NCBI GenBank assembly: GCA_025449115.1
Contig: JAHLKC010000014.1
Span: forward strand, 358,683-422,682
Length of the DNA: 64,000 nt
DNA from: Chytridium lagenaria
Taxonomy: Eukaryota; Chytridiomycota; Chytridiomycetes; Chytridiales; Chytridiaceae
Reading direction: 5' to 3'
Shown here piece by piece: positions 1 to 64,000 of the stretch. Each line of letters opens with the position of its first letter. Position 1 is the first letter of the stretch. A program made the translations under genes and the position numbers. The notes under the pieces are model-generated. The model saw only the letters and a list, made by a program, of their open reading frames with translations. It was not told the origin of the DNA and made no database searches.

Positions 1-94
1 AGGTATAATTTTTTCTTGGATGCTTATAGAACTTGATGTCCATTCGTCAATTATTCACACTCGCATTTATTTCACTTACAACCCCGTCTGTTTT

Positions 95-200
95 TCATAT
101 TTTTGCTGGCATTTTACAAACCTCTTACTTACACCTTCGTCTCTTCTTCATATTTTTGCTGGCATTTTACAAATTTCATACTTACACCTTCGTCTCTCCT
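95..200. repeat. 53-bp tandem duplication
   Basis: Two adjacent copies (95-147 and 148-200) both run from TCATATTTTTGCTGGCA to CACCTTCGTCTCT with a few differences. They lie just upstream of a likely splice acceptor at 230-231, so they are probably intronic. Confidence 0.85.
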
Positions 201-231
201 TCATCCAAACCTCCCCCTTCCACCTCAACAG

Positions 232-2303
232 GCCTTTATGAACGAATTCTGGGCAATGTACTACCACTACCCCTCACCCCCTTCACCCGCGCAGGAGACG
301 GCATAACAACCCCAGCCCCCTCCCACCTAAACCGCTGTCCCTCCCCACTCACCCTCTCAACACATCGCGCGCGTCTCCAAACCCTCTCCAAGCCTCGTCA
401 CATCACCCGCAAACGTGAGCAAGTCCTCCTCCAAGCCGAAGTGACCGCCAACGATCTTCTCTTGAAACCCCGACGTCCTGTTGACAAGAAACCCGAACCC
501 CCCGTCACTTGTGTCAGGGTTCGATCCGCTCCGTTGATCAAGAGACGACCGGTTTCGGCCGTTTGGAATCGGTTGCCGAGTGTTGTTAGACCTAGGGGGG
601 AGGTGGAGTTTGGCGGTGGGTTGGAGGCGAGTGAAGTTGAGTTGAGGGGGGAGATGGGGAAGACGGTGAAGGGGTTGAGGGGGAGGGTTGGGGAGGTTGT
701 TGGGGTTTTGAAGAAACAGGCGTTTGTGAGGACGGCGGAGGAGGTGAAAATGGTGCATGTAAGTAGAGCGTTTTTATATGAGTTTTCTGCGTTTTTTTTT
801 GGTTATAGATCTCCTCTAAACATCATCTTTTTAACATAAACTATTTTAAAAAAAGTCATGTCTTAGAAATCTTCCGTGAGTATTCTACCTTTGCGTCAAC
901 GTTCTATATGATTTTTTATTGTTAACTCACTGACATTATTGAATATACTTTGCTTGAAAAGCGCGTTCCGTAAAATCAATTCGGACTTTATATTCAACCA
1001 ACTTTGCACAAAAGCTACGATTCAAGAACTTCCGCGTGGGACCATCATCTTTAATCAAGGTATTCTTTCTTTACGACCCTTAAACATTCCTCCTTTCGTT
1101 TCCAACACCTCTACCTCCCATTCCTATTTCATAACCAACACCTCCTCCTTCAACAAAAAAAAAAACAAAAACAAAAAACGAAAAAAAAAACAAACAAGGT
1201 GATCCCGGTGAATCCTGGCACGTCATCCTTACTGGCCGCGTCAACATCCTCGTCTCCAAAGGATTCGACCTCCACCAAAAATCCCACATCTCAACGCTTT
1301 CCAGTGGTGAAGCTTTGGGTCTCAAAGCGCTCGTGAACGACAGCCCACGCACCGCCACCGCCATCACTGAAACACCCGTCACCCTTCTCCGTGTCGCTAA
1401 AACCGATTACAAGAATCTCCTTGGGTTCCTCCATATGATTGAACCGGAAGGAGATGATGCATTTCTTGCGACATAGGGTACCCTTGTTTGTGTACTTTGA
1501 GAATGGGGCGTTGAGGAATGTGACGGAACGTGTGTCAGTGAGGAGGTATAAGGCGAATACGGTGGTGATACATGAGGGGGAGATGAGAGATCATATCTTT
1601 ATACTAAAGAGTGGGTTGTGTGCAGTGTATCGGAAAGTGGAGCCTCTGGAGACAAAAAAGAACAAGTATGTCATTTTTTATTATTAGTTGGGGCAGTTTA
1701 CTCCTGAAGCAAAAACAGGAAGATTCTTTCTACCTGACCTGCTTTCTCAACGTTTGCAAACCCGAATTCATGCTCTTTCTGATCACTCTAGACCGCCGCA
1801 TCGCGCCAACTAACATCTTTTTTCCCCGCACCCGTACTTGCACGTTAGAACTCCAAAGAAATCCAACTCTTTTTAGGAAACCTGGCTCCAGGTGCCCACT
1901 TTAACGAAGTCGTTGTGTCGGACCCCCACAACTACAGAGGCAGTCCATTCACGGTGGTAGCGATAGACGAGGTAGAATGCGCAACGATAGGAGCTGTTGG
2001 AGATTGGACGTCGATGAAGTTGAATGTGGGGTGAGTAAATTTGCGGGGATGACAAGGATAGAGTTGATTAGGAGTCGGGCTATGGAGATACGGAAAAGGT
2101 ATATTGTTGTTTTTTTTCCGTGTGTGTGTGTTTTAGAGAGAGTTATTGATGTTATGTACAGTCAGTTTAGAAAGTTTCAGACGCATGTTCTGAGACAACT
2201 TGCGAAAGAGAGGACAAGGGATCCTGAGGCAGGGATACAGGGTGTTTCCAGAGTATCTGTAGTTGATGATCGTCACCCGTTGCAGCAGTGGGTTATTAAG
2301 TAG
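232..2303 (+). CDS. Cyclic nucleotide-binding domain protein (5' end probably outside the window; frame-broken)
   Basis: Probable cyclic-nucleotide sensor with two cNMP-binding (cap-like) folds. The first exon (232-758) encodes a basic linker and a helix before the fold. An exon ending at 1059 joins 1199 through a GT-AG intron and gives the hallmark GDPGESWHVILTGRV, followed by a phosphate-binding-cassette-like GEALGLKALVNDSPRTATA (about 1309-1365). A second fold follows: EGEMRDHIFILKSG (about 1573-1614) and LFLGNLAPGAHFNE (about 1867-1908). The C-terminal exon ends at TAG 2301-2303. The frame shifts at about 1438 between FLHM and NRKEMMHFL, and the exon joins near 1665/1849 and 2035 do not keep frame. 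This is either sequence error or an early pseudogene. The architecture recalls CNBD-type proteins of flagellated eukaryotes. The family call is firm; the exact orthologue is not. Confidence 0.75.
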
Positions 2304-2892
2304 TAGATGAAATAAATATTTCAATTATTTATTATCCAGTGTGTTGTAATAAGTAAAAATGCATCATAAATATACATGTATCTATATGAGGGTATTTCTA
2401 TTTCCTTTCTATTTCCTATTAGGTAATAACCGATAGAGTAGATATAGGTAGAAACATGCATATGAACCAAGCAACCACAGTGTACTATAAGTAGAAACAT
2501 GCATTAGCTAATAATTCACTCTTCGGAAAATAACATATACTCCACATCTTTCATCTTTCCGCACCCTTGGGCTAATAGTTAATACTCTAATAGCTGCTGT
2601 GACTTTGACTGTCTTTTCAAAAAAGGAAAAATCAAAAAGTCAAATCAAATCAAATCAAATTATTAATAAAATAATTTTAATAATTAATAATTAATATTAG
2701 GAAAAACACGTCACCTCTTCACCCTGATTAATACCCGTCGTCATCCAACCGTCACTAGTATTTACGATTAGTCTACCAACCAACCAACTGACGGAGGGAC
2801 GGAATAAACGACATCTCTCTCTCCAGAGGTGACTTTTCAAGGAGGACGACGTGCATAAAGAAGGGAACGAGATCAGACAGGGAAAAGAAAGG
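2304..2892. other. Intergenic, AT-rich upstream region
   Basis: No gene seen. It holds two direct copies of GTAGAAACATGCAT (2448-2461 and 2491-2504), a pentanucleotide run (CAAAT)4 at 2641-2660 and an A/T-only stretch to about 2698. It probably contains the promoter of the gene starting at 2893. Confidence 0.5.
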
Positions 2893-5187
2893 ATGCCATT
2901 ACTACATCCCTTGTCTTCTTTTGAATCTCACGTACCTGCTGTGCTTGACCAGCATACTCTGTATCCTCTACCTCAGTCTCATCAGCAGAATCATCATCAT
3001 CAGCATCAGCATCATCATCATCCACCTGCATTCTACCGTCATCAGCAACAAGCATTGTTACAAGCATCAGCATCACCTTCAGCCCCCTTTATTGGCTTTT
3101 CTGGAACATTACGGATGGAGCAGCAGCAGCAGGAGCAACAGCAACGACACGAGCAGCAACCAGCAGCGCCTGCTTCCATCACGCTTTTGCTTATGGGTGA
3201 AGGAGAAAAGGATAACGTTCATTCAAAAAGGATGATGGTGACGATTCCGTCCATTGGCCCTGAAGATGAGGGCTCAGCGGATGCTGAGCAAGTCAACAAT
3301 AACAATAATGATAACAACAACAACGACGACATTAAGACATCCTCAGCCCATTCACACCGCACTTCATCAGCCTCCTCTTTCTCGTCCTCTTCATCCCCAT
3401 ACCCGTCCACGACAACATCACCACCGCGCTGGCCATCCTCATCTCCCTCCATCGACTCTGCCCGTCTCGTCATTCCCCGTCGCAGCCCATCATCATCTTC
3501 CAACTCTTCATCAGGCTCCTCTTCCTCTGTCATCACCATCGCATCCTCCTTCATCCCACATCCACAACAACCCCAACTCCATCCTTCTTCACACCCACCT
3601 ATGTCCAACCTCCACCACCCTTCATACAACCTCCATCGCGTCCCACAACCACAACACCAACACTGCCACATCCACCAGCATGGACCGATATTTTCTTTGC
3701 CCACACACGATCTCACTCCTCGTCCTCATCTCTCTCAAAACCACCCGAATCACCGACCCCTCCTCCAATGCGTCGATGGCCCTCCCTCGCATCCTTTCGC
3801 TCATCCTCAACAACCTCAACGACCTCCTTTCAACGTCTCGGCATGATGTCCCGTTCAGGTTCCACTAGACCCTTTACACCATCCACCCACGACATTCAAG
3901 AAGAAGGCATTCTTAATGATCCCCCTCAACGTCGCCGAGCCTTTTCCCGTCTCTCCATTCTAAATCGCTCCTTCACACCCCCTCCCCAAGCACAACCCGA
4001 AGTCTCATCAAAACGTTGGTCCATTTTTAGCAAACCTATTCGGCCTCACCTCGATGAACCTTCTCCTCTTCAGCGTACATCCATCCAAATCAACCCTGAA
4101 GACCAAGAACCTCCTCTAACCTCGCCCAAAAAACGGTTTTCCTGGAAAGTCTCCACAGACTCCATCTTCCCACTCCGTCGTCGTCAAAGCACAGCAACCA
4201 TCTCCTCAACCCACGACACACCCACCCCAACAACAACAGACGCAACGCAACCCTCCCTTTTTCGAACAGCAAGCACCCGGCTCAGCATCATGATGTCCCG
4301 CACCTCCATCATCTCCACAACAACCATCACAGAACAACCTCGTCAGAAACTCGGTCCCCTTCGTCTCCTCTCCCGTCGTCTCAAAAACCACCCAGACCCT
4401 CCCCCACCTTCCCCATCAACACCAAGACCCTCCATGGCGTACACTGACGTTGAATCCGATACCTACACCATGGAGGAAGCCCTTCAACTCGCAGCCGGTG
4501 TCTCCCGTCGCTCCCTCTCCATCACCACCATCCCAGCCTCAAGGCGTTCCTCCCTCTCCGTCTCTACAACGTCCCAGCCTATCCTTGAAGCCCTTAAAAT
4601 CGCCTTTAGCTCTGATCGACCCCAGTTTTTCGGCGAACAAGTCCCACCTCGAATCGCAGCGACACCGAGAACGTCAATGAGTCAAACTTCACCCGTGGAT
4701 ACTCCGTTACAGAGAGTCGGGAGTGTGTCTACTGTTCATCGTAAAAGCGTTATTGTGAATCATGGGAACACGGGGCATTGGTTTGTGACGCCCGCACCGT
4801 CTATAGCGTGGGGTGAGGAATCTTATAAAACCGCGTTGGATGTCGCAAGGCAGGCCACCACTATTTCTGAAAGAGTCTTCCTGATGTACGTATCCCCCAT
4901 TCCTTTCCTCTCCCCCCCCTCTTTTTTTTTCGCTTTTTTTTTGCTAAAACCATCCCCCCCTTTTCCCTATATAGATTCCTCCATCCATCTTTTCGTTTGA
5001 GACGGTTGAGATACCGAGAATGTCGGCTTCGTTACCGAGACCGAGGAGTGCACCGGAGGGTTGTGAGATGGCGAGACGGGGGAGTGCGCCACCTGCGACT
5101 GGGAGGGGGTTGGATCATAGACGACGGAATGCTAGACCCCCGCCGATTGTTATACGCGTTGCTTTGAATTTATGTTTTTTTTTTTAG
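2893..5187 (+). CDS. Low-complexity Ser/Pro/His/Gln-rich protein, function unknown
   Basis: I do not recognise this protein. The first in-frame ATG is at 2893. The N-terminal part has His/Gln runs (about 2980-3170), an Asn/Asp run (about 3295-3330) and long Ser/Pro tracts. Reading then moves one frame, somewhere about 3550-3690, to a long Ser/Thr/Arg-rich stretch with many RRxS-like sites (for example RRSSLSVS, RRRQSTATIS), which would suit basophilic kinases. An intron 4890-4974 (GTATCC...ATATAG) joins MY to IPPSIFSFETVEIPRM in phase 0, and the last exon ends at TAG 5185-5187. No structured domain is visible, so a regulatory scaffold or phosphoprotein is inference. The frame change may be a base error. 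Confidence 0.55.
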
Positions 5188-5984
5188 AATTTCTTTTTGA
5201 ATCCTCAACCACCCCCCCCCCCCCCCCCACCTTTTTTTTGTTCTTCATTAACCACGGTTTTGACGCGGTACGTCGATGTTACTTTTTTTGTTTGTTTGCT
5301 TTATTTTTACTTGTTTTTTATTGCGAATTTTGCATAGGATGATGACTTGTATACTGTAAAACCGGTTCTTTAATTTTCTTTTTTGCATACCCACCACTAC
5401 AACCGTAATATAACATTTATTTGCACTTTAGCTTTACTTTTTTCTCCCCTTTTTCATACTGAATAAATATGCATAACCAAATTTCGTCTTCCGTGATCAT
5501 CTTTAGCGTCGTAGGGTATGCGGTGCTCCATCCGCGAACGGCGCCCTCTATTATTGATTGCTTATGAGGGTAAACTCAAAAATCATTCTAGTTTACTCGT
5601 TGTAGTTCTTGACGTGCGTAAAGAAAACTGTACCTGCGACGGCACCCTATGTTTTTGGGTTTTTTTAAAAGTTTAGATCACAATTATTACGGGTTTTTTT
5701 GTGAGGCTGTCAACTTTTTTGATGTCGTACTCCTTACACTAGTTTTTTAGGAGAACCACTTTGAATGGAACCTTGTGCGATAACGCCTCAATTTTCGTCG
5801 TGATTGTGGTAGCGGTGACGATGGAGGGTGGGGTGACGCGTGAACTGAACCACGTTGCGTAGAATTTTGAAACAAAGGAAAATCGTCGTAGTCGTGACTG
5901 TGGTAGCGGCAGGGCTATTCACGAATGGTCGTACATTTTTTACGTGCATACGTGGGTTGAATGAATGAGTGGAGTTTTATTTTG
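5188..5984. other. Intergenic region with 17-base C run
   Basis: No gene seen. There is a homopolymer of 17 C at 5212-5228, and two loosely matching GTGGTAGCGG-containing segments near 5808 and 5900. It lies between convergent gene ends. Confidence 0.5.
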
Positions 5985-8900
5985 TCAAATCACTAGTAGG
6001 GAATTTAACACTGCGATAATAATACAAAGTACACCGGCTTTTAACATTTGGGAACCACTTCGCACGGGACTCGGAACAGCGCTTCCAGGATTCAAACCCT
6101 CAACACCCACCGTTGTCATCGTGGTCGTCGTGGTCGTGGTAGAGTTCACGACGGGGACACTGACATTCACGAGTGGCGGGACCACGCTTGGCATACACAC
6201 GGGTTGATAAGGGGTGAAGATGGGTTGAGCGGAGATGACAAGGTCCCTGTGGAAGGGGGTTAGGTAAGGGATTTTTTTGGGGGCTTAACTGTGTCATGAG
6301 GAGGTTTTGGACGGCGGTGGCGAGGGGGGGGCTTGTGGCGTTGCGGTGCATGATGCCGGCGTCGATGAGACGGGAGCGGGAGGTGCAGGCTGCGAGACCG
6401 AGGTCGTAGGTGAGGCAGAAATCTATGGGGGTGTGTTTGGGGTAGTACTTGGGGTGAGTTAGTGGGGATGTGGAGGAGGGGTGTTGGGGAAGGAGGGTGA
6501 GGAGGGTTGGGGTGAGGAGGGGTTTGGGGGGAGGTTAGGTGAGTTTGTGGCGGAGAGAGTTTGGGCATGGCGTGGGGAGGTTAGGAATTGTGGCGGAGGG
6601 CATGGTGCGCGGTGTATGAGGGTGTTTTTGGTTATGCAGGAAATGTGGATGGGAAAAAGTGTTTGGGGCAAGGGCATGAGGGACTGAAAGGGTGGGTGAA
6701 AGGTTTGTTTACCTGTACAAAGTTGAAGCACATTTCATTGTCGGTGGATTCACCGAATGTAGTTGTGAATGACCGTTCACCTAGGGTTGGTTTGTAGGCG
6801 CAGGTGGTGAGAAGGGCATCACCCGGGATGAGGGTTGTGGTGGATTTGTCGAGGACGGGGATCGAGCCTTGGAAGCTGCGATAAGAGGATGGTGGAAAGG
6901 GGGATGATGATCAGAGAATGTTAGAAAGGGGGTTGATGATGAAAGAATGTTAGAAAGGGGGTGGATGATTAGAGAATGTTAGAAAGGGGGTTAGCCGCAA
7001 GTAAAAAGAGAGAGAGGAGTTACTTGAAATCATAGTATCGCCTTGTCACGACCGGTGCGATTTCAAAGGTATCGTTACGGATATGACGGACGGTTTGGTT
7101 GAGTCCGAGTTGATGCATGTGGACGCCTTGACTACAAAAAAGTTAGGATGTGACAACGGGGGTTGGATAATACGATATGATGGTGAGGTTTCCGGGGAAC
7201 CGTTTCGTGCAACTGCTTGGACAGAGGTTTGGGGGTAAAACTGTAGGACGGTTTGAGTTTCCTGGGATGGAGATGCGGATTGAGCCGAGGGTTAAGGTGC
7301 CGACGTCGTGTTGGCGGAGTTGGTCCGTGTAGAAGATCTGTGGGTGGGTTAGTGTTTTGATGTGGGGCGGGGAGGGGTGGTGAGAAGAAAAATATGGCGG
7401 GGAAGAAGGCTTCGACGGTGTGGGTAGAGATGGAGTGGAGATGGGAGAGGGGAAATATGTCGGCGGGGTAGAAGGTTGAGAGGGTGAGGAGATCGAGAAA
7501 GAGAAGTGAAGTCAAGATCATAAAGGATCTTCGTGCTGATTGAAATGGATCACTCCACCAGCTTGCAACGGCCATGCAACACCAAAGGGGACGGTAACAT
7601 GTGATGAAATCGAAAACGTGGAAAGGAGAGTGGTCATAGTGAAAGGAAGAAAAGAGGAAATGATATGTGAAGGAAAATAGAAGGACTTGAAACTAGCAGA
7701 ATCATATGTTTACCCGTATCCCTGACGCGTCGACTCGATCTGGGATGAGCAATGGGTTGTCATAATGGACCTGCATGGCAAAGTAGCGGGATGCGCCGGG
7801 ACCTGTGCCAAACGCGATGCCGGCTTCAGCGGGGAGTGAATTGGGGGGTGCACCGGGGACCCAGGAGAAGGAGAACTATTTGGGGCGGTTAATAGTGGAA
7901 AAGGGGATAGGGATCCTACCTCGTTGCAGGAGGGGTCCATGGATTCACAGGGGTAGAGGTCGCCGAAGAAGCTGGGTGGGGAGGGGGGTGCTGAACAGCC
8001 GTAGATGATGATGTGATGGACTTCATACAGAAGAACCCCATCCCAAAAGGAAAATAGTGTTAGCAAAAACAACAAACAAACGATAAAATAAATGAATAAG
8101 TATTTTAAATGACACTCAAAGAAAACTCATAACAAACCCAGATTCGACATGGCCAACCCCTCATACTTGATCGCATGATACTTTTTATCAAACGGGAGTT
8201 TGAAGATGCGTGCACAGGTATGACGTTTTCTCTGTTGGGATCGTAATGTTCCCCATTCGAACATCTATGCTGCGGAGATTGGACGGTGGGGGAGGCGTTG
8301 AGAGGGTTGCTGTGACGTCCCAGAGGATCACTTCAGAACTGCCGCGATCGGACATGGCGTGCTTGGAGATGCCACGGGAGGAATCGCCGAACGCCCTAAC
8401 AATGAAGGAGTACGGAAATAACCAAAGAGATTTGAGCGGAAAAGGAGTGAGATCGTGAAGTGAAGGTAGGAAAGATAACAAAATTAGTTTGAAAGAGCGA
8501 AAGGGGTAAGAATAGCAGTAATGAAAGAGTATATATGAAGTAATTCAAACGCTATATCAAGTGTAGACATATAAGACGAGAAAAAACAAAACCAATACCA
8601 TATGACAGGAACCCTTGCATCTCGTTCAATAGATAAATCATTGGAGTCACATGAAACAACGGGCCTCCGAAACGTAAACACGGTGAACGTATCCGAAGGT
8701 TCCGGTGGTAAGATTAACGTAACATCCTGCGATGCATCGACGGTGGGTGTTGAAAAACTCGCCGAAAACGAGTCTTGCATGTAATATGATGAATTCTCAT
8801 ATTGTCGGAGAATGTAGATATCGGCGCCGGTCATGCCTGTCATAAATATGAGCAAAAGTTTGGAAACTGGGGTTGGGGAGGGGGGGTTGTTGCATACCTC

Positions 8901-9125
8901 CCATTTCGGATAGACCGAAGGCGATCCATTTTTTTGAGGTTGAAGGAACGTCAACGTCAACGCCAAAGGTGATGGTAGTGTTGTCCGGGATAGAGACCAG
9001 TGGAGAGCGTAGTTTGGTGAAAGGAGTTTGCAGTTCTGGAAAGTGGATTTGGGGAGTCTTGTGAAGCATGTTGCTGCGTATGCTGTGTGGACGAGGAAGA
9101 GGAGAGAGATGAGGGATGCTTTCAT
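5985..9125 (-). CDS. DOMON + copper type II ascorbate-dependent monooxygenase (dopamine beta-monooxygenase-like), secreted, probably GPI-anchored
   Basis: Predicted secreted copper hydroxylase. Ten exons: 9125-8898, 8836-8599, 8395-8138, 8020-7920, 7875-7714, 7337-7174, 7131-7024, 6875-6713, 6447-6290, 6246-5985. The order is signal peptide (MKASLISLLFLVHTAYA), DOMON domain (KKWIAFGLSEMGG, MTGADIYILRQYE), then both copper domains. All six expected copper ligands are visible: the His pair in VHHIIIYGC, His in MQVHYDNPLL, the HMH of QGVHMHQLG, and Met in NEMCFNFVQYYP. GIAFGTGPGASRYF and DASGIRIFYTDQLR are also very DBM-like. The tail is Thr-rich and ends with a hydrophobic segment (GVLCIIIAVLNSLLVI), as for a GPI signal. 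One-base frame breaks occur near 8990 and 8215. The substrate cannot be told from sequence. The family is known mainly from animals. Confidence 0.88.
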
Positions 9126-9596
9126 TGTTGTAGAATGTGTGGTGATGTCTATATGTGTGATGAATGGGTGTTAAGATATCCGGGAAATGACGGGAGGTGC
9201 GATATTTGACATATTGAAATTTGTCTTTTCAAAGATAGTAAATGTGTTATAGCAAGAGCGCTTTTTTTAGTTACAGATGCGTTACGGAGGCATGTCGTCG
9301 AAAGATAAGATTGGGCATTGATGGACAGCAGCTCTACAGGATCCATCATCATCCATGCACTGCTACCTGTTTTGTTTACAATGATGGAATTGTCTTATAG
9401 TAGTAAGACTGTATTCTGACAAGTTTGATGGCGAGAATGACTGGCAGGGAGGTGTATCATCGCATCATCTCACATGACCTTAAAGTTTTCCATGTAATAT
9501 TATTGTACCTGCATGCATGCAGGCAGCATATTATCAAAGGGGTTGAACTCTTTTCAAATCTTTACTCGAGGAAAAAGCATTCAAAAAGTTATCATG
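9126..9596. other. Divergent intergenic promoter region
   Basis: Short spacer between the divergently transcribed monooxygenase (-) and coiled-coil gene (+). No gene or clear TATA box was seen. Confidence 0.4.
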
Positions 9597-11726
9597 AGCA
9601 ATGGTGCTGGTGGTGATGTCATCATCACATCGGATGCCATCGTCACATCGGATGCCATCGTCGAGACTTGTAAGGAGGAAGAGGAAGTGCTCATGGCATC
9701 AAGTAGCATTCATGAGGATGAGGAGGTGAAGGAGGAGGTAGTCATTCCATCCAGTAACAATGAGAATGAAGCATCTCCTCTTGGCGATTCTGACATCAAC
9801 CATGCGCACAATGACCACATCATCCACCTAGACACTTTGCAAGACATGGACTCTCAATCTATTGCAAGCAAGAATGAAGCACCATCATTATCATCATCTT
9901 CACCATCATCCCTTCTTAACCCATCTATTCCCATCATCACTGACGACACTCAGCTACAAACTCATTCCACTTCTACATCCACCACCGCTCTTCCAACAAC
10001 CGAAACCGATTCTGAACTACAATCCCTCTCCAGCACCCTCCCATCCCAACCCTCACCACCCTTTCCACCCTCTCAATCCCTCAAACAATAACAGATCGTC
10101 GTCCCTCAATCGCCGAAACCCACACTAAAACCCAAACATTGAAACAGTCTCTTACGACGACGCTGGTAAACCCTCCATCGTTCGAACCACAACTACAACA
10201 ACAACCATTATCACAACCATCACCGTCTCTTCACAACCCCCTGTTTCACCACCCCAGTCCCTACAAAACAACCACAACCACTACCACCACCACCACCACC
10301 ACCACCACAAGGTCTACCCACCTACGCCTCCATTTACGAACCTTCATCACCTTCCTCCCCTCATCTTGCCAATCATGTCACCCCCTCATCCCCACGCTAC
10401 GCACCTCCCTCCCCTCGTCCCCAATTTGACGCCTCTGACCTTAAAGACATCACCCTCCCCGAGTCCTACCTTGAAGATGCTGAAGATTTTCATGTGGAGA
10501 TTGAGGACACGGGCGCTAGGTTGACGGATTACGCGGAGCTTTATCGGACGACCGCCGAGACGGTTGGTGAGCTTGTTGGGGTGCCTGAGCTTTTGAGGGA
10601 GCGGAAGGAACGAGTTGAGGAAATGAGGGGGAGGGAGAGGAAGATGGAAGAGGAGATGGAGGAGTTGAGAAGGAAAAGGGTGAAGGATGCTAAGGAGGTG
10701 GATGAGATTGAAGGGGTGAGTTTGCTGTTTGATTCAAATTTGATTTTAGAAGATCCCTTTTATTTCGGTGTTAATTTTTTTTTTGTTTCTCTTTTAACAC
10801 GGCCCTTGTTGGGATTTTTGCAATTCTATTTTTTATTCAACCTTTTTAAAACTATTTTCTTCTCTTACGATTTTTTAATTCTTTTACTTTTTCATGCACC
10901 CCAGCTTTCCTTCCGCTCCCTCCGTGCCCGCATGACTGGCCGTATTCGACAAGCCAAGATGAATGAGTTGAATGAGTTGGAGGCCACCACGGATCAACTT
11001 GTCACGCTTTCTCTGGAGATCGCAAAGTTGAGGGACGAAATTGCGAAAGAAGAGCAAGAGGTTTGTTGGTGTGTGTTTGGAGAATGGGGAACGGAGGCTG
11101 ACCCTTTTTTTTTTTTTTTTTTTTTTTTGCTGGTGTAGGTTGATGCGCTTGAGGTGAAGAATAGAGAGTTGATGGATGCTAGGAAGGAGTTGATACAGTA
11201 TTTGAATATGGTGCGTTTTTTATTTTCTCCTTTAAACACGCGAAACAATTAGCACTGTTGGCTCTTCCTCCTTTTTCGCTTAAAAAAAAACAAATATCTT
11301 AACAACGTCTCCCCTATTCTCAAAACGCCTCTCCTAGGCCTTTGAATCCGTCCACAACCCCATTGACGCCCGTCTCCACTCTGACCTCGACCGCATCAAA
11401 CGCACCATCCATCTCCACGACTCCCATCTCAAGCAAATCGTGCAGGCGCGACAGCTTCTCCTGGGTGCCCGTAATAATCTTGTCAAGGCGTCTGTGGTTG
11501 TGAAAAGGTTTTTGGAGACTCATGCGAGGAGTCTTTACAAAGGGTGGGATTGTTGGCGGAGGTGTTGGAGAAATGGCCGATGGGGATTACGGCTCAGCTT
11601 GAGGATGCGAGGACTTATTTGGTGGAGATGAGGATTGTGTTGAGGGAGGTGCCGGTGCCGAGGGGGAGTGAGAAGGTGGATGTGATGTGAGTTTGAGGTT
11701 TCGGTTTTGAATATGCTTTGTGGTTG

Positions 11727-11757
<31 letters not shown>

Positions 11758-12476
11758 TGATTTTATAAGGGGGTTTTTTTTTTAAATTTTTTTCTTCTTA
11801 ATTGAGGGGACGGGCTTGGGGGCGTTTTCTTCGGATTTCTCAATTGTTTCTCAATTGTTTTTGGAAAAAATGTTGTTTGTTTATCGTCAACCTTGTTGTC
11901 ATGCTATTAGTCTAACTCTTTTTTTTCTTCCTAAGGATGGATCGAATAATTTCACATGCTTCCATCCCCACACTCCCTCCACCTCCCACATCCTCGACAA
12001 CCGCAAACGCCTTCTCCCCCCGGCATCCCAACAACCCCCATTGCAGGCACCCCATCCACCTTCCCCCCCTCCGCATCCTTGACCCCCTCCTCCGCACGCG
12101 TAACGACATTGACTCTCTCAAATCCCGCGCAGACGCCGCGCTCCGCTGGCTCTTCACTTCCATCCTCCACATAGCCAAAGTTCGAGACGCCCTCCTCCCC
12201 AACCTCAAAGACTCCCGCACCGCCCTTGTCATGCATCGACTCCTTGAAATGGAGGCATGCGCGTCCTCCCCTGTCATCGTTCGACGCGTCCCGGAAGCTG
12301 AAAGTGCTTTTGGACGGGCGGATACCACGCATAGTCGATCGTCGAATGGATCTGAGGGGACGAGGAGGCTTTGGGATGGGGTTGGGAGTTTTGGAGGTGG
12401 GGATACGGAGAGTTGTGATCCTTTGATTTTGATTCCGGAGGCTGGGGTTGTTGAGGATGTGGGTGTTGGAGGGTGA
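9597..12476 (+). CDS. Coiled-coil protein, function unknown
   Basis: ATG at 9597. The N-terminal third is acidic and Ser/Thr-rich with a (CCA)n tract; frames slip between about 10085 and 10320. It resumes as GLPTYASIYEPSSPSSP and continues into a charged, heptad-rich coiled coil (ELLRERKERVEEMRGRERK, EEMEELRRKRVKDAKEVDE). Introns are bounded at about 10717/10909, 11060/11140, 11211/11338 and 11689/11936. Later exons add LEIAKLRDEIAKEEQEV, KNRELMDARKELIQYL and DSHLKQIVQARQLLLGARNN, then a helical tail (LLRTRNDIDSLKSRADAALR). The stop is at 12474-12476. The length of coil suggests a cytoskeletal or tethering role, but I recognise no family. Frame breaks near 10090 and 11545 interrupt the reading. 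Confidence 0.6.
10283..10307. repeat. (CCA)n microsatellite
   Basis: Uninterrupted trinucleotide run inside the coiled-coil gene. Depending on frame it encodes His, Pro or Thr runs, and it is a likely slippage point for the frame changes around it. Confidence 0.8.
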
Positions 12477-13735
12477 TTGAGATTTTGGAAAACGCCTGAT
12501 GGGGATGAGAAGATGGTTAATTTGGATTGGAGTTGAAGTTTTTGGTGTTGTGATGGTTGCATCACTCTCTGCCTCCCAACCTTACCCATGATTTCTCTTT
12601 TTCTTTTCCATTTCATTTGATCTCCGCTTTTCTGGTATGCCTTTTTTGTTCTGTGGTTTTGGAATCTTTTCTGTCGCTCTTTTTTCTCCATCTTTTTTTG
12701 ATTTTCTTTGGAAGACTTTTTTCCCCTTTTTTGGATATGGTTTTGTCCCTCTTTTTTTTTGTGCGATTATTGGTGTCTCTTATTTTTTAAGTGGTGAATA
12801 TACGAATCTCATTTTTGCGATGAAAGTGATTTTTTTTTTTTTTAAAGCAGTTTGAGATGGGAATGTACATTTTCCGAATGTTTTTTTTTTCAACAGGTAA
12901 TATATTTCGTAGCAGGTTTTTTTTCGAACATGTTACGCTAAACGTTCTTCTCGCCTGTGTAAAAATCTAAATGCCTCACTATTAAACTTGCCGTCAAAAT
13001 TGATTTTTGATTACATCGTTTCTTTTCTCTTATTTTTTTTAGGACATGGTTTTTGTCCCCTATATTTTAGTGTGGTTATTCTTTTCGTTTCGTTTTGGAG
13101 GTGAATATACGGATCTTGGTTTGTGATGAAAATGACTTTCGGAAAGTTGTGATGGGAACGTACATGTATTGGGGGGCTTTTTAAAGAGGTGTTTGCTGGC
13201 GCAAAAGGTTTCTCGTGTATGTTGCGATGATGAAGGCCTTTACGGCGTGTAGACTTAAATGCTGGTGCCCACTATTGAACTCGTCCTTTGTCGATCAAAA
13301 TGCCAATCCGCTATGTTTTTTTCTTTTTTTCCTTTTTTTTTTATGTTTTGTCATGGCGGGTTTTTTTAGAAAGATGTCGTTCATGCATATGGATGCTGCA
13401 TATATGACTTTTTCACGCTCATCACTGTCACGTTGTCTGGTTCAAGTTTTTGTGTGGCTTATGTTTGTGCTATGTTCCTTAGACTTAAACGGGTCTTGTG
13501 TGTCAAAATGATCGATGGAACTTTAAAGAGCAGATATTATTGACGTTGCTTGTTGATTGGAGTTCATCGTAGACACTGTTGTTTGGACTTTTTTCACGTT
13601 AAAGCGTCACTTCCACACCTTCCAAAAGTCACTGAGAATACACCCAATCAAAAACAGAAACTGTGGCTTAGCCTCGTTCAACTACAAGACACACCCCTTC
13701 TTTTCTTATTGACGCCAAAACAGTAAAGTAAAAAG
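12477..13735. other. Intergenic, T-rich, with a diverged ~310-bp tandem duplication
   Basis: No convincing gene. Segments about 12735-13040 and 13045-13350 align in order (ATGGTTTTGTCC, GTGAATATACG, GATGGGAA.GTACAT, CACTATT.AACT, CAAAAT), so one block was duplicated and both copies then diverged. T-runs are frequent. Confidence 0.5.
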
Positions 13736-16384
13736 CTCAAGAGAAACCTGCCATCCCCGTGGACCTCTCCTTCAACCGAAAATACGAGGGTGGACTCACG
13801 TTCATCATCACCTGCTGCCATGGCTTTACTCTGGTAAACCAAACCCCCAACTCACTCATTTTGACTGACTTTTCCTGTAAACTCCAGGCCTTCAAATACC
13901 CTCACCCTCCCCAACTTCACCATTCCCGCCATCCCATCCCTCACCGTCTCATCCATTCGAACCTTCCCTGAATGCATCACAGCAGCTCGACTCCCGTGTG
14001 TAGCAACCACATCCCTCTCTGCCCTCCAATCCTGCGATCAGTGGAAATGCGGGGCTATCGTGTTTGATAGGACCGGGATGACTTTTGTTGTTGTTTCGAG
14101 TCCTGTAAGGGTGGTGAGTGGGACGTTGATTTCGTTGCAGATTATGGGTAAGGACACTTTGTTTTTGGTGTTGAGTGCTATCAAGGACTTTACTTAAAAT
14201 TTCTTCTGTTTGTCTAATGTTGAGCTTACGTGCCTTTCTCTTGTTGGTTTGGCAGGTGGAGCCGAAGTTGTATTTGGGAATAGCGCCACGTCCGTCTTAA
14301 TGCCTGGACTCACCTTATCCCCATTATCCCAACTAACCCTCACCAATCCAACCCACACATCCACCACCCGCGTCTCAACGCCCTCAACAACCATATCAAA
14401 CCAACCCCCAATTTCAAAGAACCCTCCAACCTCAACATCTCCCTCTCGACGCCACCCACAACTGACCAAGAAGCCTCCATCACCCCAAAAATCGTTGGTG
14501 GCGTCGTTGGATTCTTTGCTGTCCTGTTGAGCGTCATTGTGGCGGTTATTTATTTCACCACGAAAAAGGGGAGGGAGGTTGGATTTGAGGTGGAAATTGG
14601 GGTTGGCGGTGAGGATGACGTTGGAAAAAATCTCAAGGAAGGACCGTATACGGGGGTTAAGGGGTTGGATGGATCCGTAGCACCCACGGTTGATGAGTTA
14701 AATGGGGAGAAGCATAGTCAACCCCAAAGCTCAGGAGACTTCTACACCTCTCGGGAACCAATGCAAGTGTCAAGAAATAGCTACACCTCTCGCGAGCCCA
14801 TGCCATCGTCACGAAACAGTTACACCTCGTACCCTGCTACGCAATCCACTCCGGCATTCGATCCCTCAAAACCATCCCGTCTTTCTATTGGAGGAGCCGT
14901 CGGAGCCTTCCTAGCAACAGGGTCCACTCAAAAACTCACTAAACGCGTCTCCCGTACCGCACCGACTTCCTTCACAACCCGTGATTCCCGTCTCTTCACC
15001 GACGCCCCCATCTCTCTCACCCATTCCATTTCAACCTCACATCTACACGAATCGTCGGACAAAAAACGTACCTCCTTTCTTCGAGCTTCATCTGTGGGTG
15101 GGAACCTTGATAGCCCTGCTTCTTCACTTAACCCAACCGATTTCCTTCGTTACTATGGGTTCAGAGATACCCTCATCCCTCCACCCCTTCTCACATCCGA
15201 TTCAACCATCTACCCAACTCCTTCCGAACCTCCTCGGCCACCCTCATCTGCTCCTCCTCGGCCCCTCCTCACCGACATCCAAATGACCTCCCTCTCAACC
15301 CTCCTCACCTTCTCCCACCCCAACATCGTCCCCCAACATCCGCTCCTCCAACAACCCATCCCCCAATATCCGCCCCTTCATCAATCCATCCCCCAATATC
15401 CGCTCCATCAACCCATCCCCCAACTTCCGCTCCTCCATCAACCCGTCCCCAAAGCACCTACTTCCCATCCCGTCCCATCTCCCTCATCGAAACCCCAGAC
15501 CAAGAATCCCCAAACTCCCTCTACACACCTACATCCATATACACTCCAATCGACCGTCGCAATTCATCCCCAACATCAACACCAACCTGGAATTCTACGA
15601 GGTTGCATACACCCACGGTCACCTCTCCTTCAACCCATCCGTTAAGAGGGTACCCGTCTCTTCTCATTCCATCTCTACACCCGCTTCGGTCTAATGAGAG
15701 TTTAAATTCTCAACCAACCCTCGAATCTGTCCCATCGAGTCTACGTCCCTCATCTTCAAACCTCCGTTTAGACAATTTATCCTCTTCGAACCTCCGTCAA
15801 GACTCAAGTTTACGTCCCTCATCCTCAAACCTCCGTCTAGATAACCTGTCCACTTCAAACCTCCGTCTAGACTCAGGTCGCAACCACTCATCCTCAAATC
15901 TGTCCACCTCAAACCTCCGTCTAGACTCAAGTCGCAACCACTCCTCCTCAAGCCTCCGTCTAGACCACCTGTCCACCTCAAACCTCCGTCTAGACTCAAA
16001 TCACAACTTCACCTCCTCAAACCTCCGTCAAGACTCAACCCTCTACTCCCCCACACCCCACGTCTAGACCTCCGCACCTTCTCCAACCGACTTCAACTCC
16101 TCCCCTTCCTCCTTCCGTCCCGCCCCCTCACACCTCCTCACCTCTCTCACCAACGGCACTGACAGTATCTTCTCACCATCACCGTATCTCCTTGCCGACG
16201 CTATATCGTTTGTGAGTGGGGTGAGGAGGATGGGACGATTGAACGCTCACGATCTGGGATTGGGGAGGCGGGATTGGCGAGTGGGATGGAATCGCCTTAT
16301 CAACGTGCGGAGGCAGGGTTGGGGAGATCTAAGAGTGGGGTGACGGAACGAGGGTTTTGGGAGGAGGATAAAAGGAAAGGTTAG
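13736..16384 (+). CDS. Single-pass membrane protein with Cys-containing ectodomain and long repetitive cytoplasmic tail
   Basis: Unrecognised putative surface receptor or sensor. The 5' exon is uncertain (acceptor-like AG before 13736). Exons at about 13889-14147 and from 14256 encode an ectodomain with paired Cys (ECITAARLPC, SCDQWKC) and a Thr/Ser/Pro stalk. A transmembrane segment follows at about 14488-14565 (IVGGVVGFFAVLLSVIVAVIY) ahead of a stop-transfer TTKKGR. The cytoplasmic tail is very Ser/Thr/Pro-rich, with SYTSREPM repeats (about 14740-14830), proline repeats based on PLHQPIPQ (about 15340-15450), then the SNLRLD tandem array. It ends at TAG 16382-16384 after ERGFWEEDKRKG. Frame breaks fall near 14455, 15600 and 16190. 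With no N-terminal exon identified, a signal peptide could not be checked. Confidence 0.55.
15745..16055 (+). repeat. Coding tandem repeat, SNLRLD units
   Basis: About ten copies of a short unit with the core AACCTCCGTCTAGACTCA, encoding SNLRLDS, some fused to RNHSS spacers to make longer units of about 39 nt. It sits in the cytoplasmic tail of the membrane protein. Copies are nearly identical, so it should be length-variable between strains. Confidence 0.85.
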
Positions 16385-16970
16385 AATACTCCCTTTTATT
16401 ACCTTGTTTTTTCAAGAATGTATCCTTTGGGTGATTCTTCGTTTTATTCGTTCCTTCTTGGGACGAAAAGGGGTTCAGCCATTATTCCCCAATTATATTT
16501 TAACCATTAAAAAAGATAAGAGAGTTGTTTAAATTTTTTAAAGACAAGTTCGTTTTCGGTTATGCGAGATGCATTTTTGACAAAAGTGGCAATGTTTCCG
16601 CCATTGTCGATAAAGGGGATAATATGTGAGGAAAAGATGGATTTTAATTCAGAAAAAGTGAAGATGATGGTCAACAGGTAACAGAGAGAGTGGACGGGCC
16701 ACTTCTTCGGCTTTCATCTCCATTTTTGACCACTTCATTTGACCCAAAGGATCTATCTATTAAGCCGGAAGTCATTTACCAAACAGTGAACTTCATTTAT
16801 ATTTCTGAAAGACAGGGAAGTATATAATTTGAAAGTAGACTATATAGATGATTTATGAGAATCTATTAAAAATGCATTTTTTTTTGACATTAAAAGATCG
16901 ATATGCAATTGCTCATGGTGGGGTGTAGAGAAATGAAATTAGGTGAGAGAAGGACATGAGCTTAAATTAT
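16385..16970. other. Intergenic between convergent genes
   Basis: AT-rich, about 590 bp, separating two convergent gene ends. No gene or repeat recognised. Confidence 0.45.
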
Positions 16971-17744
16971 TTAGAACATGATAATAGCGGCGGCAACGGC
17001 ACCAAAGGCAGTGACAGCCGAAAGGCGATGGAAGGGAATGCGCCGCTGGTAGTTTGACCCTTAAGGAAACCCTCCCCGCAGACCTTGTTGACCTCCGCGG
17101 CATCAATCTTCTTCCTGTTGAATTCCACAGGGGTGAAGTTGCCGTTCACCAAGTCCTCATACACTCTTGCACACGGCCGCCTTGTATTTTCCAGCATCAG
17201 TGGTCTGATCCGTGTTGACGGATTTAAAGAGCCGGCCATGATTTCCCAACAAGTATTTCCCATCCCTGTCTTGGTGCAAAGACCCGTCTTGATAGTATCT
17301 CAATCCGGTCCTTGACAGATCTCCAGCGGCAACACCCATCCCTTCAAAGGAGTAGACGTAGCCGGCAGGACAAGACGCGGCAACGTCAGGAGCGAATGAC
17401 ATACCAGAAGTGGTACACTTGCTCCCACAGTTGTTGGCAGCAGCATTGTTAAAACCATCGTCACTTCCTTGGCGTCCGCATGGAGAGGGGGAGGGGTTTA
17501 CGAATGTTGTAGCCGGCGCAGTTGCTTGCAATGTCGGCTTTGGCTTTGTCAAGGATGGCATCGCAGGTGCGGTTACGGGGGAAGGTTGGAGTGAGAGAGT
17601 TGCAGTGATCGATTGACGGGATTCGAGGTCGGAAAGGAGGGCGATGGAGATGGGCCGCCTGTGATGGAGGAACCATAGAGGGAGGCCGAGACGCAGAGGC
17701 GGCAAAAGCCTGATGAGGACAAGGGTAGAGGCAATGTTGACCAT
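16971..17744 (-). CDS. Secreted Cys-rich, probably GPI-anchored protein (paralogue of the 18.5-19.4 kb gene)
   Basis: Starts MVNIASTLVLI, a signal-peptide-like N-terminus, then moves through several one-base frame changes. Mature-region motifs are RTCDAILDKAKADIASNC, NNCGSKCTTSGMSFAPDVA, DGKYLLGNHGRLFKSVN, and VYEDLVNGNFTPVEFNRKK followed by EVNKVCGEGF. Read in one frame, the end is AVTAFGAVAAAIIMF then TAA at 16971-16973, a typical GPI-attachment tail. The same block order, C...C, DGxYC/L.GN, VNGxxxP, EVxxVCG, hydrophobic tail, recurs in its neighbour, so they are tandem paralogues. No enzymatic domain is recognised. Cell-wall or surface protein is inference. Confidence 0.65.
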
Positions 17745-18497
17745 GTTGGTTGTTTTTGTGACGTGTTTGGTGTTTAAGAGAAAGCGAGTGAGTGTGTTCT
17801 GAGGAATGAAAGGTTGAGGTGAGAAGGTGTTCTCTATTTATATTCACCTGTCTTTTTATTTGTCTTTATTTATTTTGTCTTTATCTTGCCTAGCGAAGAA
17901 ACGACGCGCCTGGATGCATGAATGAACATCCACAGTGTCAAGACTCACGACTCGCGACAGTCACTTTCAGACACACGTTTCACAAAAAAAAGACAACGTG
18001 TTGAAGGCTGTGGAATACAATAATAATGCCAAGTCGGCCATGTCAAGTGACTCATGTCACTTGCAGTTTATGTAAATTCATTTTATTTTATTTTGTTTTG
18101 TTTTCGTTATCAGATCACACCCCTGAGTCCCTAATCAACACACCCACACACATTTGACGAAAGGCTTGTGAGGTAAAAAGCATCCGTAAGTCGTAAATCC
18201 CTCACTAGGTAAACAGCTGTAGCCTCATCAACGACTTTGGTAGAGTTCTAACAAATGTGTTAGGATGTCGGTAGTAAAGAGACAAGACAAACTCTGTATG
18301 GGTTTCTTATTAAAATAGACATAAAAGGCGTCAGAAGTCCACCCGCCCCATTGCAGCTGATTATGCAGGAAATACCTCTTTATGTTATTGTTTATTACAT
18401 ATCATTATTTATTACATTATTTAACTAATACGATAAGGAGGAACAAGTAAAGAATGTTATTATTATTTAATGGAGGAGATAAACTAGGGATTCAATA
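17745..18497. other. Intergenic spacer between tandem paralogues
   Basis: Contains the likely promoter of the downstream (-) paralogue. AT-rich at about 18060-18110 and 18370-18480. No gene seen. Confidence 0.45.
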
Positions 18498-19438
18498 CTA
18501 AAACATGGCAACAGCGACGACAACAGCAGCAAACAACTGTCCTGCACCCCCCCGGATCATGAGACACAACGAGCCACTACTAACTTTGGAGAATTCGCAG
18601 AACTAGTCAAAGTTACCAGTGTGCAGGCAAGGTCGTGGACATCCCAGCCGCCGCCTTAATTGTGGTGACAGGTAAACCGTCATGACTGTCCGCGGTAATC
18701 GATAACACAACAGAAGTCGGAAATGTTACCGCTGTTGACGTACTTTCAGCCTCCACTGTGATCAAAGTAGGTTGATCACGCCTCCAAGAATGCATCCCGC
18801 AAACCCTGCGAACCTCCTCTGGATGAATGGTCTTGGCTCAAGATTGGAAAGGTTGGTAGTGACCATTCATCCATGTTCTCACACAGTCGGTGCATAAGGC
18901 GTTTTGTATTTGACGGGATCCACAGTGGTTTTACTTGTGAATGACTTGTATAAGGATGCCATGAGATTCCCGTAGCAATAGTTCCCATCCTCTGCTTTGA
19001 GGCATATCCCAGACTGAGTAGATAGCACAAATAGTCGGCAATGAGAGCAGCAGCGGGGACGTAATATGGAACAGAGTCTTTTGTGGTTATGACGTAAACG
19101 TAAGGGTCTTTGCAGCTCTCTCGAAGTTCAGGGATGAAAGGTTTGTTGGCATCAGTGCACGGAGCGTTACAGTTTACTTTTGCGTAAGTGTTGTAGATGT
19201 TGGAGAGGTCGGTGGCATCTGCAGTGGACACGGGGATTTGTTTGTTGAATTCGTAAGGTTGCCAGCAATAGTCGATCGAGGTGACTGCAGCCCAAAGTTT
19301 GGTGCAGAGAGTATCGCAGATGGTTTTGTTGGGATGAAGGGGGAATTGACGGGGTTGAAGGGTAATGAAGGATGAGGCGGAGATGGTGGGAGCAGTCAAA
19401 GCGACGGTGAGGACGAGGGATGAAGTAATCTTGACCAT
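18498..19438 (-). CDS. Secreted Cys-rich, probably GPI-anchored protein (second tandem paralogue)
   Basis: ATG at 19438 begins a clear signal peptide (MVKITSSLVLTVALTAPTIS). The mature protein has many Cys: ICDTLCTKLW, SIDYCWQPYEFN, KVNCNAPCTDANKPF, LRESCKDPYVYV. In a shifted frame come SGICLKAEDGNYCYGNLMA and DPVKYKT, then KTIHPEEVRRVCGMHSW, a Ser/Thr-rich stalk (EAESTSTAVTFPTSVV) and the GPI-like end GQLFAAVVVAVAMF with stop at 18500-18498. It matches its neighbour block by block. At least three one-base frame changes occur. I know no function for the family. Confidence 0.65.
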
Positions 19439-20225
19439 TGTTGAGTGTGTGGAGGTATTGTTGTGTGATATAGCCTTTATTTTATGATAAGTTTTCGTGT
19501 TCTGTCGGTAGGACCCAGAGGCAGGACCCTCTAAAATAGTAAGCACCGCTCAGACAATTTTTGATTATCGCTCAGGCAATATATTACGCATATTTTTGAT
19601 GAATTTTGCGAGTTCTTTTTTCGCCCCTGGATTAATCTTAGTCTTATAATAATTGTTTCAACATTTATAGACAGGGAAAGAAATCGTTTTCGTGTCATTC
19701 ACGAATCACGGTCCTATTTTCCAGATTGGAAAAAACATGTTGTCCGGCCTTTTGATCAAGAAACAAAAAAGTTAAAAGACATGGATGGGCAATCTAAAAA
19801 AATTAGTTTGTTGTAATGTAATAGCGGTTTAAGCAAGGTCTGTATAAATCATATGCAAAAAAAAAAGGCAAGGTTATCAAAGATGAGAGGTCAATCATGA
19901 AGAATATTGTGGAGGGAATTGTATAAACGGTTGTGCTTTAAAATACTCTTTTTAAGCTACTTTCCGTTATCGAATATTCTTTTTTAAGCTACTTTCTGTT
20001 ATCGATTTCATTCGGTTATAATAGTAAAGGATACCAACGGAGCTGTTCTCATGTGGAAATGATGTTTATTTAATGTCAACACGTAAAAGGAATTAAAAAA
20101 AAAGCGTAAAAGGATAATCAAATAAACAGAAGCGTGACCGAAAAATGTAAACCAATAAAGAAAAACAAACAACAAAGGGTATGGGAAAAGAAAAATAAAA
20201 CATGCTACAGAAAACAACACCTAAA
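19439..20225. other. Intergenic, AT-rich
   Basis: Contains two near copies of a segment with AAGCTACTTTC.GTTATCGA (about 19955-20005). No gene seen. Confidence 0.4.
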
Positions 20226-22659
20226 TCACTTTGGCTTACACCCATCACCAAGCGTAAAGTCATTCACATACACGCCAGCCTTTGCACGAGCCCCAAGCCC
20301 TCTCTTCGCAAACCCCTCCAAATCGCACACACATAATCCCCTCGTGTTCCACTTATCGCCGCAATAATCGATCCCTCGCCCACAAGCGTAGGATTACAAG
20401 GCTGAAGTTTCAATCCATCCACTAATTCTGCAAAAACTTGATGTTCCCTTGTCGTGACTTCACATTCAACTTATCTTTCTGAAACCCTCTTGGTCAACCA
20501 TGTTCCAGTAAACCTCGTACAGCATCGTCGACCAGATTGTACCGATATTATGGTATAGATCTCATTTTTAAGGTCCTTGTAGGTGAATGGGTTGGTGTTC
20601 ATGTTGGTTGAGTATGGTATCGCGGATACCATTCTTGGAGTGGAGGAGTATGCGCCGATAACGATGTTTTGGTACGCTTCATGGTGGCGTGTGGTGGCCA
20701 CCAGGCGACGGTGTCGGACCATCCTTCGCCCAGACCCCTGGATTCGAGGGTTTGGAGGCAGTTGGCGATGCCTTTTCCGCCGGTGAGACGGTTGGAGAGA
20801 CCATGGGTGAGTTCGTGGATCACGATGTTGTTGTCGACGGCAGTGTCACGCGAATCCTTTGTTTTAAAAAAGGAATCTTGTTAATATACGATATACGTAA
20901 AGCAAAGACGATATGCAGCAAAGGCAATATCAGTCGAAGAGGAAAGAAAAAGAGACGCTCACTTGTCTCCAGGGTTAGACCAGAGATGGAACATCATGAT
21001 ACCAGGTTTTCCATCAACAGGGGTAGTAAAGAAGGCATTGTTTTTATCAGCGCTAGACTGCACGTGTGCAGTGATAGCATCACCGCCGATTCCACCTCTC
21101 GAAAACGTGTTGTTTTGAAAGTTGGAGGATCTCTCGGTAAACCCGTACTTGTACAGGATATCATGGTATAGATTTGCAACAAAAAACACGTTGGTCATAG
21201 AAGCTTCTCGGTTATTGGGGTCCGCCGCGTCGAGCTTGGTATTGTAAACCCGGTCAAACTTTCCACCATTCCGAGACACCACGGTCTTGCCTTTGTCGTC
21301 GATAACGTGGATATTGTTCCCTTTGAGCTCGAGTTCACCTTTAGAGGTAGGGGTCCTAAACCATCCAGACAAAGACACATCAATCAGACCGGGGTTGATA
21401 AACTTGCCAGCACCTTCAAGGATGCTGCTGAAGGTGATGGGGACTGCGGCAAAGGTGGCGATGGGCATCTTCCTGCTGCTGGCGGGGGAGACCATGTCAT
21501 CGGTTCTGGAGGCTTGGCGGTCCTCTAGGTCATTGTCGGACTCGGGTGCCTCTGGGAAGATGGATTGGCGGTTCTGCTCATCGGACATGCCAAAGGGAGA
21601 GAGCGAGGAGTCAGAGTCGGAGTCGGTGACATCAGAGGAGTCGGAGACTTCAGAGGAATCGAAGGCTTCGGCGGAGCCGTGGTCTACGGCATTAAAGTTG
21701 TCCTCAGAGGTCCAGCTGGCCGAGCCAACAATGTCTCCGGTTTCGATGGAAACAAACAAGTTATGCCTTTAACGAAGTAATAACGAAGAAGGGGTGAGAA
21801 TCTCGCAAGAGGGGTGCATTCTTAACTTTACAAAAAATGAATGAATAATAACTCACCATCCGTTGGTATGTCTGATTTGAAGGTCCCAAACCTTCACAAC
21901 TTGGTGTCGGCAGTGAGGTAATACTTTTCTGAAAAGTCAATATCCCCAATGGCAAAAGGTGCACCCGTGATAACACCATCCGAGACCTTCAAAGACGAGC
22001 TCAACCCTTGGTTCATATCCGAGGGCCTTGGCAGCAATCGCAACAGCCTCAGTCGACGAGACGGTCGATCTCCTGTAAAGACTAGACTGGCTTGAAGACT
22101 TTTCAGCTGGCTTCCTCTCCATCTCAATCAGACCAGCTGAGATGATAGCACCGGTCTTTGAGCAGACATTGACGTTGGAAACGAGGTTGGCGACTTGAAG
22201 ACCATTGTAGTTTCAACCAAATGGACGTGAGTAATGCCGTTGTGAGGGCTCTTTACACTAATTTAAAAATAAGCGATATTTAGATGTATGCGTTTTAGCT
22301 GTGAGAAGCGTAAATGAATGGAAAACAATGACTTACATGGACATGAGAGCAATGTCTTTAACAGCCGTGGTTGTCTTTCCGGCAACGTAAGCCTTTGCAG
22401 CTTCCACGGCAGTGTCATCATCAATGATGGTCGGGCTATTCTCATAATCGGTGATTCCATCTCCATCTGTGTCTGCGCCGTCAACAGCAGCCTTGAACGC
22501 AACGTCCGAATTTGAGGTAGCGTCATCGATAAGCCTGTATGTGTTGGATGGCGCGTTATATCCAGGGAGAGAGATTGGAGCGTTTGCGGAAGAAGGAGCA
22601 GCGCTGACACTGCAGCCAATGCTGGCGGTGAGAACTAGAAGAGGTATGATGGCGACCAT
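20226..22659 (-). CDS. Fungalysin-type metallopeptidase (M36), secreted
   Basis: Zinc metalloprotease of the M36 family, which typically degrades extracellular protein. Exons: 22659-22337, 22257-21857, 21766-20963, 20856-20226. It has a signal peptide ([20 protein letters not shown]) and an FTP-type propeptide (GITHVHLVE, then [19 protein letters not shown]). A central Asp/Ser-rich insert (about 21600-21680) precedes the catalytic domain. The zinc site [14 protein letters not shown] lies at about 20790-20820 and GLGEGWSD follows, with the third ligand Glu. The C-terminus has [15 protein letters not shown] and [20 protein letters not shown]. The stop is at 20228-20226. Frame breaks occur near 22225, 22000, 20690 and 20500. 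The Asp/Ser insert is not usual for the family. Neighbouring secreted proteins on the same strand suggest an exported-protein cluster. Confidence 0.9.
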
Positions 22660-23346
22660 CGTTGTTGTTGCTTTGTTGTGGTCGTCAGTGAAGTGAATGC
22701 GATTGTTGATTTGGTTTATGAAGAGAAAGGGGGTGGTTGAGGTAGTTTATATACGTTGCGAGCAAGATCAGACATCGTTTCTTAATTGCAAATGTCGGGG
22801 ATCAGCCTCGGTGAGTCCCTTCCACTCTTGCCATTTGTGGACACTGCTTCCTTTACCCGTCTGTCCCTCTCCCTCTGCCTGGCTTGGAATTCGAAGTTGT
22901 CACTGTACTGTTTTTGTGGCGGGGATAGCGCATGCAAAATTACCTTGTCACAAAGAGTTTGAAGCGGCGCGTCACAGTTCATTTCTGCTGTGAGAGTTGA
23001 GCGATTTTAATGACTTTTGAGATAGATACAGACTTTGCTGATATTTTACAATCTATGCCGTACCACTGATTCCTTTACTTTTGGTTTTTCTATACCAATG
23101 CACCATTCTGTAGGGTGTTGGACAGGAGATGTCAGCCATTCATACCATGGTGGAGGGTATGAGGCGGTTCTCCTTCAATGCTGTTTAAAATGATATCTCA
23201 AAAGTAACTCCACTAGTAAAACATGATATCTTTTATTGTTTAACAAATTTTTCTTATGATACATTTTAGAGATAAATGCTCGCTTGAGTCTGCGTGATAA
23301 GCTCAGCTGCACTCTGCTTCAAGTAACATGTTTTATGTATTAGGTA

Positions 23347-23544
23347 ATTTGAAGCCCTCGATGGAACTTCATCAACCAGTTACATTCCTCAACAATTCAA
23401 TCTTTTTCCTCTCACCGCCTCTCGCGTCCCTGACCTGGTCTACTATAACGGCCTTTCAACACAATTCCCACCTCCTTCTGCAACAGCTGTCTCCTTAGAC
23501 CTCCCGAAATCTCAAAGTCCCCGACACTCTTTCATTTCATTCTA
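23347..23544 (+). other. Open reading stretch, possible exon remnant
   Basis: Frame without stop and with host-like C-ending codons, reading EALDGTSSTSYIPQQFNLF and later ASRVPDLVYYNGLSTQFPPP. There is no ATG and no gene around it. It could be an orphan exon or a chance open frame. Confidence 0.2.
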
Positions 23545-23759
23545 AATAAATATTATAATTCTGGTACAATGCATATCTGGAATAATGGACACCAACGGAA
23601 AGGTATGGATCACCCGTTGGATTCCATGTGGGGATTCCAGACAGGGATACCAAGATAAGGTTCAACCAATGAGCAGCCTTGGTATCCACTGCACCATGCT
23701 TTGTATTACTTTTTTATGTAATGCTTTTTTTTTTTCCTTTATTTATATATACGTTTGAG

Positions 23760-23767
23760 TATAAAAA
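23760..23767 (+). promoter_or_regulatory. TATA-like box upstream of ACR3
   Basis: TATAAAAA lies about 50 bases before the ATG at 23815, in a T-rich context. The spacing is plausible for a core promoter; inference only. Confidence 0.45.
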
Positions 23768-23814
23768 GGACAGCCTACATCTGTATCCCTGCATCGCTTG
23801 ATCCTACAAACAAC

Positions 23815-25470
23815 ATGGCATCCACTGCACCTGCATCTGCATCTAATAATGCTGCTAATGCCCCTCTAAGCGCAAACATCTCCATCAGCACTCCTAATGC
23901 TACTTCTTCTGGTGATGATGCCCTTACCTCAACCGTGACTCCAAAGAATCCTGTCACTGCAAAACTAGGGTGGATGGACACTCTCCTGCCTCTGTGGATC
24001 CTTATTGGTGTGATACAGTTTCTATTTTCCCATGCAATTCTTTTACGTTTTGACGTTTACTGGGAGTTTGATATCCTAATGGCATTATATTTATTCAGCT
24101 ATGGGTCTTGGTCTTATCCTCGGTTACTTTGTTCCCTCTGCAAGAACGGCTTTGGACTCTGGCAAGATTGCCGATGTCTCCATCCCCATCTTTGTAGGTC
24201 TTCTCTGGATGATGTATCCTGTCCTTTGGTGAGTAAACAAGTTTATTTTGTTTTGTTTTGTTTCATATATTATACTGACACGGTGTCTTCATTACTCAAA
24301 TAACAGCAAGGTCAAATACGAACGCCTCCCCTCCATCATCCGCACCAAATCCAGCATAAAGATTCTCGGCATGTCCCTCCTTCTCAACGTCATTGTCGCT
24401 CCCATCATCATGACCTCCCTTGCATGGATGACCCTCCCGACCTCCCCAATCACCGCACAGGTGTTATTCTTGTCGGAGTCGCCCGTTGCATCGCCATGGT
24501 GCTCATCTGGAACCAATTGGCCGGTGGTGACGCAGAGTGGTGCGCCATCCTCGTCGCCGTCAATGCCCTTCTCCAACTCGTTCTTTTCGGCCCCACCGCG
24601 TATTTCCTCTGCGTTATTGTCGGGAGGGGTGACTCGTATCAAATTGATCTTTGGCTCATCACTCGGTCTGTACTCATCTTTTTGGGAATCCCGCTTGTTG
24701 GAGGTGTTATTACGAGGTTTTTGTTCAGGTTTGCACTTGGACTCAAGTGGAAGGGGGCTTATAAGTGGTACGATGAGACTTTGATGAAGTACCTCGGCCC
24801 AACTTCACTCCTGGGCTTGCTCTTTACCATCGTCGTCATGTTCACTCTCCAGGTATTATCCTTTTCCTAAGCATTTCCTTTTTAATATTTTCATCAAATT
24901 ATTAATTTAAATATGACCATATCTCCTTAAACAAAATAATGCAGGGCCAACGTATTGTCAACGATATCACGGGCGTCCTCCGCGTCTCCGTCCCTCTCCT
25001 CCTCTACTTCACCATCGTCTTCTCCGGTACCTTCCTTATCTGCCTCTACTTCACCCGCACCCCCTTCACCATCGCCGTCACCCAATCCTTCACCGCCGCC
25101 GGCAACAACTTTGAACTCGCCATCGCCGTCGCCGTCGCCTCCTACGGTATCGACTCCAAAGAAGCACTAGCAACCGTCATCGGTCCTTTGATTGAAGTCC
25201 CCGTTCTTCTTGGTCTCGTCCACCTTGCACTTGCTTTCAAGACTCGGTATGACGCCCACATGATACGAAAGTACGGGAGCGCGAATCCGGATGGAGTCAA
25301 TGAGGACATTGTGGCGGGGTGTGGCAAGTTGCAGCAGGAATTGTGGGGACGTGGGTGGGAGAGAGGAAGTCGCAAGAGATGAAGAAGACTTTTTAAAGGC
25401 CACCAAGACGGATATGGAGTCGACAAGGAAAGCCGAGCAACAAGCTTCTATTGCGACTCTAAACGCTTAG
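23815..25470 (+). CDS. ACR3: Arsenite efflux transporter ACR3
   Basis: Plasma-membrane arsenite exporter of the ACR3 (BART) family with about ten membrane spans. ATG at 23815. Exons: 23815-24007, 24099-24228, 24307-24852, 24945-25470. Splicing gives [14 protein letters not shown] and [20 protein letters not shown], a classic ACR3 start. Further hallmarks are [20 protein letters not shown], the conserved-Cys helix [40 protein letters not shown], and [20 protein letters not shown]. The C-terminal tail is charged ([15 protein letters not shown]) and ends with TAG 25468-25470. One-base frame breaks are near 24435 and 25340. The ~45-residue Ala/Ser/Thr-rich N-terminal extension is poorly conserved in the family. 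A regulator or arsenate reductase was not seen nearby. Confidence 0.93.
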
Positions 25471-26061
25471 ATTGAAACCGTCTTCTTCTCTTCTACTCTC
25501 GCCAACTTACACACTCCCCCTTTTATTAATATTGACCCCTATCTCGAGTGCTTTTGCTGTTCTGCTTTAAAGAATTTCAACCACTCTCTCATATTTTTTT
25601 ATTTTCTTTTTTGGTTGTCTCTATGGGGCATCTGTTCCGCCCGCAATATTCCCTTTTCTTACTCCCTTTTTGTAATATCGAATGTCATGGATTATCTTTA
25701 TCAACAATATAACATTGTCCGCCCTCTTTACCATTTATACCAAGAGTCTTGAGTTCAGAATGCTTTTGACTTCCATACATTTTTATAATGAAATCGATGC
25801 ACAACAATTAAGGTCCACGGTTTCCTTTACCAAGGAAAAAAGAACCTCATAAAAAAGATCAACGTCATACGGCAATTCTCAACCGTTTAGTATATTCAGA
25901 TAAAAAACCCCTCAAAAATTCATAAGTTGATACTCTATGACGATGTGCTTCCCGTCCATAAACACATGCATACACACGAGGCATAAAAACAAATACAGAA
26001 TGTATGTGTGAAAACCGAAGCGGGATCAAACAAAAAAGACATAGAAAAACAAAACGTAAGT
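25471..26061. other. Intergenic between convergent genes
   Basis: 3' flanks of ACR3 (+) and the aminotransferase (-). Nothing recognised beyond T/A-rich stretches. Confidence 0.45.
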
Positions 26062-27878
26062 TTATAACTTGGATAAAACGTTCACATTGAACAACTCCAA
26101 AAGCGCTTTCCCGACCACCTCAAAATCTGATACCTCATTATATATCTAAAGCAAATAAAACCGTTAAAAAATAAAAAAGCAAAAGGCAAGAAGCAAGAAG
26201 CAAAGAAAGGGCATGTGATATTTCTTCTTACCTGCGCCGAGAACCTCACAAGCCATTTCCCACCATGCATATAAACTTGTGCACTCATACACCGTTCCTT
26301 CATCAACCGATATTGCACCGTCAACATATACTCATCCTTAGTCCCCTTAAACCCTTCACTCGCCTTCGCCTCCTCCGGCACATACACATTTACCATAGAC
26401 CCCATCAACCCCTCACCACCCGTCGATCGTTCCCCACTCTCTCCAACCCCCATCATTACCCTCGTCCCCCACATCCTCGCCACAACCTCACCACCCTTCA
26501 CCAGCAAGCTCATGGCAATACCCCATAATCACCTTCTCCCCCCCAACCCACTCCCTAAACCTCAACGCCTCCTCAACAGCAAGCCATCGCGTCACATCAC
26601 CGGTTCCCGTCCACATAAAGCTTCGTTTCCAATCCCGGGGACTCGTGGGGACGTCGGAGAGGGTGGGGTGGACAATGACGGATTTAGAGGAGAGACGGGA
26701 TGGAGCGGGGGAACGGAGGAGACGGTGATGACGTGGGGAGAGGTAGATGATGGCGGCTCCCACGGGGAGTGTAGAACCATTTGTGGAGGTTTTGTGACGA
26801 AAAGATCGGGGTCTGTGTGGGGTCAAGAGGGAGGTGAGAGGGATTTGACCGATAGCGTGGGCGCCGTCGACGACGGTGAAGATGTTGTGGCGTTTGCACC
26901 AGTGGGACGAGGGACCAGAGTGGGAGAATAACACCAGGAACTGACTATGTTTTGTTTGTTTTGTTGTTAGAAATGGTGGAGCAAGATGGGAGGATATGCT
27001 TACGGTGATAGCGTCAAATATCGCCATGACGATAATGTTCCCCTCTTGCTCTTCTTTCTCGATCGCGGCCGTGACTTTGGCGACGAGATCAGCGTCAGAA
27101 ATTGGGTAGGTGACTGGGACCGTCACAAGATCGATATCTTCATTATCGGCTGTGTATGCTGTTCCTAGTCCAACGAAATGATAGACCTGCAAGCATAAGA
27201 CTGTTAAGTAAGGGAAAGAATGGGAGAGTGATAGAATGATAAAAGGAGTAAACGAAACGTTTGTAGATCCTAGAAAAAAATACATAAACGAGAGAGAATG
27301 ACCAGCAAGGGAAGCATGACCGAAGACCATCACACCGCAAAAGAACATGACCATCAATTACGAAAGTACACATGACGAAATCATTCCAATACCGCAGAAC
27401 AATTAAAGTAATAGCAGCGAAACCAACATCCATTAAACCAAAATAGAACCCCTACTCACCGTCGACAACTGCAAAACCTTCAACCGTCCCTTAAACCCAA
27501 CAACCCCTCCATCCGTCTCCTCTTCACCGCCCCAATACTCCTCAAAGCAGCACTCACCCCCGTTGTCGCGTTCTCCACAAACGCAATATCACTGGTCCTC
27601 ACCCCAAGAAACCCAGCAACCTTCCCCAACGCCCGTTCCAGCTCCTCACCAATCTGAAACTTGTAGAACTCGTCCGGATTACTTTCGACTTTGCTCAAAA
27701 GCGTGAGACGATGAGACATGACGGCGTGAGGGACTACACCGAAGGAACCGTGGTTGAGGGAGATGTAGCTGAGAAGGGGGTTAGATAAAGCAGGAATGGG
27801 AGGGAGTTACTTTTCGTCGAGAGGGAAGAGGGCGCGCATGGGATGGCCAAAGGCCGGGAGAGGGTTTGTGTAAGCCAT
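26062..27878 (-). CDS. Class V PLP-dependent aminotransferase (isopenicillin N epimerase-like)
   Basis: PLP enzyme of fold type I. Exons: 27878-27811, 27768-27460, 27186-27004, 26944-26232, 26145-26062. ATG at 27878 gives MAYTNPLPAFGHPMRALFP, then the family's opening YISLNHGSFGVVPHAVM and FVENATTGVSAALRSI. The cofactor region has IFTVVDGAHAIGQIPL (Asp contacts the PLP ring nitrogen), and NLHKWFYTPRG, in a shifted frame, carries the Schiff-base Lys. The last exons give VNVYVPEEAKASEGF and IYNEVSDFEVVGKALLELF. Breaks fall near 27535, 26900, 26790 and 26505. The reaction cannot be assigned from sequence: homologues include epimerases, cysteine-desulfurase-like and ergothioneine-pathway lyases. 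It lies convergent with ACR3. Confidence 0.82.
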
Positions 27879-28556
27879 TGATGAGTGGACGTTAGTGATG
27901 GTGGATGATGGTGGCGCTGCTTGATCCTATTGTGCTTTTATGTGTATGAGGAGACTGGATGGATTGTGATTTCGAGTGATTTGTATTTTGTGGGCGTCTA
28001 GTTTTCCATGCGTGGAGAGATTCCTTCATAACACCGGATAAAATAATGGGTGGATTTGAAAATGAACGATCAAGGGGTGCTTTCAAAGTATTACCGGGAA
28101 AGCATGCGTTCGTGTCGAGGTTCGGAATCGAGTTGATTCATCGATTAATGACAGAATCCTTCAAGGCCTGACTTCCCCACCCAACAATAGGTACTGCATT
28201 ATTGCTGTACATGCTGCGAGATGGGACAACGTACGAGAAAGCGTAATTCTGTATCCACGCAAATACATAAATATTTTACATCTAACGCGCTTTGGCTCGG
28301 TAACTCCGTTCTCTCAAACAGATACAAGAACAAAAAACAAAACCAAAAAAGAAGGAGATAAGTGAAGTCACAGGTTTGCAAAGGCTGACAGAGACGGGAG
28401 AAATAGTCGGAATAGCAATCTATTTAAAATCGAACTATGAGAATTCTTCTATTACTCCGTGTTTATCGATGAGGTACTGACAATGTAGATACGTAATATC
28501 AGCGAGGGGGAAAATTGAACAAATTAAAGATGACGGCTTCCACGATTTTCCACCTT
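27879..28556. other. Intergenic, about 680 bp
   Basis: Upstream of the aminotransferase and downstream of kinase copy 1, both on the minus strand. No RNA gene or repeat recognised. Confidence 0.4.
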
Positions 28557-30885
28557 TCAAACCGCCACAAACCTCCACGCAGCATCCCGCAACCGCTTCC
28601 CGTGCATTTCCTATATAATAAATAATAGACTCTATTCAGTAACTCTGCCCAAAAGAAAAAGGGATACGAAGTTCATACCTAAAAACCATTTCCGATTTAA
28701 CCAAACAGTAATCAAGCGGCCTCGTCTCGTATTCTCCCAGCATCATCAATCTCAACGGGACGAGATGCAGTCACGCTTTACAGCTAATGCAAAGCCGCCG
28801 GGAAGAGATGAGCCCTACAAAAAAAAAGAATGAGGAAAGATCAGGTATACAAAAAGGTTCTTACCAGAGAAATACATGCTCCAGACGACGCAACTCTAGG
28901 GGGTCTAATTGTCCAAGCTACGTCGAATTTTAGAATAAAAAAGGAAGCAAACAAAACTCACGTGACTCGGTAGCTGGTGAACCGTTGTACCGCGCTGGGT
29001 CGTTGAACAGTCGGGCTAAAAACACTGAGACCCCACCTTCGTCACTGGTGAGACATCTTCCACTTGATGGATCCACGATTCGAAACGTTTCGCGAAGAAC
29101 GGCGGTGGGAGCGAGGGTAGCTCCAGGAGGACTCGCGGACCGCGTCGTTGTGGTGGTGGTGGCTGTGATGAGGGGTTGTGTCGTCAAAGTCGAAGATGTG
29201 GATTTTTGAGACAGAAGGTGAAGGAGGTGAACTGGTAGAAGCGGACGATGATGATGACGCTCTTACTGCAAAGTGATGCCCATGCCTGCCGCGACGACCA
29301 AAAAGGCGGCGATGACGGTGTAAAAGACTACTTTTCTTTTTTTTGTGCGGGCGGCGGCGCCGTTTTCGGGTGTAGGTGGTTTGCCAACAATATATCCGCC
29401 ATTAACGTTTGCAGAAGGTGTGTTAGGGTACTGTGGTGCGACCGGAGGGGAATGTAGTATTGCTGAGCTTGTGCAGGGACGTGATAATATGATTGTGCGG
29501 CCGGTGGTGGAGTGGAAACGAGTTGACTCAGAACAGGGTAAGGAGTCACCGGTGCAGGAGAGTAGGTGGACATCACCGTAGATTGTTTTTCACTAGGTTG
29601 TGAGGCCAAGGTATTCGCATATTGCTGCTGATGAGAGACCGAAGCATCTGGCGACGATGGAGGAAGTGAGAATGCCTGAACACTTGGTTGCGACCTCATC
29701 GCAGAACTCTCTCTACTATCGCTGTACCCTCTCGACGCAAACTCTGTATTCCTTACATCAAAATCCATCGTCGACAAAGTATTGAGAAGCGTCGGTGACA
29801 GCACCTGCCCAGCAAGATTCGGCGTAACCCCATCACTCCAAGCCCGAGTTGAGTCGTAATATGCGAGAACGTTGGTCGAGCAGCTGGATCCAGGGAAATA
29901 CATGATGTGATGAGATCAGCGATGGTGGGTGGAACGTCGGCGTCGAGTTCAATATCGGGGACTTGTTTCTGAACCACGAGCATGTGACGGAGAACATCGA
30001 AACGGAGCTCGGGATAGGAATGCCAAAGGGACCCACCCAGCTGAAAAGTTCGGACAGAACGACACCAAAAGAGTAAACGTCGCATGGTTTTCGATACTTT
30101 GAAAAATACGTTAGAATAAGCAGAGAACAAAAATGTGTGCATACCACCGCTCTCAAGTTATGCAGTTCTGGCCATCCACACAAGTGTCCCCTTCATACCG
30201 CCTTCGCTGTCACTTTCCGTTCTCACCGAAGTGACCGCAGTCGTCACCGTTGAGCTCTGCACAATAGCCAGCCCAAAATCCGTAATCTTTGAATGCAACT
30301 CCCCAGCTCCATCAATCGACATGAGGATATTCAGGGACTTGAGATCACGATGGAGGACTGGTGGGTTTTGATTATGAAGAAACTCCATGCCGGATGTGAT
30401 ATCGGACTGCTAGGGAGAAGCGGTTCATATATGGGAGTTTGGATTCCGACGTGTAAAAACTGAACATAGAGCCAAGAGGGAGGTACTATAAAATTCAAAG
30501 TTTAACATCACAATCAAAGCGAGTCCTCTGGGTATCAAAGAAAAGAAAACGAAATGCTTTCAAACGGATAGAAAATCACCTCCAATACAATCGAATACAT
30601 ATCCCTGTCCACCACAACCCCCAAAAACCTCACAATCCTCGGATGGTTCAACTTTGATAACGTCAAAGCCTCCTTCTCGAAATTCTCTCTCGCAGCTCCC
30701 GAAAGTGATTGCACTTTCAGTCGCTTAACCACCACAGTCTCATTCGCATACCTTTAAATCAAGTCAGGATGAAAACCGAAAGCGATGTATTTGATTTCTT
30801 ACTTTGCTTTAAAGACAATGCCTGTTGCGCCTGAACCAAGGGATTGGGATGAGACGGAGACGGCATCGCTGGGGATGAGGGCCAT
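28557..30885 (-). CDS. TKL-type protein kinase with C-terminal transmembrane segment and lectin-like tail, copy 1
   Basis: Start 30885 is fixed by its paralogue (MALIPSDAVSVSS). Exons: 30885-30803, 30751-30580, 30485-30145, 30096 to about 28962, 28917-28865, 28814 to about 28675, 28610-28557. The kinase shows GSGATGIVFKAK, VVVKRLKVQSLSG, HRDLKSLNIL, TDFGLA and DVYSFGVVLSELFSW. After it come a Ser/Pro/Gln/Tyr-rich linker, a basic RTKKRK stretch and a hydrophobic span at about 29341-29277 (VVFYTVIAAFLVVAAGMGI). The tail carries FRIVDPSSGRCLT and RVASSGACISL, resembling a ricin-B-like beta-trefoil. There is no N-terminal signal, and basic residues precede the span, so type II topology with the kinase inside is inferred. 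Breaks near 30410, 30175 and 30020. Confidence 0.75.
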
Positions 30886-31568
30886 GACGGATTGTTTCTT
30901 CTTTCTCTGTCTCTGTCTTAAGGGTGTGGATGCACACCTCTTTTTTCTTTTGGTAAATGCCCAGTTCAGGGTGTCGGCTCTCTGCAACACAAGACATCTC
31001 AACCTGTTTATGAGTGACAATTACTGCGGTATTAGTGAATGGTAACGTATCATTTTTACTGTTGAAGTCGTTACGAGTTACAGCGCCGAACGGATGTTGG
31101 GATAACTGTTAAAGAGCTGATTTTGTGAAGTAAGTCACATCCTCGATTCATTGAGTTGCAGTGTGTGCGGGATCCTCGATTCATGATATCATGCACAACT
31201 CTGACATTTAACGGAAAACGATAGAAGACTAAGGGAAGTACAAGAATATATATTCAACAGAGATGGGATATCAAGAAAGGGACATTGAAGTCTGATACAT
31301 ACAAAAAGGAGTGATGGGTAAAGAGAAAACAGGGACAAAACTAAAGTCCCAATCGATCGAATCGAGTCGTAAGCACAAAAAAATACCAAAAACTATAGTG
31401 GCTTACCATCATGCTCCAACCAAAGCTACAAGTACAACAAAATTCAAATCCACACACAAAAAAAAATGGATAACGAAACGGAAGCTAAATAAAAAGACAC
31501 CGAAAAAATAGTTTGAAAAGAGCCAAACGCCGGCGGGAGAGGCGGGGAGGCTATGGTCAAACTAGTAT
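30886..31568. other. Intergenic, about 680 bp
   Basis: Upstream of kinase copy 1 and 3' flank of the small secreted protein gene. The purine-rich 31310-31560 stretch is A-rich without a credible gene. Confidence 0.4.
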
Positions 31569-32183
31569 TCAATTCCCATCCTTCGATCCGGCCCACCTCC
31601 TTGCAGCCCCGTCATACGCAGAAGACGACTCTCCTCTCTTCGTCTCCATATCAAGGTCCACCCCAAAATCAACAAAAGCATCCGCGACTTCACCTGCCCC
31701 ATTCTTCTCATCGAAATAGTTGACTTCCTCCCGGACAGCAGGCGCGGTGGGAGCGGGGATAGAGATGGGAGTCGGTAGAGCGTTGGGGTCGGTGTTGAGG
31801 GTTTTCCAGGCATCGGTGTTATACCAACTCGGAGTGTAAGTCAAGTTATACCATTTCATTGGCTCATCATTCTTCAACACTGCATCCTCGCATTTCATAA
31901 ACGCCCTTTTTAAAAAAGGTCAGCATGATGGAAGGTTATTGCAAAAGACGTACATTAACGCTGATGTCATGCATTCACGGACGGTATCGATACCGCCGAA
32001 ATTCCAGTATGTCTCAAGACATCTGACGGTTGTTTGCTGAAATCCGTACTTTCGACAGTCGTTGATGACGTTGGCTTGACGACTGTAGTCGATGAAAACG
32101 CGGTGGTTGTTGGTGGGGGGTTTAGGGGATTGAGCTGAGACGAGTGAGGTCAAGAGGATGGCGGTGAGGAATGTGAGGTGCAT
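31569..32183 (-). CDS. Small secreted Cys-containing protein
   Basis: ATG at 32183 starts a signal peptide (MHLTFLTAILLTSLVSA) cleaved before QSPKPP. A 48-nt intron (31953-31906, GTACGT...AAAAG) joins MTSALM to AFMKCEDAV. Cys are arranged as NDCRKYGF, TVRCLETYWNFGG, VRECMTSALMAFMKCED, which suggests a compact disulphide- or CHC-like helical pair. The C-terminal half is acidic and Pro-rich (PTPISIPAPTAPAVREE) and carries no Cys. About 188 residues, no frame break. I do not recognise a family. Small secreted proteins of this kind are often effectors or wall proteins, but that is inference. Confidence 0.65.
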
Positions 32184-32674
32184 GGTTGGAAGAGAGGATT
32201 TGTTGAGGTTGTGTGGAGTTGGTTGGTTTGGGGGTGGGATGTTGCGGGATGTCGCTTTTTGAAGTGAAGAGGGGCGGAATGGGTGATGGTATGGCTGTGT
32301 TGGGCAGGTGAGTTTTAAATTTTTGGAGGCGGATTGAAGACTGCCGAGTCCCTTTCTTATATTTTGAAACCCGTCATCCCACTCACCTTTTCACGACGCG
32401 TTCGCGCGCGTAGACGACGTCTGACTGCGAGCCGGCGGCTCTTGCTAAAAAAGGCCTGAAGTTGTATCGGATCAGGCTTAGGGGTCTCCTTATCTATTTT
32501 AAGGTTAAATAAAGGCCGCCCCTTCTCAATTTGAGGAGCCCAAAGCATGATTGGGGACTATTGTGCCTTTCCACACCCTTGCAACTCAAAATACTTTGAT
32601 TTGGGCGTCACTGGAAGAATGATGGGCGGCATTGGCCAACAGATCGTTTTTCCACGGTGCAGCTGTATATGAGT
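32184..32674. other. Divergent intergenic region
   Basis: Promoter-bearing spacer between the small secreted protein (-) and the next gene (+). No motif stands out. Confidence 0.4.
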
Positions 32675-34113
32675 ATGGCGTCTTACATGGCTGACTGTAA
32701 GGCTGCTGATTATGTTGTGGGACTCCACGATGACCTCGCTAAACTGGAGGAATTTCAGATGAATGGATTTATGACAGTGCCTGAATTCGTGATGCCAGAC
32801 GGGGCATCGATGGACTCTTTGAAAGACTTGGTTGAGGAACCACTGCGTTCAGGAACAGACCAACCTGTCGTCTTCCAATCTCCCCAAACCGACGTTCTCC
32901 GTTGTCAATCCGACATGCTCACGGACTCACACGCAGGATCATCCCATTCCAACATTCCGAATGAAAATAACTCCCGACGAGTCACACTCCCACGCCGCAA
33001 GAAAACCGTCGCCATTCAATTCGTAGATGGATCGTTCGGGATGCCTGGAACTTTTGATACGTTTGTGGTGATGCCCCCAGAAGAGCGCAGAGGATCCTGT
33101 CGCCGTCGGTGATGGGGTGAACGTGGACTTGTTAAGCGCTGTAGCGAGTCGAGTCAAGGACATGCAGAATGAACAGGATCGTGGGGAGATGATGAAACGG
33201 CAGCCACGGAAACGGAGCGACACGTATCCTTGGTTTGAGAAGCACAAGACAGGGGAGTCGGTTGCGGTGAGACCGGGTACGGCATTGAAATCAGAGGTGT
33301 CACAGGAGATGGCGAGACGCGCGTCTGAGGGGTCGAGAAAGGGGGTTTGCCGAAAAGTTACGGTGACTGTGGAATCTCAAAGACCGAATGGGAAAGAGAA
33401 AAAGGACGTGGAGGTTTCCATCGTACGGTTGAATAACACCACAACTATCGCGTGTTTCCAAAACCCTGATCAACATCACCTCACTCCATCTAGTATATCG
33501 AGTTTACACCGTCAACCCCTCCCTCCATGTCCATCATGGTGTTCCGCCACTAGCTCGAAACTCCACACCTGATGGAACAATTTCAACCGGTCTCCTCTTC
33601 ATCCGCCCCATCTCCGTACACCTCCCTCGGGAGAATCAAGACAGCACCTAAACAACCTATTTTCGCCGATACAGGCAATCCAACTGAACCCCCCGAGAGA
33701 TCAGGCGACTCAACCCATTCAACTCTTGGATCAACAGTCAGAGACGTTCCGTCCCACAGAAGAACACATGCGGGTCGTCGCTTCTCTGTGCCCTCAACAC
33801 TCCCCATTACAATCGAAAGCGCTGTAGAGGACGACCGCCGTCGTTCCCTTCCCACACATTGTCTCTCCTTCCCAACTCCAACAGAAGATTCATCTATTGA
33901 TCTACGTAGATGGTTGCTGATGAAGCGGGGGGTGGGAAGCGTTTCCGGGAAACGCCATCGGTATCACGATCCACCATCAACGCCAACTCGTATGCAACGC
34001 CTGATCCTGCTTTGAGTAATATTTTACAAGACGATTTGCAGATGATGATGCGCGCGCATCTTGAGGAACGACGAAGGTCTCTTGTTGAGAGGGGTGTTGG
34101 GGTCGGTGACTAG
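32675..34113 (+). CDS. Unrecognised Ser/Arg-rich protein
   Basis: ATG at 32675 (MASYMADCKAADYVVGLHDD). An acidic N-terminus is followed by basic patches (RRVTLPRRKKTVAIQF, MKRQPRKRSDTYPWF) and Ser/Arg/Pro-rich sequence with RRxS sites (RRTHAGRRFSVPS, EDDRRRSLP). The C-terminus is helical and charged (DDLQMMMRAHLEERRRSL), ending at TAG 34111-34113. Reading passes through three frames with changes near 33085, 33460 and 33905. No domain is recognised. The codon pattern is host-like, C-rich then G-rich, which supports a real host gene. Confidence 0.45.
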
Positions 34114-34999
34114 GAAAAATGTTAGTCCAGAGGGACATTGGGGAGGTGTGGGGTGAATACGATGGAGGATGTTTGTGATTATATACCTGTTACCTATAAT
34201 GACGGATGTGATGTTAGTAAAGGCTGTTCTGACGCTCGAGCTTTGAATACGGAGAGTGTTGCGGTAGACGTTGTTGTGGATGGAGGAGCACGACATGTAG
34301 GGGAATCAAAGAAGAAGATTTGTGATTTCAATGGGTTGGTGGAAGAAGGCGTTCAAGTTGGGCAAGGTTGGGACGGGTCATGGGAAGAAGGGGAGATTGG
34401 TGTAGTTTTTCATGTGTATGAGTTTCATGAGCCCGTGGGGTTTGTGTTTGTTTCTTTCAAGCATGCAGATTGCATATTTACGGTAATACTTATTAAATAA
34501 TGGACGCGGTTTTGGCGTTTTGGGTAATTATTATTATTTTTAGATAAATATTGCCACGTCCCTTTATTTTTAGTTTATTTTAAATATGTACATGATTTTA
34601 ATGTCCTTTAGCCATAAAATATTCAATAATCGGAGAAAAAAGCCCTCTTGAAGGAGCACGACATTTGCGTTTTTTTGGATCTCATTTTCAAGGCCTTTTA
34701 TTGGCGGGTGATGTCGCCACTCATGAATTGGTTTAACAGTTTAGCCAATCATATCCTTGGATTCTATTTTGCCATACCTTTTTTGCGTATTTTGGTCGAG
34801 CACGACATTTCATTCCATTTTTTTTTTTTTATTCTTAAAATATTTATTGAGAGGCGATTGCGATTATAAATCGAACTGGAAAAACCATTGAAGGAACCCA
34901 TCGCATACCTTCTGCTCCACTCTAAGCTACCTTTCAACTCTACCTTCAACTCTTTTCTCTCTCCCGCATAGCAACACACTTGAACAGCTGTCGAAAAGG
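34114..34999. other. Intergenic, AT-rich in the middle
   Basis: About 34500-34650 is strongly A/T-rich. GAGCACGACATTT occurs twice (about 34652 and 34798), about 146 bases apart. No gene supported. Confidence 0.4.
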
Positions 35000-37900
35000 A
35001 TGGATACCCTTGTGTTCAATGCCTTCATTGAGGAGGAGAATGCAAAGCTTGAACTCATCGAGGCAGAGAGGAAGCGGAGGGAGGAGGAGGCTCAACAGCA
35101 GTCATTGGATCAAGGAGAGAGTGTTGGTGAGGGTGTTGATGCTGATGGAGGTCAGACGGATGGGGGAGACCTTCATGCCTCTGTCGCTGATGAGCCTGAT
35201 AATGGCTTAATGACAACGACGTCGGGATCATCAAAGTCACATAGGAGAAAGGTTGGGATGCTTGTTTCGTTTTTTTGTTTATAGGAATGAGAGGGTACCC
35301 TTTTTTTTTTATGTCATTTTGTTGTTGTCTACTTTTGTTCTAATTATGGTTTTTGTATTAGTCTGCCGACAAATCGAAATCAACCAAATTCAACCGATGC
35401 ACCACGTCACCCGCGCAAATCGCTTTTCTGCAAGAGATCCGTGGAAGATTATCAAAGGAAAGGGACATGTCCAAGGTATTTTCATCTCTTTAATTCTTGC
35501 AAGTGATGAAAGACACTCATTATTTTTTCGTTGGTGTATTTAGAGACAACAATGGTGGTACCCTCCAAACCCCTCACATTCTCCTCGTCCCGATTACGAT
35601 AAATACGCCATGAAGCCCGTTTTCGTCTGGGATCCGCTGGAACAGTACCCTGAAGCTGTGAGCTCTTTTTCTTTTCCTTTCATATTCCGTCACGTGTTTC
35701 CTTTTTAACATCCTCTGCCGCTCAGTTTCGGTCTGTCCGTTGCAAAGGGTGCCAAAAATTCAATAGCATCAAATCCGAAGGTTGGAGCAACAGTATACGC
35801 ACTGTGTATGGTGTTCGTCATAAAGTCTTTCTTATCTCGAAATACCATGGTTGCACGACCAAAGACTGTCGTGTCAAGTTTAGCGCGCATGATCCAGAGT
35901 TGTTGAAGCAGTTTCCGGTACATGTGAAAGAAGACTTTCCGTTTTTTTTGACGGAAAAGAGTGCCATCACGAGTGAATTGAAGAGGTTTTATTTTGAGGT
36001 TGAAGCCGAAGAATGGGGTTGGACAAGTCTTTAAGATTATTAAAGGTGAGCGGCTTTTGGGGTTTTTTTTTCGCAGTGTTTTTTTGTTGAAATACTGATG
36101 AGTTTTTTCTTTTTTTGTAGATATGTATTTTGAGTATTTTGTGGATACTATGTTTCGGTTTGTCAATCATTGCCGGGCTTATGAGAAGGCGATGGCGCCG
36201 AGGGATTTGGAGGCGATGGAGGCGATGGCAAAGTGTAAGGAAATGCTTGATATGGGGGAGAGTATTTTGGAGGGTTGTAAAGATATCATGGGGTAAATGA
36301 CCAACTTGATTTTGATTCTTTGTCCACTGTTCTCTATTGGTTTTAACATGTTGTCTTTTTTCTTATAGGTTTGATGGTGAATGGCCATCTGTCTCCTTTC
36401 TCCGAGAATTGACGTTTGAGTTGCAAGACGCTGAGATGGAGTCTATCAGACGAGGGTGTTGCAACTCATGTCTGTTGTTGCGGCTGGAGGGGATGTGGGG
36501 ATGGTGGATGTGCATCCGTCTATACTTACTTCGGCGTCGGCTTTAGCTGGAGCGGAGGAGGTTGGAGAGGATGGAGTGGAGGTGGATGAGCGGGAGGATG
36601 CGATGGAGGTGGATGAGGTTGAAGGGAGAGGTTGGTGGGGTCTTTGAAGGCTGCGTCGGCGCTGTCGGTGGTGGCGTCAGAGGCGTTGGAGGATTTGAGG
36701 AGTGAGTTTTTTTTTTCTCTCGTTGTTGTTGTTTTATGGGATGTGTTTTGACCTTGGTTCTGTTTTTTTTAGGTGAGGCGTTGCGGAGTAGCAGTGTTTC
36801 GGGAGGGTCTCCTGTGTCAGGGTCTGCGGCATTGATGCCCGACGTTCCTGGGGAGACGACTGGAATTGACTCTCGGGAGCAGCCATTGCAAGAAGAGGAG
36901 CGTAATGGGACAGTTTCTGAGGGATCTGTTGCTGCTGGCTCTGTGGCGGAGAAGAATGGGGTTGGCGAAACAGTGGTTACGGGTTTATCGACGCCGCCGC
37001 CGCCGCCGCCGTCAGAGATTATTGAAAGGATGGCTGGTAGGGTGATTGTTTTGCAGGAAAGGGAGTTGCCGGACCGAGGGGTTGCTGCACCTGCGGCTCC
37101 TGCTCCCGCTGGTCGGGGGAGGAAAAGGAAGCAGCCGCCTGGAGATGGGTCTGGTGAGTTATTATTATAGTTTTCATCTTTTGGTTTTTCTTTTTTTTTC
37201 TTGTTCGCTGTTTCTCTTTTTTTTGGTTTTATTCGCCCGCTTTTTGCTGATGGTATTTTTTTCATTGTTATAGTCCAAAGAAATGTTCGGCCTACGCCCC
37301 CGCAGCCCATTCATGGTTCGGTGGACTCGGTCTCTGCGCGTGACAGTGGCGGTGAATGTGGATGGGAGCAGGTATCTCCCGCCCTCCCACGCCCATGGCT
37401 CCGAGGGTGAATGCGTTGCCTATGACTCTATCGCCGTTGGGCCAGGCTGTCACTGCTTCACCTAGACCTAGCATCGTCTCTCAAGCTGGTAGTTTCTCTT
37501 CAGCGCCATACAATGCTGCTACACCCCTTCCTGTTCCATGGGGCGCACCTCCCGCGTTTGCCTACCCACATCATCACAACCCAGCTGCACCTTCACCGGC
37601 CAACCCACTCATGTCACCACAGCCACCCCACGTTCCACCACCACCACCACCACCACGCCCGCATCGGCATCGGCATCAGCATTGGCATTGGCACCCACAG
37701 AACCCATTTTCATTGCTCCACTCTTTTCTCCGGACGGCAGCCCCGCGTGTCCCATTGCAGCGCCACCGCCGCCTGCCCACCCTGCACCTGCACCTGCACC
37801 TGCACCTGCACCTGCACTGCAGGTGCACCTTCACCTCCCGCCTCTGCTTCCTGCGGGTCCTCTGCCGCTGGGTCACGTCCGACCGACGCCTCGACCGTTA

Positions 37901-38167
37901 TCGTCACGAGCGCGACCGCACTGTCAGCGGTGTGGAGAGACGCAAAAGGGCCATGACCTACGGATCTGCAAGGATGGGATATGCATTACGGACCGAGATG
38001 AGTTTCCGTGGCGAGGGAGTGAGGAGGGGTATAGGGTTGAGGAGGTGTTGACGAGGTATATACCATTTTTGAAAGAGACGGTATGGGGAGGGGAGGGGGA
38101 GTGGACAGTTGGAGAAGCGGCTTGTGAGCGTGCATCGGATGGTGGTGAGACGGTGTGGGGGTGTTGA
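35000..38167 (+). CDS. DUF6729-like protein with C-terminal zinc knuckle, possibly transposon-derived
   Basis: ATG at 35000. Exons at 35000-35251, 35362-35475, 35544-35657, 35726 to about 36045, about 36121-36293, then further exons to 38167. An acidic, Glu-rich helix opens the protein (FIEEENAKLELIEAERKRR). The core, KPVFVWDPLEQYP, VRCKGCQKF, VFLISKYHGCTTKDC, FSAHDPELLKQFPVHV and FPFFLTEKSAI, fits DUF6729, a Cys-pair domain common in fungal transposon-linked genes. Helical sequence and a long Pro/Ala/Thr-rich region follow, then a CCHC-like knuckle HCQRCGETQKGHDLRIC near 37918-37968. Frame changes near 36015, 36480 and 37400. Whether all exons belong to one gene is uncertain. The DUF6729 call is from memory of the motif. 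Confidence 0.5.
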
Positions 38168-39119
38168 GGGGGCTTTGAGGGTTGCAGGGGTTGTGGACGG
38201 GAGTGTGCAGGTGCAGATGATGGAGAGTGTAGAGAGGGAGTGAATGTGGATGTGAATGTTGGATGTGATGATTGAATGAGGGTGAAATGAAATGATTGTA
38301 TTGCATATTTGTTTTTTTGTCCCCTATAATTATTAATTGTTATTATTATTATTTTTTATTAAAATAACTCGAAAGAATATATATTATTTTTCTGCATTTT
38401 TAAAAAGATGGATATTTATATGTGTAGATGTATTTCATGATATGAATGTATTTACATGTGGTGAAGAATAGGGTTGCATGTATATATATATATATGTGTA
38501 ATCATGTGTGATATATTATTGTATGTAGACAAGCATTTATGATTTCAATGTTTATTTAGTTTGTTAGTTTGTTTGTTAGCTGGTGACTTACTCATACATA
38601 ATATATAGTAGTAATATAATGTATTAATGGTTAAAAGTATGATGAATATATTGATTTAGATGCAAAAGTATTCAAGTAAATATACATATACATATATTTA
38701 AATTAATGATATATGTATAGTGGACAGAACAGAAGGTTCCGAGAGTTCTTTGGAACACGAATCAGAATTTATTAGATTTTATTTTATTAATTTATTTTAA
38801 TTTATTTTAATTTAATAAAAATATTAATAATTTAAATAAGATCAATTGATTGATTTAAATAATTAAATTTATTCAATAATTGATCCCTCACATCCATCGG
38901 ACTCTTTTTTGGAGATTATATTATTATTATTGCGATACGGTATATATTATATATTATTACCATTATTACTTCTTCCATCAGTCAGTCAGTTCAGTCATCA
39001 CTACCTATCATCACCACCATCACCACCAGCATCACCATCACCACCATCAGCTAGTTAGTTACTTGCATACCTCCTTCTTCTTCTTTTTTTTTATTTATAT
39101 CCATTCCACAAGAAAAGCG
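38168..39119. other. AT-rich intergenic region
   Basis: Long A/T-rich stretch with a (TA)n tract at about 38481-38495 and TTAATTTATTTTAATTTATT repeats at 38788-38810. The 5' leader of ornithine aminotransferase includes a (CAC/CAT)n-rich stretch at about 39010-39050. Confidence 0.5.
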
Positions 39120-41115
39120 ATGGCTCCATCAACCACATCTGCATCTGCCTCTACTGCAGCAAAGGATCTTTCTCCTACTACTGCCACTGCTGCTACTACC
39201 ACCACCACCACCACCACGTCATCATCATCATCATCAAGTGCTCCTCATGTCTCATCTCTAGAGATCATTGGTGAGTTCATCTTGTTTTTTTATATCATTC
39301 TTATCGAGTGAGTGGGTGAAGCCTCTCACGTTTTCTTTCTTTTTTTTTTACCATGTTTGACGTGAAGGGCTTTTATCTGTACTCTACTAACTATATTTCA
39401 TCACTGCTTGTATCCATGGCATTGTAGATCTTGAGCACACCTATGGCGCTCACAAGTACGTTTGAACCTCATACCGTCCATCATCTCCATCTCATTTCCC
39501 ATCCCAACAAAAAGACTAATCACTTCTCTCCCTTTCAAAAGCTACCACCCCGTCCCCATGGTCTTTTCCCGTGCCGAAGGCGCCCACGTCTGGGATCCCG
39601 AAGGCAAGCAATACATTGACTTTCTCTCTGCCTACTCTGCCGTCAACCAAGGTCACGCCCATCCCAAGATCATCAAAGCCCTCATTGACCAAGCCTCCAA
39701 ACTCACCCTCTCCTCTCGCGCCTTCTACAATGACGTTTTTGGGCGGTACGCCAAGTACGTTACAGAATATTTCGGTTACGACATGGTCCTCCCCATGAAC
39801 ACGGGCGCCGAGGCGGTGGAAACCGCTATCAAGTTGGCCAGGAAATGGGGGTACTTGAAAAAGGGTATTCCTGATGGTAAAGCCATCTTGTTGGCTTGCA
39901 CCAATAACTTTCATGGACGAACCATCACCATCATTTCCATGAGTTCCGATCCTGACGCTACAAAGGGGTTTGGACCGTTTGATCAACGCGTCGGATGTGA
40001 GTGTCCCGCTACAGGTCGGAAATTGGAGTACAACTCTGTCTCTGATCTTGAAGACGCTTTGAACGCGCATGGAGCTCATGTCTGTGGGTTCCTTGTTGAA
40101 CCTATTCAAGGGGAAGCGGGTATCTTTGTCCCTGATGACGGGTACCTCCGTGCCTGTCGTGAACTCTGCACCAAACACAATGTTCTTTTCATTGCTGATG
40201 AGATTCAGACGGGGTTGGCTAGGACTGGGAAGATGCTTGCTATTGATCATGAAGGGGTTCATGCGGATGTGTTGGTGTTGGGGAAGGCGCTTTCGGGAGG
40301 TGTTTATCCTGTTAGTGCTGTGTTGGCTGATAAGGAGGTCATGTTGTGTATTCAACCGGGGGAGCATGGGTCTACTTATGGGGGGAATCCTTTGGGTAGT
40401 GCGGTTGCTATGGCGGCTTTGGAGGTGATTAAGGAGGAAGGGTTGGTCGAGAAGGCGGATCGTTTGGGACATTTGTTTAGGGAAAAGTTGAGGGAGATTG
40501 ATAGCCCGCTTATTGCTGGAGGTGATTGATTGGATTCATTGATTTTCTTTTGGTTTCCTCTTTTTCCTCGTTTTTTTCTTTAGCGTTTTATTTCTCTTGT
40601 TTTCTTTTTTGACTGTTTTTTTCTTTCTTTCCTTCTCAATGTTTTCCTTATTATCCTACTTTTCTTGTTAAAAACTCATTTATTTCTAACAATCTTCATT
40701 TCTTTTTTTGACTGTTTTCTTTCTTTTTATTTTCCTTTCCAATGTTTTTCGTTATTCTGTTATTCCTTTTGATAAACAACTCATTTTCTCTAACACCCTC
40801 CCTCTATATTAGTCCGCGGCAAAGGTCTCCTCAACGCTCTCATCATCGATCACTCCAATCCGCCCCCATCACCGCCTGGCACATTTGTCTCATCCTCAAA
40901 GAAAACGGCATCCTCGCAAAACCTACCCACCAAAACATCATCCGTCTCGTAAGTCCCCCCCCCCCCCCTTTTCCCCCTTCTAACATTTTTTTTTAAAGGC
41001 ACCCCCACTTTGTATCAGCGAGGAGGAACTCGTGAGAGGGATTGAGATTATTAAAAAGACGTTGGTGAGTGTTGTTGGGATGAAGGTGGAGGATGTGCCG
41101 GGGGTGGAGCTTTGA
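39120..41115 (+). CDS. OAT: Ornithine aminotransferase
   Basis: PLP enzyme converting ornithine and 2-oxoglutarate to glutamate semialdehyde, in arginine/proline metabolism; cytosolic in yeast (CAR2). Exons: 39120-39270, 39428-39455, 39542-40521, 40813-40948, 40999-41115. The 50-residue Thr/Ser-rich N-terminus is low complexity. Core motifs: [70 protein letters not shown] (Asp contacts the PLP ring) and VLGKALSGG with the Schiff-base Lys (about 40278-40304). The C-terminal exons give [34 protein letters not shown] and [16 protein letters not shown] single frame break near 40863. It shows the clearest C-to-G codon switch in the window. Confidence 0.95.
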
Positions 41116-41445
41116 AGACTGTGTGTGTGCGTTTTTTTTGGCATTTGCTGATAGCGGTATTCTTGTTTTTGTGTTTTCCCCTTTTTTTTTTTTGCGTGAA
41201 TAAAGTTGCTTTTTTTGGAAGGATGGGGTTTGGGTCTTGCGATTATTACGGTGTTGGAGGGCCTCTGCTACATGCGCGTGAACATTTTTGGTCATCATGC
41301 CGTCGTCACAAACCAGAAAAGTTGATAGTCAGCCATGCCGCTTCCTACGAATAGCCTTGTTCTGCATGGGTCATGGAACTTTTTAAACATTCACTGTATC
41401 CATCACACTGAGAACACGACCATACCGTGCATCCAGGGGTAGGGC

Positions 41446-41706
41446 TTTTTAAGTGGCTGCAGGCAATGACGTCGCTCTCCCTCTCATGCCGCAAAAAACG
41501 GGCATCAAAGCTCTTCAGATCTCTACCCCAAATGCACGGTATGGTCCACTCGTCGTGTTTCAAGTAGCATGCACAGTATCAGCTTGTCCATCGTTTTGAA
41601 GTGGCGGGAGGGGTTGACGGTATCCAACACCCTTTTTAAGTGGCTGCAGGCAATAACGTCGCTCTCCCTCTCATCCCACAAAAAACGGGCATCAAAGCTG
41701 TTCAGA
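41446..41706. repeat. Direct repeat pair (~72 bp), each flanked by its own inverted arms
   Basis: The core TTTTTAAGTGGCTGCAGGCA... is present at about 41448-41519 and 41633-41706, 186 bases apart and about 93 percent alike. The first copy is bracketed by GACCATACCGTGCAT (about 41409-41423) and its inverse ATGCACGGTATGGTC (about 41532-41546). The second is bracketed by GACGGTATCCAACACC (about 41617-41632) and GGTGTTGGAGGTATACCGTC (about 41708-41727). Confidence 0.7.
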
Positions 41707-41729
41707 TGGTGTTGGAGGTATACCGTCAA

Positions 41730-42000
41730 ACCTTCCGCATGAGCCGCTCAAAAACGCTAAACATGGAGACTCCGATCTTGTGCACGTGCTCCTTGAAAAA
41801 CAACGAGTGTACTCAAACGTGTATTCAGGGTATCCTTCTCGTTGGGCCGCGAGGAAATAATTATCTTGGTGTTTATAAAGAGTCTTGGTGTATTGGGGGA
41901 TCGACCCTTCTCCCCATGAATACGTGGCTATGAGATGGGCTGGACAGTCGGACGCTCTGATGCTTCTTTCTTATCTCCCTATACCCGTCTCCCTTGATCA
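41730..42000 (+). pseudogene. Possible ankyrin-repeat remnant
   Basis: One frame reads NAKHGDSDLVHVLLEKQRV, which fits the ankyrin pattern (A..HG...lV..LL......). A second stretch, AMRWAGQSDALMLLSYLPI, follows in another frame. Stops and frame changes surround both, and no full repeat array is present. A decayed ankyrin gene is the best guess. Confidence 0.3.
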
Positions 42001-43042
42001 CGGCGTCTCTTTACACAATGCCACTTCCAACAGTTACTTTTAATGATCTCGTATCCTTCTTCATGCAGGTGTGGACCCATCAACGAGTAACTACTATACA
42101 GTTTAAGTTTCATTGGTAAACGGGCTTCACTTCATTGATCCCCGCAAGCCCATGACAATTTAGCGTTGAAACGGGCTTGTGAGAATGGGGAAGGCGAGTT
42201 GTGTTGATTACTGGGAAAGTCAATTGGACGCGGTGTAGGGTCTATACTGTTCTCAGGCGGCGTGGAATGGACATTGGGTGGGTGTGAAGGTGGTATTGGG
42301 GTTGGGGAGGTGGAGGCGGAGGCGTTGGAGAAGATCAAGGGAGGGAGGGACCTTTGGGGAATGGGTTTTGAGAGTTGTGATGGTGGTGGAGGGACAGTTG
42401 AAAGAAAGGAGGAGGAGAGTTTGGTTCATTTCCTAATCCATCTTACTATACTTACGTTGGGTATCGCCCTTGATTAAATATAGGGACTGAAGTTGATGGT
42501 TTTGGGTCGATGGAACGGGGATTTCGATGTTACGCCTGCTGGTGAGAAAAAAAAATGGATGATTCTGGTTTTATTGGGTACGGGAGTGTGTAGGAAAGGA
42601 TGATGATGCCGATGTATCATTGAAAGCTGACCACGGCGAGCAGGTGTGCTTGGTTAAAAGCAACATATTATATCGACTTCCTTTATGCACGGTATACTAT
42701 GGGCATTTTTGCGAACGTGATGTATTCTAATTCTATCTTTTATCGTACATTTCTCAATATACTGCTTACCGCTTGAGACGGATGAGCGGTTCACTGTTCT
42801 TTGCTTTGTTCCAATGGAAAGTTCCAATGGTCAAAATAGTTACCTCACAAATAATCGGCGAAAATAATCGGCAACGCGTCACGCGCCAAAGTAGCGGCGC
42901 GACGTGACGTTACTAAAAATGTCACACCAGAATCGGGTAAAGGCAAACTGGGCCAAAGAAGGGTAACGGATCACAAGAAAAAATAAAAGAAAAAATAGAC
43001 AAAGTAAATAAATATGCTTACTCAGAACTTCCTTTCCAGATT

Positions 43043-45281
43043 ATGGCTCGCATCCCCAGCGATGCCGTCTCTGTCTCCTCCCAATCCATCGGTTCAGGCG
43101 CAACAGGCATCGTCTTCAAAGCAAAGTAAGATATCCTAAATCCATAGGCGTATAGACTAAGTCGATGTCATAGGTATGCGAATGAGACTGTCGTGGTCAA
43201 GCGACTGAAAGTGCAATCACTTTCGGGAGCTGCGAGAGAGAATTTCGAGAAGGAGGCTTTGACGTTATCAAAGTTAAACCATCCGAGGATTGTGAGGTTT
43301 TTGGGGGTTGTGGTAGACAAGAATGTGCTTTCCATTGTGTTAGAGGTGAGTATCTGGCAATCAAACCTTTGACGTCTTGCATTCACTTCTCTCATTTCTT
43401 TACCATCTATAGTTAGATTCAGTTTTATGGTGTGCTAACCGTGAACTCAATAGTACCTTCCCCTCGGCTCCATGTTCAGTTTTTACACTTCGGAAGCCAA
43501 ACTTCCCTACTCCAACCGCCTCTCCCTCGCCATCGATATCACATCCGGTATGGAGTTTCTTCATAATCAAAACCCGCCAATCCTCCATCGCGACCTCAAG
43601 TCTCTTAACATCCTCATGTCTATCAACGGAGCTGAGGAGTTGCATGCAAAGATTACCGATTTTGGCTTGGCTACTGTGCAGAGCTCAACGGTAACGACAG
43701 CGGTGGCTTCTGCACGAACGGGAAATGAGAGGGAAGGGGGTTGATGGGACGCTTGCTTGGATGGCACCGGAATTACATAACTTGAGGGCGTGGTATGCGC
43801 ACTTGTTTATGTTTTCTCTGCTTTATTCTGACATATTTTTCAAAGTATCGAAAACCCTGTGACGTTTACTCTTTTGGTGTCGTTCTTTCCGAACTCTTCA
43901 GTTGGGTCGGTCCCTTTGGTATCCCTATCCCTGAGCTCCGTTTTGACGTTCTTCATCACATGCTTGTCGTCAAGAAAGAAATCCCTGATGTTGAACTCGA
44001 CGCCGACGTTCCATCCACTATCGCTGATCTCATCGCATCATGCCTTTCATTACATCCTGCGGCTCGACCGTCGTTTTCGGATGTAGCAGCAAGACTGGCG
44101 GTTTGAGTCACGGGGTTACGCCGAGCCTTGCTGCACAAGTGCTTTCACAAAAGATGATTTATCTGTGGCAACGATGGAATTTGACGAGAGAGACAGTGAG
44201 TTGTATCGAGAGGGTACCGCGATAATAGAGAGGACTCTGGGAGAAGGTTGATTTCTACCGTTCAGACATCATCACTTCCTCCGTCGTTGCCGGTTGCTTC
44301 TGGCCCTCAATCACAGCCGTACTCGAATAAATCAGCCATTTTACCGCCTGCTGTGCAGCAAGATTCTTACGCCCCTCCTCCAGTCCAAGAAATCCACAAC
44401 CATCCCCTATTGCAACACCGAATCTCAACCCACCCCCACCCACTCAAACGCTGCGGGCGGGTATCTCATTGGAAAACACCTCCGCCTGTAAATTACGATA
44501 CAACTGGCAGCCGTACGAAACCCGGTAAAATTGTTATATACACCGTCTTCGCTGTCATTTTCATCACCATTGCAAGTGTCGGTATTAATCTCGCAACGAG
44601 AAATTCAACATTTCGTCTTCATCCTCGTCGAGTGTTACCTGGCCTTCACGATCTCCAGTCCCAGTCCCGTCACTACCACCTCGACGCGCTTGGCAAGTCC
44701 TCCGGGAGCCACATTAGCTCCCACAGCCCTGATTCAGAAAAAGTTTCAAATTGTGGATTCTTGGAGTGGAAGGTGTATAACCGCTGATCAAATGATGGCT
44801 CTGTGCTACTAGACGACTGCTCAGCGACTAGCGTGTTGCAACAGTTCACGAGTTACCCGTCAAGTTAGTTTACCCGCCTGCTCCCTTTTTTTTTTAACAA
44901 ATTTCGCGTAGATTGGTCATCCAGACCTGCTAGAGTTGCATCTTCTGGAGCATGTATTAATTTGGTGAGGACCTTTTGTTTTTAAATAGGCCCTTACTCA
45001 TTCTTTTTGTCTAGGGCTCGGCTGTTTACCGGAGGTTATGCATCATCTGTAAACCGCAACTGTGCAACGTCGCTCAGATTGATGATGCTGGAAGAATTAA
45101 AGAAAAGCGCTGGATTTCTGTTTAGTTAAAGAGGGACTGGTGTTTACGTATGGAGGTTTATGTCCTCTTTCTTTCTCTTTTTTCTCTCAAGTAATTAAAG
45201 TTATTAATCGGGATCCTTCTTTTTTGTAGGCGATGCAGTGGAAGCGATGCGGATGCTGCTTGGTGGTTTGTGGTGGTTTGA
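43043..45281 (+). CDS. TKL-type protein kinase with C-terminal transmembrane segment and lectin-like tail, copy 2 (inverted paralogue)
   Basis: ATG at 43043 (MARIPSDAVSVSSQSIGSG). Exons: 43043-43125, 43174-43345, 43454-43792, 43846 onward, then short C-terminal exons to TGA 45279-45281. Kinase: GSGATGIVFKAKYANETVVV, VVVKRLKVQSLSG, HRDLKSLNILM (about 43588), TDFGLATVQSS, GTLAWMAPELHNLRA, DVYSFGVVLSELFSW. A Pro/Gln/Tyr linker leads to a hydrophobic span at about 44524-44586 (IVIYTVFAVIFITIASV), preceded by RTKPGK. The tail has FQIVDSWSGRCITAD, NDGSVLLDDCSATSVLQQF and VASSGACINL, a ricin-B-like pattern. Exon borders match copy 1. Frame breaks near 43743 and 43790 and in the tail. An extracellular tail and ligand sensing are inference. 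Confidence 0.78.
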
Positions 45282-45395
45282 GAGTTGGATAGGTTTGGAG
45301 CCCTTCTTCAGGCGTCCGGCTTTAGGCTTTTGATGTAATGGATTGTGAGGACTGGGCACGAAGGCCAGAACGGAAAGGAAGATCAAATACCAGCC

Positions 45396-45427
<32 letters not shown>

Positions 45428-46561
45428 GATCTCTTTCGGTTAGAGAGCCTTGTTATGCTGTTTGAAAAGTTATTGTTCAAGTTAGTTTTCGCTGAGTTTT
45501 ATGTATATTTAGACTATATCATTGGTAAAGGCAGAGACTTGAGATTTGTTTTAATAACTCTAAGCCTTTACTTACTTTGTGTGCAGCTGCGAAATGCTGT
45601 CACTTTATACATGGACAATGCTCTCGGAACCTACATAGCAACAGCCTAATAAGCATGTTGGATGCGAAGCTGCTAGGTCTTTGGTAAGGCACAACCTACC
45701 TTAGCGTTGACCAGCGTGAAATCAATATTAATGTCGCACCAGTAATGGTTGCAGCACTGCATCTCAAACTGGGCTTATTATATAACAATAAAGGCTCCTT
45801 CGGCTTTTTTTATTTCTATCGTTTAAACATTATTAATTCAGATGATACCTTGAAAGCGTCGCAGAAAGTGCGTGGAGGTTGTGACGGTTTTAAGATGTGG
45901 AATTTATTGCAATTTAAGACATTGATTAAAGAGAATATCTATTCAAGTTTATTTTTTTCTTATTATACATACATTCAAGGAAGTTTATATCAACTTTTTT
46001 ATATCAACTTTGTGCATGTATTTTTTTTAAAAACTCGCTCCGGATGCAAAAAATAAATTTACGCGTGTTGAAACAAATCACGCTGCATATTTCAATATTT
46101 TATTGGTGACGTGCGTGTCTCTGTTTGCACACGCGTCTAACAGGGATAAGGAGTGCTTGCTGTCCAGGCCATCACCCTTTTCACGGATCTCTTTTTTTTA
46201 AAATATTTTATTTTGAATTTAAATTTTTATTTAAAATTTTCACAAGCTGATAGCGTTTTCCTACCAAAACCAGCAGCACCTCTTCACCTCATCACTCACT
46301 CCCCGTTCCCATCATTCCCTCTCCCATTCCCCCATTCTCCCTCTCCGTCGCAAGTGAAGACCGACCCCATCACCTCCAGCGACCTCCACCATCCCACCGC
46401 GCTCCTCACCGCCACTAGCACCGTCACCACTTTAACTGAGGGCGGTAGAGAGGGTTGGAACCCTTTATGCCGCCAATCCCACACACTCCATAACCACCGA
46501 CATCTCAACTCTCGCTATCCACTAATTTGTCCCATACCATTCCTCGACAATCACCATCATC
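45282..46561. other. Intergenic and probable 5' region of the bHLH gene
   Basis: Contains a T run at about 45400-45427 and A/T-rich sequence at 45740-46250. A Pro/Ser-rich open stretch at about 46255-46540 (for example KTDPITSSDLHHPTALLTAT) is probably an upstream exon of the bHLH gene but could not be joined to it. Confidence 0.4.
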
Positions 46562-48081
46562 ATCATGGTCAACCCGGTGAATAGTGGTACATCTCCAATG
46601 TTTACTAGAACTATTCCTGTCACCTCATCGACATATGGACCAACACAAAATGTCTTTACATTTCAAATATCTACAAGTACGTGAAGTTTGGTGTTTTGTT
46701 TTTAGTGACTTTCTGGTTGCTGTTTTTTTGTGACTTTTGGAACTTACGGGTCTTCCTTCCTTTCTTTTCATTTCTTTCATTTTCTCTAGAATCCGCCCAG
46801 CAGAGAGCGTGAGTTGCAACTATTCCTTCCGTCGCATACGAAACGCCTTTTCGTTTACACCGTAAATGCCTGTACTAACAACACCGTTTTGGTAAAAAAA
46901 AAACATAAACAGTTCAAATCCACCGCCAGTTACCCTTCGTCCGACAGGAGCTAGTCATCCCTCAGAAAAGCGCGCCAACCATAATGCGATTGAACGTGCA
47001 CGCCGTGAATCCCTCAACATCCGTTTTCAAGAGCTTGCTCAAGCTATTCCCTCCCTCGTCAATTCTCGCAAACCGTCTAAATCAGTCATTGTCTCTAAAA
47101 CGCTTGACCATCTTGTCGAGATGACTGCCAGATTAGACGCGAAGGCCAAGGCTCTCCATACCGTTTGTGATCGGAATAAGGAGCTATTAGATGAGGTAAA
47201 TCGGTTGAGAGACATCTTGGCTTGCCACTTGAGCCTGATCAACCTCCTGTGATGAGGATGTGCTTTATGAAAGCTCGTATATCGCGACAAAGCGGCAGCA
47301 ACAGTTCTGCCGCTGCCGCTGCCGGCGAGTATCGGACTTGCAGGATCGAGTATTGACGCGATCCGAGTCTTCTAGCTGCTGCCGCGGTGGATCCCGTTTT
47401 TTGGCCGAACTTGTCTACTCGTCATCGTCCAACATGATGCAGGGCGACCGGGAGTCCTCTTGACGACGATCTGGATGATGACGATGATGCTTCTGTGATG
47501 ACGCCGAATTTAAAACTCCTTCGGCCGATTCGCTGTCGGTATGGATGATTCCATGACACATTATCAGCACCATACGCTACAACAACATTCTCATCTCCAG
47601 ATGGGCCATCCTGGATCACCTTTCATCTCCCGCTACAACCCTTCTCTTTCCTCATCGTTCCAGCAACACCACTCTCCTCATCACACCGACTCGTCGTTAC
47701 TTGCATCATCGCTGGCGTCATCGTCCTTCCCATCGTCGTTCCTTCACAATCAATCTCAACTCACAACATCTTCGAACCCACACTCAACGTCCGCGTCCGC
47801 CATCTCATTGTATAACGAGGAAGCCATGTTTAATAACCTCCTCAACGCACCTTTATCGTTGGTACCTGCCTCTTCTTCATCGTCAAACGGTATTCCCATG
47901 CCTGTCCCCATTCCAGGTGCGTCACAGGATAGAAGATTCTCAACGTCGTCTGCGTTATCGGAATCCGTCAACTCGATGGCATCTTTTGGAGGGCCCGCTT
48001 CTTTGAACCCGAACTCTCAGCATCATACAGGCACGATGGGATTCCCTCTAACAAGCGCTTACGATATGCATCAACAGCAGC

Positions 48082-48120
<39 letters not shown>

Positions 48121-48728
48121 CAGCATTTCCCTTGCAGCAAAACCACCATCGCCTTGACCTTGGATATGCAGCACCGCCACTTCCGACTTCAGCATCGTTT
48201 GGCACCATGCAATACCGTCAACCCCAACCCCAACAGTATCCGTATACCAATGTCCCATCTACACCTCCTGCTACAGCGCCCAGCTCTGTTGCTAGCACGC
48301 CTAACAACAATGCCGTCTCCGCCGCTGCCGCATTCGCCAACGCCGCAGGAGCAGCAGCCCGATCTTTTCAAGCCGAATTCGACGACTTTGGACGTGGAAC
48401 TTCCACATCTCTCTCTTCATCCATGCCTTCCACTACAGGCGTATTGAGGCAACAGATCTTACAGCAACAAGAGTACCCGAGAGCCAGGCAAACACTGTCG
48501 TTGAGCGGGAGTGCGCTTTCAGCGTCGATTCAGGCAGCCGGTGTTAATCCACCTACGCCAATTGGGGCGCATAGTGGACGCTTTGATGGGCGGGGGATGG
48601 AGGTTGAGGAGGGTGGGTTATCGGCAGAGGAGGTGGAGACTTTCAGGAGTATGTTAATGGTGTCGTCGCCGATGGAGGGACAGATGGGACAAGGGTTACC
48701 GGCGCAGGCGCCGCAGAGGATGTTATAG
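46562..48728 (+). CDS. bHLH transcription factor with polyglutamine tract
   Basis: Nuclear DNA-binding regulator. The exon from ATG 46562 (MVNPVNSGTSPMFTRTIPVT) ends at a GTACGT donor near 46678; an acceptor near 46912 opens SNPPPVTLRPTGASHPSEKR. The basic region is HNAIERARRESLNIRF (about 46981-47028), then helix 1, loop, and helix 2 with RKPSKSVIVSKTLDHLVEM (about 47065-47121), followed by a short leucine-rich extension. His-Asn-Glu-Arg spacing predicts E-box binding. After frame changes near 47200 and 47400, a long Ser/Gln/Pro-rich region contains 17 Gln (48073-48123) and Ala runs, ending at TAG 48726-48728. Upstream coding exons probably exist. Target genes are unknown. Confidence 0.8.
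48073..48119 (+). repeat. (CAA)n polyglutamine microsatellite
   Basis: Uninterrupted CAA/CAG run in the bHLH gene, encoding about 17 Gln. Confidence 0.85.
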
Positions 48729-49523
48729 GGGGAAGATGTGTGTCGATTCATTCTATGAAGTTTTATCATTCCCTCCTTCTTTTTTAGTCTTTGCCTCCAA
48801 AAATCCAACTTTTTTTTGGTTAGAGTTAGGAACTTTGCTCTTTTTGCCTCTTTGATACCTAAGAGGGGAGCGTGCTTCCTTTTTCGTGTGCTATTCTATA
48901 CGTTAACTTTGGACCTTTTCACCCTTCTTTGCTGCGGTCTCTATTATCGTTTGTTTTTCAATTTTACAATTTTGGTTTTCGAAAACACCGCTTTATGTCT
49001 CATTGATGGATGTGCGGGATTCCTTTATTACCTTCCCCCCCTTTTTTTTTGTTTGACTGATCTGTTCATTCTTTGTGGTGCTGGGCGCCTATGTACTTTT
49101 TTGTTTTGTTTTGTTTTTAACTCCTTCTATTATACGTGTTTGGTTTTCTATTTTTGGGGTAATGTGTTGTGGAAGTAGAATCTCATGAAGTGAAAACGCT
49201 TTTTATAAACAAATCAAGGGAATTTTGATAATGTTTCTTTTTTTCCCTTTAAAATTAAATATATACTGAATAAAACCTGACTCACTCAAGCTGGCAGGAC
49301 GCCAGTTCCGCCGTTTAGTAGGACCTGACTATTGGAAGACTATTAGAACAGCTAAAATAGGTCTGATAGACCGTTATACTATACTCAAGTATGTATGCAA
49401 TAGAATTTAAATTGATAATCACAACTTCACTTATTTGAGGTTAATTATAGTGCTTAAATTTTCGAACCCTCTACTGTATTTTCTATGGAACAGGCAACAC
49501 CATCCGCTGATAATTAATTATCG
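48729..49523. other. Intergenic, T-rich 3' flank
   Basis: T-rich sequence following the bHLH gene; no gene supported. Confidence 0.4.
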
Positions 49524-50006
49524 TGTTGCTTGCCCCATTGAATTTGGTTTAATTAACCCAGTATTGCTTTTTGTGGTTGTACTTAGGCCTGTTACCCGGC
49601 GAACGGATCCGGTCTTGGTCATTCCTGACTGAGCTCCGCCGATAACCTCTTGGGATGAGGAAATTTAAACTTTGAAAGGTTTTTTTTTTTTTATCGCACC
49701 ATTATCTCTTGGAAACTGAAGTTGGGAATGAGTTTTATTGTTCAGAAAAAGGTAAAGAAACAAGAGGGGAAGAACCATCGCCTTTTATACGCGATGAACA
49801 CATGTAAGGAGAAGATAATAAACAACACAATAGAAACAAAAGGAACATTGTGGAAACTTCAACAAACATATAGAGAAAGAAAACGTTAACATAAGTATAA
49901 GTAAATTTATTCCATCATATTCCACATTCCCCGCAACCAACCTCAATCCCAAAATCCCAAATCCTAAACCCGACAAATCCCAATCCCGACTTTTTCATTT
50001 GCAACA
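49524..50006 (-). mobile_element. Copia-type LTR (3' LTR of a minus-strand element)
   Basis: Bounded by TGTTGC at 49524 and GCAACA at 50006, a perfect 6-base terminal inverted repeat. On the minus strand it follows a purine tract (GAGGGGGAG) as expected for a 3' LTR. Inside, on the minus strand, are a TATA-like GTATAAAAGG and AATAAA. Length 483 bp. The other LTR was not found in the window. Confidence 0.65.
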
Positions 50007-50170
50007 CTCCCCCTCAAGCATTGAACTTGACGATAAGTTCATTGCTTGTTTATTGTAGAAGGGTCCCAACGTTTCATTACCAAGCGTGCCTGGAGAGCCG
50101 TGAATTGAGGTCGAGGTAAGCCTTTTGTCAACGTATCCGCCACTTGTCCAGAGCTGCGAACAGGTTGCAC
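50007..50170 (-). pseudogene. Copia RNase H C-terminal fragment
   Basis: Minus-strand reading gives SGQVADTLTKGLPRPQFTAL followed by QARLVMKRWDP, matching the ADxLTKxL end of Ty1/copia polyproteins. Only the last ~40 codons remain; the rest of the element is missing because threonine synthase sequence begins directly next to it. Confidence 0.75.
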
Positions 50171-50171
50171 C

Positions 50172-51717
50172 GTGACGACCTTGTTCCTCAACAAGTGGGC
50201 AGACCTGCCTTACTATCAGATTGCCTTTCGTCTCTTCCGTCGCTACGTAGAGACCCCACAGCAGAGCGCAGAGAGTGGTATCCCTGACGACGATCTTCTT
50301 GACATCCTTAAGAGATCGTTTGCCACATTCTCGCATCCCGATGTCACCCCAGTCAAAGACCTCCCCGTTGTCCCCACATCCTCATCGGATGCAAAACCCA
50401 ACCACCTTCATGTCCTAGAGCTCTTTCACGGCCCCACCTTTGCCTTCAAGGATGTTGCTCTTCAAGTTCTTGGAAACCTCTTCGAATACTTTCTTGCCCG
50501 CAAGAACCGCCGCGCAAGCCCAGGTGAGCCCGTCCACCGGATCAATGTTCTCGGCGCCACATCTGGAGACACGGGTGGTGCCGCCATCTACGGTCTTCGT
50601 GGAAAGAAGAACGTCAACGTTTTCATTCTCCACCCCAAGCACCGCATCAGTCCAGTTCAAGAGCAACAAATGACATCCGTTCTCGATGGAAACGTCCACA
50701 ACGTTGCTCTCGACGGCTCCACCTTTGACGACTGCCAAGAAACCGTTAAGATTCTTTTCGGTGACCGCGAGTTTAAGCAAAAATACAAACTCGGTGCCAT
50801 CAACTCCATCAACTGGGCGAGAATCCTCGCTCAAACCTCCTACTACTTTGCATCCTACCTCCACTTTTGCAAATCTCACATTAAGCGCGATACCACCAAA
50901 GGCGCTACACCCACCGATCTCCCGAAGGTTCAATACTCTGTCCCCACTGGAAACTTTGGCGACATCCTCGCCGGCTACTACTCTGTCGCATGGGTCTCCC
51001 GATCCACAAACTCATTATCGCCACCAACGAAAACGATATTCTCCATCGTTTCTGGGAGACTGGTGCTTACACAAAACCCACATCACCTACATCCACCACC
51101 ACCGCTGATGACGTGAAAATGACTCTGTCGCCTGCCATGGATATCCTCGTCAGCTCAAATTTCGAGAGGTTATTGTGGTACCTTGCTCGAGGCGATTCCA
51201 TCACATCCACACCTGATCTCACCGCATCCTCCACCGCATCCCGTGCCATCTCCACATGGATGCAACATCTCCGTACAGGAAATGGATTTACGGTTCCCTC
51301 AAACGTTCACGCTCTTTCCAAGGAAATCTTCACGTCGCGTCGTGTCACGGATGCGCAGACCACTGATGCTATCAGGCGGTACTTTGTTCTTCCTGAGAAC
51401 AGGTACGTGCTTGACCCGCATACGGCTGTTGGTGTTGTAGCGGCTGAAGAGGTGTTGGCTGGATTGGAGGAGAGTGAGAGGGAGGGAGTTGTAACGTGTG
51501 TGTTGGCAACTGCGTCACCTGGAAAGTTCCCTGATGCTGTGGATGAGGCTGTGAAGGGCTTTGCGGGGTTAAAGTATGAGGACTTTGCACCAAAGGCGTT
51601 GGTGGAGCAGAAGGGTTACCAAAGAGGGTAGTAGACGTGTTTACGGGGGGAGATAAGGCGCTTGCGTTGAAATTTGTGAGGAAGGTGGTAGTGGAGACTG
51701 TTGGGGATGAGTTTTGA
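50172..51717 (+). CDS. THR4: Threonine synthase, 5'-truncated
   Basis: PLP enzyme converting O-phosphohomoserine to threonine, last step of threonine biosynthesis. One long exon. It begins at TTLFLNKWADLPYYQ, which aligns some 50 residues into the yeast enzyme, so the N-terminal segment that normally opens the protein is absent. HGPTFAFKDVALQVLGNLFE holds the Schiff-base Lys (about 50428-50490). GATSGDTGGAAIYGLRGKK, LGAINSINWARILAQTSYY and VPTGNFGDILAGYYS are canonical. A frame break near 50988 separates the last from MGLPIHKLIIATNENDI; another near 51620 precedes the end at TGA 51715-51717. The 5' side abuts a copia fragment, so the gene is probably broken unless an upstream exon lies elsewhere. 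Confidence 0.92.
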
Positions 51718-52339
51718 AAGTTCCTGTTTGCCTTACTCTTATGTATTTTTTTTATTTTTCTCTTCTTTTCCTTTCCTTTCCTACCTGTTGCTTCGTTTTT
51801 AAATTCTTGGGACCGTCTTTGTAATGCTCGACACCCATCCTAACAGATATATTTTTCCTCGTGCTGGTCTTTTAATATTCCACGTTATGGATGGTGCTTT
51901 TTAATTTTTGTTTTGGATGGACTTTGACAAGGACTATGTCCAGGATATAGCTCTTTTCTTTTGTTGTCACTGTTGAGATGGATGCCTATTTGCAAATGAA
52001 TCGTGAGTTTATACACACATCAAACACTAAACGGTATTATTGTGTATATAAAATAGTGGTGATGGGTGGGTTGTTCTGGACTGCATGATGAATGTTCTAC
52101 AACAATTATACAATGATGTTACCTAAGGATGGATCCCAAACGAGTTTAATGATTACATTACACCCTCGCCATTAGCTACTGATGAAACAAAAAAAAAAAA
52201 CAACCGACGAAAAATGGCTGAAAAAACACAATTTAATGTCGACCAACTGCAAATACATGAACTTCTCTGACTTCCGCTCATCCTTTGATAATTTATTCTG
52301 CTGCAAACTAGCCAATAAGTGTAGGAACCGAATTTAGGG
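51718..52339. other. Intergenic between convergent genes
   Basis: 3' flanks of threonine synthase (+) and the Crinkler-like gene (-). T-rich; nothing recognised. Confidence 0.4.
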
Positions 52340-54582
52340 TCAAGGATCAAAATCATCATTTTCAACTTGTGTCCTCTCCTCCTCTATCTCCGCCGGCGAC
52401 CCAGGTCGACAGGACTCCAGATCAATCCACAAAGCCCTTCGTTGCCCAAAGTTATCGACATCAAAACAAACATTTTGACGACGTATGTCACCATGAATAT
52501 ATCCTTTTGCATGAATGGCTGATAGTGACTTCAACGCCAGCCGTCGATCATCGTCGTCCAAAACTTTCTTGGTGCCTTCGGATGCAAGACGCGTGCCTAA
52601 GAGGAGAAAGAACCGCCAGAAGCGTGCCGACATGATAACTTTAGGTATGGCATTGTCTTGAAGATCTTGAAGTTCGCTGTAGACCTCGCTTTCCCGCAGA
52701 ACGGCTTTTTCGCCTTCATGATTCTTATAGCTGTCCACAACCTTCATGGCGACTGGAGTGTCGTTGATTACGCATTTGTAGACATCTCCTGAGCGGCCAT
52801 GTCCGAGTTTCTCACTGAAGAAAGAAAACAACGGAAGATCATGAAAGGGATCCTCGATAATAGAATCTATGCACTCCTCCGTCAGAATTTCATCCGTCAT
52901 CCCTCGCTCCAAGGGTAAAGCAGCTCCGCTACCAGTCTTACCCATATACGCGTTTGATGATGATGACTGCTGATTCTGTTATATTTGCTGTCATAGACCT
53001 TCCTCCAGAATATTCCGCGGCATGATCAGAAATCGTCAATTGAGTAGAGTCGACACTAACACTCGAGTCCTTTCCCGCCTCCAACCTAGCATTCCCTGCA
53101 AGACTCAAAACATAGGCCAAAGATCTAAAAAAAGTGGGCTCCTCTGGACCGCTCACTGCATCAAAAAGAATCCCGGTGACACGTGTACGGTTTTCTTTGT
53201 CTCGCCGCTGCAAAGTTCCCGTGACGGAAACATCAAGAACCACGTGCAATCCCATGTCGTGAGTACTCCAAAGCGGAGTCCATTATTCTGTGATTATACG
53301 TAAGCACTTTGGCGCAGGTAACGGCCACTCACCTCCATATAGGTAGTAATTTGATGCATGCATTTACGTACAGTCTTGTTATGTCCTTCATCATAAGTTT
53401 TTTGAAGATCACAACCCGTGGGAATCACGTTGCATCTCGTCATTTCGCCAACAAGTAACGGTTTCTCGTTTGAAGTTAATTGAAAATCGGGGTGGCCTTT
53501 AACGTATAGTGTAGAGTTAACTATGACCGAATCGGCAGGCGCGAGGGCAGGCATGGCCCAGTCCAGCTAATTTCTTAAGCGCCTTTTAAAATAGGGTTGT
53601 TCACTTACCGCAATTTGCCAAATAATATATAAATCCGATTCCGTACGGATAATGGGAACTTTTCTTTGAGTAAACATGGGCGTGGACTCCAGAATCACAT
53701 TTGCTGTGTCAAACTCGGCAGCCAGCTTACGAAAATCAGGCCAAGGCTCAAGCGTGAGCGGAGATCCTTTGGACTTTGTTGTAGTAGTTGACTGTATAAT
53801 ATAATCATAGTTGAGATTATACAGCGGAGTATCCAAAATAGCTACATTGTAGGTAAGTAAGTGGATGAAATAGACCAAAAATAATTAAATAAATAAGCAG
53901 ACAGAAGACCCACCATAAGCATTTACTACAACAACAATCGGGTTTTCCTGGCTCCTTCCCAAACCATGAAGTGTTGTTGAAAGATCCAGAACGGTCCACA
54001 AGAGTCAAAAGAGGCTTGATTCCTATATACTTGAACATCGCTGGATCGAAGAGAAGACAGAAGAGGGAAAGATTCTTGAATCGCTTTGCAAACGTAAAAA
54101 GTATGGTGTTTGAATCAATATCGAGGGAGTTATTAAGGAGGACCGTCCCAGTAGGAAGCACGACCTTGAACCAGACTCGGTATGAGACTGGTGGGTGATG
54201 ATTGTAAGTAACGTAAGCAGATAAAATGCAATAAAAACGAAAACTGCTAACACATGGGGGCTCCCTGCGACGAGACAACCACCAGGAGAGCGTTATCTCT
54301 CGCATCCTCTCCGAGTTGATCATAGTGTCATCTGAATAAAGATAGGATTCCCCTGACTCATAGGCACTTTTGTTGCGGTAAACCGTACATGTCCAACACC
54401 GTAAAAGCAGACAGAATAGGAGAGAAATCTGCTAAAGCTTTCACATCATGACAAAAATCATGAGCTATAAGCTGAGGCTTTCGTTCGATATAAGTAGGCC
54501 CATGTTGCCTGCCAGACGAGTCCAAAAGGACGAACCACACACGAGCTGAGGTTGTGGTTGTGAGGGATGATGAGGACGCCAT
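52340..54582 (-). CDS. Crinkler-like protein with degenerate kinase-like C-terminal domain
   Basis: Minus-strand gene in at least six pieces (about 54582-54358, 54323-53940, 53878-53567, 53554-53294, 53255-52938, 52945-52340). The N-terminus (SARVWFVLLDSSGRQHGPTY, later VYRNKSAYESGE) resembles the ubiquitin-like header of Crinkler (CRN) proteins. The middle is unassigned. The C-terminal domain is kinase-like: LGHGRSGDVYKC, VAMKVVDSYK (Lys), AKGYIHGDIRRQNVCFD in place of HRD, and LWIDLESCRPG in place of DFG, a pattern seen in CRN and FunK1-type domains. No signal peptide is visible. CRN proteins act in host or rival cell nuclei in oomycetes and chytrids. Its base usage lacks the host C-to-G switch. 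Exon joins are approximate. Confidence 0.55.
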
Positions 54583-55524
54583 AGAAAAATGTAGATTTTT
54601 TGTAACACTTCAAGGAACTTGAATTTTTCAATAAATCGATCTTGTAAATATTCCACCCAGTGCAGCGTTTGTGGAACGCTGTCGTAAGGCAAAAAAAATT
54701 ACAAAAGAAATCGTTGTGAGAGGGAATATCCGTGTGGTCTGATCTGGCCAGGATTTTGGACTTTAAGCAAAAAAAGGTAAGGTCCTGTCCGAGCTGATTT
54801 TGAAAATTCGACGCCTTCATGACGGCCTTCATGACGCCTCATCAGGCACCGTCAGATGTCCCTCCCGCCCATCCATCCTCCCAGCCATCCTCCACCAACC
54901 CAACCACTCACCAATCGTCCTCTCCGCACCATATGTCCCTCAACTCATCCTCTTCATCCCCTTCACCCACATAGTCTTTTGGTTTTGCGTGCTTTTCGTC
55001 GGTAAGCATCATTGGGTCTGCTTTTGTTTTAACCTCTAGCTAGATGGACGGGACGGGACTGGACTAGACTCGCTATGAAAAGGTTTGATGAAGAAATGTT
55101 CATGTTGCTTTTGTTTGTTCTTTATTCATCACTTTGACGACACTATCGACGTCATAATGACCTCTTCCTCACATCACATTGGCTCCTGGCGCACCCATCC
55201 ATCCGCATTCATTCCCTTGTTCATAGCATCTTTCAGTGCATGAAATCTTTGCTCCCTACTCTCGCGGCCTTTGAAAGTTTGATCCCCTCGTCAGGCTAAT
55301 TGTGACAGACTAACCTTCATATTTACATTTGTCGACAAAATTCAAACTCAAGCATCATCAGCTTCAATCTCCTCCCCAAGCACATCGTTTCATATCCCTC
55401 CTTCATCCCCCATGCCATCCAATCCCCCAACGTCTCGACGACGCAAAGGCCGGGCTCTAGATGATGGGTTTCACTTGCGTTGGCGTGGGAGAAACTCGGA
55501 ATACCGCATGGGAAGGAGCCCATC
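54583..55524. other. Intergenic, entry to repeat island
   Basis: No gene supported. C/T-rich at 54830-54970 and 55370-55450. Ends at the first LTR. Confidence 0.4.
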
Positions 55525-57223
55525 TGTGAAGAATTACATTATTCACATGGCCTATGGCTCATAAGGACATTCCGTCTAAGTCCGTTGAGTTCCTTTATGT
55601 CCCGCGTCGACGCGTATATTTACGCGCATATTGAATCCTCCCTTCTTTTCCCTTTGGGTATTTTATATATAGTTTTTCCCCACGTTTATAGGGTTTTTAT
55701 TGAAGGAGGTGGCGCGCATATGTGCCGTTATGTGTGTGTGCATATGTTGTGTCTATTATTTATTTGTATTTTGTGTATTACTTTAATATGAGAGATTTCT
55801 TGATTTAATTTGTACCTGTTGAATTAAGTAGTTCATATTGAGTTGATCCCCCCATCCTCTATCTCACGCGCGTGGCCTCGCCGTGATCTCCCTTCACTCC
55901 TTCTTGGATGGCAGCCCACCTGTGATCTTCTCTTGACCCATCCCTCCCTACCTAGCTTCGACTAGGGGGTAGGGGAGAAGAGTAAAGGAGTTGCTCCAGC
56001 AGAGCAAGTCCACAGAGCACCTAGGGACGGGATGTACTCCTGAACCTAAGTGATATTAATGTTGTTTGGCGATGGTGTGGGTGAGTGATCGCGGGATTCT
56101 GCTTATTTAAAGGGAGAAGGGAACGTGTTTAGTATCTTCATTATCGACTTACCTTACTTCTAAACCAATATCAGCACCAGATCGTCTCCAGGCGATCGGG
56201 GATGGCTATAAGTCTCCATGCCACCCTACTATGGCACCTTTTGGAACATGGGCTCTCGTTTGCCTCTCAGAGCTTAGAACAGGGTAACCTCACTCATTGC
56301 CTGCCGTTAGCGCCTGATCATCGGGTCGGAGAGCACCAGAGGTGGAATGTAGCTGACCAAGCCTTGACTAAAGGACACTGTGAATGAGGAGGGATTCCAT
56401 CACAGCCTTCTGTCTCAAACGGCCGGATTGCAGCTTCACCAGGTGGTAAGGGGGCAGAGGGGTCGACTGTCATCCGACTAAGAGTGAAGGGGAGATCACG
56501 CCGCGAGGCCACGCGCGTGGTGATAGAGGATGGGGGATCAACTCAATATCAACTACTTAATTCAACAAGGTACAAATTAAATCAAGAAATCTCTCATATT
56601 AAAGTAATACACAAAATACAAATAAATAATAGACACAACCTATGCACACACACATAAACGGCACATATGCGCGCCACCTCCTTCAATAAAAACCCTATAA
56701 ACATGGGGAAAAAGTATATATAAAAAACCCAAAGGGAAAAGAAGGGAGGATTCAATATGACGCGTAAATATACGCGTCGACGCGGGATATAACGGAACTC
56801 AACGGACTTAGACAGAATGTCCTTTTGAGCCATAGGCCATGTGAATAATGTAATTCTTCACACACCCCTCTACCCCTGCCACCTGGTGAAGCCGCAATCC
56901 AGCTGTTTGAAGCAGAAGGCTGCGATGGGAGCCTAAGGGTCCTCCTCATTGTCAGTGTCCTTTAGATTAGGCTTGGTTGGCTACATTCCACCTCTGACGA
57001 TCCCCGAGCCGGTGATCGACGCTGCAGGCAGGTGATGAGTGAGGTTACCCTGTGCCAGCTCGTGAGGCAACGAGATCATCACGTTCCAAAAGGTGCCATA
57101 GCAGGAAGGCAAGGAGGCTTTCAGCCATCCCCGATCGCCAGGAGACGATCTGGTGCTCATATTGGTTTATTAGCAAGGTAAGTCGACGTAGAAGATACTA
57201 AACACGTTCCCTTCTCCCTTTAT
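55525..57223 (+). mobile_element. LTR copy A, interrupted by a nested solo LTR
   Basis: Starts TGTGAAGAATTACATT at 55525, runs to 55920, resumes at 56863 and continues to 57223, where it stops within a match to LTR copy C and element X begins. The join across the insertion (GCAGCC-CACC-CCTCTACC) is exactly the uninterrupted sequence of copy C. About 760 of ~936 bp are present. Confidence 0.8.
55921..56862 (-). mobile_element. Solo LTR copy B (~942 bp)
   Basis: Reads TGTGATC...TTCACA, so its ends are TGTGA/TCACA inverted. It is flanked by a 4-base duplication CACC (55917-55920 and 56863-56866) and inserted in LTR A in the opposite orientation. No internal retrotransposon sequence remains, as expected after LTR-LTR recombination. 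Confidence 0.85.
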
Positions 57224-57839
57224 GGGTTATATCCCATAGTACAAAACCGACGACAACTAAAAAAATTTCGTCGAATTTGGATATAGTTTGCCGTAAATCG
57301 GCGTATGCTGCCGCTTTTGCACCAGATCAATTCGTTGGTCACACAATATTCGCCACTTATTAAATGCGGCAGAATACCGCCAAATACGTAAATTTTTTCA
57401 TCATACGGGGAGCTGGATTTTCGGTCACGCAATGGAAATTTCTTTATTTTACAGAATTCAGACAGTACCACAGGATTTGCATCGAACTATACTATAGCGC
57501 CGTAAGCGGCCATCTACGGGAGTCTTCTGTTTCTCCACCATAAGGACTTTACCGTAACCTAAAGCTTTTAATCTGAATATATATTCTATACAGTCGTACT
57601 TAAAAATTATTAGGACTCCTAAGCCACGTGTGCATAAGAAAACGTTCTTCCTATTTAGCCCACATACACAGTGTTCAGTATACAAACATTGACGTCAGAC
57701 CGCAATACTCTTTTCCACAAAGGTATTTTTACCTTTTTTGCTTTTGTCAAACTATACTGAATTTGTGGTCATATTCTTTGTGTATACGCTGACTGTCGCA
57801 GAATGTTGACACTGCCAATGCAGGTATAGTACGTTTTGT

Positions 57840-57974
57840 CGCGTGTACGTACGCTTACGTGCGTACACGTGCGTTTCTGTACGCGTGCGTACGTGTGGGT
57901 ACATTTGCGCACGTAAATGTAAGACGCGTGCACAAGTGTACGTAAACGTACGCAAACGTGCATGTACGTACGTA
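57840..57974. repeat. TACG-rich alternating purine-pyrimidine tract
   Basis: Dense CGTACG, GTACGTAC, ACGTGCGTAC motifs over ~135 bases, 3' of gene X copy 1. Confidence 0.75.
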
Positions 57975-58150
57975 TAGTGGAATTAATGCATACTTCGTGA
58001 ACGTTCCTATACATACTCTTGTATTTTATTTTTGAAGATGTTCACGATTTTTTCTCTCTAAACTCCAAAAATAAATACATTCTGCACAAAATTGGGATTT
58101 TGATAAAATATATTAACGTAAATTTGACATCAACGTACAGCACCATTAGT

Positions 58151-59542
58151 TCAACGTCTATAATTCCTGGCGTTGTACCTGCAAGCTTTGTTAGGAGATA
58201 TGTCGCTATCCGAAGAGGTGTAACTCAAGTTTGTACGCGAACGGTCGCGTAAACGAGATGTTGATCCCCTCAAACTACCACGTGACAGGCTTCTAGCTCT
58301 TCCCTTGTCAGGAGAAAAGCTAGCTGAATTTCGAATACGCTGAGACCGGCGAGGTGGTGACGGGGGCAGTTCCTCAGATAAGATTCGTCGAGACCTGCGA
58401 GGTGGGGACTCTGAAAATCGTGGCAATGGTCTTACTCCTGGTCGGCGCACGCGGTTATTGGCTACAGCAACGTCATGCTCAAAAGAAGCTGAGGAGACTC
58501 TTCGTTGTGCTTTGTCATGAAAACTAATTACTAAAGTGCTTGAAGCAAGAAAAACTTACAGTTGCTGCTGTTTGTTAAGGCATCCACAGATCCCGTTTCA
58601 AGTTTTTCGTCGAAGTTGTCAAGTCTTTCCTTCAACGCCAAAAGAGAGGATTCAAAACTTTTCTGCATATTGTCTTGCGCTTGACGTAGATAAGAAAGTT
58701 AGATGCAAGCGTTAACAGTATACTACCGCACACTACATTATACTGCCGCACACTACAGTATACTGCCGCATACTACAGTATACAAACGCACACTACAGTA
58801 TACAACCGTATGTAGCCGTACATCATTGTATGCGGCAGTTTACCACCGTTACCAGCCGTACAATGACTATACACCACAATATACCTTGAATCCTTACCTG
58901 GAACATGCTTTTGAAAGCCTGGTGACATGTATGCTTTTGCAGCCAAAGCCTCAGGGTACGTAGCTAATAAGACAATGCCAGCGTCAATCTTTCTACTCAT
59001 GTTATCAGCCTGTTTTTTAAATTAGTTTCTAAAAATGTTCAAACCGATAGCAATGGGACTGATCGTCTGAACAAGATGCTCCCAATCTCGACGGAAAAAG
59101 GAGTTGATGTTAGAGCTTGTCGAGTTAGCATTTGAAAATGCATTCCTTCTGTTGTTTGACTGCTTCACACTCTCTATAAAAGTAGGGTGTTAGCAAACTT
59201 GTTAGATCTTTCCCACCAGTATACCATCATGCATCACTTGACCACTCCGAATCTTATATGCTCCTTCAATGGGGACAGGAAGAGAAGGAGCCGGTGGAGC
59301 ACGTATTCTTGATTCCTCGTTAGCGGCATCAACCGCCATCATGCCCGCAGTAACAGTTTTGTTGTCGTCTTCGCTGTAAGTTGGCTCCGAGTGGCTTCTG
59401 GACCCTGCAGCTTTATTAGATAAATAGTTAATTTACCGTGTCAGTGAAGATGATTTGGATTTGAGTATGTTACAGAGTTCTCACCAAGGTTGTATTGGAA
59501 CCCCCTTCCCCCATGTTCATCATCATGTCCACCAAGGCTCAT
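58151..59542 (-). pseudogene. Gene X, copy 1 (decayed)
   Basis: Same gene as the copy at 62-63.9 kb, damaged. ATG at 59542 (MSLGGHDDEHGGRGFQYNL); exons 59542-59485, 59404-59225, from 59173, 59009-58898, about 58690-58562, about 58485-58151. Conserved blocks: PIEGAYKIRSGQVMHDG, SVKQSNNRRNAFSNAN, FFRRDWEHLVQT, ADNMSRKIDAGIVLLATYPE, AKAYMSPGFQKHVPG, and a basic Ser/Arg tail (PPRRSQRIRNSASFSPDK). Damage: the donor after EHLVQT reads ATCAGT where copy 2 has GTAAGT; the first half of the coiled exon (GFGISELKRLND in copy 2) is replaced by GTATAC-type repeats; and the remaining half has a one-base slip. Confidence 0.65.
58700..58880. repeat. GTATAC-rich short tandem repeats in gene X copy 1
   Basis: About seven near copies of CACTACAGTATACTGCCGCA in a row, then more loosely spaced GTA.GCCGTA motifs. 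They occupy the place where copy 2 has coding sequence and intron 5. Confidence 0.8.
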
Positions 59543-59603
59543 CGGTATGTTGATATGTCTGCACAAGTCAAAAAGCTCTGTTGTCAAACCATTGTATGCC
59601 TTT

Positions 59604-60539
59604 TGTGATCTTCTCTTGACCCATCCCTCCCTACCTAGCTTCGACTAGGGGGTAGGGGAGAAGAGTAAAGGAGTTGCTCCAGCAGAGCAAGTCCACAGAG
59701 CACCTAGGGACAGGATGTACTCCTGAATTTAAGTGATGTTGTTGTTTGGCGATGGTGTGGGTGAGTGATCGCGAGATTCTGCTTAATAAAGGGAGAAGGG
59801 AACGTGTTTAGTATCTTCTATGTCGACTTACCTTGCTAATAAACCAATATGAGCACCAGATTGTCTCCTGGCGATCGGGGATGGCTGAAAGCCTCCTTGC
59901 CTTCCTGCTATGGCACCTTTTGGAACGTGATGATCTCGTTGCCTCACGAGCTGGCACAGGGTAACCTCACTCATCACCTGCCTGCAGCGTCGATCACCGG
60001 CTCGGGGATCATCAGAGGTGGAATGTAGCCGACCAAGCCTAAGCTAAAGGACACTGACAATGAGGAGGACCCTTAGGCTCCCATCGCAGCCTTCTGCTTC
60101 AAACAGCTGGATTGCAGCTTCACCAGGTGGCAGGGGTAGAGGGGTGGGCTGCCATCCAACAGGGAGTGAAGGGAGATCACGGCGAGGCCACGCGCGTGAG
60201 ATAGAGGATGGGGGATCAACTCAATATCAACTACTTAATTCAACAGGTACAAATTAAATCAAGAAATCTCTCATATTAAAGTAATACACAAAATACAAAT
60301 AAATAATAGACACAACATATGCACACACACATAAACGGCACATATGCGCGCCACCTCCTTCAATAAAAACCCTATAAACGTGGGGAAAAACTATATATAA
60401 AAAACCCAAAGGGAAAAGAAGGGAGGATTCAATATGACGCGTAAATATACGCGTCGACGCGGGATATAACGGAACTCAACGGACTTAGACGGAATGTCCT
60501 TATGAGCCATAGGCCATGTGAATAATGTAATTCTTCACA
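59604..60539 (-). mobile_element. LTR copy C (~936 bp), 3' LTR of a minus-strand element
   Basis: Full-length LTR: on the minus strand it starts TGTGAAGAATT at 60539 and ends GATCACA at 59604. It is preceded on the minus strand by a purine tract (GGGAGAA), which makes it a 3' LTR. Confidence 0.8.
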
Positions 60540-60957
60540 TTCTCCCGTTTTTAAGAAAAGACTTACGTAAGAAAAGTCTAACTTAGTTGTCAGAAGTATA
60601 AGAACTATCTGTAAATATATCAGAGCTTGCATTTTTGGCAAGTCTATAAGGCCAAGTATTGGCAAGGGTTATATAATTGTTACCGTCTAGCATCTCTATA
60701 GCTAAAGGTACTTCAAAGTTATTATCAGGATAATCATCATCAAGATGATTATCTATATCAGGTTCCAATTGAGGAACTTCATTGTCAATAGGATTCTGGT
60801 CATCAGAATCTGGGTGCAGCTTGCCGTAAAGAACATTTAGCCTTGCGCTTACGTTTCTTTATGGGGCTAGGAGGGGTATCATCAAGGATACCATCATCTG
60901 CATCCTCACTACGATAACCATCATTATCTTCAGGCATCGTGTAGGATATGGGCTTAG
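60540..60957 (-). pseudogene. Retrotransposon C-terminal coding fragment upstream of LTR C
   Basis: Minus-strand acidic reading, MPEDNDGYRSEDADDGILDD, a basic patch PIKKRKRKAKC, then after a one-base slip DNHLDDDYPDNNFEVPLAIE and TWPYRLAKNASSDIFTDSS with stop just before the polypurine tract and LTR. Its position fits the 3' end of the polyprotein. It is cut at 60957 by the start of X copy 2. No catalytic domain remains. Confidence 0.5.
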
Positions 60958-61019
60958 GGGTTATATCCTATAGTACAAAACCGACGACTAGTAATAAAAT
61001 TTCGTCGAATTTCAGATCA

Positions 61020-61490
61020 TATACGTTCGCATACAAACGTGTACCATGGTATGACGGTAGTATTTTTCGTTGTAAAATGATGTTTCGAGTAGGTTGTTTT
61101 GACCGCGGTATACCTGTGTATACCATGCTGTTGTGAAAATTATAGCTTTAATACAAATTGTCAATGGATATTTTTTAGCCCCAGGCCACCGTATACGGCT
61201 TGAAACTTAGTACCTAAATTTTGTCAAATCGTTATCAAATGCAAATTGTCAACGAATTCATAAAACGGTATACCACCGTATACAGCTTTAAACTTTGAAC
61301 TATAGAATTGTCAATTCCGGAAAGATGACTACTTTTCATGAAATAATTTATGGTTAGGAAATACCACTGCGTACGGCCTCATACTTTAGCCTATATAATT
61401 GTCAATTTTATAATCCTAACCGATTTGTCAATGAATCATAAAAACGGTATACCACGGTATACGGCTTCACACTATAACTTGTATGATGGT
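61020..61490. repeat. Diverged tandem repeats with GGTATACCACGGTATACGG cores
   Basis: Four or five units of roughly 95-130 bases, each with an ATTGTCAA box, a CATAAAACGGTATACCAC box and a GTATACGGCTT box, at about 61155, 61235, 61350 and 61430. Confidence 0.65.
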
Positions 61491-61830
61491 CAACTTTAAC
61501 CGTGTGCTGCAAGCGACCATAGCGTCAGTCCTTGTAGAATATATAGCAGATATCACTGATCTACCAACAATGTAAATGGACAATCAGGTATTCATCTGAT
61601 ATCAATAGGCAATATTCACTCAATTTACGTTTTTTTCTATGCCACATAAGGGCTCGATATAAAAAAGGGAGAACATGGTATATATTTCCTTCTTCTTTAA
61701 AAATCTAAGTAGTGTATAGTTATTCTTTTAGTAACTGTTATTAGTAGCAGTACTAGTTATGAGCGCCACATAAGGAGTATCGAGGAAGTGAGATAATTTA
61801 ATTATCATCGCTTCATATATACATTTTCGC

Positions 61831-61955
61831 AGACGTACGTGCGGACGTATGCGTACGCATACAAACGTTTGCGCTTACAGTCGAAGCGTACGTACGCGAG
61901 CGTACGTAAGCGTACGCTCACGTACGCAATCGCTGATTTACGTGCGTAGACATAC
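61831..61955. repeat. TACG-rich alternating purine-pyrimidine tract
   Basis: Counterpart of the 57.84-57.97 kb tract, in the same place relative to gene X (3' side). Rich in CGTACG and GCGTACGC. Confidence 0.75.
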
Positions 61956-62070
61956 GCTTTCTTGCGCCATTGCTTATATATAAGTGCTAATGCTGTGTAC
62001 ATTAACATTACATCTTAACTATTTTACAAAAATTTTTACGGCATTTATTCATATGATTGAGTTTACATAA

Positions 62071-63903
62071 TTATCGATATCTGTCGCTTCTCCGAGATGA
62101 TCTGGAGTTGTACCTACTAATTTTCATAGGTGAACTCCCGCGCTCTGAAGAGCTGTAATCAGTTCGAGATCTTGATCGGTCAGTTCCTCTAGATGACAAA
62201 GGCCTTGAGTAACCTCTAGAAGTACTTCGAGTCCTTCTTTGTTTTTCGGGAGAAAAGCTTGCTGATTTTCTAATGCGTTCGGATCGGCGAGGCGGCGATG
62301 AGTCTTCCGAAAAGCGAGGTAATGGCCTTGACACACGTGATGAAGTACGGCTGTTATCAGGAATAGTTTGGTGTTCAACGGGGGCAATCCTGACCCTTGG
62401 ACGTATCCCTTTTTAATTTATTATGGTTAGATTAATTTTTTTCCAGACTCGAACCGAATCAAATGTAATAAAACAATATTCAAATTAAGACGTACCGCTG
62501 CCACTTTCGAATGACGAATCCAGCTTTTCGGCAATATCAGTGAGCTTCTTGTCGAATTCGTCCAATATGTTTTTAAATGAAAGAAGCGATGCTTCGAAGC
62601 TGTCTTTCATTTCGTCCTGCGCTTTGTGTAAAAACGTGAAGTTGGATATCATGGTCCTCTGTATCGCATTGTTTTCGTGCATCATTAATTGAAGACTGTC
62701 ATTCTGTGCAGCTGCGGTCTGTAGGTTTGAACCTCCGACGCCAACAATGTAGCAGTCATTTAATCTTTTCAGCTCGCTAATCCCAAAGCCTATTTAAACG
62801 TTAACAACCATCACCATTATAAAAAATTAAACAGATAAGAATTCACGGTATGCGTTAATATACAGCATTGTGCCGCGCGGTTAAACATACTGCTGCAGTA
62901 AAATGCTGTATATGCGGCATACTGTGGTTACCACAGTATGTCGCGGTATACCACGTACAACTGCTGTATGCGTTGATAGACTATGGCATACCACAGTTTC
63001 CGTTGGTAGATGTGTATAACGCAATAAATTTGCAGCCGTTTCTCACCTGGAACATGCTGCTGAAATCCTGGTGACGTATAAGCCTTGGCTGCCATAGCCC
63101 CCGGGTAAGTAGCTAATAAGAGAATTCCAGCGTTGATTTTTCGACTCATGTTATCAGCCTAGATACAGGGGTAAGAATGTTTATGAAATGTTAAACTGCA
63201 CTTACCGTTTGAACGAGATGCTCCCAATGCCGTCGAAAAAAGGAATTCGTCATTGATCTAGTTTGTGCAGGGCAGTTCACATTGGGAAATGCGTTTCTTC
63301 GGTTGTTGGACTGCTTCACACTTACTTAAACAAAAAGGGTGAGCTATTGTTTGCCATATTCAAGTTAATGTACCATCCTGTATAACTTGGCCACTTCTAA
63401 TTTTGTATGCACCTTCAATGGGAAGAGGAAGAGGAACAGGAAGAGGAGGAGGAGGAGAAGCCGCCGGAAGAGAGTCTGAATGGGATCTGTTACGGCTTTG
63501 ATTTGTATGTTGGTAGTTTGCTGATTGTTCACGTTGTCCTTATAAGTTCAGAGTTGTCAACAATATACCAGCATTGAACTCACTGTTTTCATTTGAAGTG
63601 TCTCCCCGTGCGGCGGTACTTCTATCAACCATTCGAACATATCTTCGTGAGAGTCTTTGACTACGATTCGAGTCTTCATTCAACGCATCAACCTCCATCA
63701 TCTCCTCAATCTGAGTTGGCTCATCATCATCGTCACTGTAAGTTGGCTCCTCAGGGCTTCCCGAGCCATCATAATCTATAGATTGTGTGTATAAAGATCA
63801 AAGTTAATAACGTTCAAAGGCTTATTATTCAATGTATTCTGTATTCACCATCATCATATGTGTTCTGCAGTTGTTGCCGTTGAACTTCACCGTTCTTATC
63901 CAT
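62071..63903 (-). CDS. Gene X, copy 2 (intact, 424 residues, unknown function)
   Basis: Seven exons splice in frame without a break: 63903-63849, 63775-63584, 63538-63374, 63324-63206, 63158-63047, 62789-62496, 62408-62071; total 1275 nt. All donors are GT and acceptors AG. Layout: acidic start (SPEEPTYSDDDDEPTQIEEM), Pro run, PIEGAYKIRSGQVIQDG, SVKQSNNRRNAFPNVN, FFRRHWEHLVQTVADNMSRK, INAGILLLATYPGAMAAKAY, GFQQHVPGFGISELKRLNDC, a coiled-coil stretch (KAQDEMKDSFEASLLSFKN), and a basic Ser/Arg tail (SPPRRSERIRKSASFSPEK). The tail suggests a nuclear, nucleic-acid-binding protein. I recognise no family. No signal peptide or membrane span. Base usage is balanced, unlike host genes here. Conserved blocks shared with the decayed copy 1 suggest past selection. 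Confidence 0.75.
62840..63010. repeat. GTATAC/GCGGTA-rich repeats in intron 5 of gene X copy 2
   Basis: Short motifs such as GCGGCATACTGTGG and CGCGGTATACCACG, related to those in copy 1, lie in the intron between GFQQHVPG and GISELKRL. Confidence 0.6.
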
Positions 63904-64000
63904 ATTCTTTGAGTCCAAAAAAAATTTGTTGTCAATGCGTCAAGCATGTTAATACAACTGTTTATTGTTAAATACCCTCTATGTCTTTGCATAGCATTTA

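Follow-up and report, generated by a model that had tools for sequence, protein, structure and literature searches.

Why should genes of the chytrid Chytridium lagenaria switch, part-way along, from C-rich to G-rich on the coding strand? The window analysed here, 64,000 nucleotides of contig-end sequence from this species, had been described in an initial annotation as carrying such switches, and all six base and codon counts given there were reproduced exactly on recounting. Bases 301-360 hold 33 C and 4 G and bases 601-660 hold 2 C and 34 G; at 26701-26760 there are 31 G and 8 C, and at 26401-26460 33 C and 3 G; third bases are 38 C and 4 G in the 60 codons from 39543, and 1 C and 29 G in the 60 from 40251. 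Among five further positions proposed as switches, Fisher tests of 240 bp on the left against 240 bp on the right bore out 10490 (p = 7e-28), 12290 (p = 3e-18), 25230 (p = 7e-10) and 51370 (p = 4e-7); 4740, where 44 G and 87 C give way to 47 G and 68 C, was rejected as a switch (p = 0.29). The cumulative skew turns at 52 points between 1 and 51700, whereas 20 runs with randomised G/C labels gave 14.5 turning points on average and 21 at most. The standard deviation of 300-bp skew is 0.318, where 0.086 is expected, and flips typically follow one another every 0.2-4 kb.

The switch can be followed in the ornithine aminotransferase (OAT) gene at 39120..41115 on the plus strand, which was identified by tblastn, by Pfam (Aminotran_3, E = 1e-103) and by a gene model. 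Its exons lie at about 39120-39270, 39428-39455, 39542-40522, 40812-40948, and from 40999 (by homology) or 41019 (by the model) to 41115, with a reading-frame break in the coding stretch 40812-40957; in tblastn, P0002 matched the two long exons at 99.7-100%, and P0003 (Dinochytrium) extended through the 3' exons. Within exon 3 (39542..40522) third-position skew steps from −0.43 (C-rich) to +0.89 (G-rich) at about 40200, and the sign flips back from G to C at 40553, inside the T/C-rich intron 3 of about 290 bp (40523..40811), across which the homologous protein continues. On the minus strand, exons 2 and 4 of the four-exon predicted gene at 26488..28141 step from C to G in their own sense (−0.57 to +0.85 and −0.82 to +0.74); this gene had been labelled an aminotransferase, and its longest open reading frame has no Pfam match. 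The remaining examples are on the plus strand. A multi-exon predicted gene at 9594..12476, which may be a merge, flips from C to G at 10470, 11461 and 12292 and from G to C at 11213 and 11879. A sodium/bile-acid symporter family gene at 23815..25382 (Pfam SBF, E = 5e-28, on 24304-24867) steps in its last predicted exon at about 25240 (−0.94 to +0.40). The gene at 50220..51631, which we take from its motifs to be threonine-synthase-like and for which a Pfam search gave no match, flips from C to G at 51333 and has an apparent frame break near 50990. The open reading frame at 30..839, putatively named a cNMP gene earlier, has no Pfam match; it flips from C to G at 508 and back at 808. A large domain also occurs: between 2451 and 9741 the plus strand is C-rich to about 5.5 kb and then G-rich to 9.7 kb, over several predicted genes whose intervening gaps leave the skew un-reset. 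The contig end (51900..64000), which has repeats, lacks the skew (300-bp standard deviation 0.12; none of 40 windows above 0.4).

Outside the window, the genome was sampled in five 50-kb blocks (250 kb) and at 21 homology loci. Blocks C50 and C20 approach the strength of the window, with 300-bp standard deviations of 0.263 and 0.276; C14 (100-150 kb), C1 and C5 are weaker (0.189, 0.172 and 0.166). Turning points exceeded the null maximum in every block except C1 (16, null maximum 19). The pattern is thus common but patchy across the sampled blocks: skewed and flat domains alternate, and it is absent from some host genes and repeats. The OAT gene was predicted almost correctly; some other models look wrong, with low-complexity frames and possible merges. 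Because the predicted models are imperfect, key claims were re-tested on homology genes chosen blind to skew (18 loci from a first set of 21, then three more). All counts of predicted genes omit partial genes and window genes beyond 51700, and exons below 180 bp or 80 codons were left out where stated. The prediction score cut-off was 20 for gene tenths, 300-bp skews, exon fifths, the set of 28 introns, the exon-length gradient and intron classes; 30 for base context, 2.5-kb windows, end pairing, turning points and GC at flips, exon steps and the flanks of stepped exons; and 15 for the neighbour-promoter test, the set of 80 predicted introns and the flip list with its poly-A/T test. The OAT gene was counted twice, as homology and as predicted gene, in intron classes, base context, end pairing, turning points, the 62 internal and 20 first exons and the exon-length gradient, and once in the flanks of 60 stepped exons and the 166-exon step count.

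The unit of the skew is the exon, not the whole gene. A significant step is present in 76 of 166 exons of 80 or more codons, from C to G in 69 and from G to C in 7 (36:5 in plus-strand genes and 33:2 in minus-strand genes). Stepped exons run from about −0.6 to +0.5, and the step lies about 160-600 bp from the exon edges (interquartile range). Among 62 internal predicted exons, 25 step significantly, 23 of them from C to G. Long exons show the strongest gradient, 17 of them (320-460 bp) running from −0.54 to +0.33, while 50 exons shorter than 220 bp are nearly flat. As apparent resets between exons might reflect merged genes, we turned to the homology genes. There, the difference between exon halves was +0.338 (se 0.073, 49 exons), against 0.038 (sd 0.064) under random placement, which gave no value as large in 500 trials. 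Skew fell across introns (−0.304, se 0.063, n = 62; an OAT exon stood one base out of frame here, as in the 40-60 bp intron reset, the NNY and NNR homology figures and the 22-gene GC test below). The earlier claim that the switch occurs exon by exon in genes of both strands stands. Its corollary, that following gene direction rules out replication, is invalid, as a block that is C-rich and then G-rich is its own reverse complement and its presence on both strands says nothing about direction.

Two causes proposed in 2011 for the skew of fungal genes act on gene ends: distinct mutation regimes at RNA polymerase II initiation and termination, or adaptive avoidance of C under CTP-limited elongation. 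Pooled predicted genes agree with them, with 4-fold skew going from −0.27 in the first tenth to +0.15 in the last (69 genes). Against this, the sign reverses several times within one transcript, and 18 homology genes, mostly without gene ends, show no monotone trend (4-fold sixths −0.34, −0.34, −0.05, −0.29, 0.02, −0.26) though their exons have one. We consider these proposals improbable here.

The two halves of an exon are close to mirror images. In 69 stepped exons C at NNY codons falls from 0.654 before the step to 0.348 after it and G at NNR codons rises from 0.369 to 0.675, figures in which choosing the step position favours a mirror. With fixed fifths and no such choice, 80 exons in strong blocks still gave 0.62 to 0.39 for C at NNY and 0.39 to 0.62 for G at NNR; in the homology set the mirror is imperfect (0.63 to 0.49 and 0.55 to 0.72). 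Across exon fifths in strong blocks, 4-fold skew moves from −0.48 to +0.15 while AT skew stays flat (−0.11 to −0.05), with T over A at 4-fold sites. All four next-base contexts shift, and a CpG-type context is unsupported as the basis. Skew and GC are related in 2.5-kb windows (0.37, p = 4e-5) and unrelated across 22 genes at third positions (−0.08, p = 0.74). An allele-like pair of loci (L038 and L039; 96.2% identity over 1984 bp, 75 mismatches, 31 gaps) is too small for a mutation spectrum. The translation-linked codon programme suggested in the initial annotation would account for strong skew at third positions. Codon positions 1 and 2 shift as well, however, as do amino acids (E 2.4-fold, H 0.5-fold), introns take part, and the reset falls at introns, which ribosomes do not see; that suggestion is unsupported and, in our estimate, extremely improbable.

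How introns participate depends on their surroundings. Introns between C-rich exon edges are mostly at −0.5 to −0.15 (34 introns, four classes), and those following a G-rich edge and preceding one that is not C-rich are mostly positive (32 introns, five classes). Of the introns that have a G-rich edge on one side and a C-rich edge on the other, 15 predicted ones of 140-520 bp run +0.36, +0.24, +0.04, −0.03 and −0.49 along their length, whereas 33 introns of 40-140 bp (15 from homology, 18 predicted) are neutral to C-rich from the start; in these, skew falls at the donor side and not in mid-gap. The skew at an exon end is a very poor guide to that of the 40 intron bases that follow (0.15, p = 0.055), and exon-start skew is correlated with intron positions −60 to −25 (0.42, p = 1e-4), so that the C-rich regime begins ahead of the acceptor. 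In the homology set the skew resets across introns of 40-60 bp (−0.23, se 0.10, n = 16); no reset was found at predicted introns below 80 bp (−0.04, n = 80; +0.10, se 0.12, n = 28). Here the two sets disagree: in predicted genes the reset clearly depends on how long the intron is, and homology genes show no such dependence.

Transcription-coupled mutation that is reset by splicing, with RNA-DNA hybrids accumulating along each exon and cleared at introns, fits a reset at introns, the fall at the donor in those below 140 bp and the strength of the gradient in long exons. It leaves unexplained why the first half should be C-rich to a roughly equal and opposite degree. Introns are skewed like the sequence around them, and first exons do not show the expected pattern (20 predicted; four steps from C to G, three from G to C). 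We hold this explanation to be unlikely. Selection on the pre-mRNA, in which the C-rich starts and G-rich ends of exons would help the exons to be recognised or would pair with each other across an exon or intron, is favoured by the onset of the C-rich regime before the acceptor. Nevertheless, no clear specific pairing appeared between exon start and own end (z = −0.07, se 0.15, 60 tested of 87) or between exon end and next start (z = −0.23, se 0.13, 60 tested of 116), amino acids shift, and some spliced host genes lack the pattern; we judge such selection very unlikely.

Reverse flips, from G to C, fall mostly in AT-rich non-coding DNA. GC content is 0.423 at 76 of them and 0.514 at 79 C-to-G flips (p = 7e-13), and in weak blocks 0.402 (37) and 0.489 (39; p = 1e-6). 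Flips show no excess of poly-A/T over GC-matched controls; windows with more A6/T6 runs are more skewed (0.44). The skew extends roughly 60-120 bp into flanks: around 60 stepped exons it is −0.3 upstream and +0.17 at 30-60 bp downstream, and at genes the 100 bp ahead of the start are at −0.10 and the 50 bp behind the stop at +0.14, with weaker skew farther out. This reach, and the geometry, match two-way transcription, in which sense and antisense starts in gaps, including 3' ends and introns, would each carry the C-bias published for fungal starts in the available portions of PMC555766 and PMC3315797, making a coding block C-rich from whichever end it is entered. Among the causes named in the initial annotation, antisense transcription from 3' ends, R-loops or a process working inwards from both ends may apply. 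With amplitudes mirror-equal in strong blocks, such a scheme seems to need antisense output about equal to sense output. A neighbouring promoter has no visible effect on 3' ends (tandem 0.09, se 0.13, 21 ends; convergent 0.14, se 0.11, 18 ends; low power), and as the cause of the G-rich 3' end it is unsupported by this low-powered comparison. Two-way transcription is, in our view, a rather doubtful explanation.

These results show a strand skew at the level of the DNA that keeps in phase with the alternation of coding and non-coding sequence. Whichever strand is read, many AT-rich gaps (intergenic regions and many introns) have C-rich DNA on their right and G-rich DNA on their left, and the sign returns, usually in a step, within the coding block that separates one gap from the next. 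In its size, exon phasing and mirror symmetry the skew suggests mutation acting on DNA rather than a codon programme. Our tentative preference, held at well short of even confidence, is for strand-symmetric mutation of single-stranded DNA beside the gaps, perhaps through resection and refilling at recurrent breaks made in recombination. Such a process would expose one strand on each side of a gap as single-stranded DNA, and the exposed strand would change at C and A (C to T, A to G and some C to G). The reading strand would then lose G and T to the right of a gap and C and A to its left, giving a mirror image. The likeliest agent would be 5'-to-3' resection with error-prone refilling at breaks recurring in open non-coding gaps, for so long that synonymous sites would have come to equilibrium, while domains with few breaks and recent insertions would stay flat. 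Exon composition fits break-flanking asymmetry in sign and type. Short introns do not, and because those below 140 bp fall at the donor and not in mid-gap, we rated the break account lower and the reset by splicing higher. Moreover, introns of 40-60 bp, which reset in the homology set, are unlikely break sites, steps at about 160-600 bp from edges contrast with human resection of 1-2 kb, and the gene-wise third-position GC, which biased conversion at breaks would raise, does not track skew, though the 2.5-kb windows do.

A possible but doubtful extension would read the skew as a fossil map of breaks that recur in fixed gaps, introns included, with one-exon genes giving the known fungal skew as a special case. 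If so, breaks would long have dominated synonymous substitution, driving codons and even amino acids to opposite strand extremes beside hot gaps, and a fine-scale hotspot map could be read from genome sequence alone. In intron-poor yeasts the borders of a gene are also those of its exon, and hence polymerase phase or C-avoidance cannot be separated from effects of the coding/non-coding border. An intron-rich chytrid separates these causes, as the sign resets inside transcripts and introns participate, and the search for a cause shifts to processes beside gaps. Skew this strong should mislead codon-based gene prediction; it goes with long antisense reading frames, and amino acids shift by exon position.

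C-biased 5' and G-biased 3' gene ends in unicellular fungi were published in 2011 (PMC3315797), so that the core of the initial annotation, which does not mention that paper, was already known, while the exon-level form differs. According to the available part of PMC3315797, whose data set lists Batrachochytrium dendrobatidis, Spizellomyces punctatus and Allomyces macrogynus and which left two competing causes open, the skew is also found at 4-fold sites and in amino acids and reaches the flanks, with AT skew flat along the unit and positive over the gene. Chytridium is similar in the gene-end skew of its 69 pooled genes, in 4-fold skew with flat AT skew, and in an extension before the start and after the stop. 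In contrast, that study binned genes or open reading frames (a word search of its main text finds "exon" nowhere and "intron" once, in the discussion), whereas in Chytridium exons step, introns take part, the gene is not the unit and there is no single gradient per gene. Step size, exon phasing, intron participation and the alternation of skewed with flat domains are what is different here; the known whole-gene form is milder. No exon-level version of the fungal skew was found among the titles of the matches listed, most subscription journals lying outside the search; the main potential precedent beyond these is a 2004 paper on splicing-coupled asymmetries cited in the available part of PMC3315797. 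The C-bias of plant and fungal transcription starts (Fujimori 2005, PMC555766) resembles Chytridium in that, in some fungi, the reading strand next to a non-coding start region is rich in C; as described in the available part of that paper it is confined to the 5' side, with no mirror at 3' ends or introns. Around meiotic breaks at human hotspots, according to the accessible text of PMC7615360, the forward strand is single-stranded to the left of the break and the reverse strand to its right, and mutation in the flanks differs between the strands (C>N and A>N against G>N and T>N). That asymmetry was measured in rare variants spanning about 2 kb at PRDM9 sites, and the skew of Chytridium in base composition. 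The human pattern is mirrored about its centre, C and A being the bases that change where DNA is single-stranded; outside the short introns, composition in Chytridium would fit such a mirror, with the same sign.

The skew described here belongs to nuclear genes of Chytridium lagenaria, a chytrid fungus in the order Chytridiales, one of whose proteins matches the ornithine aminotransferase of the window at 100%. The assembly comprises 41.9 Mb in 356 contigs, and the window forms the end of one of them, C14. Between window positions 1 and 51,700, GC skew in 300-bp windows (negative where C-rich, positive where G-rich) ranges from −0.79 to +0.72 with an sd of 0.318, against 0.086 expected; cumulative skew turns 52 times, where random G/C labels give 14.5 on average. 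The six base and codon counts quoted in the initial annotation were all reproduced exactly, and four of the five further switches it had listed hold, the exception being 4740, which is not a switch. Past 51.9 kb, at the contig end, the skew is flat (sd 0.12, 300-bp windows). Repeats are present there: a 2-kb probe taken from this end matches at least 43 places in the genome, and at least 37 of these matches are to a single stretch of about 400 bp (identity 91–98%), found at window 55525-55920 and 60143-60539 and LTR-like in abundance, with dozens of genome copies.

That the pattern tracks gene direction had been argued from its presence on both strands. However, a C-rich-to-G-rich block has the same form on either strand, so its occurrence in genes of both is uninformative on direction; the informative quantity is the location of the two kinds of flip along the DNA. 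We located flips, without gene models, in the window and 250 kb from five contigs. GC was lower at G-to-C than at C-to-G flips, both in the three strong blocks (window, C50 and C20; 0.423 at 76 flips vs 0.514 at 79, p 7e-13) and in the three weak ones (C14 100-150 kb, C1 and C5; 0.402 at 37 vs 0.489 at 39, p 1e-6). Set against predicted features, the G-to-C flips of the strong blocks fell 13 in exons, 25 in introns and 40 between genes, and the C-to-G flips 48, 6 and 25, respectively; the corresponding numbers in the weak blocks were 8, 7 and 24 for G-to-C and 20, 1 and 18 for C-to-G.

The exon is a better unit for the skew than the gene. Using a gene finder blind to C vs G at third positions, we found that third-position skew rises by 0.209 within predicted internal exons (99 of 100 scorable), against 0.027 (sd 0.054) for the same lengths placed randomly in the same spliced CDS, where none of 300 placements was as large. 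Predicted last exons rise by 0.215 (0 of 300 placements as large), and the 0.091 rise of predicted first exons, matched by 63 of 300, shows no effect beyond chance. Because gene-merging artefacts had to be excluded, we drew up a homology set from the Pfam chaperonin and aldehyde dehydrogenase families, with models built around the family matches and 18 of 21 genes used. Its 49 exons of at least 180 bp rise by 0.338 (se 0.073; 35 up; 0 of 500 random placements as large), and the 18 genes show no monotone skew trend along the gene. With three more genes and the ornithine aminotransferase gene (OAT) added, 43 of 61 exons go up (Wilcoxon p 2e-5) and skew drops by 0.304 (se 0.063) across 62 introns. 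The clearest case is the Hsp60-like L038, which runs from −0.57 to +0.12, then after a 50-bp intron from −0.60 to +0.09, and after an 88-bp intron from −0.67 to +0.38.

Within exons the change is mostly abrupt: of the 62 exons with at least 130 codons (OAT counted twice), 44 are best described by a step, 7 by a ramp and 11 by a flat line. A significant step is present in 76 of 166 exons of 80 or more codons, 69 of them C-to-G and 7 G-to-C (36:5 in plus-strand genes, 33:2 in minus-strand genes). In homology genes the median step sits 0.55 of the way along the exon, compared with 0.59 for strong and 0.41 for weak blocks, and its distance from either edge grows with exon length (0.81 for the start, 0.48 for the end); exons below 220 bp are nearly flat and those of at least 320 bp show a strong gradient. 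The exon rule is a strong tendency and not a law, since the open 1.77-kb exon of L037, a chaperonin-family match at C70:23900-26000, is G-rich throughout (third-position skew +0.6) without a switch, and window 2.5-9.7 kb forms a single large C-to-G domain that several gaps within it do not reset. The pattern is also patchy. Mean exon gradients in 22 homology genes lie between +1.0 and −0.1, those without a gradient being the chaperonin-family L027, L028 and L036, the HSP70 gene L047, and L041; flat stretches take in Copia-type retrotransposon sequence in block C1, but also host genes in C5, for example those encoding hydroxyethylthiazole kinase and the 51-kDa subunit of complex I.

Several observations concern the gene models and the assembly. 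Reading-frame breaks in two conserved genes, OAT (window 40812-40957) and one we take to be threonine-synthase-like (near 50990), together with many single-base gaps in L039 relative to L038, suggest indel errors in the assembly. L038 (C31) and L039 (C60), both Hsp60-like, are 96.2% alike across 1984 bp. Their exon mismatches are mostly transitions, and those of the first long exon fall almost entirely at a single codon position; the two loci are possibly uncollapsed alleles of a diploid. Predicted genes at 29328-30885 (−) and 43043-44787 (+), presumably kinase-like from motifs, have near-identical N-terminal halves in opposite orientation 12 kb apart, and no Pfam family matches their C-terminal ORFs. 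OAT intron 3 (window 40600-40800) carries, by eye, a tandem pair of similar T/C-rich stretches of roughly 100 bp. Long antisense ORFs face strongly skewed exons, among them window 39516-40472 (−) and 26512-26931 (+), and are a trap for gene prediction.

The skew is a DNA-level phenomenon whose two halves are near mirror images. Introns flanked by C-rich edges are themselves C-rich, and those after a G-rich edge and before one that is not C-rich are mostly G-rich. Along 15 long predicted gaps from a G-rich to a C-rich edge, some of which may be intergenic without harm to the point on intron participation, skew goes from +0.36 to −0.49. In the 33 introns of 40-140 bp between such edges, skew is already neutral to C-rich at the outset, which speaks against a smooth wave of skew. 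Codon positions 1 and 2 shift in the same sense as the third, and past the step glutamate and glycine go up and histidine, threonine and proline down. When exons of strong blocks are divided into fixed fifths, the C fraction at NNY sites falls from 0.62 to 0.39 and the G fraction at NNR sites rises from 0.39 to 0.62; in stepped exons the values are 0.654 to 0.348 and 0.369 to 0.675, with intervals overlapping the mirror values. The mirror is lopsided in the homology genes overall (0.63 to 0.49 and 0.55 to 0.72). In stepped exons the pyrimidine share of 4-fold sites drops from 0.71 to 0.45 with A and T little changed, which transitions alone would not produce and which suggests a one-strand C-to-G mutational component.

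The mirror form, intron participation, reverse-flip position and near-equal amplitudes fit a process blind to transcription direction. The main rival is two-way transcription with the C-bias of fungal start sites, and a splicing-linked reset comes next. We tentatively favour break resection with strand-asymmetric mutation beside gaps, an explanation that we consider somewhat doubtful: resection at a break would expose the forward strand to its left and the reverse strand to its right. Our reserve arises because we infer the breaks from composition, gene-wise GC does not rise with skew, some 50-bp introns reset the skew, short introns fall at the donor, and distances are shorter than in the human case. 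There, PMC7615360 describes meiotic hotspot flanks in which one strand shows C>N and A>N changes and the opposite strand the complementary ones, and its authors regard translesion synthesis as capable of yielding C>G, C>T and A>G; sign and mutation types agree with those we deduce in C. lagenaria. In fungi, gene-level C/G end bias was already published in 2011 (PMC3315797), with polymerase phase and C-avoidance offered as explanations. Those authors binned whole genes, and the word "exon" is absent from their main text, whereas in C. lagenaria we see phasing by exon and participation of introns. Together with the mirror spectrum and the on/off domains, these two features extend past what the text of that paper, figures aside, describes.
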